A stretch of DNA of 64,000 nt from Tubiluchus corallicola (Eukaryota > Priapulida > Priapulimorpha > Priapulimorphida > Tubiluchidae). The notes below the pieces were generated by a model. It did no database searches and was not told the origin of the DNA. It saw nothing but the letters and a program-made list of their open reading frames with translations. Below are positions 1-64,000 of this stretch, one piece after another. The stretch's first letter is position 1, and the number at the start of each line of letters is the position of its first letter. Location of the stretch: the NCBI GenBank assembly GCA_030141605.1, contig JAQGDQ010000483.1, positions 62,001-126,000 of the forward strand, in the 5' to 3' direction. The position numbers were made by a program, and so were the translations under genes.

Positions 1-1377
1 ACAACTGAAATCAGCACTACTTTTTTGTTCCTGATGATCACTCTAGCAGATGTCTCTTTTCAAACTCGTCTGCTTTGAGCTCGCAGAAGAAATTTCCCAT
101 GCTCTTGTCCAAATTTTTCCTGAATCTTGCCAACATAATCCCACGAAAAGATAAGCTTCTTTGCTCTTATCAAACGTCTTCGAGGTCTCGGCGATAAAAC
201 ACCACGTGATAACACATTTCCCACGCGCGACATCTTGCGGCTGAATCATTTATGACGTGCCACATTGTGCCTGTGCATATCTTAGTATATCCATATTGAA
301 ATGTGGGTAGACAAGCTTATTGAGTTGTTTTGTTGTGGGAGGGAGAGCTGGACCTGTCATTCTTGGTTAGAGTTCCCTCTTGTTAGATACTTTGCAGGTT
401 AAATGATGGATGAGGATGGAGTCATGGACGGATGCTGATGCACAATGCCTGCTCACCTGTCGCCTTTAGTGGATTCGAGACTGAGGCAATGAATCGATTG
501 CTGGTTTTCTAGTTGTTTCACACAAACAGGTTGCCAAAATAACGCAATAACTTGCAAAATTCACTTCAGGAAGGCTTTTAGTCTGGAAAACTTGCTTCAC
601 TTTTGAATATCTCCCAGATCAATTTACTAGATGCATGAAATATAGGGGAAGGAGAAGCTGAGTTGTCACAGCGTGTGCTTAAGTTAGGTAATGTTCAGCT
701 TACTTGGTTAAACGGATGCGTGAACACGAAGAAGATTTCTTCTGGGCTTTCCTTGTTAGGGGAGATGAGTATCAGAACGTGCCCAAAACATCATTGTTTC
801 ATCATAAGAATTAGCCTTAATAATGAGATTGATTCCGATCTTGCCACAAGAGTCAGTATAATAACTGATCACAGCTGTTGAGTGCTTAACGTTGTGGATA
901 CTAACTTGTACCGAATTGTATAACAAAATATTGTTAAGAGTATTTTGCCCAATCACTCCATCACGATAGATTCTCACAGGTATTAACTTTCACATGGCAA
1001 CCATATTTTCAAAGTTTTATGAAAGTCTGTTGTTGATATGCTTGAAGATAGGAGTCTTTTGATTCCACCCTGTTAATCTAGCCATTCACGCAAGCTTGCC
1101 CTACTTGCAAGTTTTCCAGTTTGTAGCCACTGATTCGTGAAAACTAGGAAGCCCTTTAATATAGCTCTAGTAATTATGATAGTAACAGCTTTTAGCAACG
1201 CACGACATGACTCATTCATTCATGTTAATTCAGCTTGGGGGTCTGACTGCTAATCAATTACACTAACTAGAAATGCATGCTTGTTAAGCAAGTATAGCTT
1301 GAAGCTTGGTATTATTGAAAAATGTAGTCCTACGTTGTTCCATTGGGTAAAGTCGACGAATACGCTTTGGCATTTCA
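1..1377. other. unexplained AT-rich stretch
   Basis: I see no convincing gene here. The short ORFs on both strands lack a good start context or end in stops without a splice donor. There is no clear tandem repeat or retroelement signature. It is most simply intergenic or intronic DNA upstream of the first candidate exon. Confidence 0.5.
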
Positions 1378-1768
1378 GTGGCTGAACAGAGATTTTCGCT
1401 AACAGTTAATTACGCCTTCATTACACCTGTTCATTACACCATTAACTTTTCATATGATACGAGCGCCAGATATATTTCTACTAGACTTAATATTATTTAT
1501 TTTGATGTGATTCACAGAAAATGTGCATACAGTTTACACGTCAGGCTGAATAAGAGCGAAAATTTTATATGCAAGAACATTTTAAACAGTGATGTAAACT
1601 TTTCTTCTGTAATTAGACGTCATTGGCGTAGTTTGTTATATCGTTAATTGTTATTTGTGTTATTGTTGTGTGTCATGAGTTATTGTATTATTTGTATTAA
1701 TTTGTGATGTGTATATGAACTTTGTACAGTTTGAAATAAAATATTAAATCAAATCAAATCAAATCATG
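1378..1768 (+). mobile_element. probable 3' end of a non-LTR retrotransposon with (AAATC)n tail
   Basis: An open frame of 89 codons with no ATG start (it opens at a GTG) ends at 1647. A T/G-rich stretch follows that resembles a 3' untranslated region. It ends in AAATAAAATATT followed by about four copies of AAATC (1745-1767). Short A-rich pentamer tails are typical of the 3' ends of several non-LTR retrotransposon and derived SINE families. The ORF carries no motif I recognise, so the link between ORF and tail is inference. A tail of the same unit in the opposite orientation lies near 6360. Confidence 0.4.
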
Positions 1769-4700
1769 TTACCAAAAATTGTACACAGTAATGCATAATC
1801 TCAAAAAGTAATTGAATGACCTCAATTATCTCCAGAGCCGTTTAAAACTCTGCTTGAATGTTGTTCACTCAGTGGCGAAATTTATTAAGATCCTTGATTC
1901 CTGTAATGGCTGCTCATAATGCGACGTATAATTTACATGGATATTGATTAATTGCCGCCATAATCAAGTATGAATTACAAGCTTAACATTGACTAATTGA
2001 CAAGCTATAAATTAATACAAACGACGTAATCGCGCAACACCTGCTGCTAGTCTTCAATGTACAGCGTGAGCAAGACGCGTTGTGTATATGGAATTATACT
2101 CTGTTCATATTGTGACTGATAATCAAGGTTGGTCGGCCAGCGATGATGATGATGATGTCAGTAAACAAAAACGTTTGAACTCTAAATGCATGAATACCTT
2201 ACATATAGCATAATTATATGTTTCTGATCTCCTCTTCCTCCTAGGAAGAGATAAAAAGAGAAGGCATAGAGATCGAGAAGATGAGAGAAATGGGGAAGAG
2301 CGGAGAGAGAGGAAGAGACAGAGGGGGAGAGGAAAAGAAAGAAAGCGTGCCCACAAAAGAGAGAGGTAGAGAATGTTAGTAACTAAACGTTTCTTTTGTA
2401 GCGATGTAACATCAATTTATGAAACCAGCTTGGCTTCAAACAACTCCTTTTCAAATGTCTGATAACAGTTGGCTTATTGCTCTTACCCTGATGACTCAGC
2501 TAAATTACATAACGCGCATGTGATAATGCTGAAAGCTGTAATGTGCAGATGTCATTTGGTCTCATTTGTGTTAGCAATTTGATTATAGAGAGACAGTGCA
2601 TGTCTGCTGCTCTGAATGGTGTAATAAAACGTGTTCAGAGTGTGCCTGTGTCGCCTAGGCAAATCTTAACTCTGGCTAGAGTCAGTGCTTTAAGTGACTT
2701 GTCAACTTAAAATATACACGATCCTGAGTCTTGTTACGTGTGATGTTATTACCTGCATATGACTGCTTTGCTTTTGGCTGTGCAACAGTGAAATGGTGGT
2801 TGGTTACAGTAGTTGAATGACTTCTTAACAGTTTGTACGAAGCGTGTATACCACTTGCTCCACAGTTTAAACAATAGTTTTACATATGTTTAAGTGTAAG
2901 TGTAGTACATATAAATGTAATGCTATTGTTTAAACTGTGCTTGCACCATGGGTGCAGATAGTTGAAGGATAGTGCGGATAGATGCAAGTGGTGACTTGTG
3001 AACAGTGGAGAACTGGAAATATTATACAATTTATTCATAAATTTTGTATTAGAAGGACGATGCAAATTTCCCTTTGATTATACCTACGTAGAATAGTTTC
3101 GTAGGAGGCTGAAGCCCGCGTCAACGAAATAAAATGGCGGCAACCAAAATTTTCCCGAATTTTAGCTTTCAGCAGATTGCCTTCATTATCACCATTGATT
3201 GTCTACTGTTCCGTTAATACAATATATTTTCTTGAGAGTGTTACTTTCGTAAGTTTTGTCCTCCTCATTTCATTATGTGTATTTCTTGTACTTTTGAGCA
3301 AATGCGTTATTCGGAATGCAACATTTTGAATTGTCTCTTCTAATCTCTTGTATCCTTATGGCCTAGCTTTGGGTAATGCATATTTTAATGCTGTCTAGCA
3401 AAATTTATAGCACGTAGTGGTCTACTTGAGCCTTTTAATGACCTGTTTGTTACATCTTACTTACTATCTGGTAGTTATTCCGAGTTTACCTCTTAGGTCA
3501 CTGGTAAAAAACAGATAAACTCAGGTGTATAGTTTTGGCATTTCGTGTATTATAATCACAATTTCAGAAGTGGTTGAGGCTTGAGGCTGACCTTACAGTT
3601 TACATTGTATAGTGTCAGTACTACTGGTTCTCTTACCTGCCTGTAGCTACGTCCTTGCCTCCAGTTTGACTAATGTAAAGATTGTTTTGCATAAAATGAT
3701 TTTGACTTGTTTGTATCTTGGTACCTGTATCAATTTTTCTTTACTGCCGCAAAGCCGTTATACTACCCGAATGTATGAAGATTCTGGATGATATATTAAG
3801 CAATCAGTGTTACTGTACACCTGCTGCTATAGATGGGCTATAAAATATAATTTTAAATCTTTCTGTACGTTAATATCCAGTAAATTTATGGCTTACGGGT
3901 GCCTTCGAGGGAAAAGGTTCACTTTTATTGTACCTGTCTTTGTACAGTGCTGTCGGTTAACATGGGATCATACTCTCTTGGAGATCAGTGAGAAAAACCG
4001 TTGCAGACCGACCGACTGTGGACTCATTAAATCTCGTCACAGCATCGCTTTGCGACCATCATCATCATCATCGTCAATTTGATTTAATTTTCCGGTTGCA
4101 ATTGCTTACCAGCAAGGGAAATTGTCAACTGTGCCAACACTTTTTTCATAAACATAATCATGATCATATTTATGCTCATATCGTGTGTAACAGGGCGAGG
4201 AGTGGTTGCAGCATATACTTGAGTACGGAAGTTACCCAGTGCTGAACCTGTTTAATAATTGGATGAGTAATCGCCAGAGCGCAACTGTCATACTACTCTC
4301 CAGCTACTTCTTTCATTGAAAAAGAAATGATTGAGACACTTCTACCAGTGTAGTCTATCATTTTAGAGATTTGTCTTGAAAAGAAATACTTTTCGTTATA
4401 CGTTTCGTTTACCGTCGTTATCGTTGTCGTCATCATCGTCATTGTTCTCATTTATCTTCATCAGCATCGCCACCATCATCACAATCATCGTCGTCGCTGC
4501 ATTTAACTTGCTTGTTTTCTATATCATCAGTGGCATGGATTACCATCAAAATTTGGGCATAATGGAATAAAACTGTACCAGTGCTACTCTTTTTACCTAC
4601 AGCATCTTTATCAGTGTTTGTGATTTTATTGCCGAGTTTTTGACCCAATTTATCTCTATTTTTACCAAGAAATTCCTTTTCAGTTCTATTCAGCAGCGAC

Positions 4701-5246
4701 TCCAGTGCTGTTCATTAGCAGACGCTTTGACCAAGCTGCTACCAGTATTTTTAGGTAGCGTATTGCGGTAGCCCTCTTTGTCACGTGGCACATAGACTTT
4801 GTACTCTTGCACACTACTAGAAGTTACCTTATTTTGAATGTTGGCTATAGTTCATATTAATTTTAATAGTTGAGTGACTCTACGTTTATTATCTGGCAGT
4901 ACAATAGACAAGGTTTTGTATTGGTATCGGAGAAAAAACATGCGAATATAAGCTTACGTTGGCGGATTACAGTTCGAAACTTTGTTTGTGAATTGGTTTT
5001 GATGGGTTCATTCTTTTGTGTGTCGTTTCATGTTATAAATCTATGTGACGATTTCTCTTAGGTAGATTTTCAGTAAGTCTGTCAAGTTGAGTGTGAGTGC
5101 CAAGACTCCACCGAAAGTGACTCAGAAAGATAATAATTATCCGAAGATTAAACACTCTCTGAACTAAAAAGTTGACGTTTCGCTTGACACTAAAATTGCC
5201 AAGTAGCGTTTGATAATTGACACATTTAAGATTGCCAAGGATAAAA
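1769..5246. other. intron- or promoter-like stretch with microsatellites
   Basis: No gene is supported here apart from the hairpin at 2861-2939. The stretch holds a GA-rich purine tract around 2240-2375 and ATC-type microsatellites near 4058-4080 and 4425-4490, whose apparent ORFs are repeat translations. The last few hundred bases before 5247 should contain the promoter and leader of the first candidate exon. I see no clear TATA box there. Confidence 0.4.
2861..2939. repeat. inverted repeat with 17-bp perfect arms (hairpin)
   Basis: The left arm CACAGTTTAAACAATAG (2861-2877) is matched exactly by its reverse complement at 2923-2939. The intervening 45 bases contain further short complementary pieces (TTACAT against ATGTAA), so the fold could be longer. 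The size of about 80 nt would suit a microRNA-like hairpin, but the T/A-rich arms also fit a small palindromic transposon remnant. No known miRNA seed is recognised. Confidence 0.55.
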
Positions 5247-5415
5247 ATGGATCTGAGGTCTGCAGTGTCGTGTGGTGGCCATAGATCACAGCGTGCCAGC
5301 AGTGAGTCTAGTGCTTACGAAGTTGATGAAAGTCTCTGGATGGTCAAAGACATGTGGTCTTCTCCAATGTTTAATACGAGATTGCCTGCTGAGAGTGGAG
5401 CTGGAACGCTTTTTG
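5247..5415 (+). CDS. candidate alternative first coding exon A (Ser-rich N-terminus)
   Basis: An ATG at 5247 opens 56 codons ending at a consensus donor TTTTTG|GTAGGT. The exon ends after the first base (G) of a codon, phase 1. The peptide begins MDLRSAVSCGG and carries a Ser-rich stretch at residues 14-23 (SQRASSESSA), which includes a possible basophilic kinase site (RAS). It continues with ESLWMVKDMW and ends LPAESGAGTLF. In-frame sequence extends only ten codons further upstream with no other ATG, so 5247 is chosen as start; the context AAAAATGG is good. Without splicing the frame stops five codons later. The composition looks coding rather than random. The parent gene is not identified. 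The matching phase of several downstream ORFs suggests they compete for one acceptor. What this N-terminus does is unknown. Confidence 0.6.
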
Positions 5416-6896
5416 GTAGGTTAAATTAGTTTATTCTAGATGTGTTAAGATGATTGTTTTGTAGGAATCGTTTTTTTTGGTTATCTGGCTGACTAACTGA
5501 CTTACTGAGTGGCTAACTGGCTTGTTGGTTATTTTTTACAAATCTGAAGTTGACCTCTGAAGAGACTGTCTCTTATATAAAGTCATATATTGGCACTGCA
5601 TAATTTTATTCGTAGATGGAAAAGTGTATCATTATAATTCATTATATTATTACAAGTTTATTTATCATTACAACCAAAAGGTTGAATTATAACACTGTAT
5701 AAAATTACAAAATATAAAACTTTAAACGAATAAGCAAGGAAGAACACATAGCAACAAGCACTATTACACAATATACATGAACTAAATAAAATGAGTTTAA
5801 AATTATTGTTTGAAAATTAAATAAAACATGTCAGATAAAACTGTTCTTGAATCTCTTTGTTCTGCATTTAGATTAGAGGTATTTCAGACGGGAGCAATAG
5901 AGCAACTTTTTACAAGAATTTTTGCGATGGGTATAAATAAGGGTTGAAGATTAACCAAAATTAAAGGATTTACATGGTTTTCATTTAGAAAAATTATTAT
6001 CAGTGAACTTTTTTGAACAGTTTCTAACCAGTCAGAGAGAGCGAAATTTTGGGACTGATCAGTGGAAGTTATAAAAGAATAAATGATTACAAGCACAATT
6101 CAGCGAAATGAAAAAGGGAACGAATTGCATGAATGACTAAATAAAAAAATGAATAATTCGTAAATAAAGAAATCGAGAAATTGCTTGGTGTCAGTGATAA
6201 TGATAATAGCTGCTGCACGCTTCAAAGTTCTTATGAAGGTTAGTCAACAGGAACAGTACACCAATTTTGGGATGGCTGATTCAGTAACTTCCTGCTTTTC
6301 GCTACCTTTCCCATTTTGACGGTTTATTAATATGTTCGTTTTTTATGTCAGGGATAAATCAATTTGATTTGATTTGATTTCCAGTATGTATGGTGCTTTC
6401 GGGTAACTTTCCTCCAATTTACCTAATGGTCTTGCTCTAATTGTTCAACTACAACATTCCATTCGCATAATTTGGATTATATAATTACAACAGGCATTAA
6501 AATTCCTTTCAGAATCAATCAGTATGACACCCTTGCTAATTTACTTCAACAAAAGTCTGGCAACAACAGCCTGGCTGTGTGCTTTTTCACAAACTTGACG
6601 GGTTTTACAGCCTGACTAGTGAATACGAATTGGAATTTTGGGTCAACAAATAAGGTGGTGTTTAATTTCGCTTTCTTTTGTGGTCAGCGTTTTGTCGCTG
6701 TTTAACAACACTGCGGCGTGAATAGATTCTTGTGATTGCGTGTGATATCCTGCCAGTATTTAAAGCGAGAATTTGCGCCAAATCAGGTTATTAGTTGTTA
6801 CTAATCCGTCTATTCAATAAGCAGCTTGTACTTAATCAATAATATTTCCATATCTCCACTTCTTATCAATATGCAGTATGATGCCAGTATCATATA
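5416..6896. other. intronic stretch, no gene seen
   Basis: This is AT-rich sequence without coding signal on either strand. It contains the minus-oriented pentamer tail near 6357-6382, listed separately. Confidence 0.45.
6345..6385 (-). mobile_element. minus-strand retroelement tail (AAATC)n
   Basis: The plus strand reads ATTTGATTTGATTTGATTT, the reverse complement of an AAATC pentamer tail like the one at 1745-1767. This suggests the 3' end of a related element on the minus strand, whose body would lie at higher coordinates. I could not delimit that body. A short tail can arise by chance, so confidence is low. Confidence 0.3.
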
Positions 6897-7265
6897 CGGG
6901 GGTGACCGGTAATAAAATCACGGGTAAAAATCACAATTTTGGCTAGGAAAAAAAGTCGGTTAATCAAACAAAAATTTTCAAGTCAGTCATCATTTATTTA
7001 AGTACCATAAACAATTAAAGCGTAAAACGCAAAAAAATTAAATCAGCTATTAACTAGCAGTAAATGATTTCTACACATTGACAACACTATTTATACATGA
7101 TGGCATTACATGTATGTGAAAAAAATCACGTTTTGTTCAACATCTTAAGGTTACGATTAGAATTATTTCTTTTTCTCTGTGACTTTTTTCCTTTAACTTA
7201 AATGATCCTACGACTTTTTTCCTGTGACTTTTTCTGAGACATTTTGACCTGTTACTTTTTAACTT
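6897..7265. mobile_element. foldback/MITE-like element, copy 1
   Basis: The left side holds repeated blocks of the type AAAATCACGGGTAAAAATCAC and AGGAAAAAAAGTC. The right side holds the complementary type GACTTTTTTCCTGTGACTTT, repeated twice. The ends can therefore pair imperfectly. A shorter relative with the same motifs in the same order lies at 41470-41650. No transposase ORF is present. This pattern fits a non-autonomous foldback element; exact ends and target-site duplication could not be fixed. Confidence 0.45.
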
Positions 7266-8091
7266 GATTCCAGAATGTTTATGTAGAACTTCATCTTGAC
7301 TACCTTTTTCAAGACCTTGCGTGTATTATGCTGTTAGCAAAAGATTTCCAGTACTTGTGCTTCCATTGCAGCTGCAGATTATGTCGTTACAAGCAATTTT
7401 CTAATCAGTAATTATTACAATTACAGGTAGTTATTTCTTTGTATAATATCCTTGTGTTTTTGGTATGCCCTGCGCGTACATTATGGGAATACATATAATT
7501 ACCCATAATTATTGCCCTGCATAGCCTTGCATTAGCTGCTATGTACATTATGCTCACTCCAAAGTTTTAGCCCAAAATTGCGTGTTATTTGTCGAAATTG
7601 CTGCATTTTATATCGTGTTGAGGTTACCTGATAATAGTTGTTGTTGAAAGGTAGGGTTAAATATCGAGTAGGCTCACGTATTGTGATTTTAAACAGATAA
7701 TAACAGGGGCAGGTGCATTTTCAATGTAACTGATTTACGACATTTGACCCTTCTGCGCTTCCACTGAACTGGATGCTGTTATTTTTATTACAATAATGAA
7801 ATATTTGTGCAGTGTTTGCTAGTATGCGATTGGCTATTATTAGGTATGTCTTCCTCGTGGCCTAAAGGCTAGCAGCTGTTAGGTACTTTATTACGCTCCG
7901 AAAGAGTTATGAACCGTTCCAGCTTGTTTTACATTACCGTGCAAGTAATTATACTAATTTGGTTGTTAATACTGCATGATATATTTTTCTATGCAAAACG
8001 GATTAGCTTTACTAATCTTATTTCCAATTTAAAACCATTAAACGTCCAGCTTTATTTCCAATAAACTATTTCGAATTATGTCGCAGGTAAT
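7266..8091. other. intronic stretch, no gene seen
   Basis: AT-rich sequence with no ORF, repeat or RNA gene that I can support. Confidence 0.45.
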
Positions 8092-8455
8092 ATGCCATCA
8101 CCGCTGAGTTTTAATTTACACTGTATTCGCCATTTTTATAATATTGTTTTTAATTCAGCAAGGGGGGCTTGCAGTAAGATAAGAAAACTGTTACCTTATC
8201 TTTCGAAGAGCGACCATGTCAATCTATCGGCAGCAAATGAATTACTATTTAATGCTAATCAATTACCAGGTTTTACTAATCGGGAAACCAAAGATTTTTC
8301 TACTTATGTATTAACCTGCCAATTATCTTTTTTTTGTTACTGTAATAATAGTCTAATAATTTGTCCATTTGCATTGTTCATATTTGTTTCTTTTTGCCTG
8401 TGAAACATTACGTATGTTGTACTTTGAGTACGTAATAAATGGCAATAATAATATG
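8092..8455 (+). other. 103-codon ORF of unknown origin followed by retroelement-like 3' tail
   Basis: An ATG at 8092 opens 103 codons ending at 8403. The first part (MPSPLSFNLHCIRHFYN) leads into KIRKLLPYLSKSDHVNLSA. After the stop comes a T-rich leader, then AATAAATGGCAATAATAATA, which resembles the 3' end of a non-LTR element. A possible phase-1 donor (TGCA|GTAAGA) lies at 8173, so an alternative reading is a short first exon of 82 bases. I favour a mobile-element remnant because of the tail. No conserved motif is recognised. Confidence 0.25.
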
Positions 8456-8926
8456 AGAGCCATATAAAACATACAATTAAAGTATTCGCACATACACAAT
8501 AACTAAAACAGAGTGGGACAAGGCCGACCATTTTTGTAAAGAAGTTGTTTGGCTCCTTGCAGAGCTATTTCCAGCTGCTTTCCAAGTTCTGCAGGGACTG
8601 GTCCTGGTGCCTAATCTACATTGAATATAAATTATAAAATTTGTGATTGTTAAAACTGACATGATGAACGGAAGTTTGCAATTTTGGTTATTAATTTGAT
8701 TGCTAAATCGTTAACACGTAAGTGCTGACAATAGGTATTTCTAATCACTAATCAGGGAAAGAGGATCTGATATTAAATTTGAACCCATCAAGAACATCGT
8801 TTGCATTGCTCGTTGGCATCATGATAAATACGGTTAAGATCACGTGACCTAATCTCTGTGGCTCATTAGCATTGTTGATGTGTCTAGAAAATGACTAGCA
8901 TCCGGTAACTAATGTTTGACTGCAAA

Positions 8927-9179
8927 ATGGAGGAGGAAAATAAAACGATCGTTTCTTGCCCAAATGTGGGCTCTTTTAGGTGCTCTCAAGAATGCAGTTT
9001 TATTTTACTGCCATTTGGAGAAGTTTCATTCTTCGGAAATTTATCGGTTGACCCCGCAGCGCAGTTCCAGGACCCTGGGGTCTTGTCGTCCCTCCCCATT
9101 CCTGGCTTTGTCTTGACCACAGTTTATGGCCCATCAGGGGAACCATACTTTAACGACGTGACGTTTATGGCGATTGTGT
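8927..9179 (+). CDS. weak candidate alternative first exon B
   Basis: The ATG at 8927 has an excellent context (CAAAATGG) and is the second Met of an ORF beginning at 8912. It opens 84 codons up to a GTGAGT donor at 9180, again phase 1. The exon ends in T rather than G and the last exon bases (TGT) are not consensus. The peptide begins MEEENKTIVSCPNVG, has a hydrophobic middle (FILLPFGEVSFFG) and a Pro/Gly-rich stretch (SLPIPGFVLTTVYGPSGEP). The local GC content is higher than in the surroundings. If not spliced the frame runs to 9244. A second strong donor-like site, AGG|GTAAGTAA, lies at 9249, after the stop of this frame. A second frame (8916-9116) is also open, which weakens the call. Confidence 0.33.
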
Positions 9180-9249
9180 GTGAGTGTCCTGTGCACGTAT
9201 CTGTGGCGCGTGACAGTCATAGATTTATGGTTATTGCCTGCTGACTTAG

Positions 9250-12200
9250 GGTAAGTAATGCGTAAATTTGGGTAGGAGATTTTTGCTTCTGGTGTGTGCG
9301 GTTGTTTTTTTGTCTCTCAGCAGAATCAATCAGCTTTCTCTGCTTCCCAGATCTGACTTAATGTGTCATCCTATCTGAATGCTGATTACTTATCAATAGG
9401 AAGGAAGCTCATTAATGGTAGCATAAACCCACACTTTTTCAAATCCAATTTACATATAGATGTAAGAAGTTGATTGAGCATTGTAATGATAATTGTATAA
9501 ATTAATAATCATTGGTTGGAGTTTGGGAGAATGAATTCGTCAGCAGAAAAGTGATGTTTGTACAGTTGATCTTTCATTTAATTGCTTTTTATAATTGTTT
9601 ACAGTAAAGTAAATTCTTACTTTACGTGCAATTCTCGCTTATCTCACAATTCTATAGCACTTTTGCACATACTTTTATGCACCATGCTTGTTGCCTGTAA
9701 GTATTTGTTTTATATTCACGATTCTGGCATTTTATAAATAGTTGCAAGCAAATGAATTGGTGCATCTCTTAATGATATGCTTGCAGAACTGGCAAAGTTT
9801 ATACAGCTTGGTTAAAGATCTGACTACACGGGCGTAGAAGTAGAACCACTAGATGGCGTCCACCTGCACCTTGTAATAACTAACTACACGCATTATACAA
9901 TTGACATGGACTTTTCAGTGACTTATGATTTATTTTAGTCGTTCGTCAACGACGTCATGATTTATTTTCATCGAACGCAAAGCACCTGTCCCAGAGATGT
10001 CTTCAATTTTTCCTCTTCCCGGACAAGCAGCTCTGCTGCCCATTTTTAACTCTGCCAAGAAAAATGAGCATTCTGACAAGTTAGTGTGATGCATGGCGGT
10101 CTAACATACGACCAAGCATTCACGTCACCTTGTAATTAAGCTCCGTTCACACCTCAATTAGGCGTACGAGCGATAAATCAGATGTTAATCACGCAGCAGC
10201 AGCTGCATAGAGCTGCACTTGTTGGCTACCTATGCAACAAAGAGGGTAGCGATAATGTGGAGAGAAAATTATGTAACAGAATTCTCTTGTGGCATTGGTC
10301 GTTTTTAACTAGTCATCCTGAGACTAGTCAAGTTATTTTAATGCTTTTTCAGCAGAATCGATTTTTCGCTTTTCATGTTAGAACGTATATAAGAAGTCGA
10401 CTTTTTACCCGAAGACAGTGCTTTTTGAAAAGCAAATTCAGTAATTTTATGTCAAGTATACTTTAGCAGAAAGGTGTAAAAATTTACTAAGAAATGGGTC
10501 TTCAAGAGATTTTCGGATGGTAATTTTTGGTGGAACGCTTCCGCAGCATTAGACTGGAACGTCGTACAAGTTTGCAATTTGGGAATAATTTCATGAAGAG
10601 TTTCCAGATGAATGAAGTGTACCACTATTGATCATTTTGACTAGATCTATAGAAAAAATGGAATATACGTACAAAATGGAATATGGGGCGGAATGAATGA
10701 GTTTTTTAACCGCCTTGTGTGCTTATACGTGTAAAACGTACAATATGACCGCAAGCTCAAGAAAACCATCCATCCATTTTCTTCTAGAAGTTGCATTGTG
10801 TACGTATTCAACAAACTGAAATGGTTTTCAGCACTCACAAATTGCTACCTATATGATTTTCAAAACGAGGAAGCAAGACAATTATAGAATCCCACAGTCT
10901 TTTAATCACATAAATCTAGTATCATAGTAAAATTACATGTACTCTACACTTGCTAGTTCGCCTCAAATGGTTCTTCTTGGCATCAGTTTTGCTTTAGATT
11001 CGGTTTTTGTGACCTTCAGTGATCAGTATGTGTAAATGCATCTGCTTAGTAAAGTGAAGTCAGCCTGGTGCTTTCCCAGAACTCATTTCCCATGCGTCTT
11101 TCAACCGGAGCAGACTGCTCTTCTATGCCTTGAAAGTTTTAGTATAATCCACCTTTCTTTGCTCTCAACACGCACTCTTACATTGACATTTTATGCTGGC
11201 TTTATTCTCCACCCAATTCTTTAATATAATGCACTTACAATTTATTCAGCGAACCACTTTGGTTTTCCAATTGCAAGTTTTTCTAATTCTGGTGCGGATT
11301 TTCTACAGTGTAAAAGCTGTACGCATTATCGTAATTCCAGGTACCTATCGTCCTCATGACTCACGTGATTGAGCATTGTTGTAATTCGAGGTACTTATTG
11401 TTGCTCATGTGACTGGTTTGACTTGCTCGAAAAGGACCTTCAGCAAGTTGTTTAGGCCAGTCTGTTGAATTTGAATACATATTTCCTTTGCGTGGATTAT
11501 AAAGGGGCACAATAGTGTATAGCAACTCTGCATTTTCTGGTCCATATACGGAAAAGAAACAATAATCCAAATTCAAACGGCGTAGTATATGAGCAGGTGA
11601 TTAAACACTGCAAGAAAGAGGGGCGAATTTCATTTATACTTGTCGCTTTGCTGCCTGGTATAACATTTTCGTCCAAAATTCAGAAAAACTCCATTATTGA
11701 CTGCCAGATAGACCGTCTACGATTGGAGTAGTACTAGTGTAATAGTAGCATCAGGATCCAGAAGGTCCCAGAACACGATCCTTTCACGGAGACCTCAGTA
11801 TTTTCTGGCAATCCATTGTTTTCATGGCTTACTCTCTCATGCAGTTTTGCCGTTTTGCTTTGCCTGTACACGAGAAACCCAAAAATTCTAAGCAGATTAA
11901 GGGGCAAACCATAGCAGAGTGGTCTAAGCTGTGATTTATTGGGTCGCTCACAGATTGCCTGAAATGTAGTCCTTGTGGCACTAGGCACCTATCCAAAGTC
12001 CATGACCAAATTCAGGTCATTGTATCCTTAACGACCCGTATTCAAACAGTGAACGTGTATTTTGAAATTTTTTAGCGTTTTATGGACTTCTCTCTAAACA
12101 TTAAAGGAACAGCCATCTTGAGCGAAACGCATGCATGTCTTCTGCGGTTACTCTGCAGTCTGCATTGATTGCATAGGCAATCAGGCCCACGCTTTATTCT

Positions 12201-12486
12201 GTAGTATTCTTGTATGCATTCTCGCAAAGTTCAGAGTGACCCATCCTCACCCACCAGTAATACAAGGCTGAAAATTCTTTGCGCTGGATGTTCTGTAAAA
12301 TTTCTGTAAGCATCACAAAATGACTTGATTGCTCTCCTTTACAGTTTGCTAGTAAATAATTGCACAACCATTCAAATAAGCAGAGAAACAAATATGATTT
12401 ATCCCGAAAAATGCAGCTGCATTCTCCTGATTGTGACTGTGCCTTTTGCATAATGGGTGCTTGACCTGCTGAAATATTTGGTCTAG
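9250..12486. other. intronic stretch, no gene seen
   Basis: Only short shadow ORFs occur. None has both a good start and a good donor, and none has acceptor plus donor with an open frame between. No tandem repeat or retroelement end is recognised. Confidence 0.45.
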
Positions 12487-12538
12487 TATGAGTAGTGGTA
12501 GCAGTAGCAGTAGCAGCAGCAGTAGTAGTAGTAGGAGT

Positions 12539-12579
<41 letters not shown>
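12487..12579. repeat. AGT/AGC trinucleotide microsatellite
   Basis: About thirty triplets of AGT and AGC, ending in a run of pure AGC (CAG-type) repeats. The apparent poly-Ser ORF on the plus strand and poly-Leu ORF on the minus strand are translations of this repeat and are not called as genes. Confidence 0.9.
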
Positions 12580-12580
<1 letters not shown>

Positions 12581-14699
12581 TTTATTGACAAAGATTATCT
12601 TGTTACAGGGAGTGAGACATTGCTAATAGAATATAACAACATTGTCTTCACTGGCTACAGTCTGTACATTTGTACCAATCCATTTTGACCCATTCCATTA
12701 TGGTATCTGACGTACCTGAAGTGATATTCACCGCATATCTATGGTAGTGATATCTATCTACATACTTAACTATTGTAGTGTATTGTACTTAACTAATGTC
12801 AGTCTAGTAGCTTTGCAGTATCTCACCAATGATTGCTTTTAAAAAACAAGTCCTTTTGAATGTTGACAACATGTGGACTATTCTCTAGGCAATATAATGT
12901 CTGTTGCTTAAAAGTCTTCACTCGCTTATGTTGCTTCTTGAGTTGATCTTTTAAAAAGTCCATGCTCAGCAAGCAAAGTATTTTGTCTTGTCCTGGCACT
13001 GTGAATTATGAAGGTCTTTTCCCGCTATATTTTACCAAGTTTCGACAGTTATTACCCATTCCAATAATGCTACCATAATTCTCCGTCTGGCAGGCCTTAT
13101 AGAACCTTTGGTCATTTGTATTTAGTGCTACACTCTAGAGGTAAATCATGTCAACCCTGCAGGCGCTCTGACTTGTTTCCTAGTTATTATAATTCAAGTT
13201 AACTGGACAGTGATGGCTAGCTATAGCTAATGCCAATATTTCAGGCCATTGTTGTCACACGTCCTTATTGACTGCTTTCCTGTAGGGTGGTTATGTTATG
13301 GGCGGGAAACCCGTCTCGATATTTTACAGTAGCTGCCATGCGCTGTAGAGAGCTAGACTAAGTATCCATGTGTGGATTTGATTCCACGTGCTCATATTTC
13401 ACTGTTGGCGCAAAAAATCCATTTATCGATTTTTTTTTCTTACCAAAGTCTTGTCAGAAGCCTTTAGCGGCATTGCTGTTAGCAAATTAAAATGGTTTTT
13501 AATCGACTGAATGAGTAATATAATAATACTCAAATTAATACTGAGTTCGTCGTTAGAGAACCCATTTAATATATTAATATTTAAAATATATTTAAAACAC
13601 TGTAATATTGCAAATACGTGTCTTAAAATGCACATTTTTATAGTTTGTTACAGTAAGTGAAAACCGTAGCGTGGTATAAATCACCAACTCCAACGATGTT
13701 TGGCGACAACAAAAATGCGTGTCGCTTACTTCCTCCAGTACTTCCGGTGCCAAATCTATGACAGCTTTGAGTGCTTCTCAATGTAGGTCATACAAATTGC
13801 GCAGTTGTTAGTCGCTTGTAAAAACTTGGATCATTTTTTTCACTGTCAGTTCCCAGTTGAATTGCTAGCTTAATTAATAGTAGCACTGACATTACACGAC
13901 TCTCATTATTCTGCGGTCGTGGCGTATCTATAGTTAACAAAATGAGGAGGATGCTGCTTTGACTCTAAACTCTTTCCTCTTTATTGACACTCTTTCTGCA
14001 TATCAAAGTGTTTTCTTTGCTTAAAGTGAATTTCAAACCTATAACATTTGGGGTGGACTTTGGAGTGTTGCGTGTGCTCTCTCTCTGTCTTTTCTCTGCT
14101 AGACACTCCTTACCTCTTCTCTTCCCTTGACGTCCGCCCCCGGCGTAGAAAACCCCTGACATACTCATTTATTTGGGACGTGGAGTGTCTGATTCGATGT
14201 GACGTTACACCTGCTTCCTGACTTCCTAAATTCAAAAGCACATTGTCCGTGGGATAATCGGCATAAATCACACACAATATTGTTGTTATTGTTCTGTAGA
14301 ATAATGCGCATAAATCACAATGTTGTTGTTGGTGTATTGTTTCGTTGACGTTTTTTTTTGTAATGTAGGCTTATAGTACCTGGAGCTACTTCCAATATTG
14401 GCCATACAATATTTATAAGTTCAGAGTCTGAAGAAATATTATAGTTGACATGTAGAGGAATAGGGGGTAAGACAAAGTAGGGCTCTGTTGATGCATTAGA
14501 GCTATCGTGCAATTACTTTTTCTCTAAACAAAAAATGTAAATTAAGAAACCCTGAAGGAATTGAACCGAAGCTTAATTAGTTAAATAATGGATCATGATG
14601 GTATGTGTTTTCATTTTATGCTGTTTATAGGCCTAATTGTATAGAACTTTGAAAATCCTTAAGTCAAATTAGCATTATCTGCGTAGTACCAACATTGGT
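12580..14699. other. intronic stretch with two very short phase-1 start/donor pairs
   Basis: No gene is supported. Two very short ATG-to-donor combinations in phase 1 occur: ATG at 13628 to TTACA|GTAAGT (8 codons), and ATG at 14588 to GATG|GTATGT (4 codons). They are too short to separate from chance and are discussed in the hunt only. Confidence 0.35.
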
Positions 14700-15436
14700 T
14701 TCTGCAATGTCTGCAGTTACATCAACATTGTGCTTTGCTTTTCCTGTTGGTGTTTGGTTATTTTCTACAAGTTCTGCATTGTTTCCTGGCTATATCAACA
14801 TTGTTTCCTACAATTACTCTTATTTTGCCAAGTTCGTGTAGTCACTACAATACAAAGCTGAATACATCATTGAGTTTGCAGCGTTTTTGCAGTATCAATA
14901 TCTTCTCTTATTGTGTCAGCACAACAGTTTGGTGTTTCAGCTGGTGTATTAACACGTTCTCCATTTTCTGCTGGTGTCTGAACTTTGTGCTCAGAAACTT
15001 CTAATATAATATTGACAACAAACTGTTCAGCAGCTTCTATTTTAGTGTCAGTATTATTTTCTGCAATATCTGCTGTTGCTCCACAACGTGTTTTTGCAAT
15101 TTCTACTTTTATACCCACAATAGTTTCTGCTGCTTCAGATATGTTGTGACACCAAGTTACGTATCCGTAGCGACATTGTCTTTTACAACAGCTGCTATGG
15201 TACGAGCATCGTGTTGTATACCTCCCGGTTGTGGCTTCAACGTGACATTCCAAAGTTTTTACTGCACAGAGTTTTGTAACCGACACTAACCAACGTGATT
15301 TTCTAAAGTTTCTGCTCCATGGTGCTTTGTAACCGCTATACTGATGTCTGAACATTACAGCCTGCAGCACATTTTGCTGTTGTATCATCTGTTGTTGTAA
15401 AAATTTAATGATATAGTTTTTCTCGCCGCGAGACAA
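14700..15436 (-). other. degenerate repeat region with a 189-codon minus-strand ORF
   Basis: The plus strand holds diverged repeats around the core TTTCTGCAATATCTGCTGTT, with spacers of variable length. On the minus strand this gives the longest ORF of the window, 189 codons (15436 down to 14867). It begins MSRGEKNYIIKFLQQQMIQQQ, whose Gln-rich start is loosely reminiscent of gag-like proteins of retroelements. The C-terminal half is repetitive (AEIA, AENN, AEQF, AETPN). An ORF of this length is near the limit expected by chance in 64 kb, and the repeat structure may keep the frame open. No domain is recognised. Confidence 0.35.
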
Positions 15437-16280
15437 TAAATCTCACGTTTGTCCTGCCGTATCGCTTTTCCAATTTCCCGGATGGTTTTCTAATGACTTT
15501 TTCCAGCACTCTGCGAAACATGGCTTCATTTTTGCCAGGCACGTATTAAACTGCTTCCCAGCCAAGAAGCCACTAACAGTTAATGTTATTAGCAGGGATG
15601 AATTATTCGCTCCCGCGTAATTTAAGCTTGCTATTTCCGGTTTGGATTGTTAGGATTAGTTTGTGAAAGCACAAAAATTACGGAGTATTATTTAACGAAT
15701 CGTGGAGCATTTTTGATTTTCTGTAATTGTGGAAGTATCCTTATTGTGCTTGGTTTTCATAAAACTCAAAACGAATGCAGCAATTGCTGTCATCCGTTAT
15801 CATTATGGAATTACCAGCTCACATTAAATTGTTTCATAATAGAAATACATGATCACATTGTTGCACAGACTCTTAAACTTAAACGAGACGGATCAAACTG
15901 TTGGCAATGTTAAATGATGCGGAATTTATTCAAGTAATAAATTAAACGCTGAAATTGCCAAGGAATTTTAGCTGCTGCTTCATGCTGGGAGATTAGACAC
16001 TGGGAAGTTGTTTGAGATTAACATAAATCATGTGATTTGGCTGTCTAGAGGAGGTTTTAAGGTTGCTGCATATGAGATAGGGCCTTGGGACTATTGGTGC
16101 TAATCAAAATAACTTTTTCGAAGATGATGCGATGGTGTGACTTGGCTCATTTTTAGCAACGTGTCACTAGGCAACTAAAGATATGAAAATGTTTAGAGTG
16201 AGCCGTTTAGCAAAGCTAATACCTTAGTATTGCACTCAGACTGCATAAATCAAAGAAATTAGTTCGTGAAGTGAATTAGG
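15437..16280. other. intronic stretch, no gene seen
   Basis: No supported coding or RNA feature. The ORF at 15647-15913 starts with a non-ATG codon and has no splice signals at its ends. Confidence 0.45.
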
Positions 16281-16376
16281 ATTGCTGTTTAGGATTAGGT
16301 TTAGGATTAGCATTGGGGTAGGGGTTAAGATTCAGGATAGGGTTAAGGATGGGCTAGGTTACGGTTAGGGTTAGGA
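16281..16376. repeat. degenerate interstitial telomere-like repeat
   Basis: Roughly 95 bases built from variants of TTAGGG, such as TTAGGATTAGG, GGTTAAGATTCAGG and GGTTAGGGTTAGG. TTAGGG is the ancestral animal telomere unit. Interstitial tracts like this can come from repair events, ancient chromosome ends or satellite seeding. The high divergence suggests age. Confidence 0.7.
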
Positions 16377-16889
16377 TTTTAAATTGTGTGGGGAATTGTG
16401 AACTTCTTCCAATTTTGTTCTCATTTCCAGAAAAACGCAAGACAGGCAACTAGCCCTGCGAGCTTTTTCGGCCGCTCAGTCTCCAATTTTTAATGTTACT
16501 CTTTCACTTATCTAGAGCAGATCACGCGCATTGATAGGTATTCGTTTTGAATACCTCTTTACTCATGTTTTAAGATGAGTTCGAAAAAGACCTCAATCGA
16601 TAAAGAGCTTTAATTGCTGGCGTTTTTATGGAACTGTTTGGCTTTAAGTAAACAATTTCTACCTAAAATAAGGTTGTTTATTCCGTGTTAGTATCATATT
16701 ATTCGTTTTTGGTCTGCCAAGTTTGATCACCATTCGATTTGGGCATAAAGTTTCTCAACTCGTTCAGCACAAGTCACTCACTCAATCTGTCGATTAATTC
16801 AATTTGAACGTCAGATGCTCAGTTTGAGTTTCAAGCTGCTGAGTCTATGAAACATGTTACTCAACCTGAGCATCAAGTTACCTTGAAGC

Positions 16890-17425
16890 AACGCTGGACC
16901 CAATCTTAAACTGTAGGTTAAAACAATCTACTCTTCGCACCACTAATTCTTCCCTGTTACATGCATTTCGCCATTCGCTAGTTAGACGGACAGTAGCGCC
17001 TCCATTCCAGAAACCATCGCACAAAAAACAGGTGCTGTACCTCTCAGTTCAGGTGTTCTAGTTTTCGACCAACTACACATGTTCGGCAGTTCGTACGTGA
17101 GCACAACGGTAAATTTCAAATTAGACTTTTTATCTTAAAACATGCCTAGTTTTAATACAACACACTGTCAATCTTACAGTAGCACTGTACTTCAATATTC
17201 GCTTTCGCAAGCACGTGCAACACGTCCGTGGAATATTTTTGCTGTTCAAAATTATGTTAGTTTGTGATGTCATCAATAGTTGGGCTCGCCCGCCGCTAAT
17301 TAAATTTTTAATCTGTTATTTAATTATCAGAAACACTTTTGCGGTATTAATTATGTTAAAACGTATACTTTTTATCGAACTTGAAAAGAGGGTAGTATTT
17401 GAAAAATCATCCTGTCTTCCTTGTT
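16890..17425 (+). repeat. dispersed repeat R1, copy 1
   Basis: This segment and 56040-56632 share long stretches of near-identical sequence in the same order and orientation. They start at GGACCCAATC and end at AAAAATCATCCTGTCTTCCT. Shared internal blocks include GTTACATGCATTTCG, TGTACCTCTCAGTTCAG and CGCAAGCACGTGCAACACGT. Copy 1 lacks about 70 bases present in copy 2 after the first block. No transposase or RT coding is visible, so it is probably a non-autonomous element, though a small segmental duplication is possible. Confidence 0.75.
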
Positions 17426-18990
17426 TGCCTGTTTGAATACCTGTTTAAGTTATTAGTTTACTCATGCGCATGGAAATAATTCAAGTTGAGTAGATCAGTT
17501 TCTCATATATTACATGCTGAGAGTAATTCAACGTTTGCACTTGCTAATTCCATTTTTTACGAGGAACCATCAAGTTTTATTGGCACTCATTCTTCAACCA
17601 TCTACTAAGCGTGAAAAATAACAAAGTTTTGATTTATAACTAAGCAAGTTAAAAATATTTTAGTTTATCCTTCCATGTCATTCAAATCGCGACTCATAAA
17701 TCTTCTTAATGAATGATTTCGGCATTCATGTATTCATCCGCGCGGAAGGCAAAGTTACACAAGGTGGTCAAATATAGTGCCCCGGGGTGCAATCTTCTTC
17801 TAACACGTTCATAATGTGATTTTAAATGGAGTCATTATAACAGGATATGAACTGATTCATGATGTCAGAGCAAGTGGAATCTCATTTCATGTTCGAGCTT
17901 AAATGCGAGGCAACATTCGTCGAATTGTTCTGCCTAATGTAGGTGTAAAAAATTTTGATGTTTTGCTGTAAAAAATTGAAAGTCAAAGTAAACTCTCGTT
18001 ATAATATAAGCTTTTACGACTTAAAAGTCTCTTCTCGTTACGGATATTCAATTCATTTTATTATGAACTTACTGTAAAACTTGTTTCTTTTGATTTTCTA
18101 CCACTTCGTTGTTCGCGTATTAAATTTAAAGAACCGCCATTTTTCGTTGCGAGAGACGAAAATATCTTTCTAACTTTTAGAAATTCAAATGTCTGTTCTT
18201 CGCTTATCCCCACCTGGTACCGTAACTCGATAGTTTATAAATATTGACAGTTCCAAAAAATTTGCTGACGTTGCAAAATTGTCTGCTTTTTTGGGCACTA
18301 AATCATTCTGCCTGTCTATTTGTAAGAAGCTATTGTTGTAGAACTACATCATAATGTTCAGTTGAAGGCTGTACGTTGTTTAGTTATTTAATTTTTATTA
18401 ACATGTCGTATTGGTTTAGCAAGAGACTATTTTTAAACAGTAAAGGTCAAACGCAGATAATAAAAGTTCCTTAGTTTTTAGCAAACAGTCTTTGCCCATT
18501 AAATTATTCTTTTTGTGATACAGGTTTTGACTTCACAGTCGTCCGTAGTAGAAGGGTAAAAGTCTGGAATGTGAAAATTTTACTTTTTTAAAACACGACC
18601 TGATCCCTTGCTTGTAAAATGTCAAGATTAACTCAGTTTGATGACAACGCGATGACAGCTGAACTTAAACCGGATCCAGTCGCCAGGGTGCGCAGCGCGT
18701 CCAGATATTCTCTGGAACCCACAATGTTGAAACCCAAGGACACGTGCACTTAGTGTTTGCTATTGTTTCATTGCAACTTTTGCGTTATTTCTGTTTATTG
18801 TTTTATTCCAGTCGTTTAGGTTTCAAGGCAAACAGTATTGCCAGTCCTTGAAACATGCTCCTGCTCACCATGTGTAAAAACCAGTTTTAAAAAGTCGCCT
18901 CTTGGCTTAATTTTGCTTGCCCCGTAGGTTTATCAGTGATTCTTGTATTAAAAAATACGGTATCATCTCGGATAACTAGATCTTTTCTAT
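17426..18990. other. intronic stretch, no gene seen
   Basis: No ORF, repeat or RNA gene is supported in this AT-rich stretch. Confidence 0.45.
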
Positions 18991-18994
18991 TCGG

Positions 18995-19002
18995 TATAAA
19001 AG
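18995..19002 (+). promoter_or_regulatory. possible TATA box
   Basis: The sequence GGTATAAAAGC is a close match to the TATA-box consensus. About 30 bases downstream lies a CG-rich spot (GCCGCTCGAGCGTAC) that could be a start site, followed by ATGs at 19032 and 19055. In an AT-rich 64-kb window a TATAAAAG match is expected by chance, so the ATG/donor context only mildly raises its value. Confidence 0.3.
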
Positions 19003-19054
19003 CATTTAGATAAACGCCGCTCGAGCGTACAATGAGGAGGCTACACCTCCACCA

Positions 19055-19303
19055 ATGCCATTGTGTCTCTTCACATTCTGGGCACCAGTATTACTGGTTT
19101 TCGAACTCTCAAGTTTTCGCTTTGAAAGTTTTTTTGTTCGTGTTGAAACGACCAACAAAGGGGTGAGAGAATGGAATACATTTCTGTTTTCAACATCACT
19201 GACTTTGATTGCCCTCTTTACTCAGTTAGCACTCGAGCAAGTGCATCTTGGGATTGTTAAGTGCATCCTGGGGTTGTTTCGATTATTTGGGATCATTCTT
19301 TAG
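19055..19303 (+). other. 82-codon ORF downstream of a TATA-like box
   Basis: The ATG at 19055 opens 82 codons with a hydrophobic, signal-peptide-like start (MPLCLFTFWAPVLLVFELSS). A donor-like GGG|GTGAGA lies at 19163, but it gives phase 0, unlike the phase-1 first-exon candidates. The ATG context is poor, and an upstream ATG at 19032 in another frame would precede it. It is kept only because of the TATA-like box upstream. It may be chance. Confidence 0.2.
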
Positions 19304-21499
19304 GCTCTTACCTACCCTGTAATTTAGCTGAGCAGTTCCTCGTGTTATGTCCACTTAATTGGTGATATTGTTGACCAGGTGGTGTCCGGGACAAAAACTG
19401 TTTCAGTTAGCTTAGAAATTTAATTGACTAAACTACTGACTGAGATTCATAGTCTGAGTTTTAACCGTTTCCCAAGGGACCAAACTAATTTGAATCTAAA
19501 ATTAATTTTTCTTATTACATCTATTATTAATTTGTTAATTATTTATAAATTAAAAAGTTACTTAGACATTTAGAAGTGTTATTACCCAGTTAGGTAAAAA
19601 GCTAGTAAGTCTGGGTAACAGATAGAAGTTCTTGGTTCGCTTCCGGCCCGAGATTTCGTTATTTCTAATTTTTCCATGCACTCGTATGGAATGTAGACTT
19701 GAATATAGTGTGCACTGCTACATTTCAGACGTGCCAGTGAGACGCTTAATTTTGTTAAGCTACATTACCTTGCATACATGTGTTAGTCGTACGTGATCCC
19801 ACAGGATCCTTAAATGTCGCCCATTTATTTAAAAAAGAAACCTTTAAAATTCACCAGTGGGCAAAATTCCGTTGTTATGTTAATACTATTTTATAATAAA
19901 ACGAAGCACATCATGACTATTAAACCATATGTATGTAGTAGTCTGACGGGAAAATTACAGTACGTAAACTCTTCAAAAAGAGAACAAGCATTATAAATGA
20001 CGAATTCTTCGCTTTAAGTGCCATCCATTGACTAGAGACAGAAACAGCTAATAATAGCGTACTTTGGGATTTGTAAGACATTTGTTAAACTAAACTTTTG
20101 AGAGATAAATACATTAACCTTGATCGTAAACTCTCGCTCAAACACTTAATGCCTATTAGATAAATGTGTTATCAAAACCCCTGGAGACACGTTCGTTTGA
20201 CAGCTTTTTATTGTAGTAAAATCTCTGTCATTGTGCAGAAATGATTTCCATTATAGGGCTAAGTTAACCGAATTTACAAGGCTGTACAGTAAAATGATAA
20301 ATGAACTAAGGTTCGATGACATTTGCAGTTTCGCTAAGTTTCATTTACAATACGTATAGTTATCATTTCACCATTCAGAGAAATGCTGTTGTTGTTATTT
20401 GTTCTGACGGTCATCAACAGACACCAGTCCTTCACTTGCCCTCAGGCCTCTTGCCATGGTGATTTTGCTAAGAAATAAATCAGGTTATGATTTATGTGTC
20501 ACTGGTGATAAATAAATGTGTTGTTATTTATGTCTCTCGCGCGCCGGTATGAAATATTTGGTGCAAGAGGTTATCTCAATGTTATAGCAAGTGAAACTCC
20601 CTTGAGTGACTGCGGTTAATGATATCGTGGATGAAACTACTTTGCTGAAGCTGGAATGACGTGAGCGTAACGCTATAGCTTGTGAGACTCGGCGCAACAC
20701 ACTTCAGGGCTCCAGTGATGTCACCTAAATATTGTCACAAATGACGCCTTGTTACCAGGAGTTGTCAGGGACTCTTGACTTTGAAAGAGCGACTTCTGTG
20801 GAGGTTCACTGAAGCTAAAACTTTAGTTTCAGTTTCAAACATGAATTTTCCACATCGGTGAAACATTTTTAAATTGTTAAAACATCCATTCGCATCGCAT
20901 TTTGCACCAGTAGGTAAGGCGGAATCAAAAATAAGATGTTTTTACCTGTAATAATAAGATTTTACCTGTAATTTCAAGAACAAACCATTTTTCTCACGCA
21001 AACGAATTACCGCAACAATTATTATTGTAGGTCAACTTTAAGCCGCTGGGGCGCGTTTGTTTGTGCGAAATCCACTTGTACGCAAATCGGCGGCTTGTTT
21101 ATTCGCACTCGAAAGACAATGCGGGAAATCTTCTTTTGGTCAACTTTAAACGAGAACACAAAAACACTAAGAGGAAAGGTAAATCTTGCCACCACTTAAG
21201 CGTGATAAGATTCGTTTCCTGGAGTGGGAAACGTTTGTTCTAAAAGAAAACATACATTCTGTGTTCTAAAATTACCGCATTCACACCATTTAGTTCCATT
21301 ACCAGAAACAGAAAAGTATAAGTGTGTGCTGTATTTTGCAGCATCTTTACTATTGCGCAACAGGGTAGACGTTTTAAATCTTTTGGTGATAAAAGCCTGT
21401 TATTCACCTTAAAAACACGTGTATAACTGTCTGGTTTGCACTTAATTGTTGTTTTGGATCGTGCGACAGTGAGTATACGGACCGGATTGTCATTTGGGT
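19304..21499. other. intronic stretch, no gene seen
   Basis: No supported gene. A tRNA-like B-box (GGTTCGCTTCC) near 19635 is not part of a foldable tRNA. The ORF at 21061-21243 starts at TTG. It has a weak phase-1 donor (AAAG|GTAAAT) but no credible start or acceptor. Confidence 0.4.
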
Positions 21500-22470
21500 C
21501 GCTGACTGTCACATGGCGTTACTGCGTGCCACTTAGGTCAGTAGTTTTCACTTAAGTCACTTGAGATATTAATTGTTGTTGCGTGTTACTAATTGTTACT
21601 GTTACAAGGGTCTATCGATTACGTCACTAGTTATTGCACCGTGGAGCACTGACGGTCATTTAGGCCACTGTTTACCACTTGGGTCACTGATTGTCACGTG
21701 GGTTACTGGCTGTTACTCGTGTCACTAATTGTCACTTAGGTCACTGATTGTCACATGGGTAATTGATTTCCGGTTATGTCACTGAATTTCACTTAGGTCA
21801 CTAATTGTCGATTAGCTCACTGATTATCACTGTTTTAACTGTTTACACTTAGGTCACTAATTGTCGCTTAGGTCATTGATTGTTTCTTTCGCCACTAATT
21901 GTCTCTTGGATTACTAATTGTCACTTGTGTGGCTCAAATCACTGCTATCCTTAAGAGCACTGATTACCACTTGCAGAATGTTACTTGGGTCGCAGATTGT
22001 CACTTAAGGCACTAATTGTTGTTGTGTCATTGATTTTACTTGGAGCATTCATTGTTCCCAGTGAGTCAATGTGGGCAGTAATAGATTTTTGTATAGCTAC
22101 AGTGCCGATTCTTCCTTTGGGGGCTGATTTTTGCGTGTATCTTTGCTTTTCAGTAAGTTAGGGGCACTGGTTATCATTGGGGTCAGTGATTAACTCTTGA
22201 GTCATAGAGTTTTCTTTGATGGGGAGCATTGAGTATTACTGAAATCAATGATTGTTCTTTGGTTTCTGATTGTTCTTAAGGTCACAGAATTGTCGCTTGG
22301 GTCACTCGTTGTTACGGTAGCTATCAAAAGTCGTGAAAGTCATTAAGGTACACTGAAAGCGGCACTAAAATTACTTGAGACCATTATCCTTTGCTGGAGT
22401 GACTTAGGAATAAATGATTACTGCAGTTTGAGGGTCACTGGTCGCTGTTCCTAAAGGCTAATTTATTGAT
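21500..22470. repeat. diverged GTCACT-type minisatellite
   Basis: Nearly one kilobase is built from variants of an 18-20 bp unit resembling TTGTCACTTAGGTCACTGA, with substitutions and small indels (for example TAATTGTCACTTAGGTCACT near 21725 and CTGATTGTCACATGGGT after it). The degeneracy increases to the right. The minus-strand ORF at 21240-21512 partly overlaps its left end and is probably a product of the repeat. Confidence 0.75.
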
Positions 22471-24077
22471 TTTTTGGAGGTTTTTCTATCTATCTGCTTC
22501 TGCTACCCGCGAACTTTTTTAAATCCATTCCTCTAGTGAGTTATACCTCCTACACCACCATCCCACGCTTTTGCCTCCCATCATAATTATCAACATCCGT
22601 TTCCACTCATAAACTTTAATTAAGTAACCGGAGAGAGCGTACCACTCGGGCGTGTTTTTATTGACGTTCTTTTTACTGTCAACATTTTTCCTACTAGTTT
22701 TGGGTTTACCCACGTGGCTTCAACAGGCAGAAGGGGTCTCTTTATTGCCACCAGTTTGCGGTTACGAGCTACATGAACCGGCTGGGGAAATTAAGAGACA
22801 GCTGGCGTCCATATGTGTACAGAGTGGTTTTATTCAATGGTTTGTGGTTTCCCGTCTACTTGGCATTAGAGCCCCATGAGCTTCATTGGTTTACATGGTT
22901 TGCTCAACCGATCAATTATTTTGTTTTGCTTGTATGCAGTTCACAGTTCAGTGTACCTTATTAATCATTTACTGAATCTTAAAGGATATTGGCTGTTTTG
23001 GCAAAGTGGAGCTATATTGAGCGGTGTGGTTGTAAATTGCATTGTGCTTGTTTTGGAAAACTTCGTAGTCATTATAGATAGAAGATTAGAGGCTTATAGT
23101 GATTATTTCAGCCCGAGCGAGTGCGCTTGGTAGAGTGTGGGGGATTTCCCGGGATTTCCCATATTGCCGAACGCGAACAATTCGGCTATCCAACTCGAAG
23201 GTGCGTTAGCTTTTATGAATTTATAAAAAAAAACATTATATAACAAAATACATTTTGATGTGGCCTGTTGTTGAAAGCATGTATCGCCATTATTCTGTTG
23301 GTGTCTTTTTGTATCTTTCTTGTAATACAATTTGTTCATGCACTGTGACAGTTGAGGAGCCTTATTTTGAATTGCTTTTGTTCTTATGAAACAGCTGCTT
23401 CTTTCATAATGTATTTTAAGGGGAGCACAAGATGAACTGGCTTTTCGATTGTCCAATAGCTACGACGAATAGCTCTGGTTCTAACATTTTTGGCTTATCA
23501 ATTTTGGCATTGCCTGCAAGCCTTGCGACTCTTGAAAATTCGCCTTTCCTCCTTTTTTACTCTAATATATCTTTAGGAACCCGCTCTTTCTCATAGGATG
23601 ACGTTTCCTATAGCGTTTTGAAATTCCTTATTGTGAAGTTCTGTTTTCTTGTGAAACCCTTGAATAGCACCTTAGTACTGCCAATGTCGCGCCAAGGTGA
23701 ACACGAAAAACATAAAATGACATAAAAGGCTTCACACGGGTTTTGTTCAGATGCGCTTTATTTACCCGCTAAGTGCAAATGGCTTCGTTTATTGTCAAAT
23801 CTCTTTGATAAGGTTTTAGAGCAGCCGAGCTTAAGGAATCCTATAACATTAAGTGTAAACTAGATTAAAGCTTGAGAAACACGTACGTCAGGTCAATTTA
23901 ACCCAGAATTCAATCTTCTATATTAGGCTGTAGGTATCGATTTATTGATTTTACTTGCTCTCTACCTTTATTGTTCTGATCCTCACCAGGATGAAAGATT
24001 TTAAAGATCGTCTGAACAACTGTCATTTCTAATTCAGTTTGCCAGGTTCTTTTTTAACATTTAAGTCACGCGTGAGG
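22471..24077. other. stretch with three overlapping plus-strand ORFs, origin unknown
   Basis: Between 22652 and 23133 all three plus frames are open for 60 codons or more. One (22773) starts at an ATG with MNRLGKLRDSWRPYVYR; another (22876) is rich in hydrophobic residues. None ends at a good donor and none has a motif I recognise. Overlapping open frames in a moderately GC-rich patch suggest an old mobile-element fragment or chance. The rest of the stretch shows nothing. Confidence 0.25.
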
Positions 24078-24112
24078 TTCTCTCTCTCTCTATCTCTCTC
24101 TCTCTCTCTCCC

Positions 24113-24162
<50 letters not shown>

Positions 24163-24226
24163 ATCTCTCTCTCTGCCTCTTTCTCTCTCTCACTGACACT
24201 TTCTTTTTTTCTCTCCTTCTATCATT
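24078..24226. repeat. CT dinucleotide microsatellite
   Basis: A long polypyrimidine run of TCTC interrupted by single C, T and A changes. The Leu/Ser-rich ORF across it is a repeat translation. Confidence 0.95.
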
Positions 24227-24789
24227 GTCTTATATACGCATCTAATAACCGCTGGCTGCATATAACTTATACGATTTCACAAACTGGTCAAGGCAATAGT
24301 CAACGTGGCTAGCTGGAATGTTTATTATTGTGTTTACAGAATGAGTATATTACTAATGTAGATCTCTTGTGACGTCACTGAGTCGTCCTGTACGTTCAAG
24401 CGTCCGCTTTACCCTAAGCTCCGCCCACAGACAAAATGGCGTGTTCTCGTGTTTGTTGTTATATTTACAGAATTGTATATTGCTAATGTAGGCCTGGTGT
24501 CAGAATGACAGCCGCAACCATTTACAGTCAAAACATATTTATTTGTGCGGTGGCGTGCGGATAACATATCTACTATGTACTGTGTTAGTGTCATTTTATC
24601 TCATATTGAACTTTATAAGGCTCCTGCTGAGCGATCTGCACTGCTCCTTAATTAGTCAGTCAGTCACTCGCCGCCCAGTTAAACGTGTGTTTGAGCATGC
24701 TATGTTTACTCATCTAGGTGTTACGGTACCAGGTAGATAATCAGACATAATACCATTCAGTCTTTAAATCAGTTGGATATCTAGCAAGT

Positions 24790-25020
24790 CCACTGTTCAG
24801 TAGGTCGATCAATCAGCGCCCGACCAACCAACCAATCTACTCACCTGCCTACCTAGCTATCTACTTATCTACCTGAGAACCTACCTACCTACCTAACTAA
24901 CTAACTACCTGTGTACCTACCTATCTGAATACTTACCTATCAACCAAGAAGCCAAACAACTCAAAGCTAACTCACAAGGCAAACAGCAAACTAAACAAAC
25001 AAAAAGACAAACAGACATAC
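24790..25020. repeat. CTAC/CTAA-rich degenerate tetranucleotide repeat
   Basis: The segment contains runs such as ACCTACCTACCTAACTAACT followed by A-rich AACAAACAAA variants. It is an imperfect tetranucleotide microsatellite grading into simple A/C-rich sequence. No coding is visible. Confidence 0.7.
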
Positions 25021-28000
25021 TATGAAACCAATCAAATAACCACGAAAACAGCATCTGTAGATATTTATCATGGCATATCGTAGCTGGCTTTCATATATTA
25101 TAAAAGTGCCAAACAGATTACGTAAAACATGTATTCAATACCATTTCACCATTGTACCTCTATCAAACACTTGAATTGTGATTGCATAACACGAATGGGC
25201 CTGTTTCCACTATCATGCTTTGCAGTATTAGCAGCAGTGATACCATTACAGAGGCCTTAATTCTGTTATCCCCCACCCCCACCGAGACACTACATAACGG
25301 TCATAACCCCATCTAGTTTGCACTTCAGAGCTTCTATTACTCCCCCTACCGAGAGGTTACATAACCCCATCTTGCTTGCCTATATTCATTCATTCATCAC
25401 CCTGCAGTGTTTAACTTTTCACGCCTTCGATGATGTTCAGTTTGCTCTTTCACTACGTATATATAAGCATGTGGTAATGCAAGGGTGGCCTTGTTTACTA
25501 TATCAGCCATGTTAAGATACGCATCTCAGTTTGGTTTTATAAACCAGGCCGCTTAAATTACTCAACCCTGAACCGTCTGACTTCTCTGTCCAACTCTGAC
25601 CCTGATGGGTCGCAGATAATCCTTGAAATCACTAGTGTTAAGTCGACGCTCGTGCTAATGACCTCTGTCGAGTTCATGCTATTTTTGGGACATTCATAAC
25701 TGACCTGAAGTCTCTCATTCAGAATATCATGTTGATTAGCAGTCACAGAAAACTTCATTTTAAAAATTGTTGGGTGTTTGTTTTTAGTATTTGAAATGTT
25801 GCAGTGTATTTATTGTTTTTGTTTATTTATTGTTTTTCCCAGCTTTTACTTCCCTTAATTTTCTGAATAATTAGATAGTTCCAAGCTTATCCATTTGCAA
25901 GCTATGTTTTTTACCTATATTTACCTAACACAAGCTATATCCCCTACTGGTGTGCATTTTAGCGCGTTGTTTGTCAATTGCTTCTTTCTCTATTATAGTC
26001 ATTTTTTTATTTTAAATTATTATTGTGCTTTCTATAACTTTTTTGGAAATCAACATGAAAAGAGAGACCAACTTCTTAAGGGGGTATTAGTCTGTAATCC
26101 TTTGTTTAATTACCAGTGTTTGGCAGAGCTTCTTAAATGGATTTTTGTCTCATTGCTGCCTTAAAGTTGCTTGTCTGAAGAGACAAATATTGTCAGAACA
26201 ATGATAGCTGAATGGCCACAGTTTGTGCTCATCGACCGAAGTTGAGCAGCTCCTACACCAGCTAGTAAAGTGATCAGTGAGCAAGAGGAAAAATGGCTTC
26301 TGTTTGGTTTAAAATGTTTCTACATATTGACTTCGTCGTGTTAGCTTCTTCTATTTCTGTCATTTCAGGTCGGACGCACACTCATACGTTATATGACTAT
26401 GTCTGTCTCGTATCTGAGAGGATTATCTTTGAACCACCCACATTAAGCAGTGCGCGTCATTGGGCCCTGGATAACTGCTTGCAGTGTGCTTAAAAAGTTC
26501 AAACGATTGGCTGGTCAAACGTATCCATTACGCCACTATTACGTTCTACAAGTTTTTTTACTAACTGCTTTCCTATATGCTTTCTTTCACCTTCTCGACT
26601 TTGGCCTCGAGGTCCGGTGACTGCATTTCACCTGTTTTTATTAATGAAACACGAAAAAGTCAATTCATGAACACTTCCCGATTAATGCGAGTGACAGCCA
26701 GATTGGTTAACTATGACTTACGGATAACATATCTGCGGTTTGACACGATCTTAATCATTTTAGCTTTGTCTTTTTGAAGTGAACAAGGATTCAGATGCTT
26801 GACCTTGGTCCAGACTCTACTTACGTCTCTTCATTATTCCTTTCCTTCCTCTTGGATTTACCCAAACTAATTAAGATGCCGGGCACGTTTTGCCATTCCG
26901 GGCTCGTGAGCAGTCTCATTTACTGGAGAAATAAATGACTTCAAATCATTGCTTCTTGTCCAGAGACAATGTGCGCCTGATTGGACAAAAATATCAAGGA
27001 AACCCTCCAATAATAGCCCATTGCCTGGTGTAGGGAAGTTGTTACTCATGATGTAATGAAGATTCTTTAGTTATTCTTTAATGGCTGGCTAACATTGGAC
27101 ACAGCATAAAACACACATATTAAATTTTTTTCTAGGTTAGTTGCTATTACGCAGGATTCGTTAAATTTACATCCTGCAAGTCGCTTGATTTATTTCACTT
27201 CGCATTTATTACCCATGTTTGCTTAGATATTGAAGCTATGGTCCCTAACGTGAGAGATATTCTGATGTTAAAATGTCTCGTGTTTATCTCTTATACCCGA
27301 TAACTCATTAAATGTTAGAGGTTCAGGTTAACTGTTTACTGTCAGTAGTGTGACCAGCATTATAGTTTGTAACCGGTCAGCATACCGAATAGTCACTTCA
27401 ATTCTTATTTATTACCAATCATCGCCCTAAGTAAAGCCAGCACTGTGTCATAATTACGTAACAATGAAAGCAGCTTAGCAGTATCATAGTTTGTGGTGGA
27501 TTGGCCGTCAAAGCACTAAACCCGAGCCGACTATCATTTGTGTCCAGGTTTAACCCTTTAATCTGGGGATGAGCAAGCTTCTTTTTCTTATGCAAATGTC
27601 TTCGCCCCATCTAGCGTGATGGTACGCCGAGCGGGGAATACAGTTGGAGGAGCCGATTTACTGACAGACGTGACCTCTACATCGACGATTACCCGGATAA
27701 TTACGCAATCGAAGATGTGTCATATTACCTGTTTGACGTAAACGCTGTCTCAAGACAATAACTAAGCACGTCACTCCTTGTAGCAATTTTATAGATTAAA
27801 GACTCTGAACCTATATTCTCTTTTTATCGTGTGAAGTAGAAGAGTTGAACAAGTTCAAAACGTCCTGAGAGGTATTTTGAACTTCTGGTTGCCGTGGCAA
27901 CGGCGTACTTGTCTGCTTGTGAGCGGTTCAAATAAACATGGGAATTGCGTTTTAAACAAGAGAAATAAAACGGTTGTCTATGTAAAGTGCTTATACAAAT

Positions 28001-28245
28001 GCTGATGGTATCTCTTCGTGATTGTTTAAAATGATTTTTACCCTTTATAGTGGAATTCTATGCCCGTGGGTTTATATATCGTGGTGATACGATCTGCATA
28101 TGACTTACTGCAGGGGGTTTGCGATGTTATCCAGAGTCACTGCTGAAATGAAATGGTTGGTGAATGAAGTGAATTGAATTCTTTACTGTAATAAATTAGG
28201 CTGACAAACTGTGGCGAATCAGGACAAATTCCATGCTGCTGTAGA
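25021..28245. other. intronic stretch, one small ORF with good start context
   Basis: No gene is well supported. At 26293 an ATG in a very good context (AAAATGGC) opens 66 codons. It has a hydrophobic N-terminal segment (residues 8-25, including HIDFVVLASSISVIS) that looks like a signal peptide, then RTHTHT and a short Cys-containing tail. It lacks a consensus donor (TCAG|GTCGGA is poor) and a clear poly(A) signal, so a small secreted protein is only a remote possibility. Confidence 0.2.
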
Positions 28246-28400
28246 TTCAATTCAATTCAAATTTGTATTTTGGTAACTAAGACCATATAAAATACAAATA
28301 CAGTACTAAAATGAAATGAAATACAATGAAATAAAAATTACAAGAGCAAATTGGTAATTAAAATTTGTAAATGGTAAAAAAAGAGTATGTATGCCTAGCA
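28246..28400 (-). mobile_element. minus-strand retroelement 3' end with TTGAA-type tail
   Basis: On the minus strand an A/T-rich segment ends in TTTGAATTGAATTGAATC, a short pentamer tail. On the plus strand this reads GATTCAATTCAATTCAAATT. The adjoining A-rich sequence (ATGAAATGAAATACAATGAA) resembles a retroelement 3' untranslated region. A similar tail on the plus strand ends the element near 32600. No coding part was recognised. Confidence 0.4.
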
Positions 28401-29361
28401 AATCAGTTTAGGCCATCGGGATGTTCTCATTTAAGAAGTTACCAATATTAGGGGTGAACATTAGGAATTAATTTCGCTAGACCCAGCGCGGTATAGCTTT
28501 AACACCTTCTCGGAATAGTTTATTCCTTACAGAATGCATCTAAATGGCTGTTAGCGTTCCCCAAGGGTCATTCGTTGTGCCTCTTGTATATAAAATCATG
28601 TTCGCATTCTTTTCGATGGGCTGGGTTAAACACTTTTGTTGCTCGTGATTGTGACTGTAGACGCTTTTATTACTTCTGATAAGACTGTAGAACCATTTAT
28701 TGTTCAAGATGAGATTGCAAAGAACTTTGAAATGCCGCTTGCACAGAGTGTAAAATCTCCGAACAAGCCTAGTAATCAGTTAAAGGCTTAACATGACATT
28801 TTAAACTTTTCACTGCAGTTTTTATTGGGGGGGGGATACATAGACAAAAACCCGTACTCTTAGTGAAGGCTGAGAAAGTTGCAATGAAAATTTTGTGGAC
28901 ATTATTTATGTGCTTTGATTATCACTTTTACCATTTGAAAATAAAATAAAATAATGCAATGTTCACCTACTTTGTGGGTTTGGCATGAGACTCCAGCAGT
29001 CAACGGCAGGGCGTATTTAATAGTATAAATTATTGTGGCAGCACCGAGATGTAGCTCCGCTATCAAGAGTAATCCTTTAATGAGACACTGAATCACTAGA
29101 AGTGTTCTACGTACTGATGTATATTTTCTTTAAACAAAAACTGGCGGAGGGCAGATGAAAACTAACAGAAGGCACCCGTACCGTAAACTACCTTTCTGTT
29201 AACTATTCAAACCCAGCACTCCTAACGTTTCAATCACGTACCGTGACCACTCAGTTATAAACACTCTCGCCAACTTACATATTGTTCTTTATTTGTAGTT
29301 GTAGTTACTGAAAGCCATGCAGAATTGTATTGTTACCTAATTTTGTTTTCTTTTTTCTTTC
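28401..29361. other. intronic stretch, including possible promoter of exon C
   Basis: No gene is supported. A nine-base G run lies at 28827-28835. The last 150 bases would hold the leader of the short exon at 29362 and are T-rich immediately before its ATG. Confidence 0.4.
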
Positions 29362-29422
29362 ATGTTTGCTGCTCTTCCATTGGACAATATCACAAATTCA
29401 CTATCAATAACTGAATGTACAG
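29362..29422 (+). CDS. candidate alternative first coding exon C (very short)
   Basis: The ATG at 29362 opens 20 codons and ends at a near-perfect donor, ACAG|GTAAGTAAAA, after the first base (G) of a codon. Phase and final base match exons A, D, F, G and H. The peptide begins MFAALPLDNITNSL and ends SITECT; NIT is a formal N-glycosylation sequon, without evidence of secretion. A T-rich run directly precedes the ATG but no AG acceptor lies between it and the ATG, so a first exon fits better than an internal one. Such a short ORF can be chance; the quality of the donor and the shared phase are the evidence. Confidence 0.45.
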
Positions 29423-29504
29423 GTAAGTAAAAGGTTGTGCATACTGCCTTCTTTATATTGCTGTCTTTTGAAGCTGTTAAAGCTTAATTAAGATGGTGAG
29501 AACA

Positions 29505-29740
29505 TCTTCTAAGATTACCAAATGAAGCATCAGTAAGAATTGCCTTAAAAGACATTGCAAAAACCACCTGGCAAACCTAAAACAACTTGGATAGCTAAGA
29601 TAAATAAATAGCTAAAATGTTCAACCAAATCTATCTTTAGGGTTAGAACTTACGCTGTTAGAAGTGGGTGGAATACTCTGATAAATGTTGATACATGCCA
29701 ACAATAGGTGGAATGAGATTTTGAAGAAGAAGAACGCTCA
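29505..29740 (+). mobile_element. decayed C-terminal end of a non-LTR retrotransposon ORF
   Basis: In one frame the sequence reads RLPNEASVRIALKDIAK. After a frame shift it reads PPGKPKTTWIAKI, and near the end RWNEILKKK. The order RLP...AL, then GRPKTTW-like, then a WR.../KK ending is familiar from the C-termini of several LINE-type reverse transcriptase ORFs (endonuclease/RT elements). Stops and frame changes show it is dead. It lies directly downstream of exon C, so this part of the first intron took an insertion. Confidence 0.5.
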
Positions 29741-30665
29741 ATTCTTTTGTTTTTGCCAAAAAGGTGGTTAGCATCCTTTTACTGCATATCAATGACAGCA
29801 GAGTTAAGATTCTATGATTGCCATTGTTCCCCATTGGCGTTTCATCTGGAAATATGGTTAGGAGTGACCAGTATCTTTCAAATTTCTCTCTTCTTCAGCA
29901 AACGACTTCGAACGTTTGCGTCTCTATTTCTCCCTCCTTTTTGCCTGATTTTCTTCTATCGCCCCCATACGTCCGCTTAAGAAAGAAAACATTTTCAAAA
30001 TGTGATCGTAGAGCAGAAACCGACCACCACTTGCCATTGTGCTATTCTTACACTTTTATCTGGAATGTAAAGCTTCAACAATAAGTGTGCATTTATACAC
30101 CCTCAAGACGGGTCTTACAATGGCGTTTATTTTTGCACATGGACGCGTCTTTTCATGCTGAACGCTCTCTTGTGGCTGTACGTGATATTGCTAATCTGAG
30201 CAACAACAGTTTGTTGTGGGTTGGCAGACTTCCTATGACAAAAGCGAAACTAGTTTGTATAAAGTACTTAATATTGTGCCCCTGTTAGACGCAAGTCACT
30301 AGTGATATCTTTGACAGCCAGGCGCTAATTGATAATCGATTGTTCATTATCATAATTGACCATTTTGTTTTACCAATTGATAATTTAAATGTGAATGATC
30401 AGTGCTGAGGAGTGAGGAGTCCCAGTCAGTGTGGAGAAAGATTTGGTGATGTGAACGTGCATAGGTTTAGCAAAGCAGTTTTTATTGCGTGTTTAAGTGT
30501 GCACATGTTTATTTTGCTTCAATAAAAACGTAAATGTGAACGCGCCATTATTTTAGCTGAAACATCAACTAATTGCAGTTCAAATTTTTTCGCCCTAATA
30601 CTTACATGAGACAATCAACTAGGATCATGTACTGTACATAGCTGTGATTTAGCCTATTTTTTTAA
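29741..30665. other. intronic stretch, leader region of exon D
   Basis: Several short overlapping ORFs (29747, 29818, 30085) have no donor or motif. No TATA box is evident before 30666. Nothing else is recognised. Confidence 0.4.
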
Positions 30666-30714
30666 ATGACGTGGATTCGAAGATCTTTCAGACGTTTTAT
30701 CACAAGTTATGATG
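30666..30714 (+). CDS. candidate alternative first coding exon D (very short, basic)
   Basis: The ATG at 30666 (context TTAAATGA) opens 16 codons ending at GATG|GTATGT in phase 1 with a final G. The peptide is MTWIRRSFRRFITSYD: four Arg alternate with aromatic and aliphatic residues, which could make an amphipathic basic N-terminus. It is only 1.2 kb from exon C, so the two might share a regulatory region. As with exon C, its shortness means chance cannot be excluded; the shared phase and the consensus donor support it. Confidence 0.4.
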
Positions 30715-31159
30715 GTATGTAAAATAAATGTACTGAAAATGTTAAGATGCGAGTTTTTATACCCGCTGCTGTTTGTATGATCAGTCATCGTGTATCAGTA
30801 TTATATATGTGTACATATGTGTAATCATTAGAACTAGAATGTTTAAAAACAGATCGTATGGTACTCTGGTATGTCTCGTTATTTTGTTCTTTATTAACGT
30901 TTTTACTTATTAAGTGTTGGGGGTGTTAAGGTTGGCTTCTTTTGGCGAATCGTTATGGTGGTATTGAAATTCTCCAATTTTTTGTTCAATTCAAGCGATT
31001 TTCTTCATAATGTTCACGTTGAGATTTGATGATCGTCAGCAAACTGCCTGGAAAAGCTTTTCCCATTTTCTACGAGATAATATGCGGAAGCTGCTGTAAG
31101 ATTGATTCCACGTTGCCTAGCTGTGTACGTGCGCCCTTCTCCAGATGCTTATTGTATTC
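30715..31159. other. intronic stretch, no gene seen
   Basis: No supported feature. Confidence 0.45.
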
Positions 31160-31500
31160 CTAGGCTGCGCTATAGCGTGAAATGAGCACGCTTTGCACAT
31201 GCACGGCGCGCACGCACAGTCTCGCGTTTATTTCTGAATCATTTGCGCTGGGCCTCAGACTGAGTCCGGCCGTTAGCTGCAGTTTTAAACGTCTCCTGCG
31301 TCTTTCCACAACTGAAAATCTGTGTAAAACAACAGATTTACACGTACGATTCTGTAATTGCTGGAAATTTTTCAACTTGTCTTCGGCGCTTTCGGTTTTC
31401 TGCGCCTGGTGAAAGTATTTCACTGTTTTTGTGGCCGCTGCCTGATTGTGTAGTGTTAGCTGATTCCTTGTTTTGCTGTGTGAAAAACCGCAGTGTGTAA
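31160..31500. promoter_or_regulatory. CpG-richer patch, possible promoter or non-coding first exon
   Basis: This patch is richer in G+C and CpG (GCACGGCGCGCACGCACAG) than its surroundings. It is open on the minus strand for 146 codons without an ATG start, and on the plus strand from an ATG at 31182 for 76 codons. A donor-like CAGTGT|GTAAGT lies at 31498. It could be an untranslated first exon or an island promoter. The ORFs themselves have low-complexity Arg/Leu composition and no recognisable domain. Confidence 0.25.
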
Positions 31501-31690
31501 GTTTTGTACGCTGGCTACCGAGTGCTTGCTGATCAAGTGGCACGTTTTGGATAAGAATAAAGAAATTTAGTGGTAAGAATGTTATTTTTACAATGTACAC
31601 TTTAGTCTAGAATTTTAGCGCATCTTTGTTTTCCAGTATGTCACCCTTTTTCGTTATTCATACTTCTGAAATTATTCTAGCATTTTACTA

Positions 31691-32253
31691 GGACAAGGTA
31701 ACTTTAAAGATTTTCTTTTTAAAATTGGATACATACATGAAAATGCCTGTATATGTTCAGAGGAAGCACAAACAGTTGAACATTTGCTTTTTAATTGTAC
31801 TCTGGTCGATGAAAATAAAAGATTCGCGCTCGCAAATATCCTACAATCTCAGAACATTAGTAAAATTTATACCGCCCGTAACAAAAACCTGCTAGATGCT
31901 TTCACTGAGTTAGTATGTGATTCGTTTTTACAAACTTTAGCGTAAAATATTAAACTTTGCGTAACAGAACAAATCTGTAGACATCTAATTTTTCTGTTTC
32001 AAGTCACTTTTATATTATACAGGTCGTTTTGTGTAAACTAGTACTAATTGATTATAGTTGCTCTTTTATATTATTTTGAGGTACGAAATCCGTGATTTAT
32101 TGGTATATAAAGGTCTTACGAATGTAACAGCTATTTATTTACATGCTAATAGATGACCCTGCTAATAGAGGGTCAGTGTATGTATTTTATCTAAATATTT
32201 GTATATGTGTATAATTTTAAATTTTAAATAAAGAATTATAATAATAATAATGA
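31691..32253 (+). mobile_element. 5'-truncated LINE: ORF2 C-terminus plus 3' UTR
   Basis: From 31691 to the TAA at 31943-31945 the frame reads GQGNFKDFLFKIGYIHENAC, then a Cys/His pattern C-x-C...H-x4-C (ACIC, EEAQTVEHLLFNC). This matches the usual C-terminus downstream of RT or RNase H in jockey/CR1-like non-LTR elements (TGHG-like start, then a zinc-knuckle-like CxC...HLLFxC). About 300 bases of T/A-rich 3' UTR follow and end in AAATAAAG and an AATAAT tail. It is cut off at its 5' end and therefore dead, but the 84-codon frame is intact, which suggests a fairly recent insertion. Confidence 0.75.
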
Positions 32254-32274
32254 AATCGTTGAGTATCATGCGAA

Positions 32275-32606
32275 ATCGGTGAAATCGACAAGTCCTTAGA
32301 CCTAACCGCACTTATTTTCAACTCTCATTATTTTATTCTTTATAATCCTTAATTTAAAAAGCTGGAACAGATATTGCTCTTAAGTCATTTTCTTTTTTCG
32401 TTGCTGAATTATACAATGTTTAACTGTGATTTTTGTATAAGTATACTATTGTATCTTAATATTTGTCTATAAAAATAACTTTGCATAAAGCCTATAATAA
32501 TTATTTTAGTTTATGTAGCATTTGACATGTGTGTTATAATATTATTGCTTCGCCAATGTATGTTGTGTTCATGCAAATAAAATTGAATTGAGTTGAATTG
32601 ATAGCT
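32275..32606 (+). mobile_element. probable retroelement 3' UTR with ATTGA-type tail
   Basis: T/A-rich, non-coding sequence ends in CAAATAAAATTGAATTGAG and TTGAATTG, a short pentamer tail. This resembles the 3' end of a non-LTR element or SINE. It follows the LINE end at 32253 almost directly, so the two may be nested or successive insertions. No coding part is present. Confidence 0.4.
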
Positions 32607-34158
32607 TTATTTAACTCATTTTAGTTCTATAGGTTTTACAACCTCAGCTAAGTAGTGCTATTAATAATTTATAAGTCGTCACACCTGTCATCACATCGTA
32701 CATTGTTTATGTCCGACATATCACGAGTAACATAGTTTAGAGTTTTATCGCTAAACAATATACTCGCTACAAATAATAAAGCTTACCTAATTACGTAGTA
32801 CCAGATTGTACAATGTACGCAAAGAAAGTGCTCGTAATCTAGCTAATTAAGATTCTTGCATTTATTACGTTACAAAACCTACCTCTTATTCGCTTTTGTC
32901 TAATTCTGCAAAAGAAGCAGGCTGCAAGGCTAGGAATTAGTATTTCTTACGTAGGTGAAGAATTTTTAACTACCGGCCCTTTCATTTTCGAACAATGGCC
33001 ATAAACTGCTACATCGGGTCTGTAATTGCATCATTGACTCGGACTTCTGTGCAATGAAACTACGGAACTTGTGAATATTCTGCTTCGATTTAGTGTTTGG
33101 CCAATAAAAGCGCTCAAAAATCTCGTTATTTTGTCCTGATTCTGACGAATTGACTATTTTGTCCTGGGTCTGAATTACTCCCGATTACTTACTGAATTAC
33201 TACGGTTTCGTGTCTGTTTGGAGTTTTTACATGCATCTACTTCTCCTAGTAACAAGCCGTGTATAAACTTAGCATGGTTCAAAACCGATCTTTTAGGTCT
33301 AATGGTGCCAGTTTCTGGAATGCCTCCCCCCCCATGCAATCAGGTCTTGCGAAGGTTTTGAAAACTTTAGACTTCTTTTAAAGACGAATTTATTCATGGA
33401 AGCGTATATTTGAAAACAGTTTTGGAATCTATAACCAAGCTAAATTTTATTGTTATTACCATGACTGAAGTATGTAGTTTTACTGTGATGTTCACCTTTC
33501 ATAATGTAATCTAATCTGAAGTGACAATAATTTTTCGTCTTGGCAATAATTTTTTTCTATATTTTAGCTTTGCTAAATTTTGCTTGTGAAGTTTTGAAAA
33601 AGTATTTAGCTGTTATAAATCGTCATTTTAATATTAGTTTTATGTATATTTTCTTTACAATGTTCAAGCACATATTTATATTGATTTCGTGCAGTACGTT
33701 AATAAATAAACTAAACTTATAGGGAAAATTATACATGTCTGATTAAAAGAAAACTGCAATCTTATCAAAATAATCAGATACGTGTGTATCTGTTTTGCTT
33801 ATATATACATTATTTCTGTCTATGTTTAATTAAGAGTCTTAAAGCAACATAAACTCTGTCTTTCCGTGAAGCTGAGCAGACTATTTCCTGGAGCGTTTAC
33901 AGACTTAACGTATTTAAACATTTACGGGAAGCCTATGTCCTCCACGCGCTGCAGCTCTGTAGACTATTTGAAGCCATACTGCATGCTGGTATGGTTGTAT
34001 AGTTGATCAATCACCCGGTCTCTCACTCTCTGGAGGAAACTGCTGTGTAAACCTTGTCATGCTGTGTGATATGAACCGTCATTTCATGCTTTGGACACGA
34101 GATATGAGCGGCTTGCTTCCATCCTGGGGAGATCGCAATTATCCCAGGATCTTTTTAC
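32607..34158. other. intronic stretch, no gene seen
   Basis: No supported feature. The stretch is AT-rich with short non-coding ORFs. Confidence 0.45.
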
Positions 34159-34547
34159 AATAAGCCTTTACACAGTTCCAGCGATTGATGGTGATCGTGA
34201 AAAGATCAAACGTACCAGATGTACCAGACAACGCATTTGTACACGCTTGACAACGCCTCGCAGTCCATGCTGTTGTAATAGTAACACTTTTGACAGCTAG
34301 CTAGAGCTTTACCTAGTTTATTTTTTCTTGTTCCCAAGCAAAATCCTGTTACTAAGTCGTTCTATGCACAGACTAATGCATAATTAAGTAAAGTCCACGT
34401 TACTAAACTAATGTGGCTTAGGCAGACGGCTTTGCTTTACATGCATCACACGTGACGGTTGTAGTTAAGACGCGTTCCTTTAGTACACTTAACATTTGAC
34501 TTGCAGCAACTGCACGTGCGCACAATGATTCTGCGAAAAGGCTCATT
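34159..34547 (+). mobile_element. MITE-like element T1, copy 1
   Basis: The left end AATAAGCCTTTAC (34159-34171) and right end GAAAAGGCTCATT (34535-34547) are near-complementary. The interior matches the element at 36020-36335 in order, for example CAGTTCCAGCGATTGATG, TTGACAACGCCTCG and TGTAATAGTAAC, and AAAGTCCACGT further right. Copy 1 carries extra bases in its right half. No transposase is encoded. It belongs to the terminal-inverted-repeat type of non-autonomous DNA transposon. Confidence 0.7.
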
Positions 34548-34548
34548 G

Positions 34549-34573
34549 CGTGTGTGTGTGTGGGGGGGGGGGG
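34549..34573. repeat. TG repeat followed by a 12-base G run
   Basis: A GTGTGTGTG run passes into twelve consecutive G, directly beside the right end of element T1 copy 1. Simple sequence only. Confidence 0.9.
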
Positions 34574-35481
34574 TGTTTGTATATATATTGTATGCTTCTA
34601 GCGTTTATTAATACACTTTTTTGGAACACCCTGTACTTTCTAATGGCGGTCCCCCAGTAGTTTTCCTTTAATTGGTTTCACTTTTCGCTTGGCTAATTTT
34701 GTTTTATTTAAATTAAATAGAGTCTGACGCAAATGCATGTCTGAGCATGCTTGGCGTCATCCAAGATGGTTTCTAAATAAACGCAGTCAACAAATAATGT
34801 AATTTAAGTAAACAGCGTCTCTCTGTTTTCCCTGAAACTAAGCCATTCGAATATAACAACATTTTAAGAAGTGTTTTAGTTTGTCTTGTGTTTTTTCCTA
34901 TGTGTTGTAAATATCGCAAGATCTTTGTTTTTATTCTAATAAATCTGCCTTCTGTAGATGAAGCCAATAGGCAGACACATGGCCTATAATTTCTGGCTTC
35001 GCGTTACCAACTGTTCCGAAAATCCGCACCATGGCGCCGTAAATGCATTACCGCACGACAGGTGGCGTCGTAGTTCGTGATCACGTGACAGACTGTGCGT
35101 GTTTTGCGCTCGCAAGAACACGCACTCGTGTATGACGCGCAACGAGTTTTTGTTTTGTGAAGCCACTCGAATCAGGCTAACTGAAATGAGTAATCTCAGG
35201 TATCAGCGTCTCGTAATTACTTTCTAAATTTGCTCTAGGCGTTATGTAACTGCACATGCGCACTAGGGTATTAGGAGAAATGGAAACTCAGCTGTATACG
35301 AAGAATAGCTAAAGGGAAGTTTCTTTACTTATGTCTTATATTTAAATGTTTGAAATAAATGTATTGGTTTTCTGTTTGAGTAATGTTTCTTGACTGTAGT
35401 GCTGCTTGAATATGACGTCACCGCTTGTCATATGTTTGTCGTAACGCCACAAAATTCTTCCTGCTTCCTCCCAGCCCCCCC

Positions 35482-35520
<39 letters not shown>

Positions 35521-36019
35521 CTCTGTAGTGTGCTATAAATAAACAAATATTTAGAACTTTTTCTATGAACCTCAGCTGTTGCCGCGCTAACAGTTTACCC
35601 ACATATTTTCTATCTTTAACAAAAAGCGTATGCATTGCATTGCGCATTGCGCTTGTATGTCTCAATTTTTCCCTTTACAGCGTTTCTTCTAGGCTGTTAT
35701 TATGAATTCAGAACCCACATTTTGCTCGTGTTTTTTCAAACCCTTGGGGCTTAACTCTTTACAGAGATGGTCCATACTGGTTTGACAGAGCATATGGGTC
35801 GTATTAAATGTAATAAAACATCGGCGGCATCTTCATATTATATTGTTCCCTGAGGGCAACATGATAAAATGCAATGATTGGGTGAAGTGACTTGGTACAG
35901 ATATTGTGTGTAAGTTGTGTCAGTATTGCCGCTTGCTTGCTACCTTTTAACGTCTTCTGCGAATTGTTTTAAAAACATAGTTGTAATATACAAAGAAAAA
36001 ATTTAATACTTTTCGACCT
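34574..36019. other. intronic stretch with CT microsatellite
   Basis: No gene is supported. A C run and CT dinucleotide repeat lie at about 35476-35525. The minus ORF across it (35342-35665) has a repeat-derived Glu/Arg run. A start-to-donor pair in phase 1 near 35628 is only eight codons long and not called. Confidence 0.4.
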
Positions 36020-36335
36020 AATAAGCCTTTTCACAGTTCCAGCGATTGATGATGATCGCGAAACGGTCAAAGATTAGTGTACCAGGCAATGCATTTGTGT
36101 GCACTTGACAACGCCTCGTAGCCCATACTATTGTAATAGTAACCGTTTCAACAGCTTGCTAGAACCTTGCCTAGTTCATTTTTTCCTGCTTCCAAGCAAG
36201 ATACTGCTCGTAAAGTCCACGTAAAACAACTGAAGTGTGCTGAGCTGATATGGCAGACTTCTGCTGTGGTGTGCGCTTAACCTTTGACCTACAGCAAGTG
36301 CGCGTGCGCACAACGAAACTACGAAAAGGCTTATT
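36020..36335 (+). mobile_element. MITE-like element T1, copy 2
   Basis: The ends are perfect 13-bp inverted repeats: AATAAGCCTTTTC at 36020-36032 and GAAAAGGCTTATT at 36323-36335. The 316-bp body is a shorter relative of 34159-34547. Flanking bases suggest a TA-type target duplication on the left only. The short ORFs inside (36171-36391) are on both strands and not conserved in copy 1, so they are not called as genes. Confidence 0.8.
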
Positions 36336-37459
36336 GTACAAGTCTGAATTTTGCTGATGCTGTACTTGACAGAGGGGCGCCACTGGACCATTTGTGTTGC
36401 TTTACAGATGAAATTAAACTTGCTAATCTGTTAATTAATCAATTTAGCCTGCCTAACTGTCAGCTACAGATTTTAACTGCGATAATCCAGAATTCTTTCG
36501 GATTTATCAGAGCTAAAATCTATAGTTAAAGGGCACTTATAGTGAAATAGTTATTACTGGCCCAGATTTAACTGTGCTTTAATCAGGCCTCTGTAGTGTC
36601 TTTCTGACTAATTATTTGTACCCATAACTCGCTAATTCGTTACCTGCTAGATTCAATTAATATTTGCACGCACTAGACCTATTATTTAATTTCCTGTAGG
36701 CGCCTTGTCAGCGGAAACAATGCCTACCGTAGATTAATACATTATATTACGGGCAGAGATTTGCATGACTTTGTGGTAATTAACCGAAATGCCACTTTAA
36801 TTACCGAGATCACGCAATTCGCATATTGAAGAATATTGCTGTGGCGTTCACATTGGACCTGTGTGTTCATCATCACTCTGGTTCTTTAGTTTCTGACTGG
36901 TTTTATAAACGCAGAACTACTGTGAAAATAATTACCATTTTGTCTCCAAATTAAGATAAGATTTAATTCCTTAATTGTGCATTGAAACGTTTGGTCTAAT
37001 AAATCATTAATTGCTAACCAGGATGAGAGAGATGCTAATCACGTTTAGAAATGAACGTGGGTTAGTCTGCCTCACTTTTGCCCACTATTTTTTCTGAATC
37101 TCTTGTGTGTAGTATAATAAGTTACTAATAAATTTTAACGTTTACAAGTCAGTTTTTGACGAAACAGATCTACCATTATATGAGTCACTGTACTGGTCAA
37201 CATTGATGGGTCATGGATATGGGTCGGGGTTGGGTCACGCCATCACGGGGGGGGGGGGGGGTTGACCCGCTTCATTTCAGCTCGGACTGAATATGTAGCT
37301 TTACTACAGTAGTAAGGATTTCCACTACTGCAGGGCCAAAACAATGGAGGTTTTTCGTTGCTTTAAGAATTTAAGAAGTATTAGGCCTGCACACTTATTT
37401 TAATACTTTTAGGTCGAGATATCGAGCAGAATCACTAGTGAAACATCGCTGTCTCACTG
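36336..37459. other. intronic stretch, no gene seen
   Basis: No supported gene. A run of fifteen G lies at 37247-37261. Confidence 0.45.
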
Positions 37460-38036
37460 TCCTAAAGTACTTGGACTTTGTTTCAATGCTGTGTTACTTT
37501 TGTGTAGGCTGATCTTAAAGTACATGGACTTCGTTTTGATGTTATGTTGCTTTTGCATAAGCTGGTCTTAAAGTAGCTGGGCTTTGTTTCGATGTTGTGT
37601 TGCTTTTGCATAGGCTGGTCTTAAAGTAGCTGGACTTTATTTTGATGTTATGTTGCTTTTGCATAGGCTGGTCTTAAAGTACCTGGACTTTGTTTCTATG
37701 TTATGTTGCTTTTGCATAGGTTGGTCTTAAAGTAGCTGGACTTTGTTTCGATGTATGTTTCGTTGCTTTTGCATAAGCTGGTCTTAAAGTAGCTGGACTT
37801 TGTTTTGATGTTATGTTGCTTTTGCATAGGCTGGCCTTAGAGTACCTGGACTTTGTTTCGATGTATGTTTTGTTGCTTTTGCATAAGCTGGTCTTAAAGT
37901 AGCTGGACTTTTTTGATGTTATGTTGCTTTTGCATAGGCTGGCCTTAAAGTACCTGGACTTTGTTTCGATACTGTATTGCTTTTGTATAAGCTGGACTTA
38001 AAGTACTTGGACGTTGTTTCGATGCTATGTTGCTTT
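37460..38036. repeat. 53-bp minisatellite, about eleven units
   Basis: Tandem units of about 53 bp each contain blocks such as CTGGTCTTAAAGTAGCTGGA, CTTTGTTTCGATG and TTGCTTTTGCATAGG. Inner units are very similar while the first and last two are more diverged. Two related sub-types alternate in the middle (GATGTTATGTTGC versus GATGTATGTTTCGTTGC), hinting at a higher-order unit of about two repeats. Confidence 0.92.
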
Positions 38037-38671
38037 GAAGTGTCATACTCAAAATCTCCTGGTGACATTCACCGGCTTGGAATTACTTTTACAGGACTAC
38101 CTTTAATAGTAAGCTAGGGTCCAGTCTTGCTACAACCACCTACATTGCGTACGTCTGTTGCTGGTAGCAGGACTAGCAGGAGACCAAAACCTATCTTGTG
38201 ATAGGCGAAAGTGACCTACTCCCAAACGTACAGATTTCCGTACTCTTGCTCTTAGGAGTGAGATATTCTAGTGGGTGGAAAACATTCATCAATCATACCT
38301 ACCTGTCTACCTGTGTCGCTTTACCTGCTCGTGATTGTAACAGCTCATTGTCGTCTACCTTTGATCTTTACTTTGAAGTTTCCCACCTCTCACAGTGTCG
38401 GCGTCCCGAAAGCAATGAATGAATACCTGTTGATTGATGCTGTAATGATTTAAGTAGGTAATAATACCTGCACGTATGATAAGTAATGATACCTGCGCGG
38501 ATAAAATAGATTTTTTTATAGCTATAGGCTATTTTTTAAAAAATGTGCCGTTTTCTGTTAATTAACGTGAAATTGATTTCATGCTGCTTGTGATATATGT
38601 CATGATAATTGTGACATAAGGCCGTGCAACTCTGTAGGCAGTGGGTCAACAGCATACCAAATTTTTTCAAT
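38037..38671. other. intronic stretch, no gene seen
   Basis: No supported feature. ORFs at 38198 and 38271 lack donors in a useful phase. Confidence 0.45.
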
Positions 38672-38747
38672 TTTTTCTAGTGATCTTAATTTCAATTTTA
38701 AATTTTACAACAAAAATTTAAAATTGAAATTAAGATCACTAGAAAAA
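38672..38747. repeat. perfect inverted repeat, 35-bp arms, 6-base loop
   Basis: The arm at 38672-38706 (TTTTTCTAGTGATCTTAATT onward) is matched without mismatch by its reverse complement at 38713-38747, separated by ACAACA. It is AT-rich and would extrude as a cruciform or fold into a 35-bp RNA stem. Perfect pairing implies recent origin, gene conversion between arms, or selection. It is longer and more perfect than a typical animal pre-miRNA. Confidence 0.9.
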
Positions 38748-39615
38748 GTGATCTTAAGGCACGTTTTATTAGAATTTTTGCAATTTTCTGAAGAAGTTTT
38801 TTGCGCTGTTCTGGTGTTAAGACCATTAGTTACAGTTTGTCAAAAATAATGAAGCAGTTCCAATTCTAAGCTGACGAAAAAGGATTAATGCCGGCATCTA
38901 TGTTCACTGAACTAAGTTCCTTTAAACCAGCCAAACATTTTGAAGCATCGTATAGACTATACGAAAGTTTAATTGTTAAAAGTCTAGGTATAAACGTGCG
39001 AATGCTAATATAAAGTTTATTACGGTGTTGTAACTAACGCGTGGCCGTATTATTAAAAAAATTTTGCGTGTTTTTCAGAAGTTTATGCAGTTTAAAAGCT
39101 CTTGTTCTGTTTGAACAGTCTATCGCTGTTTGTCGTACCTGTAATAAGTAGTTGGAAGTTTTCTTTTTATTGTTTTAAAACTATCGGTGCGACACAGTTT
39201 CCAACCGTCTTTGAAAACCGTTAAATTTTAACGACCCACGCTACGTCTTGACCACGTCCGACCCCCTCCCCTAATGCGTACGTTTATGAACGGTTGCAAA
39301 GAAGAGCGCCTCTAAAAAAGAGGGCTGAATATGATACTGGTTTTGAAAGTTAAGAGGAAGAGTCAATAGCTAAAGAATGTGTTATGGGGAGGGATTATGT
39401 ACCGACCATTATTCTGCTGTTGACTGTTGCTGGAGCGTCAATAGAGTTTTTGCACGTGTTTTGTTTCCACTGTGGGAGGAGGAAGAGTGAAATGTTGTTG
39501 TTAACTGAGATGTAAAGGAGAAAATTCGTCAAAATTTTTCCTACTAGTGTACTGGAAACAAAACTGCATACAGTTATTCGAAAGTACTTATGTACTGTTA
39601 TGAATATAAAGAAAA
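38748..39615. other. intronic stretch, leader region of exon E
   Basis: No gene or clear promoter motif. A patch around 39445-39500 has more G+C (GTTTCCACTGTGGGAGGAGG) and may belong to the promoter of exon E. Confidence 0.35.
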
Positions 39616-39742
39616 ATGGTTGTTAAGTGTTCGAAGCGAAATGCAGCATGTGTCAACGACGCCAGTTTTCGACGACAGGCGAAGCCATATGTTTTGTGCT
39701 TGGACTTTAGCTGTGGAAAATGTCTCCATGATCCTTCCTTAA
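39616..39742 (+). CDS. candidate alternative first coding exon E (Cys-rich)
   Basis: The ATG at 39616 (context AAAAATGG) is preceded by an in-frame stop at 39607. It opens 42 codons ending at TTAA|GTAAGT, phase 1. The final base is A, not G. If not spliced the frame ends two codons later, exactly as expected of an exon. The peptide starts MVVKCSKRNAACVNDASFRR and ends SCGKCLHDPSL. It has five Cys (residues 5, 12, 28, 33, 36), including a C-x2-C pair followed by His, which might bind metal, but the full pattern is not a known zinc finger. The shared phase argues that it uses the same acceptor as exons A, C, D, F, G and H. Confidence 0.5.
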
Positions 39743-40059
39743 GTAAGTAATAGCGGATGGTTCAAAAGTTACTAAAATCCTAGTTTTAATGGACGTGGAT
39801 ATAAAATAAGTTTTGATAAAAATCTGTTCCGGATAATTAAGCGAGTCCAATAATTAAGGATGACCAATAATTAAGAAATTGATATTGCGAGTGTTTTGTT
39901 GGCTCATTCAAGCAATCTCTGCGTTATTAACTAGTTCGGTAGACACTCGGAGTTTTTACGGCATAATACACCCTGAAATGAACACTTTTTTTCAGTGTGC
40001 TTTAGAGATCAAACAAAGTGTAATTCTCACCTCAAGAAAATAACGTGAACGTAGCCTTC
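39743..40059. other. intronic stretch, no gene seen
   Basis: No supported feature. Confidence 0.45.
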
Positions 40060-40524
40060 GTTATTAAAGCACAAGAAAACACACTTCGTAAATAAAGATT
40101 AACGATTTGTCTTAAAAAAATTTTTCACCTTACATGCTGTCTTGTTGCATGCGGAGCTTGAGTTGGCAGTAACGCTGTGTAAAACCAGTAAATACAAGCT
40201 CCCGTGGTGACCGTTAGGCGCAGCCATTTCCACGGTAAGTCGCTTGAAATAAGTTTAAATAACATTGCGTATAGTTTGAAAAAATAATCAAAACATTGGT
40301 AGCACCTTTTCCACTAACTAAGCAAAAAGTGAACTAACAGACATTTACTCTGTATTGTCAGTAAGATCAATAATGTGATTTTTGGTGAGCCAGTGGTGCA
40401 TACTGGGATGGTGGTGCCGTTTTAGCAGTGGGCACGAACGTTTAAATTATTAAGAAGCGTCTTTTTCAATTACATAAGTTTTTCAAACAGGTTTGCGCAG
40501 TATATATATATATATATAGTCTGT

Positions 40525-40575
<51 letters not shown>

Positions 40576-40670
40576 TAAGTTTGTGTGGAAAGGTTTTTGG
40601 AACAGACTTTAAACTCCCCTTTTCTATTACACCGTGCCATGAATTCCGCAATTCACGCTTGTGTCCAGTC
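40060..40670 (+). repeat. dispersed repeat R2, copy A
   Basis: Matches 48735-49285 in order and orientation. Shared blocks include ACACAAGAAAAC, ACCGTTAGACGCAGCC-type sequence (ACCGTTAGGCGCAGCC here), TTTGAAAAAATAATCA, and GTGGTGCA followed by a G-rich spot. A TA/CT/TA microsatellite (40501-40574) interrupts the right part of this copy only. No coding is seen. It is probably a non-autonomous mobile element. Confidence 0.65.
40500..40575. repeat. compound (TA)n(CT)n(TA)n microsatellite
   Basis: Two TA runs flank a TCTCTC run. It interrupts the right part of repeat R2 copy A, and copy B lacks it at the matching place, so it expanded after the copies separated. Confidence 0.95.
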
Positions 40671-41469
40671 TGTTTGTCACGAAAAGGCTGTTTTTAACAG
40701 AGCATGTTTTAGCATTTTAAATCGCCCTTTTTTGTGTTAAGATCTAAACAAATGCGAAGAATATGCGCTAATTTGTTTAGTGAGCGATTGTGGCGCCGCC
40801 TGTGTTTGCCTTTCTATCGGATTTCAAAAATGCGCTATTTACAGAACAGAATTACGACATGTTGATAGTATTTGCTCAGATGCGTTTTCCTTGTTTTCCC
40901 TGCCTCGGTTCTTTTATCGGGAAAATGCATGCGTGTAATCCCGTAAGGGAATATTCCTAGCGGTTGAAACGAATAGACTTTTACAATAAGTTCTGTGATT
41001 ACTTAAATTTCTTCTGTGGAATTGATGTTAAATATAATTTCAGATGAAAGCCTTGCACTGACGCCTTTATCAGTATCTTTTATACTTTTTAGAAGCATCA
41101 AATCCAGGAAAAATATTATCAAGTCAAACAAGGATTATCATTAAATGTTATAGAGATTCCTGAAGCTACGTATGCGCTTAATTAAATTTTAAAGAACTAA
41201 ATGAATAAAAAATCTGTGTAGTAGCCATTGTTTTCTGTAGTTAGCTCTTGGATGAAACACGGTTTTGAATTCCCACTCATAACTCTTTTAAAAAATAAAA
41301 GCTCTTGATCTCTAGAACTACAGTGAGAATCTAAACGTGTAAACTGCCGCCAGAGCCAGTGTAATAGGCCGCCATTTGGATAGCAGTTTCGTCTTTTCAA
41401 CGTAACTATGGTTGATAAAAGATACCGTACAGTCTACGTTAAGAATCATTTTAGAAGTTAGATAAATTT
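40671..41469. other. intronic stretch, no gene seen
   Basis: No supported feature. Confidence 0.45.
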
Positions 41470-41650
41470 TCGGTGACCAGCAAAGAAATCACAGGAAAAA
41501 AATCACGGAAAAGATCACAATTTTGACTAGGAAAAAGTCACATTTTGGATAGGATTGAAATTATAGAGTTAACTGTTATTTCTTTTTCCCCCTCTGACTT
41601 TTTTGTGTTATTTTTTACCTGTGATTTCACGTCTGTTATTTTTTTACCTG
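41470..41650. mobile_element. foldback/MITE-like element, copy 2
   Basis: The left side (GAAATCACAGGAAAAAAATC, then ATCACGG and GACTAGGAAAAAGTCAC) is complementary in type to the right side (GACTTTTTTGTG, TTTTTTACCTGTGATTTC). The same blocks, including GGTGACC at the left and GGCTAGGAAAAAAAGTC, occur in the copy at 6897-7265. This copy is shorter, lacking most of the interior. Confidence 0.45.
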
Positions 41651-42901
41651 CATTCACATTTTCAGTCTAGTAGCTGTACTTGCACAGCACTTCTTACATA
41701 GGTTTGGGCACCTATTCTATGATTTTATAACAGTGGAGTTCTCTGTTTACTTGTTCTCAGTTTGCATTGCTAATTTCACTAACTCTAACTCAAAACTTCC
41801 TTGTTATTTTCACGTGTATATATCCTATAACGAATGAAGTTCTATTTTATTAATGGCTTAAAGTTTTTGTTCGTTTTCTAATCCTTCGCTAAGGCGATTT
41901 CGTAGTGTACTCTTTCTCTGTTCGCTCGAGTTTTCTTTGTAAACGTGATTAAATTATTTATAAATTTATTTTGGCTATTCAGCATTTTATGGTTTTCAAA
42001 GAGACGGAAAATAAACTGCTATTAAATTAAGTCTTTTGTGTCGGTGACCCTGTGAAGGTTAACCTTGAAATGGACAAGGAAAGTTAATAGTTTTATAGAG
42101 CTTATAATGTTTATGACTGTTTTTCTTCGAAATTAGATTTGTCCAGTTAAGAAGCGTGTTTGTTTTACGATTTTTGCATAAAACAAAACCGGGTGTATAG
42201 ACAAAGAGTTATCAAACTAGTAACTGAAAATAGACTACCAGGGTTAACCATTGTAACTATAGTAAAGAGCTGCAACTTACTTGAGTTTTCATTGTCAATT
42301 CAAACCATATTTTAATTACTGCACCAGTATGTCGAAGTCATTGTTAACTATTATCCACCATCATAATCGTCATCGTCATAATCACCATCAGAGGCACTCA
42401 CAACAACAGCAGCGACAATGAAAAAAGCTGCTACAGTAGCAGCACACCTTCACCTTTGAATATCAACCTTAAATCACCATCATAATCGTTATCATCAGCT
42501 TCCTCTTTTTTCCTCTTCGTCTTCTTCTACTACTACTAATTTTTTTCTTCTCCGTTATCATCATCATCTTCATCATTACCGTGACATCGTCGTTAACAAA
42601 ACGGATTGCTGTTTAGAAGTCTTCTACTAAAAATAAAATTCAATTCAAATTTTTTAAGAAGTTAGAGAAATTTCAAGTCATGGTTAATGCCTCGTTGAAG
42701 TTATTCCTGGTCTTGTGGGCATGATTTTGTAGGTTTGCTACATTCACAAGGTTCATAAATCCACAAGGTCACGTAAGGACCTTTAAATTTATAACTTTCG
42801 TGTTCATTTATGCATTCGAATCACAGTCATATTAACTATATCAATTGATGTTTTATCATAACCATAATTTTTTTTTGGAAAAAACTGCAACGTAAAATTT
42901 C
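41651..42901. other. intronic stretch with ATC-rich microsatellites; leader of exon F
   Basis: ATC/ATA-type simple repeats occur at about 42355-42590 (CATCATAATCGTCATCGTCA and similar). A short tail AAAATAAAATTCAATTC at about 42629-42652 resembles a retroelement 3' end but has no recognisable body. No gene is supported before exon F. Confidence 0.45.
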
Positions 42902-43127
42902 ATGTCGTTACTGAAAGGACTTGTTGTCGGCCAGTTGGACCCCCAAAGCAATCTTGTTTCGCCTTGCAAAGTTCCTCTAGGAAGCCCTGTTGTAAATAAG
43001 GGACCCATTTGTGCAGATTTGCCAGTTCATTCCATTTTATGTTATGGCTGGCGACTCGTGATTTCATCTCAAGAGGGCGTGAGATTGTCAGATTGCAGTA
43101 GGTCGTTTTTTGAAATTTGCCCCGAGG
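42902..43127 (+). CDS. candidate alternative first coding exon F
   Basis: The ATG at 42902 is preceded by an in-frame TAA at 42893. It opens 75 codons up to the donor CCGAGG|GTGAGC, phase 1 with final G. The peptide starts MSLLKGLVVGQLDPQSNL and contains five Cys (residues 22, 37, 47, 65, 73). Its middle is VNKGPICADLPVHSILCYGW and it ends SRSFFEICPE. Local GC content is clearly above the flanks and the composition looks coding. Unspliced, the frame would run to 43165. No known domain is recognised. It lies only 622 bases upstream of exon G, so the two may share control elements. Confidence 0.55.
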
Positions 43128-43749
43128 GTGAGCTGCAGCTACTGTATAAACTGCCCGCTTACTAAAAACATACCAAGCTGAGTAATGCTATAACAGGTGT
43201 GTCATCCTGTTGAGGTTTTAAGCAGAGCTTTGCACAACAAGTTCGTCTCATTTCCTCATTTGCTTCTCTTCTACAGGAACTGCTCTGCGATAATTTAACA
43301 TAGTGGATACAGTGGTTTAGAGTTCAACTTTGTTTTGGGTGTAGATGTTTTAAAATTCATTGCATACTTGCCGTGAACTTTGTGTGTTTTGCAAACTTTT
43401 TTGCTGCAAATACCGTGAGCTGTTTCTGAAGTTTGTAGTCGAAAAGCCTAGAAATCTGTTGAACTCTGATCGGGACAGTGTTTGAAGTAACTCCATCGTG
43501 TTTACTGATTCGTACAGTATGACGAGTTGATATTTGCTGGCTCATTATATTACCAGATTTGGGCAGTCGTATTACATGTATATATACACCCTTCGTAGAG
43601 ATATTAGTAGCACTAACAGCTGCATGAACACGTCGTCCGCATACATGATATAATTTAGTTCATCATGTATATAACTGTGGTGACTTAAACGCGTTTTCAG
43701 AAAGTTTTTTAATGTAAAATATCGTCTGCGTGCATGAGATGACTTAAAC
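43128..43749. other. short gap between exons F and G; promoter of exon G expected
   Basis: No gene on the plus strand. A TATATATAC stretch near 43578-43586 and a second ATGTATATAACTG near 43664 are possible TATA-like elements 85-170 bases before exon G. The minus-strand ORF at 43357-43545 has no splice or start evidence. Confidence 0.3.
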
Positions 43750-43963
43750 ATGTTTTTCGATGACATTTTTCTGGCCGGATCCGTTGAGGACCCGTTTGGG
43801 GCGTGTCTGATGAGCAGACTGCATGGGTATAGTTACCCTTGTATGACTCGTCCAAAGAGCTTTTACGAAAATGTCGATGATGACGACGATGGCGATTTTG
43901 TGCTTATTGAGTTGCCAAGTATCGATGAGGTGATTGATGACTACAACTGCTATAACGGGACGG
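43750..43963 (+). CDS. candidate alternative first coding exon G (acidic N-terminus)
   Basis: This is the best exon candidate of the window. The ATG at 43750 (context AAACATGT) follows an in-frame TGA at 43735. It opens 71 codons ending at ACGG|GTATGT, phase 1 with final G. The peptide starts MFFDDIFLAGSVEDPFGACL, has a basic patch around MTRPKSF, then an acidic stretch of five Asp (residues 43-47, DDDDDGD), followed by FVLIELPSIDEVIDDYNCYN. Alternating acidic and bulky hydrophobic residues resemble transcriptional activation segments, but that is only a resemblance. Codon composition differs clearly from flanking AT-rich DNA. A CRE-bearing minisatellite starts 74 bases after the donor. Confidence 0.68.
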
Positions 43964-44036
43964 GTATGTGGCTAATGACCTTCTTTTACTGTGCTCTGAC
44001 TTCTAAGTAACTTCTAGAGTCAGCTATCTGGGAAAA

Positions 44037-44625
44037 TTTCTGACAGCAGATATGCAACAATGGCTTCTGACGTCAGATATGAAGCACTAATTTCTGACGT
44101 CATGTATAAAGCACTGATTTCTGGCGTCAGATATGAAGCATTAATAGTGACATCAGATGTGCAGCAATGGTTTCTGACGTCAGATGTGATGCACTAATTT
44201 CTGACGTCATGTATAAGCACTAATTTCTGACGTCAGATATGAAGCACTAATTTCTAACGTCATATATGATGCATCAATTTCTGACGTCAGATATGAAGCA
44301 CTAATTTATGGCGTCAAATGTCAAATACTAATTTTTTGCGGTACATATTAAGCACTAATTTCTGATGTCATACATAAAGCACTAATTTCTTTCGTCATAT
44401 ACAAAACACTAATTACTGATGTCATACATAAAGCACTGATTTTTGGCGTCATAATTATATAAAGCACTAATTTCTGACAGCAGATATGCAACAATGACTT
44501 CTGACGTCAGATATGAAGCACTAATTTCTGATGTCATATGTGATACACTAATTTCTGACGTCATGTATAAAGCACTGATTTCTGGCGTCAGATATGAAGC
44601 ATTAATTGTGACATCAGATGTGCAA
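44037..44625. repeat. 27-28 bp minisatellite carrying TGACGTCA palindromes
   Basis: About twenty-one tandem units of the type TATGAAGCACTAATTTCTGA followed by CGTCA. Eight units hold a perfect TGACGTCA, the consensus cAMP-response element, at 44068, 44095, 44175, 44202, 44228, 44282, 44502 and 44556. Others have one mismatch (TGATGTCA, TGGCGTCA, TAACGTCA). A block of about 130 bases at the left (starting TTTCTGACAGCAGATATGCA) recurs at 44471-44624, showing a higher-order duplication. Binding by CREB/ATF proteins is inference from the motif. Confidence 0.93.
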
Positions 44626-46540
44626 TTAATAAAATAATGTGCAGGAGTCTTGACGAAATAAGATGAAATTGCCTTCCTGGTTATTCTTGTTTAATACAAA
44701 CGCATGCTAGGAAACCACAGTTTGACTTGTCGATTTTTTTATTAGAAACATTATTGGGGCTTTAATTAGATACGCTGGTTAACTACCCGATTTTCGACTA
44801 CCTCAAGCGCCTTTTTCATACGTCTTACGCAAATGCTGATTGCGTGCCTATACGTAGCGTATTAAACTCTCAAGGGTGGACAAAAAGTAGTTATTTCCTA
44901 CGCTGCGGATTAACAGATTTTCCTAAACGAGCCAGCGCGTCACTTAGGTCATTGACTTCTGTTCTTTTTTTGTTTTTGTGCGTCGGATTTCCGGGTTTTA
45001 TCGATTTGTACTCGTTAGTGCAGCTGTTGTCCGGTGTGAATCAAAGTAAAAAAGGCAAAACTCGTGTTCTCACTGTTCACTACAGAAAAAAGAAAGTGTG
45101 GAGATGTTATGAAGAAAATAAGGAAAATAATTTGCTTTAAATAAATGCGAAGAGAATCTTTTATAGTGCTCACTGGCATCGTGACGTTTGCGCATGCGCC
45201 TTACGCCTGCTGATTAAAAAAACTTCAATGACTAACCCACTGAAATATTTCGTTTTACGTTGCTTTTCTCGCCTGACTGCAGTCATTATTTTCTCTGTTT
45301 ATCGAGTCATTGTTAAAAGCTAACAAAACCTTGAGTTTAACAGCTCAGCCCCGAGGGTCTTCGTACAAAAATGGCTTTTAAACCTTTTAACGTTTCTCTG
45401 TTATCTGTTGTGTTTCTAACTGATCCCTAAACTGCTTAGCAATGAGTCAAGTACTCTACCGGGCCAAGTTTGTGTGTAAACCTTTGCAGTTTATTTTTAT
45501 TTGAACGCTCTTCAAATGTTATGTGAGGAAAACGGGCTCAGTCAAGCCATTAAAATACGAATTATGGCGCGCTTTGGTGCATTTTGGTGTAAAACAATTT
45601 GGAGGGCAAATTAGGCAATGTTGTCTTACAACAGGGTAAATTATGCTCTGTCCTTAAATATTGTTTTAATTTTACTCGTAAGTGTGCCGTGCTCACATTA
45701 TATTTTGTAAGCGCCGCCTACATTCTATTCAGAAATTTCAGGAGAAGTTGTTTTGTTTAAACTTTCAGCTCGAACACTATATTAAATTGTAATATTGATA
45801 TTCATATAATACGTACTCAGAATTAAAACAATAATTGAAGCTCTGACGCAACGGATTCTGATTGGCTACGTAATCTGTCTCGTCTGAATTCAACCTAAAC
45901 GTTTTTGGAGCAACGACAACATTCTTGGAGATGGGGATTTTCAGTCTTTCAAATGAGAAAATTGTGTCATGCAGTCTTAATCTTTGACTCCATTCAACGG
46001 AAATTTGGTTTTAACATCTACTTCAAACTTCTCTGAAGTTGATGTTGGACTTTGAAGTATTTAAAAGTCTACCATCCACTTACCGGTCCACTGTAGTAGG
46101 TTCAAGTATTGTTACTTGTTCAAATAAATGTTAAAAACTGAAACCATTTTGGGGGGCGAATGGCGTGTTTAACAAGTACGTTTGCTGTATTTGATAGGTT
46201 TAAGGTGTTGATAAATGTTGATAAGTATTGATAGGTTAAGATGTTCTGGGGGTAGAAACGTCAGCTGCACAGTGAGTAGAGAAGTCAACTCCAGAGTGTA
46301 TAAGGTCATTGTCATGCAGTCTGATGCAGAAAGGGATGGGTTTACTGCTACCCATGTGCATCAAGCGCAAAAAACAATCTTGATAGTTCAGCGCAAATAT
46401 TTACATTGGTTACACTTTTTGCACTTCACAAACCAGCACCAATGGCATTTGCATGACGTCATCCCTGTGTTGGTTGACGAATGATGATCCTTTAAGGTCT
46501 GATGTAGTGTCTTGCAGTAGGTCAGTGCGAGAAGGCTGCT
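44626..46540. other. intronic stretch, no gene seen
   Basis: No supported gene. The ORF at 44844-45140 begins without a good start context and has no donor in phase 1. The ORF from 46215 meets ACA|GTGAGT in phase 0 and may belong to the retroelement remnant that follows. Confidence 0.4.
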
Positions 46541-46759
46541 ATGGTTCTAACTGTGACGTTGTTGTACTGCAAAAGTTCATGTATGTGTAGGTTAACAGTG
46601 ATTACTAGAAAACGTTCTGAAATTGATGGGTACATATACGCTGATGACATGGTCCTGTTAGCTCTACCGGCAGCAGCAACAGACCCATCTTTGTTTCTGA
46701 ATAACTGTGATAACCCGGCTCAGTTTAACCACACTGCCCGTGAAATAACACGTACCTGA
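46541..46759 (+). pseudogene. reverse transcriptase fragment of a non-LTR element (YADD motif)
   Basis: The frame reads RSEIDGYIYADDMVLLALPA, which carries the Y-A-D-D catalytic motif of reverse transcriptase followed by the MVLLA extension typical of LINE-type enzymes (palm subdomain C). The upstream part (MVLTVTLLYCKSSC) and downstream part (LFLNNCDNPAQFNHT) cannot be aligned further by eye. Only this small part of the RT remains and no full domain is present, so it is inactive. Confidence 0.65.
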
Positions 46760-47865
46760 TTCATTTTTATTATAGCCTGCGATTCGTACGAGCCTTAACA
46801 CGGTACTGCAAATAATCTTGTTTCGAAACGTCGAGTTTTATTAGGACTGGTTTTACCTGCTTATTACGGCGGTTTGGTGGAGGTGTCTCCTCTCGCCACT
46901 GTCTCATTTGCTTTGGTGTTGATGGTTATTATTGTTTCTTCATGTAGCTGTGTTCACCTGTCATCTACTTCCGCTGAGACAGGGGTCACAGATGTGAACT
47001 TGAGTGACGTCGGGTTGTACAAGCTGGGACACACTCGTCTAGCAAGCTGATACCATTCTTTCTCTGTTTAAGGCACAGTCTGTGGCATTTTACTTGAGCA
47101 TTGTTCCTGCACGGAGTCTGTACTTTATTCTTGGAACTGGATCGAGTGGTGATGAATAAAACTGTTTTGTTTTAAATTTTGGCTTCGACGCTTTTGGATG
47201 CTAATTACAGTTTGAAGCTGAAAGCTAGAAATCATCCATTGGTAATGACAGATAATGGTTTTCTGGGTTCTCGTTAGTTTTGCGTAAGAGATTTGTTGTT
47301 TTCAAAGCATTTACAATTGTGAGCCACTGTGTGAAGCATATAAAGCATATAAACATATAAAGTTGGTGGAGACGTTGGCACTTTTTGTAATGGTGGTGAC
47401 TGCAAGACGGTGACAATGTGGTGTTGAAATACACGAAACCGTTTGTGGCTGATAGTTTGAGTCTTCAAAACATTGAGTCAAAACGTTTCAGTCTTCAAGC
47501 TTTTTTACCTGTACCAGTACTCTGGTTTGTTGCCTCTGACAGCAGTCAGTGACGGCATTAACGGTTCCTGTTGCTGACGGTGGTGCCAGAGAAAAAATTA
47601 TTTTTGGATACCTATTAACATCAAGTGGGCTTAGCTGGACAAGTTTCTTACATTCAAAATTCAAGCGTTCAATGCACTGCATCTGAGCGGTATTGACTAT
47701 CCTTGGTTATGGGGTAATGAATGGAACCTACGACTGCAGTAACGTAACACTTTGCTGTGGCCTGGTGAAGCTTTTTAACTACAAACCTGTATAATTCAAG
47801 CGCCATTCCTTTGTCATCTTAAGCGCTCACTTTAGCAAAGGCGCTGACATAGCTTGGTGACAATA
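46760..47865. other. intronic stretch, leader region of exon H
   Basis: No gene or repeat is supported. The sequence just before 47866 contains GCGCTCACTTTAGCAAAGGC but no TATA box. Confidence 0.4.
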
Positions 47866-47980
47866 ATGACGGGCACACTAGTAAAGACGAAGCGGCGAAA
47901 GCGACCAAAATTGAAGCAGCTGATACCCATTGTATGCAATACAATATGGACGACAAGAAAGATTGTCATTGCCAGTTTTG
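47866..47980 (+). CDS. candidate alternative first coding exon H (strongly basic N-terminus)
   Basis: The ATG at 47866 (context ATAATGACG) follows an in-frame TGA at 47845. It opens 38 codons to the donor TTTTG|GTAAGA, phase 1 with final G. The same frame continues to a second possible donor, CAAAG|GTATAT, at 48022, also phase 1 with final G, which would add 14 residues (beginning KKKYVVNTAD). GTAAGA is closer to consensus, so the shorter form is given. The peptide begins MTGTLVKTKRRKRPKLKQLI; the cluster KTKRRKRPKLK looks like a nuclear localisation signal. It is the last first-exon candidate with good support before the window end. Confidence 0.48.
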
Positions 47981-48734
47981 GTAAGAAGAAATACGTAGTG
48001 AATACTGCAGATTCAATCAAAGGTATATAGTATATACTTTTACGTATTCAATCCTTGTGGTGCAATTGTACAATTGATGTTTAGTCCTTTTGATGCCATC
48101 ATCATGATATTGCGTATTGTTCCTTACCATGTATATGTGATTCTATCCGCCTATTGATTTAACATGAGAATGGAATGGGTCTTACGGGGAGTGTCTATGT
48201 AACAGAGGCAACACTTTTGAAACTGCAAATTTCAAATACTTCATGTAGAATACACTTGCATTATATTATTGCATGTGTTGGGCTATTGATCTTTCAAAAG
48301 GAACTTTGCATCTGACTCGCATTTGCATTTGAATGGCAACAGCGACGACGATGATGCTGATGACATTGATGGCAACAGCGGCGGATTGTCCCTATTATAT
48401 TTCTTATCGAAAATAATACGAAGATTAACTAAATATTTCACGATATTTAATTAAAATCTTCTAATTAGCAAAGCCATAATACTACGTGCTTCGCATTCCA
48501 CCGCTTCACGGAGAAAGCGGTTAATGATTTTCTCCTGTTCTTGTAAACTATTAACCTCCCACGTTCAAACATTCCTGCACTAAGACGCTAACTTCTACAG
48601 CTAGAGTTAAATTAATTTATGCTCCTGTTAATTACTGAAATATTCTTTTCACTGTTGTAAATTCTGTTATAGCCTTATTTGAGGGCAATGGTGTTCACTT
48701 GCAGGCGACATGTAGTATTTTATACTCAGAACTT
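47981..48734. other. intronic stretch, no gene seen
   Basis: Apart from the possible extension of exon H to 48022, no feature is supported. A GATGATG-type short repeat lies near 48340-48380. Confidence 0.4.
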
Positions 48735-49285
48735 TTGTACTTTGAAACACAAGAAAACCTTCCACTTACTCAAAGCTTTAAAAATTCGTTTTGAAATTTT
48801 GTCACTTACATACTGCGTTTTTACATACAGTGATTATACAGCAGCAACACTGTATAAAACTTGTGAGTTTAAACTCTCGCGATTACCGTTAGACGCAGCC
48901 AATTTGACCACAGGTCAAATGAAACGAGTTTAGGTAACTCGATTGACCATTTGAAACGAGCTTAGATAACGTTGTGTAAACTTTGAAAAAATAATCAGAG
49001 CATTCGTAGCGCACACGCCACTAATTGAGTAAAATTTTAAATTACTGTATCTTGTGGATAAGATTAAAAATTTGTTTTTGGTTTGTGAGTGGTGCACCCT
49101 GGAGGGTGAGTCAACTACAATTTAACAATTCGTGAAAGCGTTTTAAGGAATTAGTCATTTCTTTTCTAGTTACGTAAGTCTTTCAACCAGGTAAGCGAAA
49201 TGCTAAGTAACATAACTTTGCATGGAAAGTTTTTTAGGAAATGTTTTAACATTGCCTTTTCTTCCTCTGATTTACGCTTGCGTAG
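48735..49285 (+). repeat. dispersed repeat R2, copy B
   Basis: Diverged copy of 40060-40670 in the same orientation. It starts at AACACAAGAAAACC-like sequence and runs through ACCGTTAGACGCAGCC, TTTGAAAAAATAATCA, GAGTGGTGCACCCTGG to TTTACGCTTGCG. It contains three donor-like sites (GTGAGT at 49106, GTAAGT near 49176, GTAAGC near 49192) but no open frame leading to them. Confidence 0.65.
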
Positions 49286-52200
49286 GTGACGTCATGTAAT
49301 GGCGACTTCGGAACTCCGGTATTGCGGGAGATTTAAAATGAAAACAAACGAAAATTCTTTTTAGCGCGAGCGAGGCTATTTTTCCGAAACCTACTTCTGG
49401 TACCCAGAGGGGGGTGTTAAAGAAAGTGTTATTCGCAATTAACTTTATGATAGCGAATTCAACACGTCAACATATTCAGAAAGCGAAAAGACCCGTGAGT
49501 CTGACACTTAATGAAAATAGATATTGTAGTTTATTGACGAACGGCACAAAACAATATACAATGCAATGTACATAAAAAATCACACACTTGGGTATAATGG
49601 ACCACTCGTTAAGTTCCAAATGAGTGTAGGGTTTGAGCGGTCAACTTTCCTCATCGAGTAAGTTTCTCTAAGGCGCCCTTTATCGAACTTGGCCATTTAA
49701 ATCCCCCAGAATACAACAGTAATTACAGTAAAACCTATAAGGTGTGCTCTGCACGGATTACTCAAAGCTAATCATCGTGCAAAAAAGAAATAGAAAACTG
49801 TGACTACAACTGTATTTCATCCGTGGTTTGGTTACAACAGTGTGACCACTAATGGTCATCGTGGACTGTGACGGTAACGTTAGTGTGGATTGCGGGTTTA
49901 GTGTTATAATACAACATAGAAAATGGACCGTGCATCATTTTATTAATTTGTCGGTTGAATCTAGCGTTTGTTTAAATATGCAAATTCATATGTTAAAGCA
50001 GCATAATCCAGCGAATAAAACGCTTACAACGCAAACATACGCCATTACGTATAGTTTATGGTTTGCAAATATTGTTCTTATTAACAAAAATAATCTGAGA
50101 GCACGTAGCTATGTACGTTCAGGATTGCTTTGCTGTTTTTCTGAGGTTTTGTTAGCTCACTGACTTCGAGGGAATATGGTGAAAAGATCTGGGAAAGCGC
50201 TTATAAGTTTCTCCAATGAGTTGCGGGGTTCGAATCTGACAATGTGCCAAAAACAAGAATTTTTAGCCTGATGTTTTTGCTTCCACGAGTAAGTAATTTC
50301 ATTCGAAAATGGAAAGAAAAGCCTAAAAATAGCTACTCGTCCAATTGTTACGCAATCTTCCAGGAAAAATTCACCAGGTACAGGTCCTATGTTTGCATAC
50401 ATTGTTTACTCCCACACGCACGCGCACTCTCACTCACGTCTTACCACATACAAGTTCACATCTCACGCGCAGGCGCAGACGTAAGAAAATAAAAACCAAG
50501 TATAGCGCTTAAATTTAAAACGAAACTCGAACGGCTGAACTGCTGTGAATTCTGAATTTAGGCCAAGCGAAAGTGGCTCCCCCACTGAAAACAAGTTTGC
50601 AGATCAGTATCAGTTTTAATACGAATTATTAATCTGACTGGAATAGAAGTAGCTTATTTCCCAGGTACCAGACCCGCAGGGGGTTCTCTCTGCTCAGAGG
50701 TCAAGACATGGAAGATTCTATTGCCAGGTCAGATTGCTGTGATTTAAACTTGTACCGCTTGATAATCTTGAAGGATTAAAAGCCGATAATCTCTAGGGAT
50801 TAGCACCTGTCTGAGTTTACATTGTTACACATAGTGTAGCAATGCCTGTACTCTGAAATAACAAACATTAAAGAATAATTTTAGTGAGAAGGTAAATAAA
50901 AAATAGAAAATAAAAATGCCAATGACAATCGAAAGAAAGAATTTCTCGTTTTCTGCTTCTTAAACAAACTTTCTTGCTGTCGCGGTTTGCCTTTCTCATT
51001 TTGTCACTGACACGGTCGTTTTGACTCTTTCGGGTATTAACTGCGTCCCTTAGTTTAAAGAGAATCTACCACAGGAAATGAGCTATGAAGTTAGCGTCGT
51101 TTCCTCGCTTGGTTCCGCTAGCAAGACATTTAAATAAAAGCGGATTAGAGCTTGTTATTAATGTGGCGTCTATCGGATCATTATAAGCTCTTATTTTTGC
51201 TGGGTTATAAGGCCAAATTTAGGGATATGCAGAGAAATCCTCTGGCACTAATTATTATTAACTGAAAATATTTAGCCTCTCTTAGTTCTTCGTGTGGAAG
51301 AATTAAAGAAATTCTTTATGCTTTAATAATCAGGGTACCCTGTGTTCTAATTGCACAGTGTACCTAATGAGCTGATTAGCCGAGTTAACTTAATTATTCG
51401 CTCTGTTTAGCATTTCCCGCCCTTTTTGCTTTGAATCAGGGCAATCAGTAACGATGTTTTTTTTTCATTTTAAAAACTACAAGTAGCTATGTTTTCTTAG
51501 AACTAATGTTTGGTAACAGAATAGTAGAAATAAATTGAGGGCTATATAGCGTATCTTTAACGTAAGCTTATTGTGCCTGAACAGAAAATAAGCGATCCTG
51601 TTTAATTTTATGATGAAGAGAAAAATTTAAATAAATTGTGAGCAATACGGCATATCTTTGGTCATCTTCTCCTGTGCATTAACTATATTTTGTCAAAAGT
51701 CTATTGTGTGATAAGAAAGGAAACGCACAATTCTGTCAATTTCGTTAGTAAAAATGCTCTTTTTCTTCTCCCATACAATGTGATGTACAATAATAACAGG
51801 GATCATTTGCCAAATTAAATTCAATTGCACGTGTGCAATCGTCGCTGAATTAGCTCGGTGCGTCTTTGTTCGTGAAAAATCGCTATCCCGTTAGTAATCC
51901 TGGATCGGGAAGCGGTCATGCGGGTATCAGCCAGGGCTGATCTTAGAAAATGCAAAACGAGAATTTAGATCGCAGTGGTTATCTGATCCGAGTTTGAAGA
52001 GGGCGCAGTGTTTCGAAGATGGTTACCCTTCGTGGTTCCGCCCCCAGCATCGCAGGATATACATTGTTAAAAGAACTCTTCAATGAGATGTATATTGTAT
52101 GAAAGATAATGGTTTTACTAGCATAAGTGGATAATGCGACCTCAGTATTTGATAAATTAAGTAAAACGAAGTGAAAGTGATCAGTGCTTGGCTTACTTTG

Positions 52201-52889
52201 GTGGAGATTTGTCGTTTTCGTTGTCGTTGTCCAAAGTGTCAGTGGCGAGAACAGTGCAATGTTTTCATGGTGTGAGTTTTGTTCTTACTCATATGTGTGT
52301 GAAAGTGTGTAAAGCTAGATACAGACAAGATTTAGAGTTGAGGTACCCTTACTGACATGTCCCAGTATGGTTTCTGGACATGTTCTTGTGTTAATGCAAG
52401 TTTCAGTTGTTGCATTGATGAGGTTAACCAGATATCAAAGCGAATGCCGTCAAATGTTATCTAAAATTTGAAACCTTAAAACTTTTACTAGGTTTGGTTC
52501 ACTAGCTAATTAATCTTTTAGATTACCTTGCACCATGGGCGAATACCAATAAAATTCGCAATCTCAAAAACAATATCTTGGTTGGAGCAACAGACATTGA
52601 GGCTTTAGGAAAAGTCTGTGGCTTGTCAAACCCTAACATCTAACCTCTAAGAGCAATGCATATACTGACGTATGCAGATTTACCGCAAAGGAGGTTTAGG
52701 AATGCAACTCTAAATTGCAGGGAAGGTGGTTCCTGGGTCATAGAGGCTGACAGGAGTGCTTGAGTTGCCAGATGATTGTACAATGTGTATAATGCTATCC
52801 ACACATGCGCAGAGAAAATTGGTAGCGTGCATCGAACAATACTTCTAGTATCGAATGTAGTTTCTGTATTGTGTAACAAGGCGCCCATT
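49286..52889. other. intronic stretch, no gene seen
   Basis: No exon with both acceptor and donor and an open frame was found. The ORF at 49852-50163 (103 codons) starts with ATG but shows neither motif nor splice signals. A tRNA-like B-box (GGGTTCGAATC) at about 50225 has no convincing A-box or acceptor stem. Confidence 0.4.
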
Positions 52890-52978
52890 GTTCTCTCTCT
52901 CCCTCTCCCTCTCCCCTCTCTCCCTCTCTCTCTCTCCTCCCTCTTCTCTCTCTCTCCTTCCCCCCTCTCTCTCTCCTT
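52890..52978. repeat. CT-rich microsatellite
   Basis: Imperfect CTCTCCC and TCTCTC runs. The Leu/Ser-rich ORF across it is a repeat translation. Confidence 0.95.
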
Positions 52979-54856
52979 AGCTTCTAAAATTTAGCGTCCT
53001 CTACTGTGTAGTATCATACATTCAACCTCTCTATTTTTCTCGTACTCACATCCTAAGGGCAGCATTCTTACTTATGGATTTTCCTAGTGTGCGTTTTTTC
53101 CTCGCAGCTTCTTTATTAAGAGTCATTGCTCTCCATCTGCACACTAATGAGTGTCGCTTATATAGAATATGTTTATTCGTCTATGGTAGAATTCATTGGT
53201 GACGTTTCGTCTGGCTTCATGTGCATGCTGTACATTGCAGGGCGCTGTAATTAATCACTCTTACTGGGCTTCAGTGAGTACCCAATATTGAATATAGGCC
53301 TATATAGAGTTGTCTGGCGAGTGGGGGCGGTGGAATGTATTTCAAAATGGCTTCCTACATTTGCTTGTCCTGCATTCATTTTTATGCAGCCATTGTTACG
53401 GTATATAGCATGCGTAAGCCTTTACATTTACATAAGTTATTTTGTAATGTCTTATAGGTTATAGCTTCCCGTTTTTATGTTTTTGTGAAATGTTCCTGCT
53501 GCTAGCGTTTAATGGAAAGCTTTCTAAGATCATTTCTCGCCCATTCGTCTGAATCCTCTTCTTTTACAAACCCACCAGGCACCCGCCTGTTTCACGCGTT
53601 ATTGATTTAGGGTCGTGTCACATCGATTTATTGATAATGTACGCTTGAAGGTGTTACTGCACAGGGTATTAAATCAATAATCTTTGTTTATGCAGATAAG
53701 TAAGACTGGCTGAAACCATTTATGTAGGATGAGAATGCTGCATATTATATAAGTGGAATCAACCATTTCGTCGTTTTTCACAAGAACTGCTTTTATTTGA
53801 ACATCATTAGGGGTGAATCATTGCTTATGCATTAAGCTAGTAAATAGATTAGAAAAAATTCAGTTATATGGATTTTGAATATCACCTCTTATTTTTCAGA
53901 ACATCCTATCTGAGAAAAGCAGCTTTCTCTCCCGATTTCACTTATTTGCAAGTTTATAATTTAAAGAGTGCTAACACGCTATCAACTCTTGCCGTCAAAC
54001 TACTGGCGTGTAGTGAAAGAAGTCATACGCGCCACGCGCAAACGCGGTTGATAAACATACCAAACTTTTTTTTAAATTTGGTAGAACTATAAAGATTAGC
54101 AATTGTGGCAGGCTGAACGCGTTTGAGGAAAGGCGTGGAGTGACAAATCACCAACTGAAATCGTTCTGGAAGGAAAATGTTGTCGACAATTTTTCTGTGA
54201 TGAGCACTTATGTTTATTTGAGCGAGCTAATTATTAGTTAGATGTAAAAATGTAATAAACCATCAAATACTCTAGTCCTGGCTCTGATAAAGTAGTTTTT
54301 CTTCTCACAATATCAGTGCGCAGTTGGACTGAAATTCTTTCCCGCCTTTGGAGTAGTTAGTCCCTCGTAACAATGGCATCTCCTGTAGTTAATTGGCTGA
54401 TTGACTCCTCCTACACCTGTCCGAGTACCTATTTACTCATTAAACGTCTTTGTTCCAGGTGTTTTTGTTTTCATCCTCAACTTCCTGGTCACCATTGAAA
54501 CCCTCTGATGCGGAAACCATTGCAGTTATGTGACTTATAATTAGCTCTTACTCACTGTTTATCTAGTTCACACTTGAAAATATTCTGAATTTATTGACAG
54601 CGATAGCTGGGACCGTGAATTTCTGTAACAAAAAGAATTAGGCTGTGCGCTTTCTTTATTGTAATGGTGGATGTGATGGTGGATCGAATACTGTCGTAGG
54701 CACTTTTTCTCTTTTTTACCGTAATAGCTTTGAGTAATCCTTGCAGAACGGACTGTGTAGGTGTTACTGTTATTACTGTTGTATTTTGTGGGATCTAAAT
54801 GGGCAAGTTCGGTAAAGGGGCGCTTTAGGGAAACTTGCTCAGTAGATTAGGTAGGT
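52979..54856. other. intronic stretch, no gene seen
   Basis: No supported gene. A good acceptor-like site (CTCTTATTTTTCAG) ends near 53898 and is followed by an open frame, but no matching donor exists before the stop. Confidence 0.4.
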
Positions 54857-54925
54857 ATGGCCGCCCAATCCCTGCACACTTGGAATTTAACGACTGGTCC
54901 GTTTGACTTTGACGAGTTTATTTTC
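54857..54925 (+). other. possible first exon in phase 0, unconfirmed
   Basis: The ATG at 54857 (GGTATGGCC, good context) opens 46 codons (to 54997). Inside lies a strong donor TTTTC|GTAAGTAAAA at 54925 in phase 0. The peptide begins MAAQSLHTWNLTTGPFDFDE and looks coding. Phase 0 does not match the other first exons, so it could not splice to the same acceptor in the expected frame. It could belong to another transcript or be chance. Confidence 0.25.
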
Positions 54926-54997
54926 GTAAGTAAAAATAAAAATCTTTTTAGCAGAAGTAAACGTGGCCTACCCTTATTTAACCTACCTATTGTTTGA

Positions 54998-56039
54998 CAC
55001 CTCCTCATTGATAGTAATGGTTTAGGTGTTAAATCCTATTTAAAGTCACATTGCTGTCTAAAGAAGAGCTTAGTCTTGTAATCATGAGTCATGAGCTAAT
55101 GTGCTAGAGAAACAGATACTGCTAATTAACAAAAAAGAACCTCTTGTGGGCAACGCGTGGGGTCTCCCTCTTTTGTTTATTGCAGCAGTTCCATTTACGA
55201 GTTAGTTTATCCCCCTTAATGTCCGTCAGAGAGACAATAGAAAGTGACACTCTGATGACAGTTCATACTGCCCAAACCTCCTCCCGTTGCTATGGTGATG
55301 GAATCCTGGCGTAATTACCCATATCCAGAGTGTAACGTGAATGAAATGGCCTGACTAAAGAAGTGAGAAGTCAAGCTAGGTGAGGTCACTGTGGTCAGCT
55401 AATGTCCAGTGGGAGGTGATAATGCAGCTGCTCTGCCACTTATCCTTTCATGTAACATTGTTAATTGTGAAGTGAGATTCCAAGAGAAGGACGTACTAAT
55501 GTAAGTACAGTTGTTGTTGTTTTCGAATTGATTCACGTGATAACTTATCGGATGTGACGGTAAGAGAAGTTCCAGGGTTGCCTTACGAGAAATCATTTTG
55601 TGTCACCTGATTGCAGTTGATCAAGAGTTGTGTGTGACTCGTGTTTTCGGGCTATAGAGCTTTCTGGGCTAGGAGTATTTCTACTTAAGATCTATACAAC
55701 TACCAAAAATACAACGTAAGTAAAATCAAGGTAGTTTGCATCATTCAAAACACTCCGAGGTCACATTAGAGTGAAATATTCGTTTCTAAAACATTTTTGC
55801 TCTTTATACGTGTTAGAGAACTTGAAAACCATTACTAAGCAGCTAGAGTTTTTTCTCTATTTAATAGTACATCATAAACTCTGTATTGTGGTACAAACAA
55901 GGTATTATGGGAGTTCATATAAAAGTTTATAAATCTGTAGCTTTGTTAGTAGTGCATGTAGTATTCACTTATTCTGTAGTTTTTAGTATAAATTTTTAAC
56001 TTTTTTATGACATCTTCTATGTGCAGAAACAATCTTTAC
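54998..56039. other. intronic stretch, no gene seen
   Basis: No supported feature. Confidence 0.45.
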
Positions 56040-56632
56040 AGCAAAACCGGACCCAATCCTGAACTATAGGTCAAAGCAATCTACTCTTTAAAATATTGAA
56101 AGACAACACACTATTTTTTAAAAATGGCTTACGTGAAAGAATTATTACCGCACAAACACAATTTCGTGTTAGCGCCACTAGTTCTTCGCTGTTACATGCA
56201 TTTCGCTATTCGCTAGTAGACGGGCACTAGCGCCTGCATTTCGGAAACTCGTTATGCAAAAACAGATACTGTACCTCTCAGTTCAGATGTATTAGTTTCT
56301 GACGAACTACACACGTTCAACAGCTCATGCGCGAGCACAGCAGTAAATTTAAAATTTGAATTTTTATCTTAAAAGATACACGGTTTTAGTATAGCACACT
56401 GAACATCTTACAGCAACACTGTACTGCAATTTTCGCAAGCACGTGCAACACGTTCGTAGATTATTTTTGCTGTTGAAAATTGTTAGTTTGTGATGTTATC
56501 AATAGTTAGGCCCCACCTAATCTATTATTTGATTATCAGAAACCCTTTTGCATTATTAATCGTGCTAAAATATATACTTTTTATCGGACTTGAAAATGTG
56601 GTAGTATATGAAAAATCATCCTGTCTTCCTTT
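56040..56632 (+). repeat. dispersed repeat R1, copy 2
   Basis: Same element as 16890-17425, same orientation, by eye about four-fifths identical over aligned blocks. It has about 70 extra bases near the left (around 56095-56168). The right end CCTGTCTTCC is followed by AGCAAGACAGG within 40 bases, which gives a short inverted repeat not present in copy 1. Confidence 0.75.
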
Positions 56633-58264
56633 AAATAAAAATGGGAGCAAGACAGGTGAAAAAAGTTGAATTTAAAAAACTATGACTGCACATTTTAACT
56701 CGGGCTGTCACCGATTGTTTATCTAGTCGAGGGAAGGCGTGCAAGTATGTGAATGTGGCCAAGGAAAGTCTGTCGATCCAGTGCCTCATCTTACGACATC
56801 ATCGTATATAATTAACTATCGAGTTCTGGTCATCGTGTATACATGTATACCAAAAAACATATTAATTTTTATGTAAATCAGTGCCTGGAAGAAACCTGTA
56901 GCACAAAGCTTATATGCAGTAATTTTATATCTATGTTTATTTCACATGTAAGTGTTTTGCCGATGTACATTTTATGTATTTGTGCAAATGCATTGAATTG
57001 ATCCAGAATAGTGACCTGTCGTTCGTCAAAAGGTTGGTTCCGGTATACAGAATGCCATAAGAATGAGTGAATGGCTCAATAGTATAAAAAGGAAATCTTT
57101 GCAAAAAATACCCCTATGTAATTCTTTTTAGGGAGACATTTAATTGTCTATAATTGTTACCGTTTCCTCATCTATGTGAACAGAATGTCATTGACTTCGG
57201 TGTAACTTTGCCTTTAGCTTTTGCAGCATTTATTAATGATATGCACAATGTTTACATAAACGTTCTACCACCGATTGTCAGCAGTCATGCACTATGCATA
57301 TATTGGATGTTGAGCTTTTAATGAACTCACCTGTGCTGTTACCTGAGAGACGGGTTATACAGGTAGTCAACGTGCACGTTCGGTGTGCACGGTAGCTCTG
57401 GACAGCAGAGTGAGTGTGGATTTCACGGAGAACTGATGAATTCACAATTCTGTGAATAATCTACTAAGTAAAAGAATTCTATGTGTATTTTATAATTTTC
57501 ATAAAGCTCGTTCACTTGTTTGTAAGTACAGCTTTTCTACATACAGTGTCACTATGTAAATCATAAGTTAAATTGAATTTGTAGCTAACATTCTTTAAGG
57601 ACTGTTATAACCAGTTAGATACAACCGGTAAAGTTGCGTGTGTGGAATTGTAAGCCTATAGAAAAAAGTCCTGCCTTGAACTGTAGTTTATGTACTGTAT
57701 AATAATTTAGATTTTTTCTTTGAAAAACTGATAATAATTTAGTCTCTTGTAGTAACCTTAGTTGAACGTCGATTGATACATGTACAGCCATGTTACTCTT
57801 TTCGAAATTTACGAATTTTGTTAGACTGCGTAGTACAATTATTGTTAGCTTGTGTGAAGTTATCATATCTCATTGTTAGGACTAGTATTACCATATTTCA
57901 GTAATAAAGTGTTGCTTTGCATACACATGTGCTGTTACATATGCTTAATGGGTTTAATTGATTCACTCTTCAAATTTACCTACCTTTTAGTTGCTGCTAA
58001 CATGGTCAGCATCAGTCTGATGTTTTGATAACTGGATAGCAAGTGAGAAAAAGTAATAACGCGGTTGGAGCATTCGGGTGAATTATTGATTTTTTCCCGG
58101 CTGCAGACTTGGAGTTCAAGTTAGATTAAAGTGCTGTTATATCTTTATTTGTTTCTGAAGAAGAACGTGGTCTTGATCTAGTATAAGCCCTGAACTTCTA
58201 CTTCTTCGTATCCACTCAATGCCTAACCAATTGCATGTTCCAACGTTTAGTAGCAGTGGTGGGC
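56633..58264. other. intronic stretch, no gene seen
   Basis: No supported feature. The sequence is AT-rich with only shadow ORFs. Confidence 0.45.
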
Positions 58265-58590
58265 AGACAAGGTTGTTGTGGTCACTGGTCAATCCTTCGA
58301 TATTATTTACTTTATACTACTAAATTTACCAGTGATGGTCAGTCAATGTTTATGTGGTCAGTTTTATGATATTATTTACTTCGTAGAATGTGATTTTTAC
58401 GTATTTAATACTAAATTTAGTACCAGTAGTGATCAGTTAAGCTTTATGTGGGTAGTACTGTGATATTATTTGCTTTGTACTCAGTGCGTTGCACTGATTT
58501 GCTACTAAAATTGGTACAAGTGATGGTCATTCAAGGTTCATGTGGTCAGTACTGTAATATTATTTGCTTTATACTCATGGTACAGATTTA
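58265..58590. repeat. tandem repeat, about four units of 80-100 bp
   Basis: Units share blocks such as GTGATATTATTTACTT (or its TGCTTT variant), ACTAAATTTACCAGTGATGG and TCAGTCAATGTTTATGTGG. The units vary in length and identity. The ORF at 58278 runs through the repeat and is not called. Confidence 0.8.
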
Positions 58591-59047
58591 CTGCTACATT
58601 CAGTGAAAAGAAATAATTAGCTATGTCCGAGACTCGACGGTCATTTCACGCCAAGAGGAAACCTAAATGACTGGTTTATATGACTGGACAATGGTTTACT
58701 GGTCAATTGACTGACAGTCAGTTGTAATTTTTCTAACTACAGGCTGTCTAGGAATGGTCAGATTTACAACCTTAACCCTATCATTAGTGCTAGAATTGAG
58801 TATTCGGTATAGAACGGTGTTAGAACGATGATGATCCAGTGACCACTGTCCCGTTCTTGCTGACCTATTTTGCTTCCAATTTTATGGTTCTTTTTAGTTT
58901 GACTGAGTTACCGAGTCCACACGTATCTGGGTTTATTGTTAAAAGTGGGGCTGGTAAAGAGTTAACATTGTTACCTATTCGACTTCACTCGAGTGTTCAC
59001 AGAATTCAAGTTTTTCTTCTTTGATTTTGTACTGCACCTATTCTCTG
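58591..59047. other. intronic stretch, no gene seen
   Basis: No supported feature. Confidence 0.45.
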
Positions 59048-59300
59048 CTTAATAATAATAATCTTTATTTAAAGTGGGCCTTTGGAATAACAACCTGAAA
59101 GAGCTTTTTTGCCGACTGTAAATAACAAATCTACACCTACATATCATTACTCCGCTTTTACCCTAAATACCACGCGCCAGGCAGGGCAACAGCAGGTACC
59201 ATTTTTTAAAGTTTGCGGGATGACCCCGCCGCAGTATTGAGATTCTTTAGTGCTATTGCGTTTGCCCATCTGTACATGGGCATGCGACCGAACACGTCAC
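59048..59300 (-). mobile_element. minus-strand retroelement 3' end with TTA-type tail
   Basis: On the minus strand, a GC-richer segment (GCGGCGGGGTCATCCCGCAA, then GTTGCCCTGCCTGGCGCG) leads to CACTTTAAATAAAGATTATT and a short ATT tail. This form, a GC-rich body followed by AATAAAG and a trinucleotide tail, resembles a SINE or LINE 3' end. No coding portion is recognised. Just downstream (59443-59752) the minus strand has two overlapping non-ATG or weak ORFs of unknown origin. Confidence 0.45.
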
Positions 59301-61102
59301 GTCAACAGCGTAAATAAGTTCTCAGAATTGCGGTCACTCTTGAAAGACGTCTCTGTACTATTTTTGGACAATAAGACAATTTTGACAACAACCGTAATAA
59401 CGTGATTCTGTGTAATTTCTTTCACTGTTGCAGTAAAGTGATTCATTGAAAACACTGATTTTGTTTGCAATAGGCTGATATCTTAGACAAGTCTAATACG
59501 TGCTGCACACTGGGGCACTTTTGTAAGTTTCCGCATTTGCACTTGTGTAGCAAAGTGATTCGTTTGAGTGTTAGCAGCAAAAAAGTGATCATTAAAAAGT
59601 TTTCTATTGTTTTTAGATTCATCGGAGAAATCATGCAACGAGAGAAGAGGGAGTGCGCCGGTGCGGTCACAGCTGGACGTAGATCTGATGGACGCTACCA
59701 TCCCTAATAAAATTACAGTAAGCGCACGGCAGTTTATTTTAACAAAGGCCACGAAATGTTAGCCAGCTAGCTACGAGCATGAAATAATCTTTAGTAAAGT
59801 AAAACTGAAAATGCAGCTTCTTTTTTGTGGACTCGCTAGTTGGCAGTATGTAGAAGAAAGCTGATAGGTGTTTGTGGTGTCTTAGGAAAAGTGCCATTGT
59901 TTCTTAATTGCTTGTGGTGTACAGTAGTCGGTACTAATGTTTCTTAACTGTTTGTAGTGTGGACTAATACAACAATGTAGCACTGTTTTTTTTAATAATA
60001 CAAAACAATATACTACACGACTGTTAACCGTCAAAAATGTGGCTTTGTACATGAATTTTACTTCAGTATTTAAGGTTTTTTCAGCGCAACAATAACACTT
60101 AATAGGTCTTGTAAAATTTAACCCTGAAATTTCATAGACCCAAATTCATTACATTGTGCACGGAATACACATGACTGATTATAATGATTAGGCCTATAAT
60201 TACACACGTGTTAAGTAAGGGAGTACCATGATAACTTTAAATTTCAACAAGTACCTAGTTACCTACTTCCTCAATAAATGTGGTAATTTAAACTTTTCAA
60301 TTAGACATTTGCTTTCCTTTTTGTTCAAAATACAATAGAAAGCATAACATTGAACACGGAATTTACTTTAGTGCAAAATTTTATAATAATAATCTTCCCT
60401 CAGAATTTTGCTGATTATAGTATTACACTTAAGATTATACCAGAAGTCCAAGAACCAGGTAGAAAAGTAGGTGTAGGTAACTAATCAGAGGTGACTGACA
60501 TTGGTTATGGTTTATCACCGTAAACCACAGTTTGTGATTTTGTTACAAATTGGTGTATATTAATTTTCATGATTTTGCTGTTTTCGTTAGCCGTTCTATT
60601 GATTCCCGCCGTAATTGCCTGCTGACACGCTAGTTTATTAATTTCTTGTGGTTGCTACGACCGAGCAGTTTATTAGTTGTTGCTGAGTTGAAGATTTCAT
60701 GATTTTTGTTTATTTAAGCAGTGCATTGATATTTGCTTAAGAGTGTTTGCATTTTTAATAAGGAAATCAAACCACAGATCGAGGGAAAATACATCCTGTC
60801 ACAATAATCCCGGGCAGGAAGCACACCTTGTCCCAAGAATCATCCTGGGAGCTGTTTCACGTTGTCCCAAGATCATTCTGCGAGCTGTTTCTCTATGTAA
60901 TGCTGATACATAATTCTAACCGTGTCAGATTGGAAAAAAGCTAATGTTTTATTTGTTGTTAACGCGTTCAGACCTTTTTCTTTCCCCAGACCTGTCTTTT
61001 TGGAACTCTTACGTTTTAAAGATGATTTCTGCTTTAATTTTACCAAAGTATAGGAGAAACTAACAGGTGTTTTCCGACACAGCAGGTTTTCACTAGCGGT
61101 GA
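59301..61102. other. unexplained stretch with a minus-strand ORF
   Basis: A minus-strand frame (59752 down to 59483, GTG start, inner ATG) encodes 89 codons, including LGMVASIRSTSSCDRTGA and SLHDFSDESKNN. It might be an old element fragment related to the neighbouring tail, but there is no motif. The rest shows nothing. Confidence 0.25.
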
Positions 61103-61380
61103 TTTATTATTATTATTATTATTATTTATTAAATATATCCACAGCGATATTTACAGCACAGTACTTAAAAGAATTTACTAACATATTTATTATTATGTAC
61201 AAAAGATGCCAAGCTGCAAATGACTCGTGGGGGTAAGCACCCCAAATGAACGTGGATTGAGTGTAGTAGAAAAGGGCAGTAAAGGAGTAGAAAAGAAAAG
61301 TTAATAGAGAATAGAAAGAGAAAGATGTGATAGTATCTGTATGAAGTAACGCGAACTGTAGAAATCGACATAGACAGCAA
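61103..61380 (-). mobile_element. minus-strand retroelement 3' end with TAA tail
   Basis: The plus strand begins with about seven ATT repeats (61107-61127), the complement of an AAT tail. Next comes sequence whose minus strand reads GGGTGCTTACCCCCACGAGT and CAGCTTGGCATCTTTTGTAC. The minus ORF (71 codons) is rich in Leu/Phe/Ser and is probably untranslated region read by chance. The tail and the sharp boundary point to a non-LTR or SINE insertion. Confidence 0.5.
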
Positions 61381-61570
61381 CGTGATGGATTCCGTTAGGG
61401 ACAGCAGCGTAATTAGTAAAATTTATTTACTCTATATAATTTTGAAGTTATTTATAGATAAAGAATTTTTTATGTATTCGTTAATGTTATTCCAAAGTCT
61501 AGGGCCAGTGTTAGTGATAAAGTGCTTTGGCGCTTTGCTATGCATACACCGGATTATCCTATAGGGTAAT
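61381..61570. other. short ORF next to retroelement end, not called
   Basis: An ORF at 61382-61564 (60 codons, hydrophobic) lies on the plus strand against the tail of the minus element. It probably continues that element on the other strand. There is no gene evidence. Confidence 0.25.
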
Positions 61571-61816
61571 ATAGGTTGCAGCCTAGGGCCCGCATGCCTT
61601 CGTAACATTTGGTAAAAAATCTGTTTCTTTTTTCATTAAGGTTCTGTTGAAATATGTGCTAATTTAGTTTGCAATAAATAGTAAAATACTGGCAGTAGGC
61701 TGCAGCCTAGGGACCCTCAAGCCTTCGTGACATTTGGTAAAAAATCTGTTTTTTTCTTTAAGATTGTGTTGAAATATGTGCTAATTTAGTTTGCAATAGA
61801 TAGTAAAATACTGGCA
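61571..61816. repeat. tandem duplication of about 122 bp
   Basis: Two adjacent copies run from TTGCAGCCTAGGGCCC / CTGCAGCCTAGGGACC to TAGTAAAATACTGGCA. They share long identical blocks such as CATTTGGTAAAAAATCTGTT and AATATGTGCTAATTTAGTTT. Few differences indicate a recent duplication. Confidence 0.9.
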
Positions 61817-62447
61817 TTTCTTAAAGAATATTTTTATTGACAAACAAGAGACAGCTATTCTAGTTTGTTTAAAGAATTTGTACTAAATTTATTTCAAGCT
61901 ATATAAATATCATGAGTAAACAATGTTCAAGACGGCTGGCTGTGGGTGAATTAGAGGGTGGCTTCGTCTGACGGGGTGTCATAATTTCATTAGCCTAGGC
62001 GCCCCAAAAGATCATAATTTGGTCCTACACTCTACGATGACCTTAAACAACTTGGCCTCCATTATTGATACTCAATTACGTTGATACTCTACGATGACTT
62101 ATTCCATATTTTTGCTGAGATCTTATTAGCATAACATTTGTACAAACTGATTTCTTAAGTACATTATAATGAAATTTAGTAACTCATTTTGCTTTTAATT
62201 ATCGTTTGGATAGAAAGTTCTATCTGTAAAATGGCAAAATGCGAAACTCCCTATATTACACATTCTTATTTAACTTTCTTCCTAAGTTGAATGAGATAGT
62301 TGTTGAACTTTTGTCAAACACGTGTAGATACGACTAGGTGTGTACTCAGTAAGATCTCGTGAACACTTCCCTGCAGATATTGACAATTTACAATATCTAC
62401 CACTAAACTTAATCACCTTTCAATGATTACATTATAAAGGTGTTGCC
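61817..62447. other. intronic stretch, no gene seen
   Basis: No supported feature. Confidence 0.45.
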
Positions 62448-62560
62448 AGGTAATGGCATCGGGAATGATAACATAGTCGTGGTAATGACATAACGGAACG
62501 ACAATGGTTGATAGTCATTCTGGTGATGGCAAAGTGGAATGACAATATTGTCGGTAGTGA
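62448..62560. repeat. degenerate repeat, about three units of 33-40 bp
   Basis: Units start with GGTAATGGCATCGGGAATGA, then GGTAATGACATAACGGAACG, then GGTGATGGCAAAGTGGAATG. An ATG inside the third unit (62526) reaches a GTGAGT donor at 62557 in phase 1 after ten codons, but the repeat context makes this doubtful. Confidence 0.55.
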
Positions 62561-62835
62561 GTCGCTTTATTGGTGGGCCATAAAACAAGGGCACCAAATA
62601 CCTTCCCAATTAATAAAGCCCACGTTCATGTCTGAATGCTATTCATCTAAGCTTAGGACAAAGTCGTTCCGACGTCTTTGCATTTGACCGGTCTGTTTAC
62701 CTAGTTTCGCAATGAGTGATTAAGCGTGTGCGACTGTGCGTGTATGCGTGCTTAGACTATGTGGCCAAGTTAATCGTTTTTCCAATTGTCTTTGGCCGTG
62801 ATATGCTTGTGAGAAAGAATTTATTCTGCACTTGC

Positions 62836-62908
62836 ACTTAAATTTGTAAATCATTTGCTTTTACTGATATATTGGACTTAAATTTGTAAATTTATTACTT
62901 TTACTGGT
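62836..62908. repeat. 40-bp tandem duplication
   Basis: ACTTAAATTTGTAAAT is followed by TTTTACTG at 62836 and again at 62876, with a few differences between the two copies. Confidence 0.75.
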
Positions 62909-64000
62909 GCTGGTTTAATTGGTTTAATATGGTCTTGCTGGTACTCGTGAATTGGTTTAATATAAATCCAAAATTCTACTTTCGCAAGTTTACCTTTATA
63001 GAAGTCAGATTCTTCGATTTTGGTGATGGTCCATGCAACAGAACTCTACTGACGTTGAACAGGTCCACAGAGCTGCTTTTTTGCGGAAGTGTTAATAGGA
63101 TTGTCTTTTTTGATGCAAACATCGTTATAACCTGACTTCTCGACCATCGTTGCGACCCGACAGAGCCCCTGTTTCTCGTTCATTCATTAAGTGAAATGTT
63201 AACTATTGCTACCAGATATTTTAGAAAGATTGTTCCTAAGGCGCATTTTCGGGAACATTTTCAGGTAGCTAAATGCTTTTAAGAACAAAAGTGACAAACT
63301 AGCAGAAAAATGGTGACTCACATGAACTACTAACCTGCAGCTATTATCCAACATTTTTTTTAAATCCATGAGTCTACTGTAGGCTGAGTGAAAGCTGTTT
63401 TGTCTCAGGTTAACACCAAAGACATTAGGACCAAGCACTCATAGGTTTCCCCATTTTTTTGACATCTTTTGATGACGGTAGCGCGTTGCTGGTGCATCTG
63501 GCTTCAATCTCTTAACCCCATCACCACGGCAGGTGTCCACGTTTCTACTACTCGATCATCCATTTGAATTATTAATTATTTCTCGCACCTGTCCAGTTCT
63601 CGGCAATTCAAGCATCACTAAATGAGATTAAAGGTAGCATGTTTTGTTAGTACCCCAGCCAACTCAACAAATTAACATGTACTACACAATATTCCAGAAA
63701 CCTGCGCGGAAGTCTAACAGACCGGAACTAGTATAATTCGTTTCTTTCGATTCCTGGAATAAAACCTTTCTTGCTAAGCTTCTACGCCAGATATTGTCTG
63801 AAGCCAGACTGTTGAAACAAATTTATCGAGCAGCGCGCTGGCGCAAAGGCTTTAAATTGCGAAAATTCTTACAATAGTTTCACACGAAGCATGTTTTTTG
63901 TGTGGCCATTATCTTGCCTCCCTACAGGTAAAATATGCATAGAATCTTTATTAGCAGACCACACGTATCCGCTTACAACATTGTGGGGTGGGGAAATATT
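62909..64000. other. end of window, no gene seen
   Basis: An ORF at 62929-63135 (68 codons, ATG start) includes RFFDFGDGPCNRTLLTLNRS but has only a weak donor (TTTG|GTGATG, phase 1) and no motif. The remaining sequence shows no exon with clear splice sites, so the common downstream exon proposed for the first exons is not found here. Confidence 0.3.

Follow-up and report, generated by a model that had tools for sequence, protein, structure and literature searches.

Alternative N-termini of mammalian SynGAP-family proteins have opposing effects at synapses. The N-terminal isoforms A, B and C of SYNGAP1 come from different promoters and are joined to common exons (PMC4753466). Human DAB2IP uses at least four transcription start sites, which give rise to several N-termini (PMC11239834). 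In C. elegans, gap-2 carries isoform-specific 5' exons, and its g and j isoforms are confined to the two ADE neurons (PMC11168454). Since alternative N-termini are known in SYNGAP1, DAB2IP and gap-2, the same design is to be expected in the family. The gene design is thus already known, and what is new here is another probable example of it.

We analysed a window of 64,000 nucleotides of the Tubiluchus corallicola genome (343.5-Mb), corresponding to positions 62001-126000 of a contig of 169,669 nt that was read whole; contig coordinates equal window coordinates plus 62000. The common exons of a RasGAP gene on the plus strand begin 1.5 kb past the window end, and the whole window is, for the most part, the 5' intronic region of this gene. 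The features of the gene are as follows (here and below, a slash marks a splice junction).

Common second exon: contig 127535-127631, which is window coordinate 65535-65631, plus strand, predicted phase-1 entry, G/IFSRKSFKGDLKRTKSVTKLD
Fifteen further modelled exons of the RasGAP gene: contig 128105-138843, plus strand

The 16 modelled common exons (contig 127535 to 138843) encode a product of 1066 aa. In Pfam searches, the modelled protein contained the PH-like (PF25321, E=5e-33), C2 (PF00168, 5e-5) and RasGAP (PF00616, 3e-31) domains in this order, together with the C-terminal DAB2P_C (PF12004, E=5e-42), a family-specific region with a coiled coil. The best solved relative was SynGAP 3bxj (E=2e-149), with RASA1 (9e-41) and neurofibromin (1e-29) both far behind. 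Alignment to 3bxj revealed the RasGAP catalytic motifs, namely the arginine finger LTFRGNSLATKA (general form FR..(S/T)LATK) and FLRFLCPAI, the FLR motif. Judged by its modelled product, the gene is a member of the SynGAP/DAB2IP/RASAL2 RasGAP family. Genome-wide searches with PH_RASGAP and DAB2P_C matched this gene alone, indicating that it is the single detected member of the family. PDE4, MITF and the ecdysone-response nuclear receptors, which had been offered as analogies, are ruled out as the identity of the gene because the downstream domains are those of a RasGAP; the domains of these analogues were absent.

The locus can be compared with the described systems as follows. It shares RasGAP family and domain order with mammalian SYNGAP1, which has several promoter-specific N-termini; unlike the mammalian case, one family member is found in the genome, and the candidate first-exon peptides could not be paired with known N-termini. 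DAB2P_C is common to this gene and human DAB2IP, which likewise has several N-termini, whereas DAB2IP is a vertebrate paralog and the putative first exons described here extend across more than 80 kb. Like gap-2, the gene is a SynGAP-family member from an invertebrate; gap-2 has isoform-specific 5' exons, and there are candidates for such exons here. A single-copy gene of the same layout, entered in phase 1 at the same conserved Gly, would point to an origin of the layout before the vertebrate duplications. The analysis also supplies concrete candidate exons for this gene, which is ordinary, useful annotation.

With moderate confidence, we favor the reading that the window belongs to the long intronic 5' part of a single SynGAP-family gene with a few alternative promoters and phase-1 first exons, the best candidates being 5247-5415 and 43750-43963 in the window and those at contig 53409 and 21137. 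From each of the few promoters, transcripts would begin with a distinct first coding exon that has a phase-1 end and G as its last base. These first exons would be spliced to a common exon whose first base is the second position of a conserved Gly codon, where the PH-like domain starts. The exchange of the N-terminus might then change the location or the partners of an otherwise constant C2-RasGAP-coiled-coil protein.

The common exon, the first that is recognisable, has a phase-1 acceptor, TTTTCAAG/GG, at contig 127535 (AG at window coordinate 65533-65534). If this site is used, a G at the end of the preceding exon completes the Gly at position 8 of the PH_RASGAP profile, a residue conserved in the family. 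A second acceptor, TTTTTTACAG/GAT, lies 13 nt upstream at contig 127522; it is in phase 0 and scores 8.9, versus 3.8 for the phase-1 site. The motif CTTGAT, whose A is at 127509, may be a branch point. It is separated by 12 nt from the AG of the phase-0 site and by 25 nt from that of the phase-1 site, and given these distances the phase-1 site would be favored. Phase-1 entry into the common exon is therefore predicted as likely. The original prediction had called for one gene with a common exon past the window, and for one acceptor that seven donors in the window would join in frame. The gene was found, and the phase-1 acceptor at 65535 would allow such joining; the expectation is weakened by the higher score of the phase-0 acceptor.

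The seven predicted ORFs were verified in the sequence: they begin at the claimed ATGs, each has a GT donor in phase 1, and all but one have G as their last base. Their coding composition was expressed as codon log-odds, with 30.7 kb of kinase ORFs from the same genome as the training set, and compared with that of same-length ATG ORFs as controls. The values for the five weaker ORFs are included here.

ORF 5247..5415: plus strand, donor TTG/GTAGGT at 5416, phase 1
ORF 29362..29422: plus strand, donor CAG/GTAAGT at 29423 (perfect), phase 1; codon log-odds -4.2 bits, below 90% of controls; T at -3 of the start
ORF 30666..30714: plus strand, donor ATG/GTATGT at 30715, phase 1; codon log-odds -0.8, in the mid-range of controls; too short to judge by composition
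ORF 39616..39742: plus strand, donor TAA/GTAAGT at 39743, phase 1; codon log-odds -0.4; the junction would give Arg, not the conserved Gly
ORF 42902..43127: plus strand, donor AGG/GTGAGC at 43128 (good), phase 1; codon log-odds -0.6, without coding signal
ORF 43750..43963: plus strand, donor CGG/GTATGT at 43964, phase 1
ORF 47866..48022: plus strand, donor AAG/GTATAT at 48023 (weak), phase 1; codon log-odds -0.6, rank 31 of 55 among ATG-donor ORFs

We counted all ATG-donor pairs with a donor PWM score of at least 5 and a length of at least 49 nt, and order-4 Markov simulations served as the null. Several conclusions were made. First, the plus strand of the window holds 29 phase-1, 23 phase-0 and 21 phase-2 pairs, and the minus strand 19, 18 and 21, respectively, versus 18 +/- 5 simulated phase-1 pairs (max 28). 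At the stricter donor cut of at least 6.5, phase 0 and phase 1 are equally frequent on the plus strand (11 each). The seven ORFs are thus a selection, about a quarter of the phase-1 pairs on offer, and several of them also have donors in other phases. In addition, the longest ATG-donor ORF reaches 75 aa on both strands, as against 74 +/- 17 for the longest in simulations. Finally, G-ending phase-1 pairs on the plus strand are over-represented at the donor score of at least 5 (24 vs. 11 +/- 3 simulated), but not with the stronger donors of at least 6.5 (9 vs. 6.4 +/- 2.5); the unexplained excess at the lower cut is perhaps due to chance. The claims that the pattern of seven goes beyond chance and that several of the ORFs are far longer than expected were consequently not upheld.

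Composition divides the seven ORFs. Coding-like composition was observed in 5247 and 43750 only, each of which ranks within the top 4% when compared with ATG ORFs of equal length; the other five (29362, 30666, 39616, 42902 and 47866) are probably chance. We hold it to be highly improbable that all seven are genuine alternative first exons. An in-frame junction with the phase-1 acceptor is available to all seven donors, six of which would restore the conserved Gly, yet any phase-1 donor joins in frame by arithmetic, five of the seven lie at the null level of coding composition, and in three the start is preceded by T at -3. The proposed seven-exon array was overcalled, with independent support for two modules and five that are probably chance, yet the idea was right in kind, being that of a single gene with interchangeable phase-1 N-terminal exons.

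The same ranking was extended over the 127 kb of plus strand upstream of the common exon, and the following candidate first exons were obtained.

F1: contig 21137-21281, upstream of the window, plus strand, ...NHLMSV/G
F2: contig 53409-53544, upstream of the window, plus strand, ...DADPFIVP/G
F3: window 5247..5415 (contig 67247 start), plus strand, MDLRSAVS...GTLF/G; codon log-odds +7.2 bits; start context A at -3, G at +4; present once in the genome
F4: window 43750..43963 (contig 105750 start), plus strand, MFFDDIFLAG...YNGT/G; codon log-odds +11.5 bits; A at -3; single copy

By codon log-odds, F4 leads the non-repeat ATG-donor ORFs in the window, and F1, F4 and F3 lead those of the 127 kb, with F2 close behind. 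Each of the four combines a G-ending phase-1 donor with an A at position -3 relative to its ATG. Phase-1 G-ending coding-like ORFs thus number four in the 127 kb of plus strand, versus 0.03 in simulations; of the two such ORFs on the minus strand, the coding-score ranking identifies one as a GA-repeat ORF and the other as the antisense of F1. Amino-acid composition accounts for most of the candidates' coding signal, and F1, F2 and F4 are rich in Asp/Glu; on synonymous choice alone the candidates rank no higher than the top 16-22%. Genome searches for further copies of the candidate exons, either repeats or haplotypes, matched this locus only with four DNA and two peptide queries, the one extra match being insignificant.

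These results bear on a rival explanation, in which all seven ORFs are chance pairs in the intron of the RasGAP gene and the real first exon or exons lie only upstream of the window, for example at contig 53409. The abundance of phase-1 pairs (29), the ordinary ORF lengths, the absence of coding signal in five of the seven and the unremarkable synonymous codon use in 5247 and 43750 are what such an explanation expects. Against it, 5247 and 43750 each combine a top 4% composition with A at -3 and a phase-1 G-ending donor, and none of the simulated windows held a phase-1 G-ending coding-like ORF. We therefore regard the explanation by chance as a serious possibility, though a doubtful one; by their composition, the two candidates look like real alternative first exons. 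F1 and F2 are plausible as further first exons upstream of the window, although F1 may start at an acceptor at contig 21038 and would thus not be a first exon.

The junction of F2 was examined with the PH_RASGAP profile. When F2 was joined to the common exon, the start of the profile match moved from position 8-9 to position 2, with a gain of 8 bits, and this was the best of ten constructs. The F2 tail ranked first when compared with 72 other ATG-donor tails from both strands (E 2.1e-9 vs. 7.4e-9 for the best control). The match of the tail provides modest independent support for F2 and for the phase-1 junction. At the point that presumably matches the F2 junction, RASAL2 reads PFKVP/GFF and DAB2IP reads PFRVT/GFL. 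Apart from this overlap of F2 with PH_RASGAP, Pfam searches of the individual first-exon peptides gave chance-level matches only. A search of the 127 kb upstream for the first half of an extended N-terminal PH region, with motifs such as RRTVSV or WxxRxC, gave no match.

It is also conceivable, though unlikely, that 5247 and/or 43750 are exons of a different unit within the intron, either another plus-strand gene or a long non-coding transcript. What links the two to the RasGAP gene is only their phase, strand and position. A nested gene is opposed by the lack of further internal coding exons above threshold on either strand of contig 21.3-127.5 kb, except for antisense shadows of F1 and F4, and by the peptides of 5247 and 43750, which match no family.

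In other animals, strand skew is linked to transcription. After removal of simple repeats, the AT skew was -0.055 to -0.118 in every 8-kb bin of contig 48-136 kb, and it turned positive past the 3' end of the RasGAP gene. This domain fits one long plus-strand unit that spans the window and starts near F2.

A 27-bp tandem array of about 21 copies occupies window 44035-44619 and starts 72 bp after the donor of exon 43750. It holds eight palindromic TGACGTCA (CRE-type) sites, and its core pattern is unique in the genome at no more than one mismatch. A broader proposal, which we consider improbable, is that of an invertebrate SynGAP-family gene with at least four interchangeable first exons over more than 80 kb, in which the location of 43750, 72 bp before the CRE-type array, would hint at a cAMP- or activity-controlled isoform switch.

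Other minisatellite-like arrays were observed at window 37459-38036 (53-bp unit, 10.8 copies) and 61572-61816 (122-bp unit, 2 copies). Neither Rfam families nor tRNA genes were matched anywhere in the window. The longest stop-free stretch of the window, 14867-15442 on the minus strand (191 aa), had a coding exon score below threshold. Outside the window, reading by eye revealed an open frame of 1632 aa at contig 164221-169116 on the minus strand, possibly a mobile element, and a nucleoside-hydrolase-like open frame at contig 159233-160219. In the kinase search of the genome, six contigs (C1974, C2072, C2074, C2107, C1752 and C1831) carried kinase-like frames with identical scores and one common TAG, which suggests a dispersed or multicopy element.
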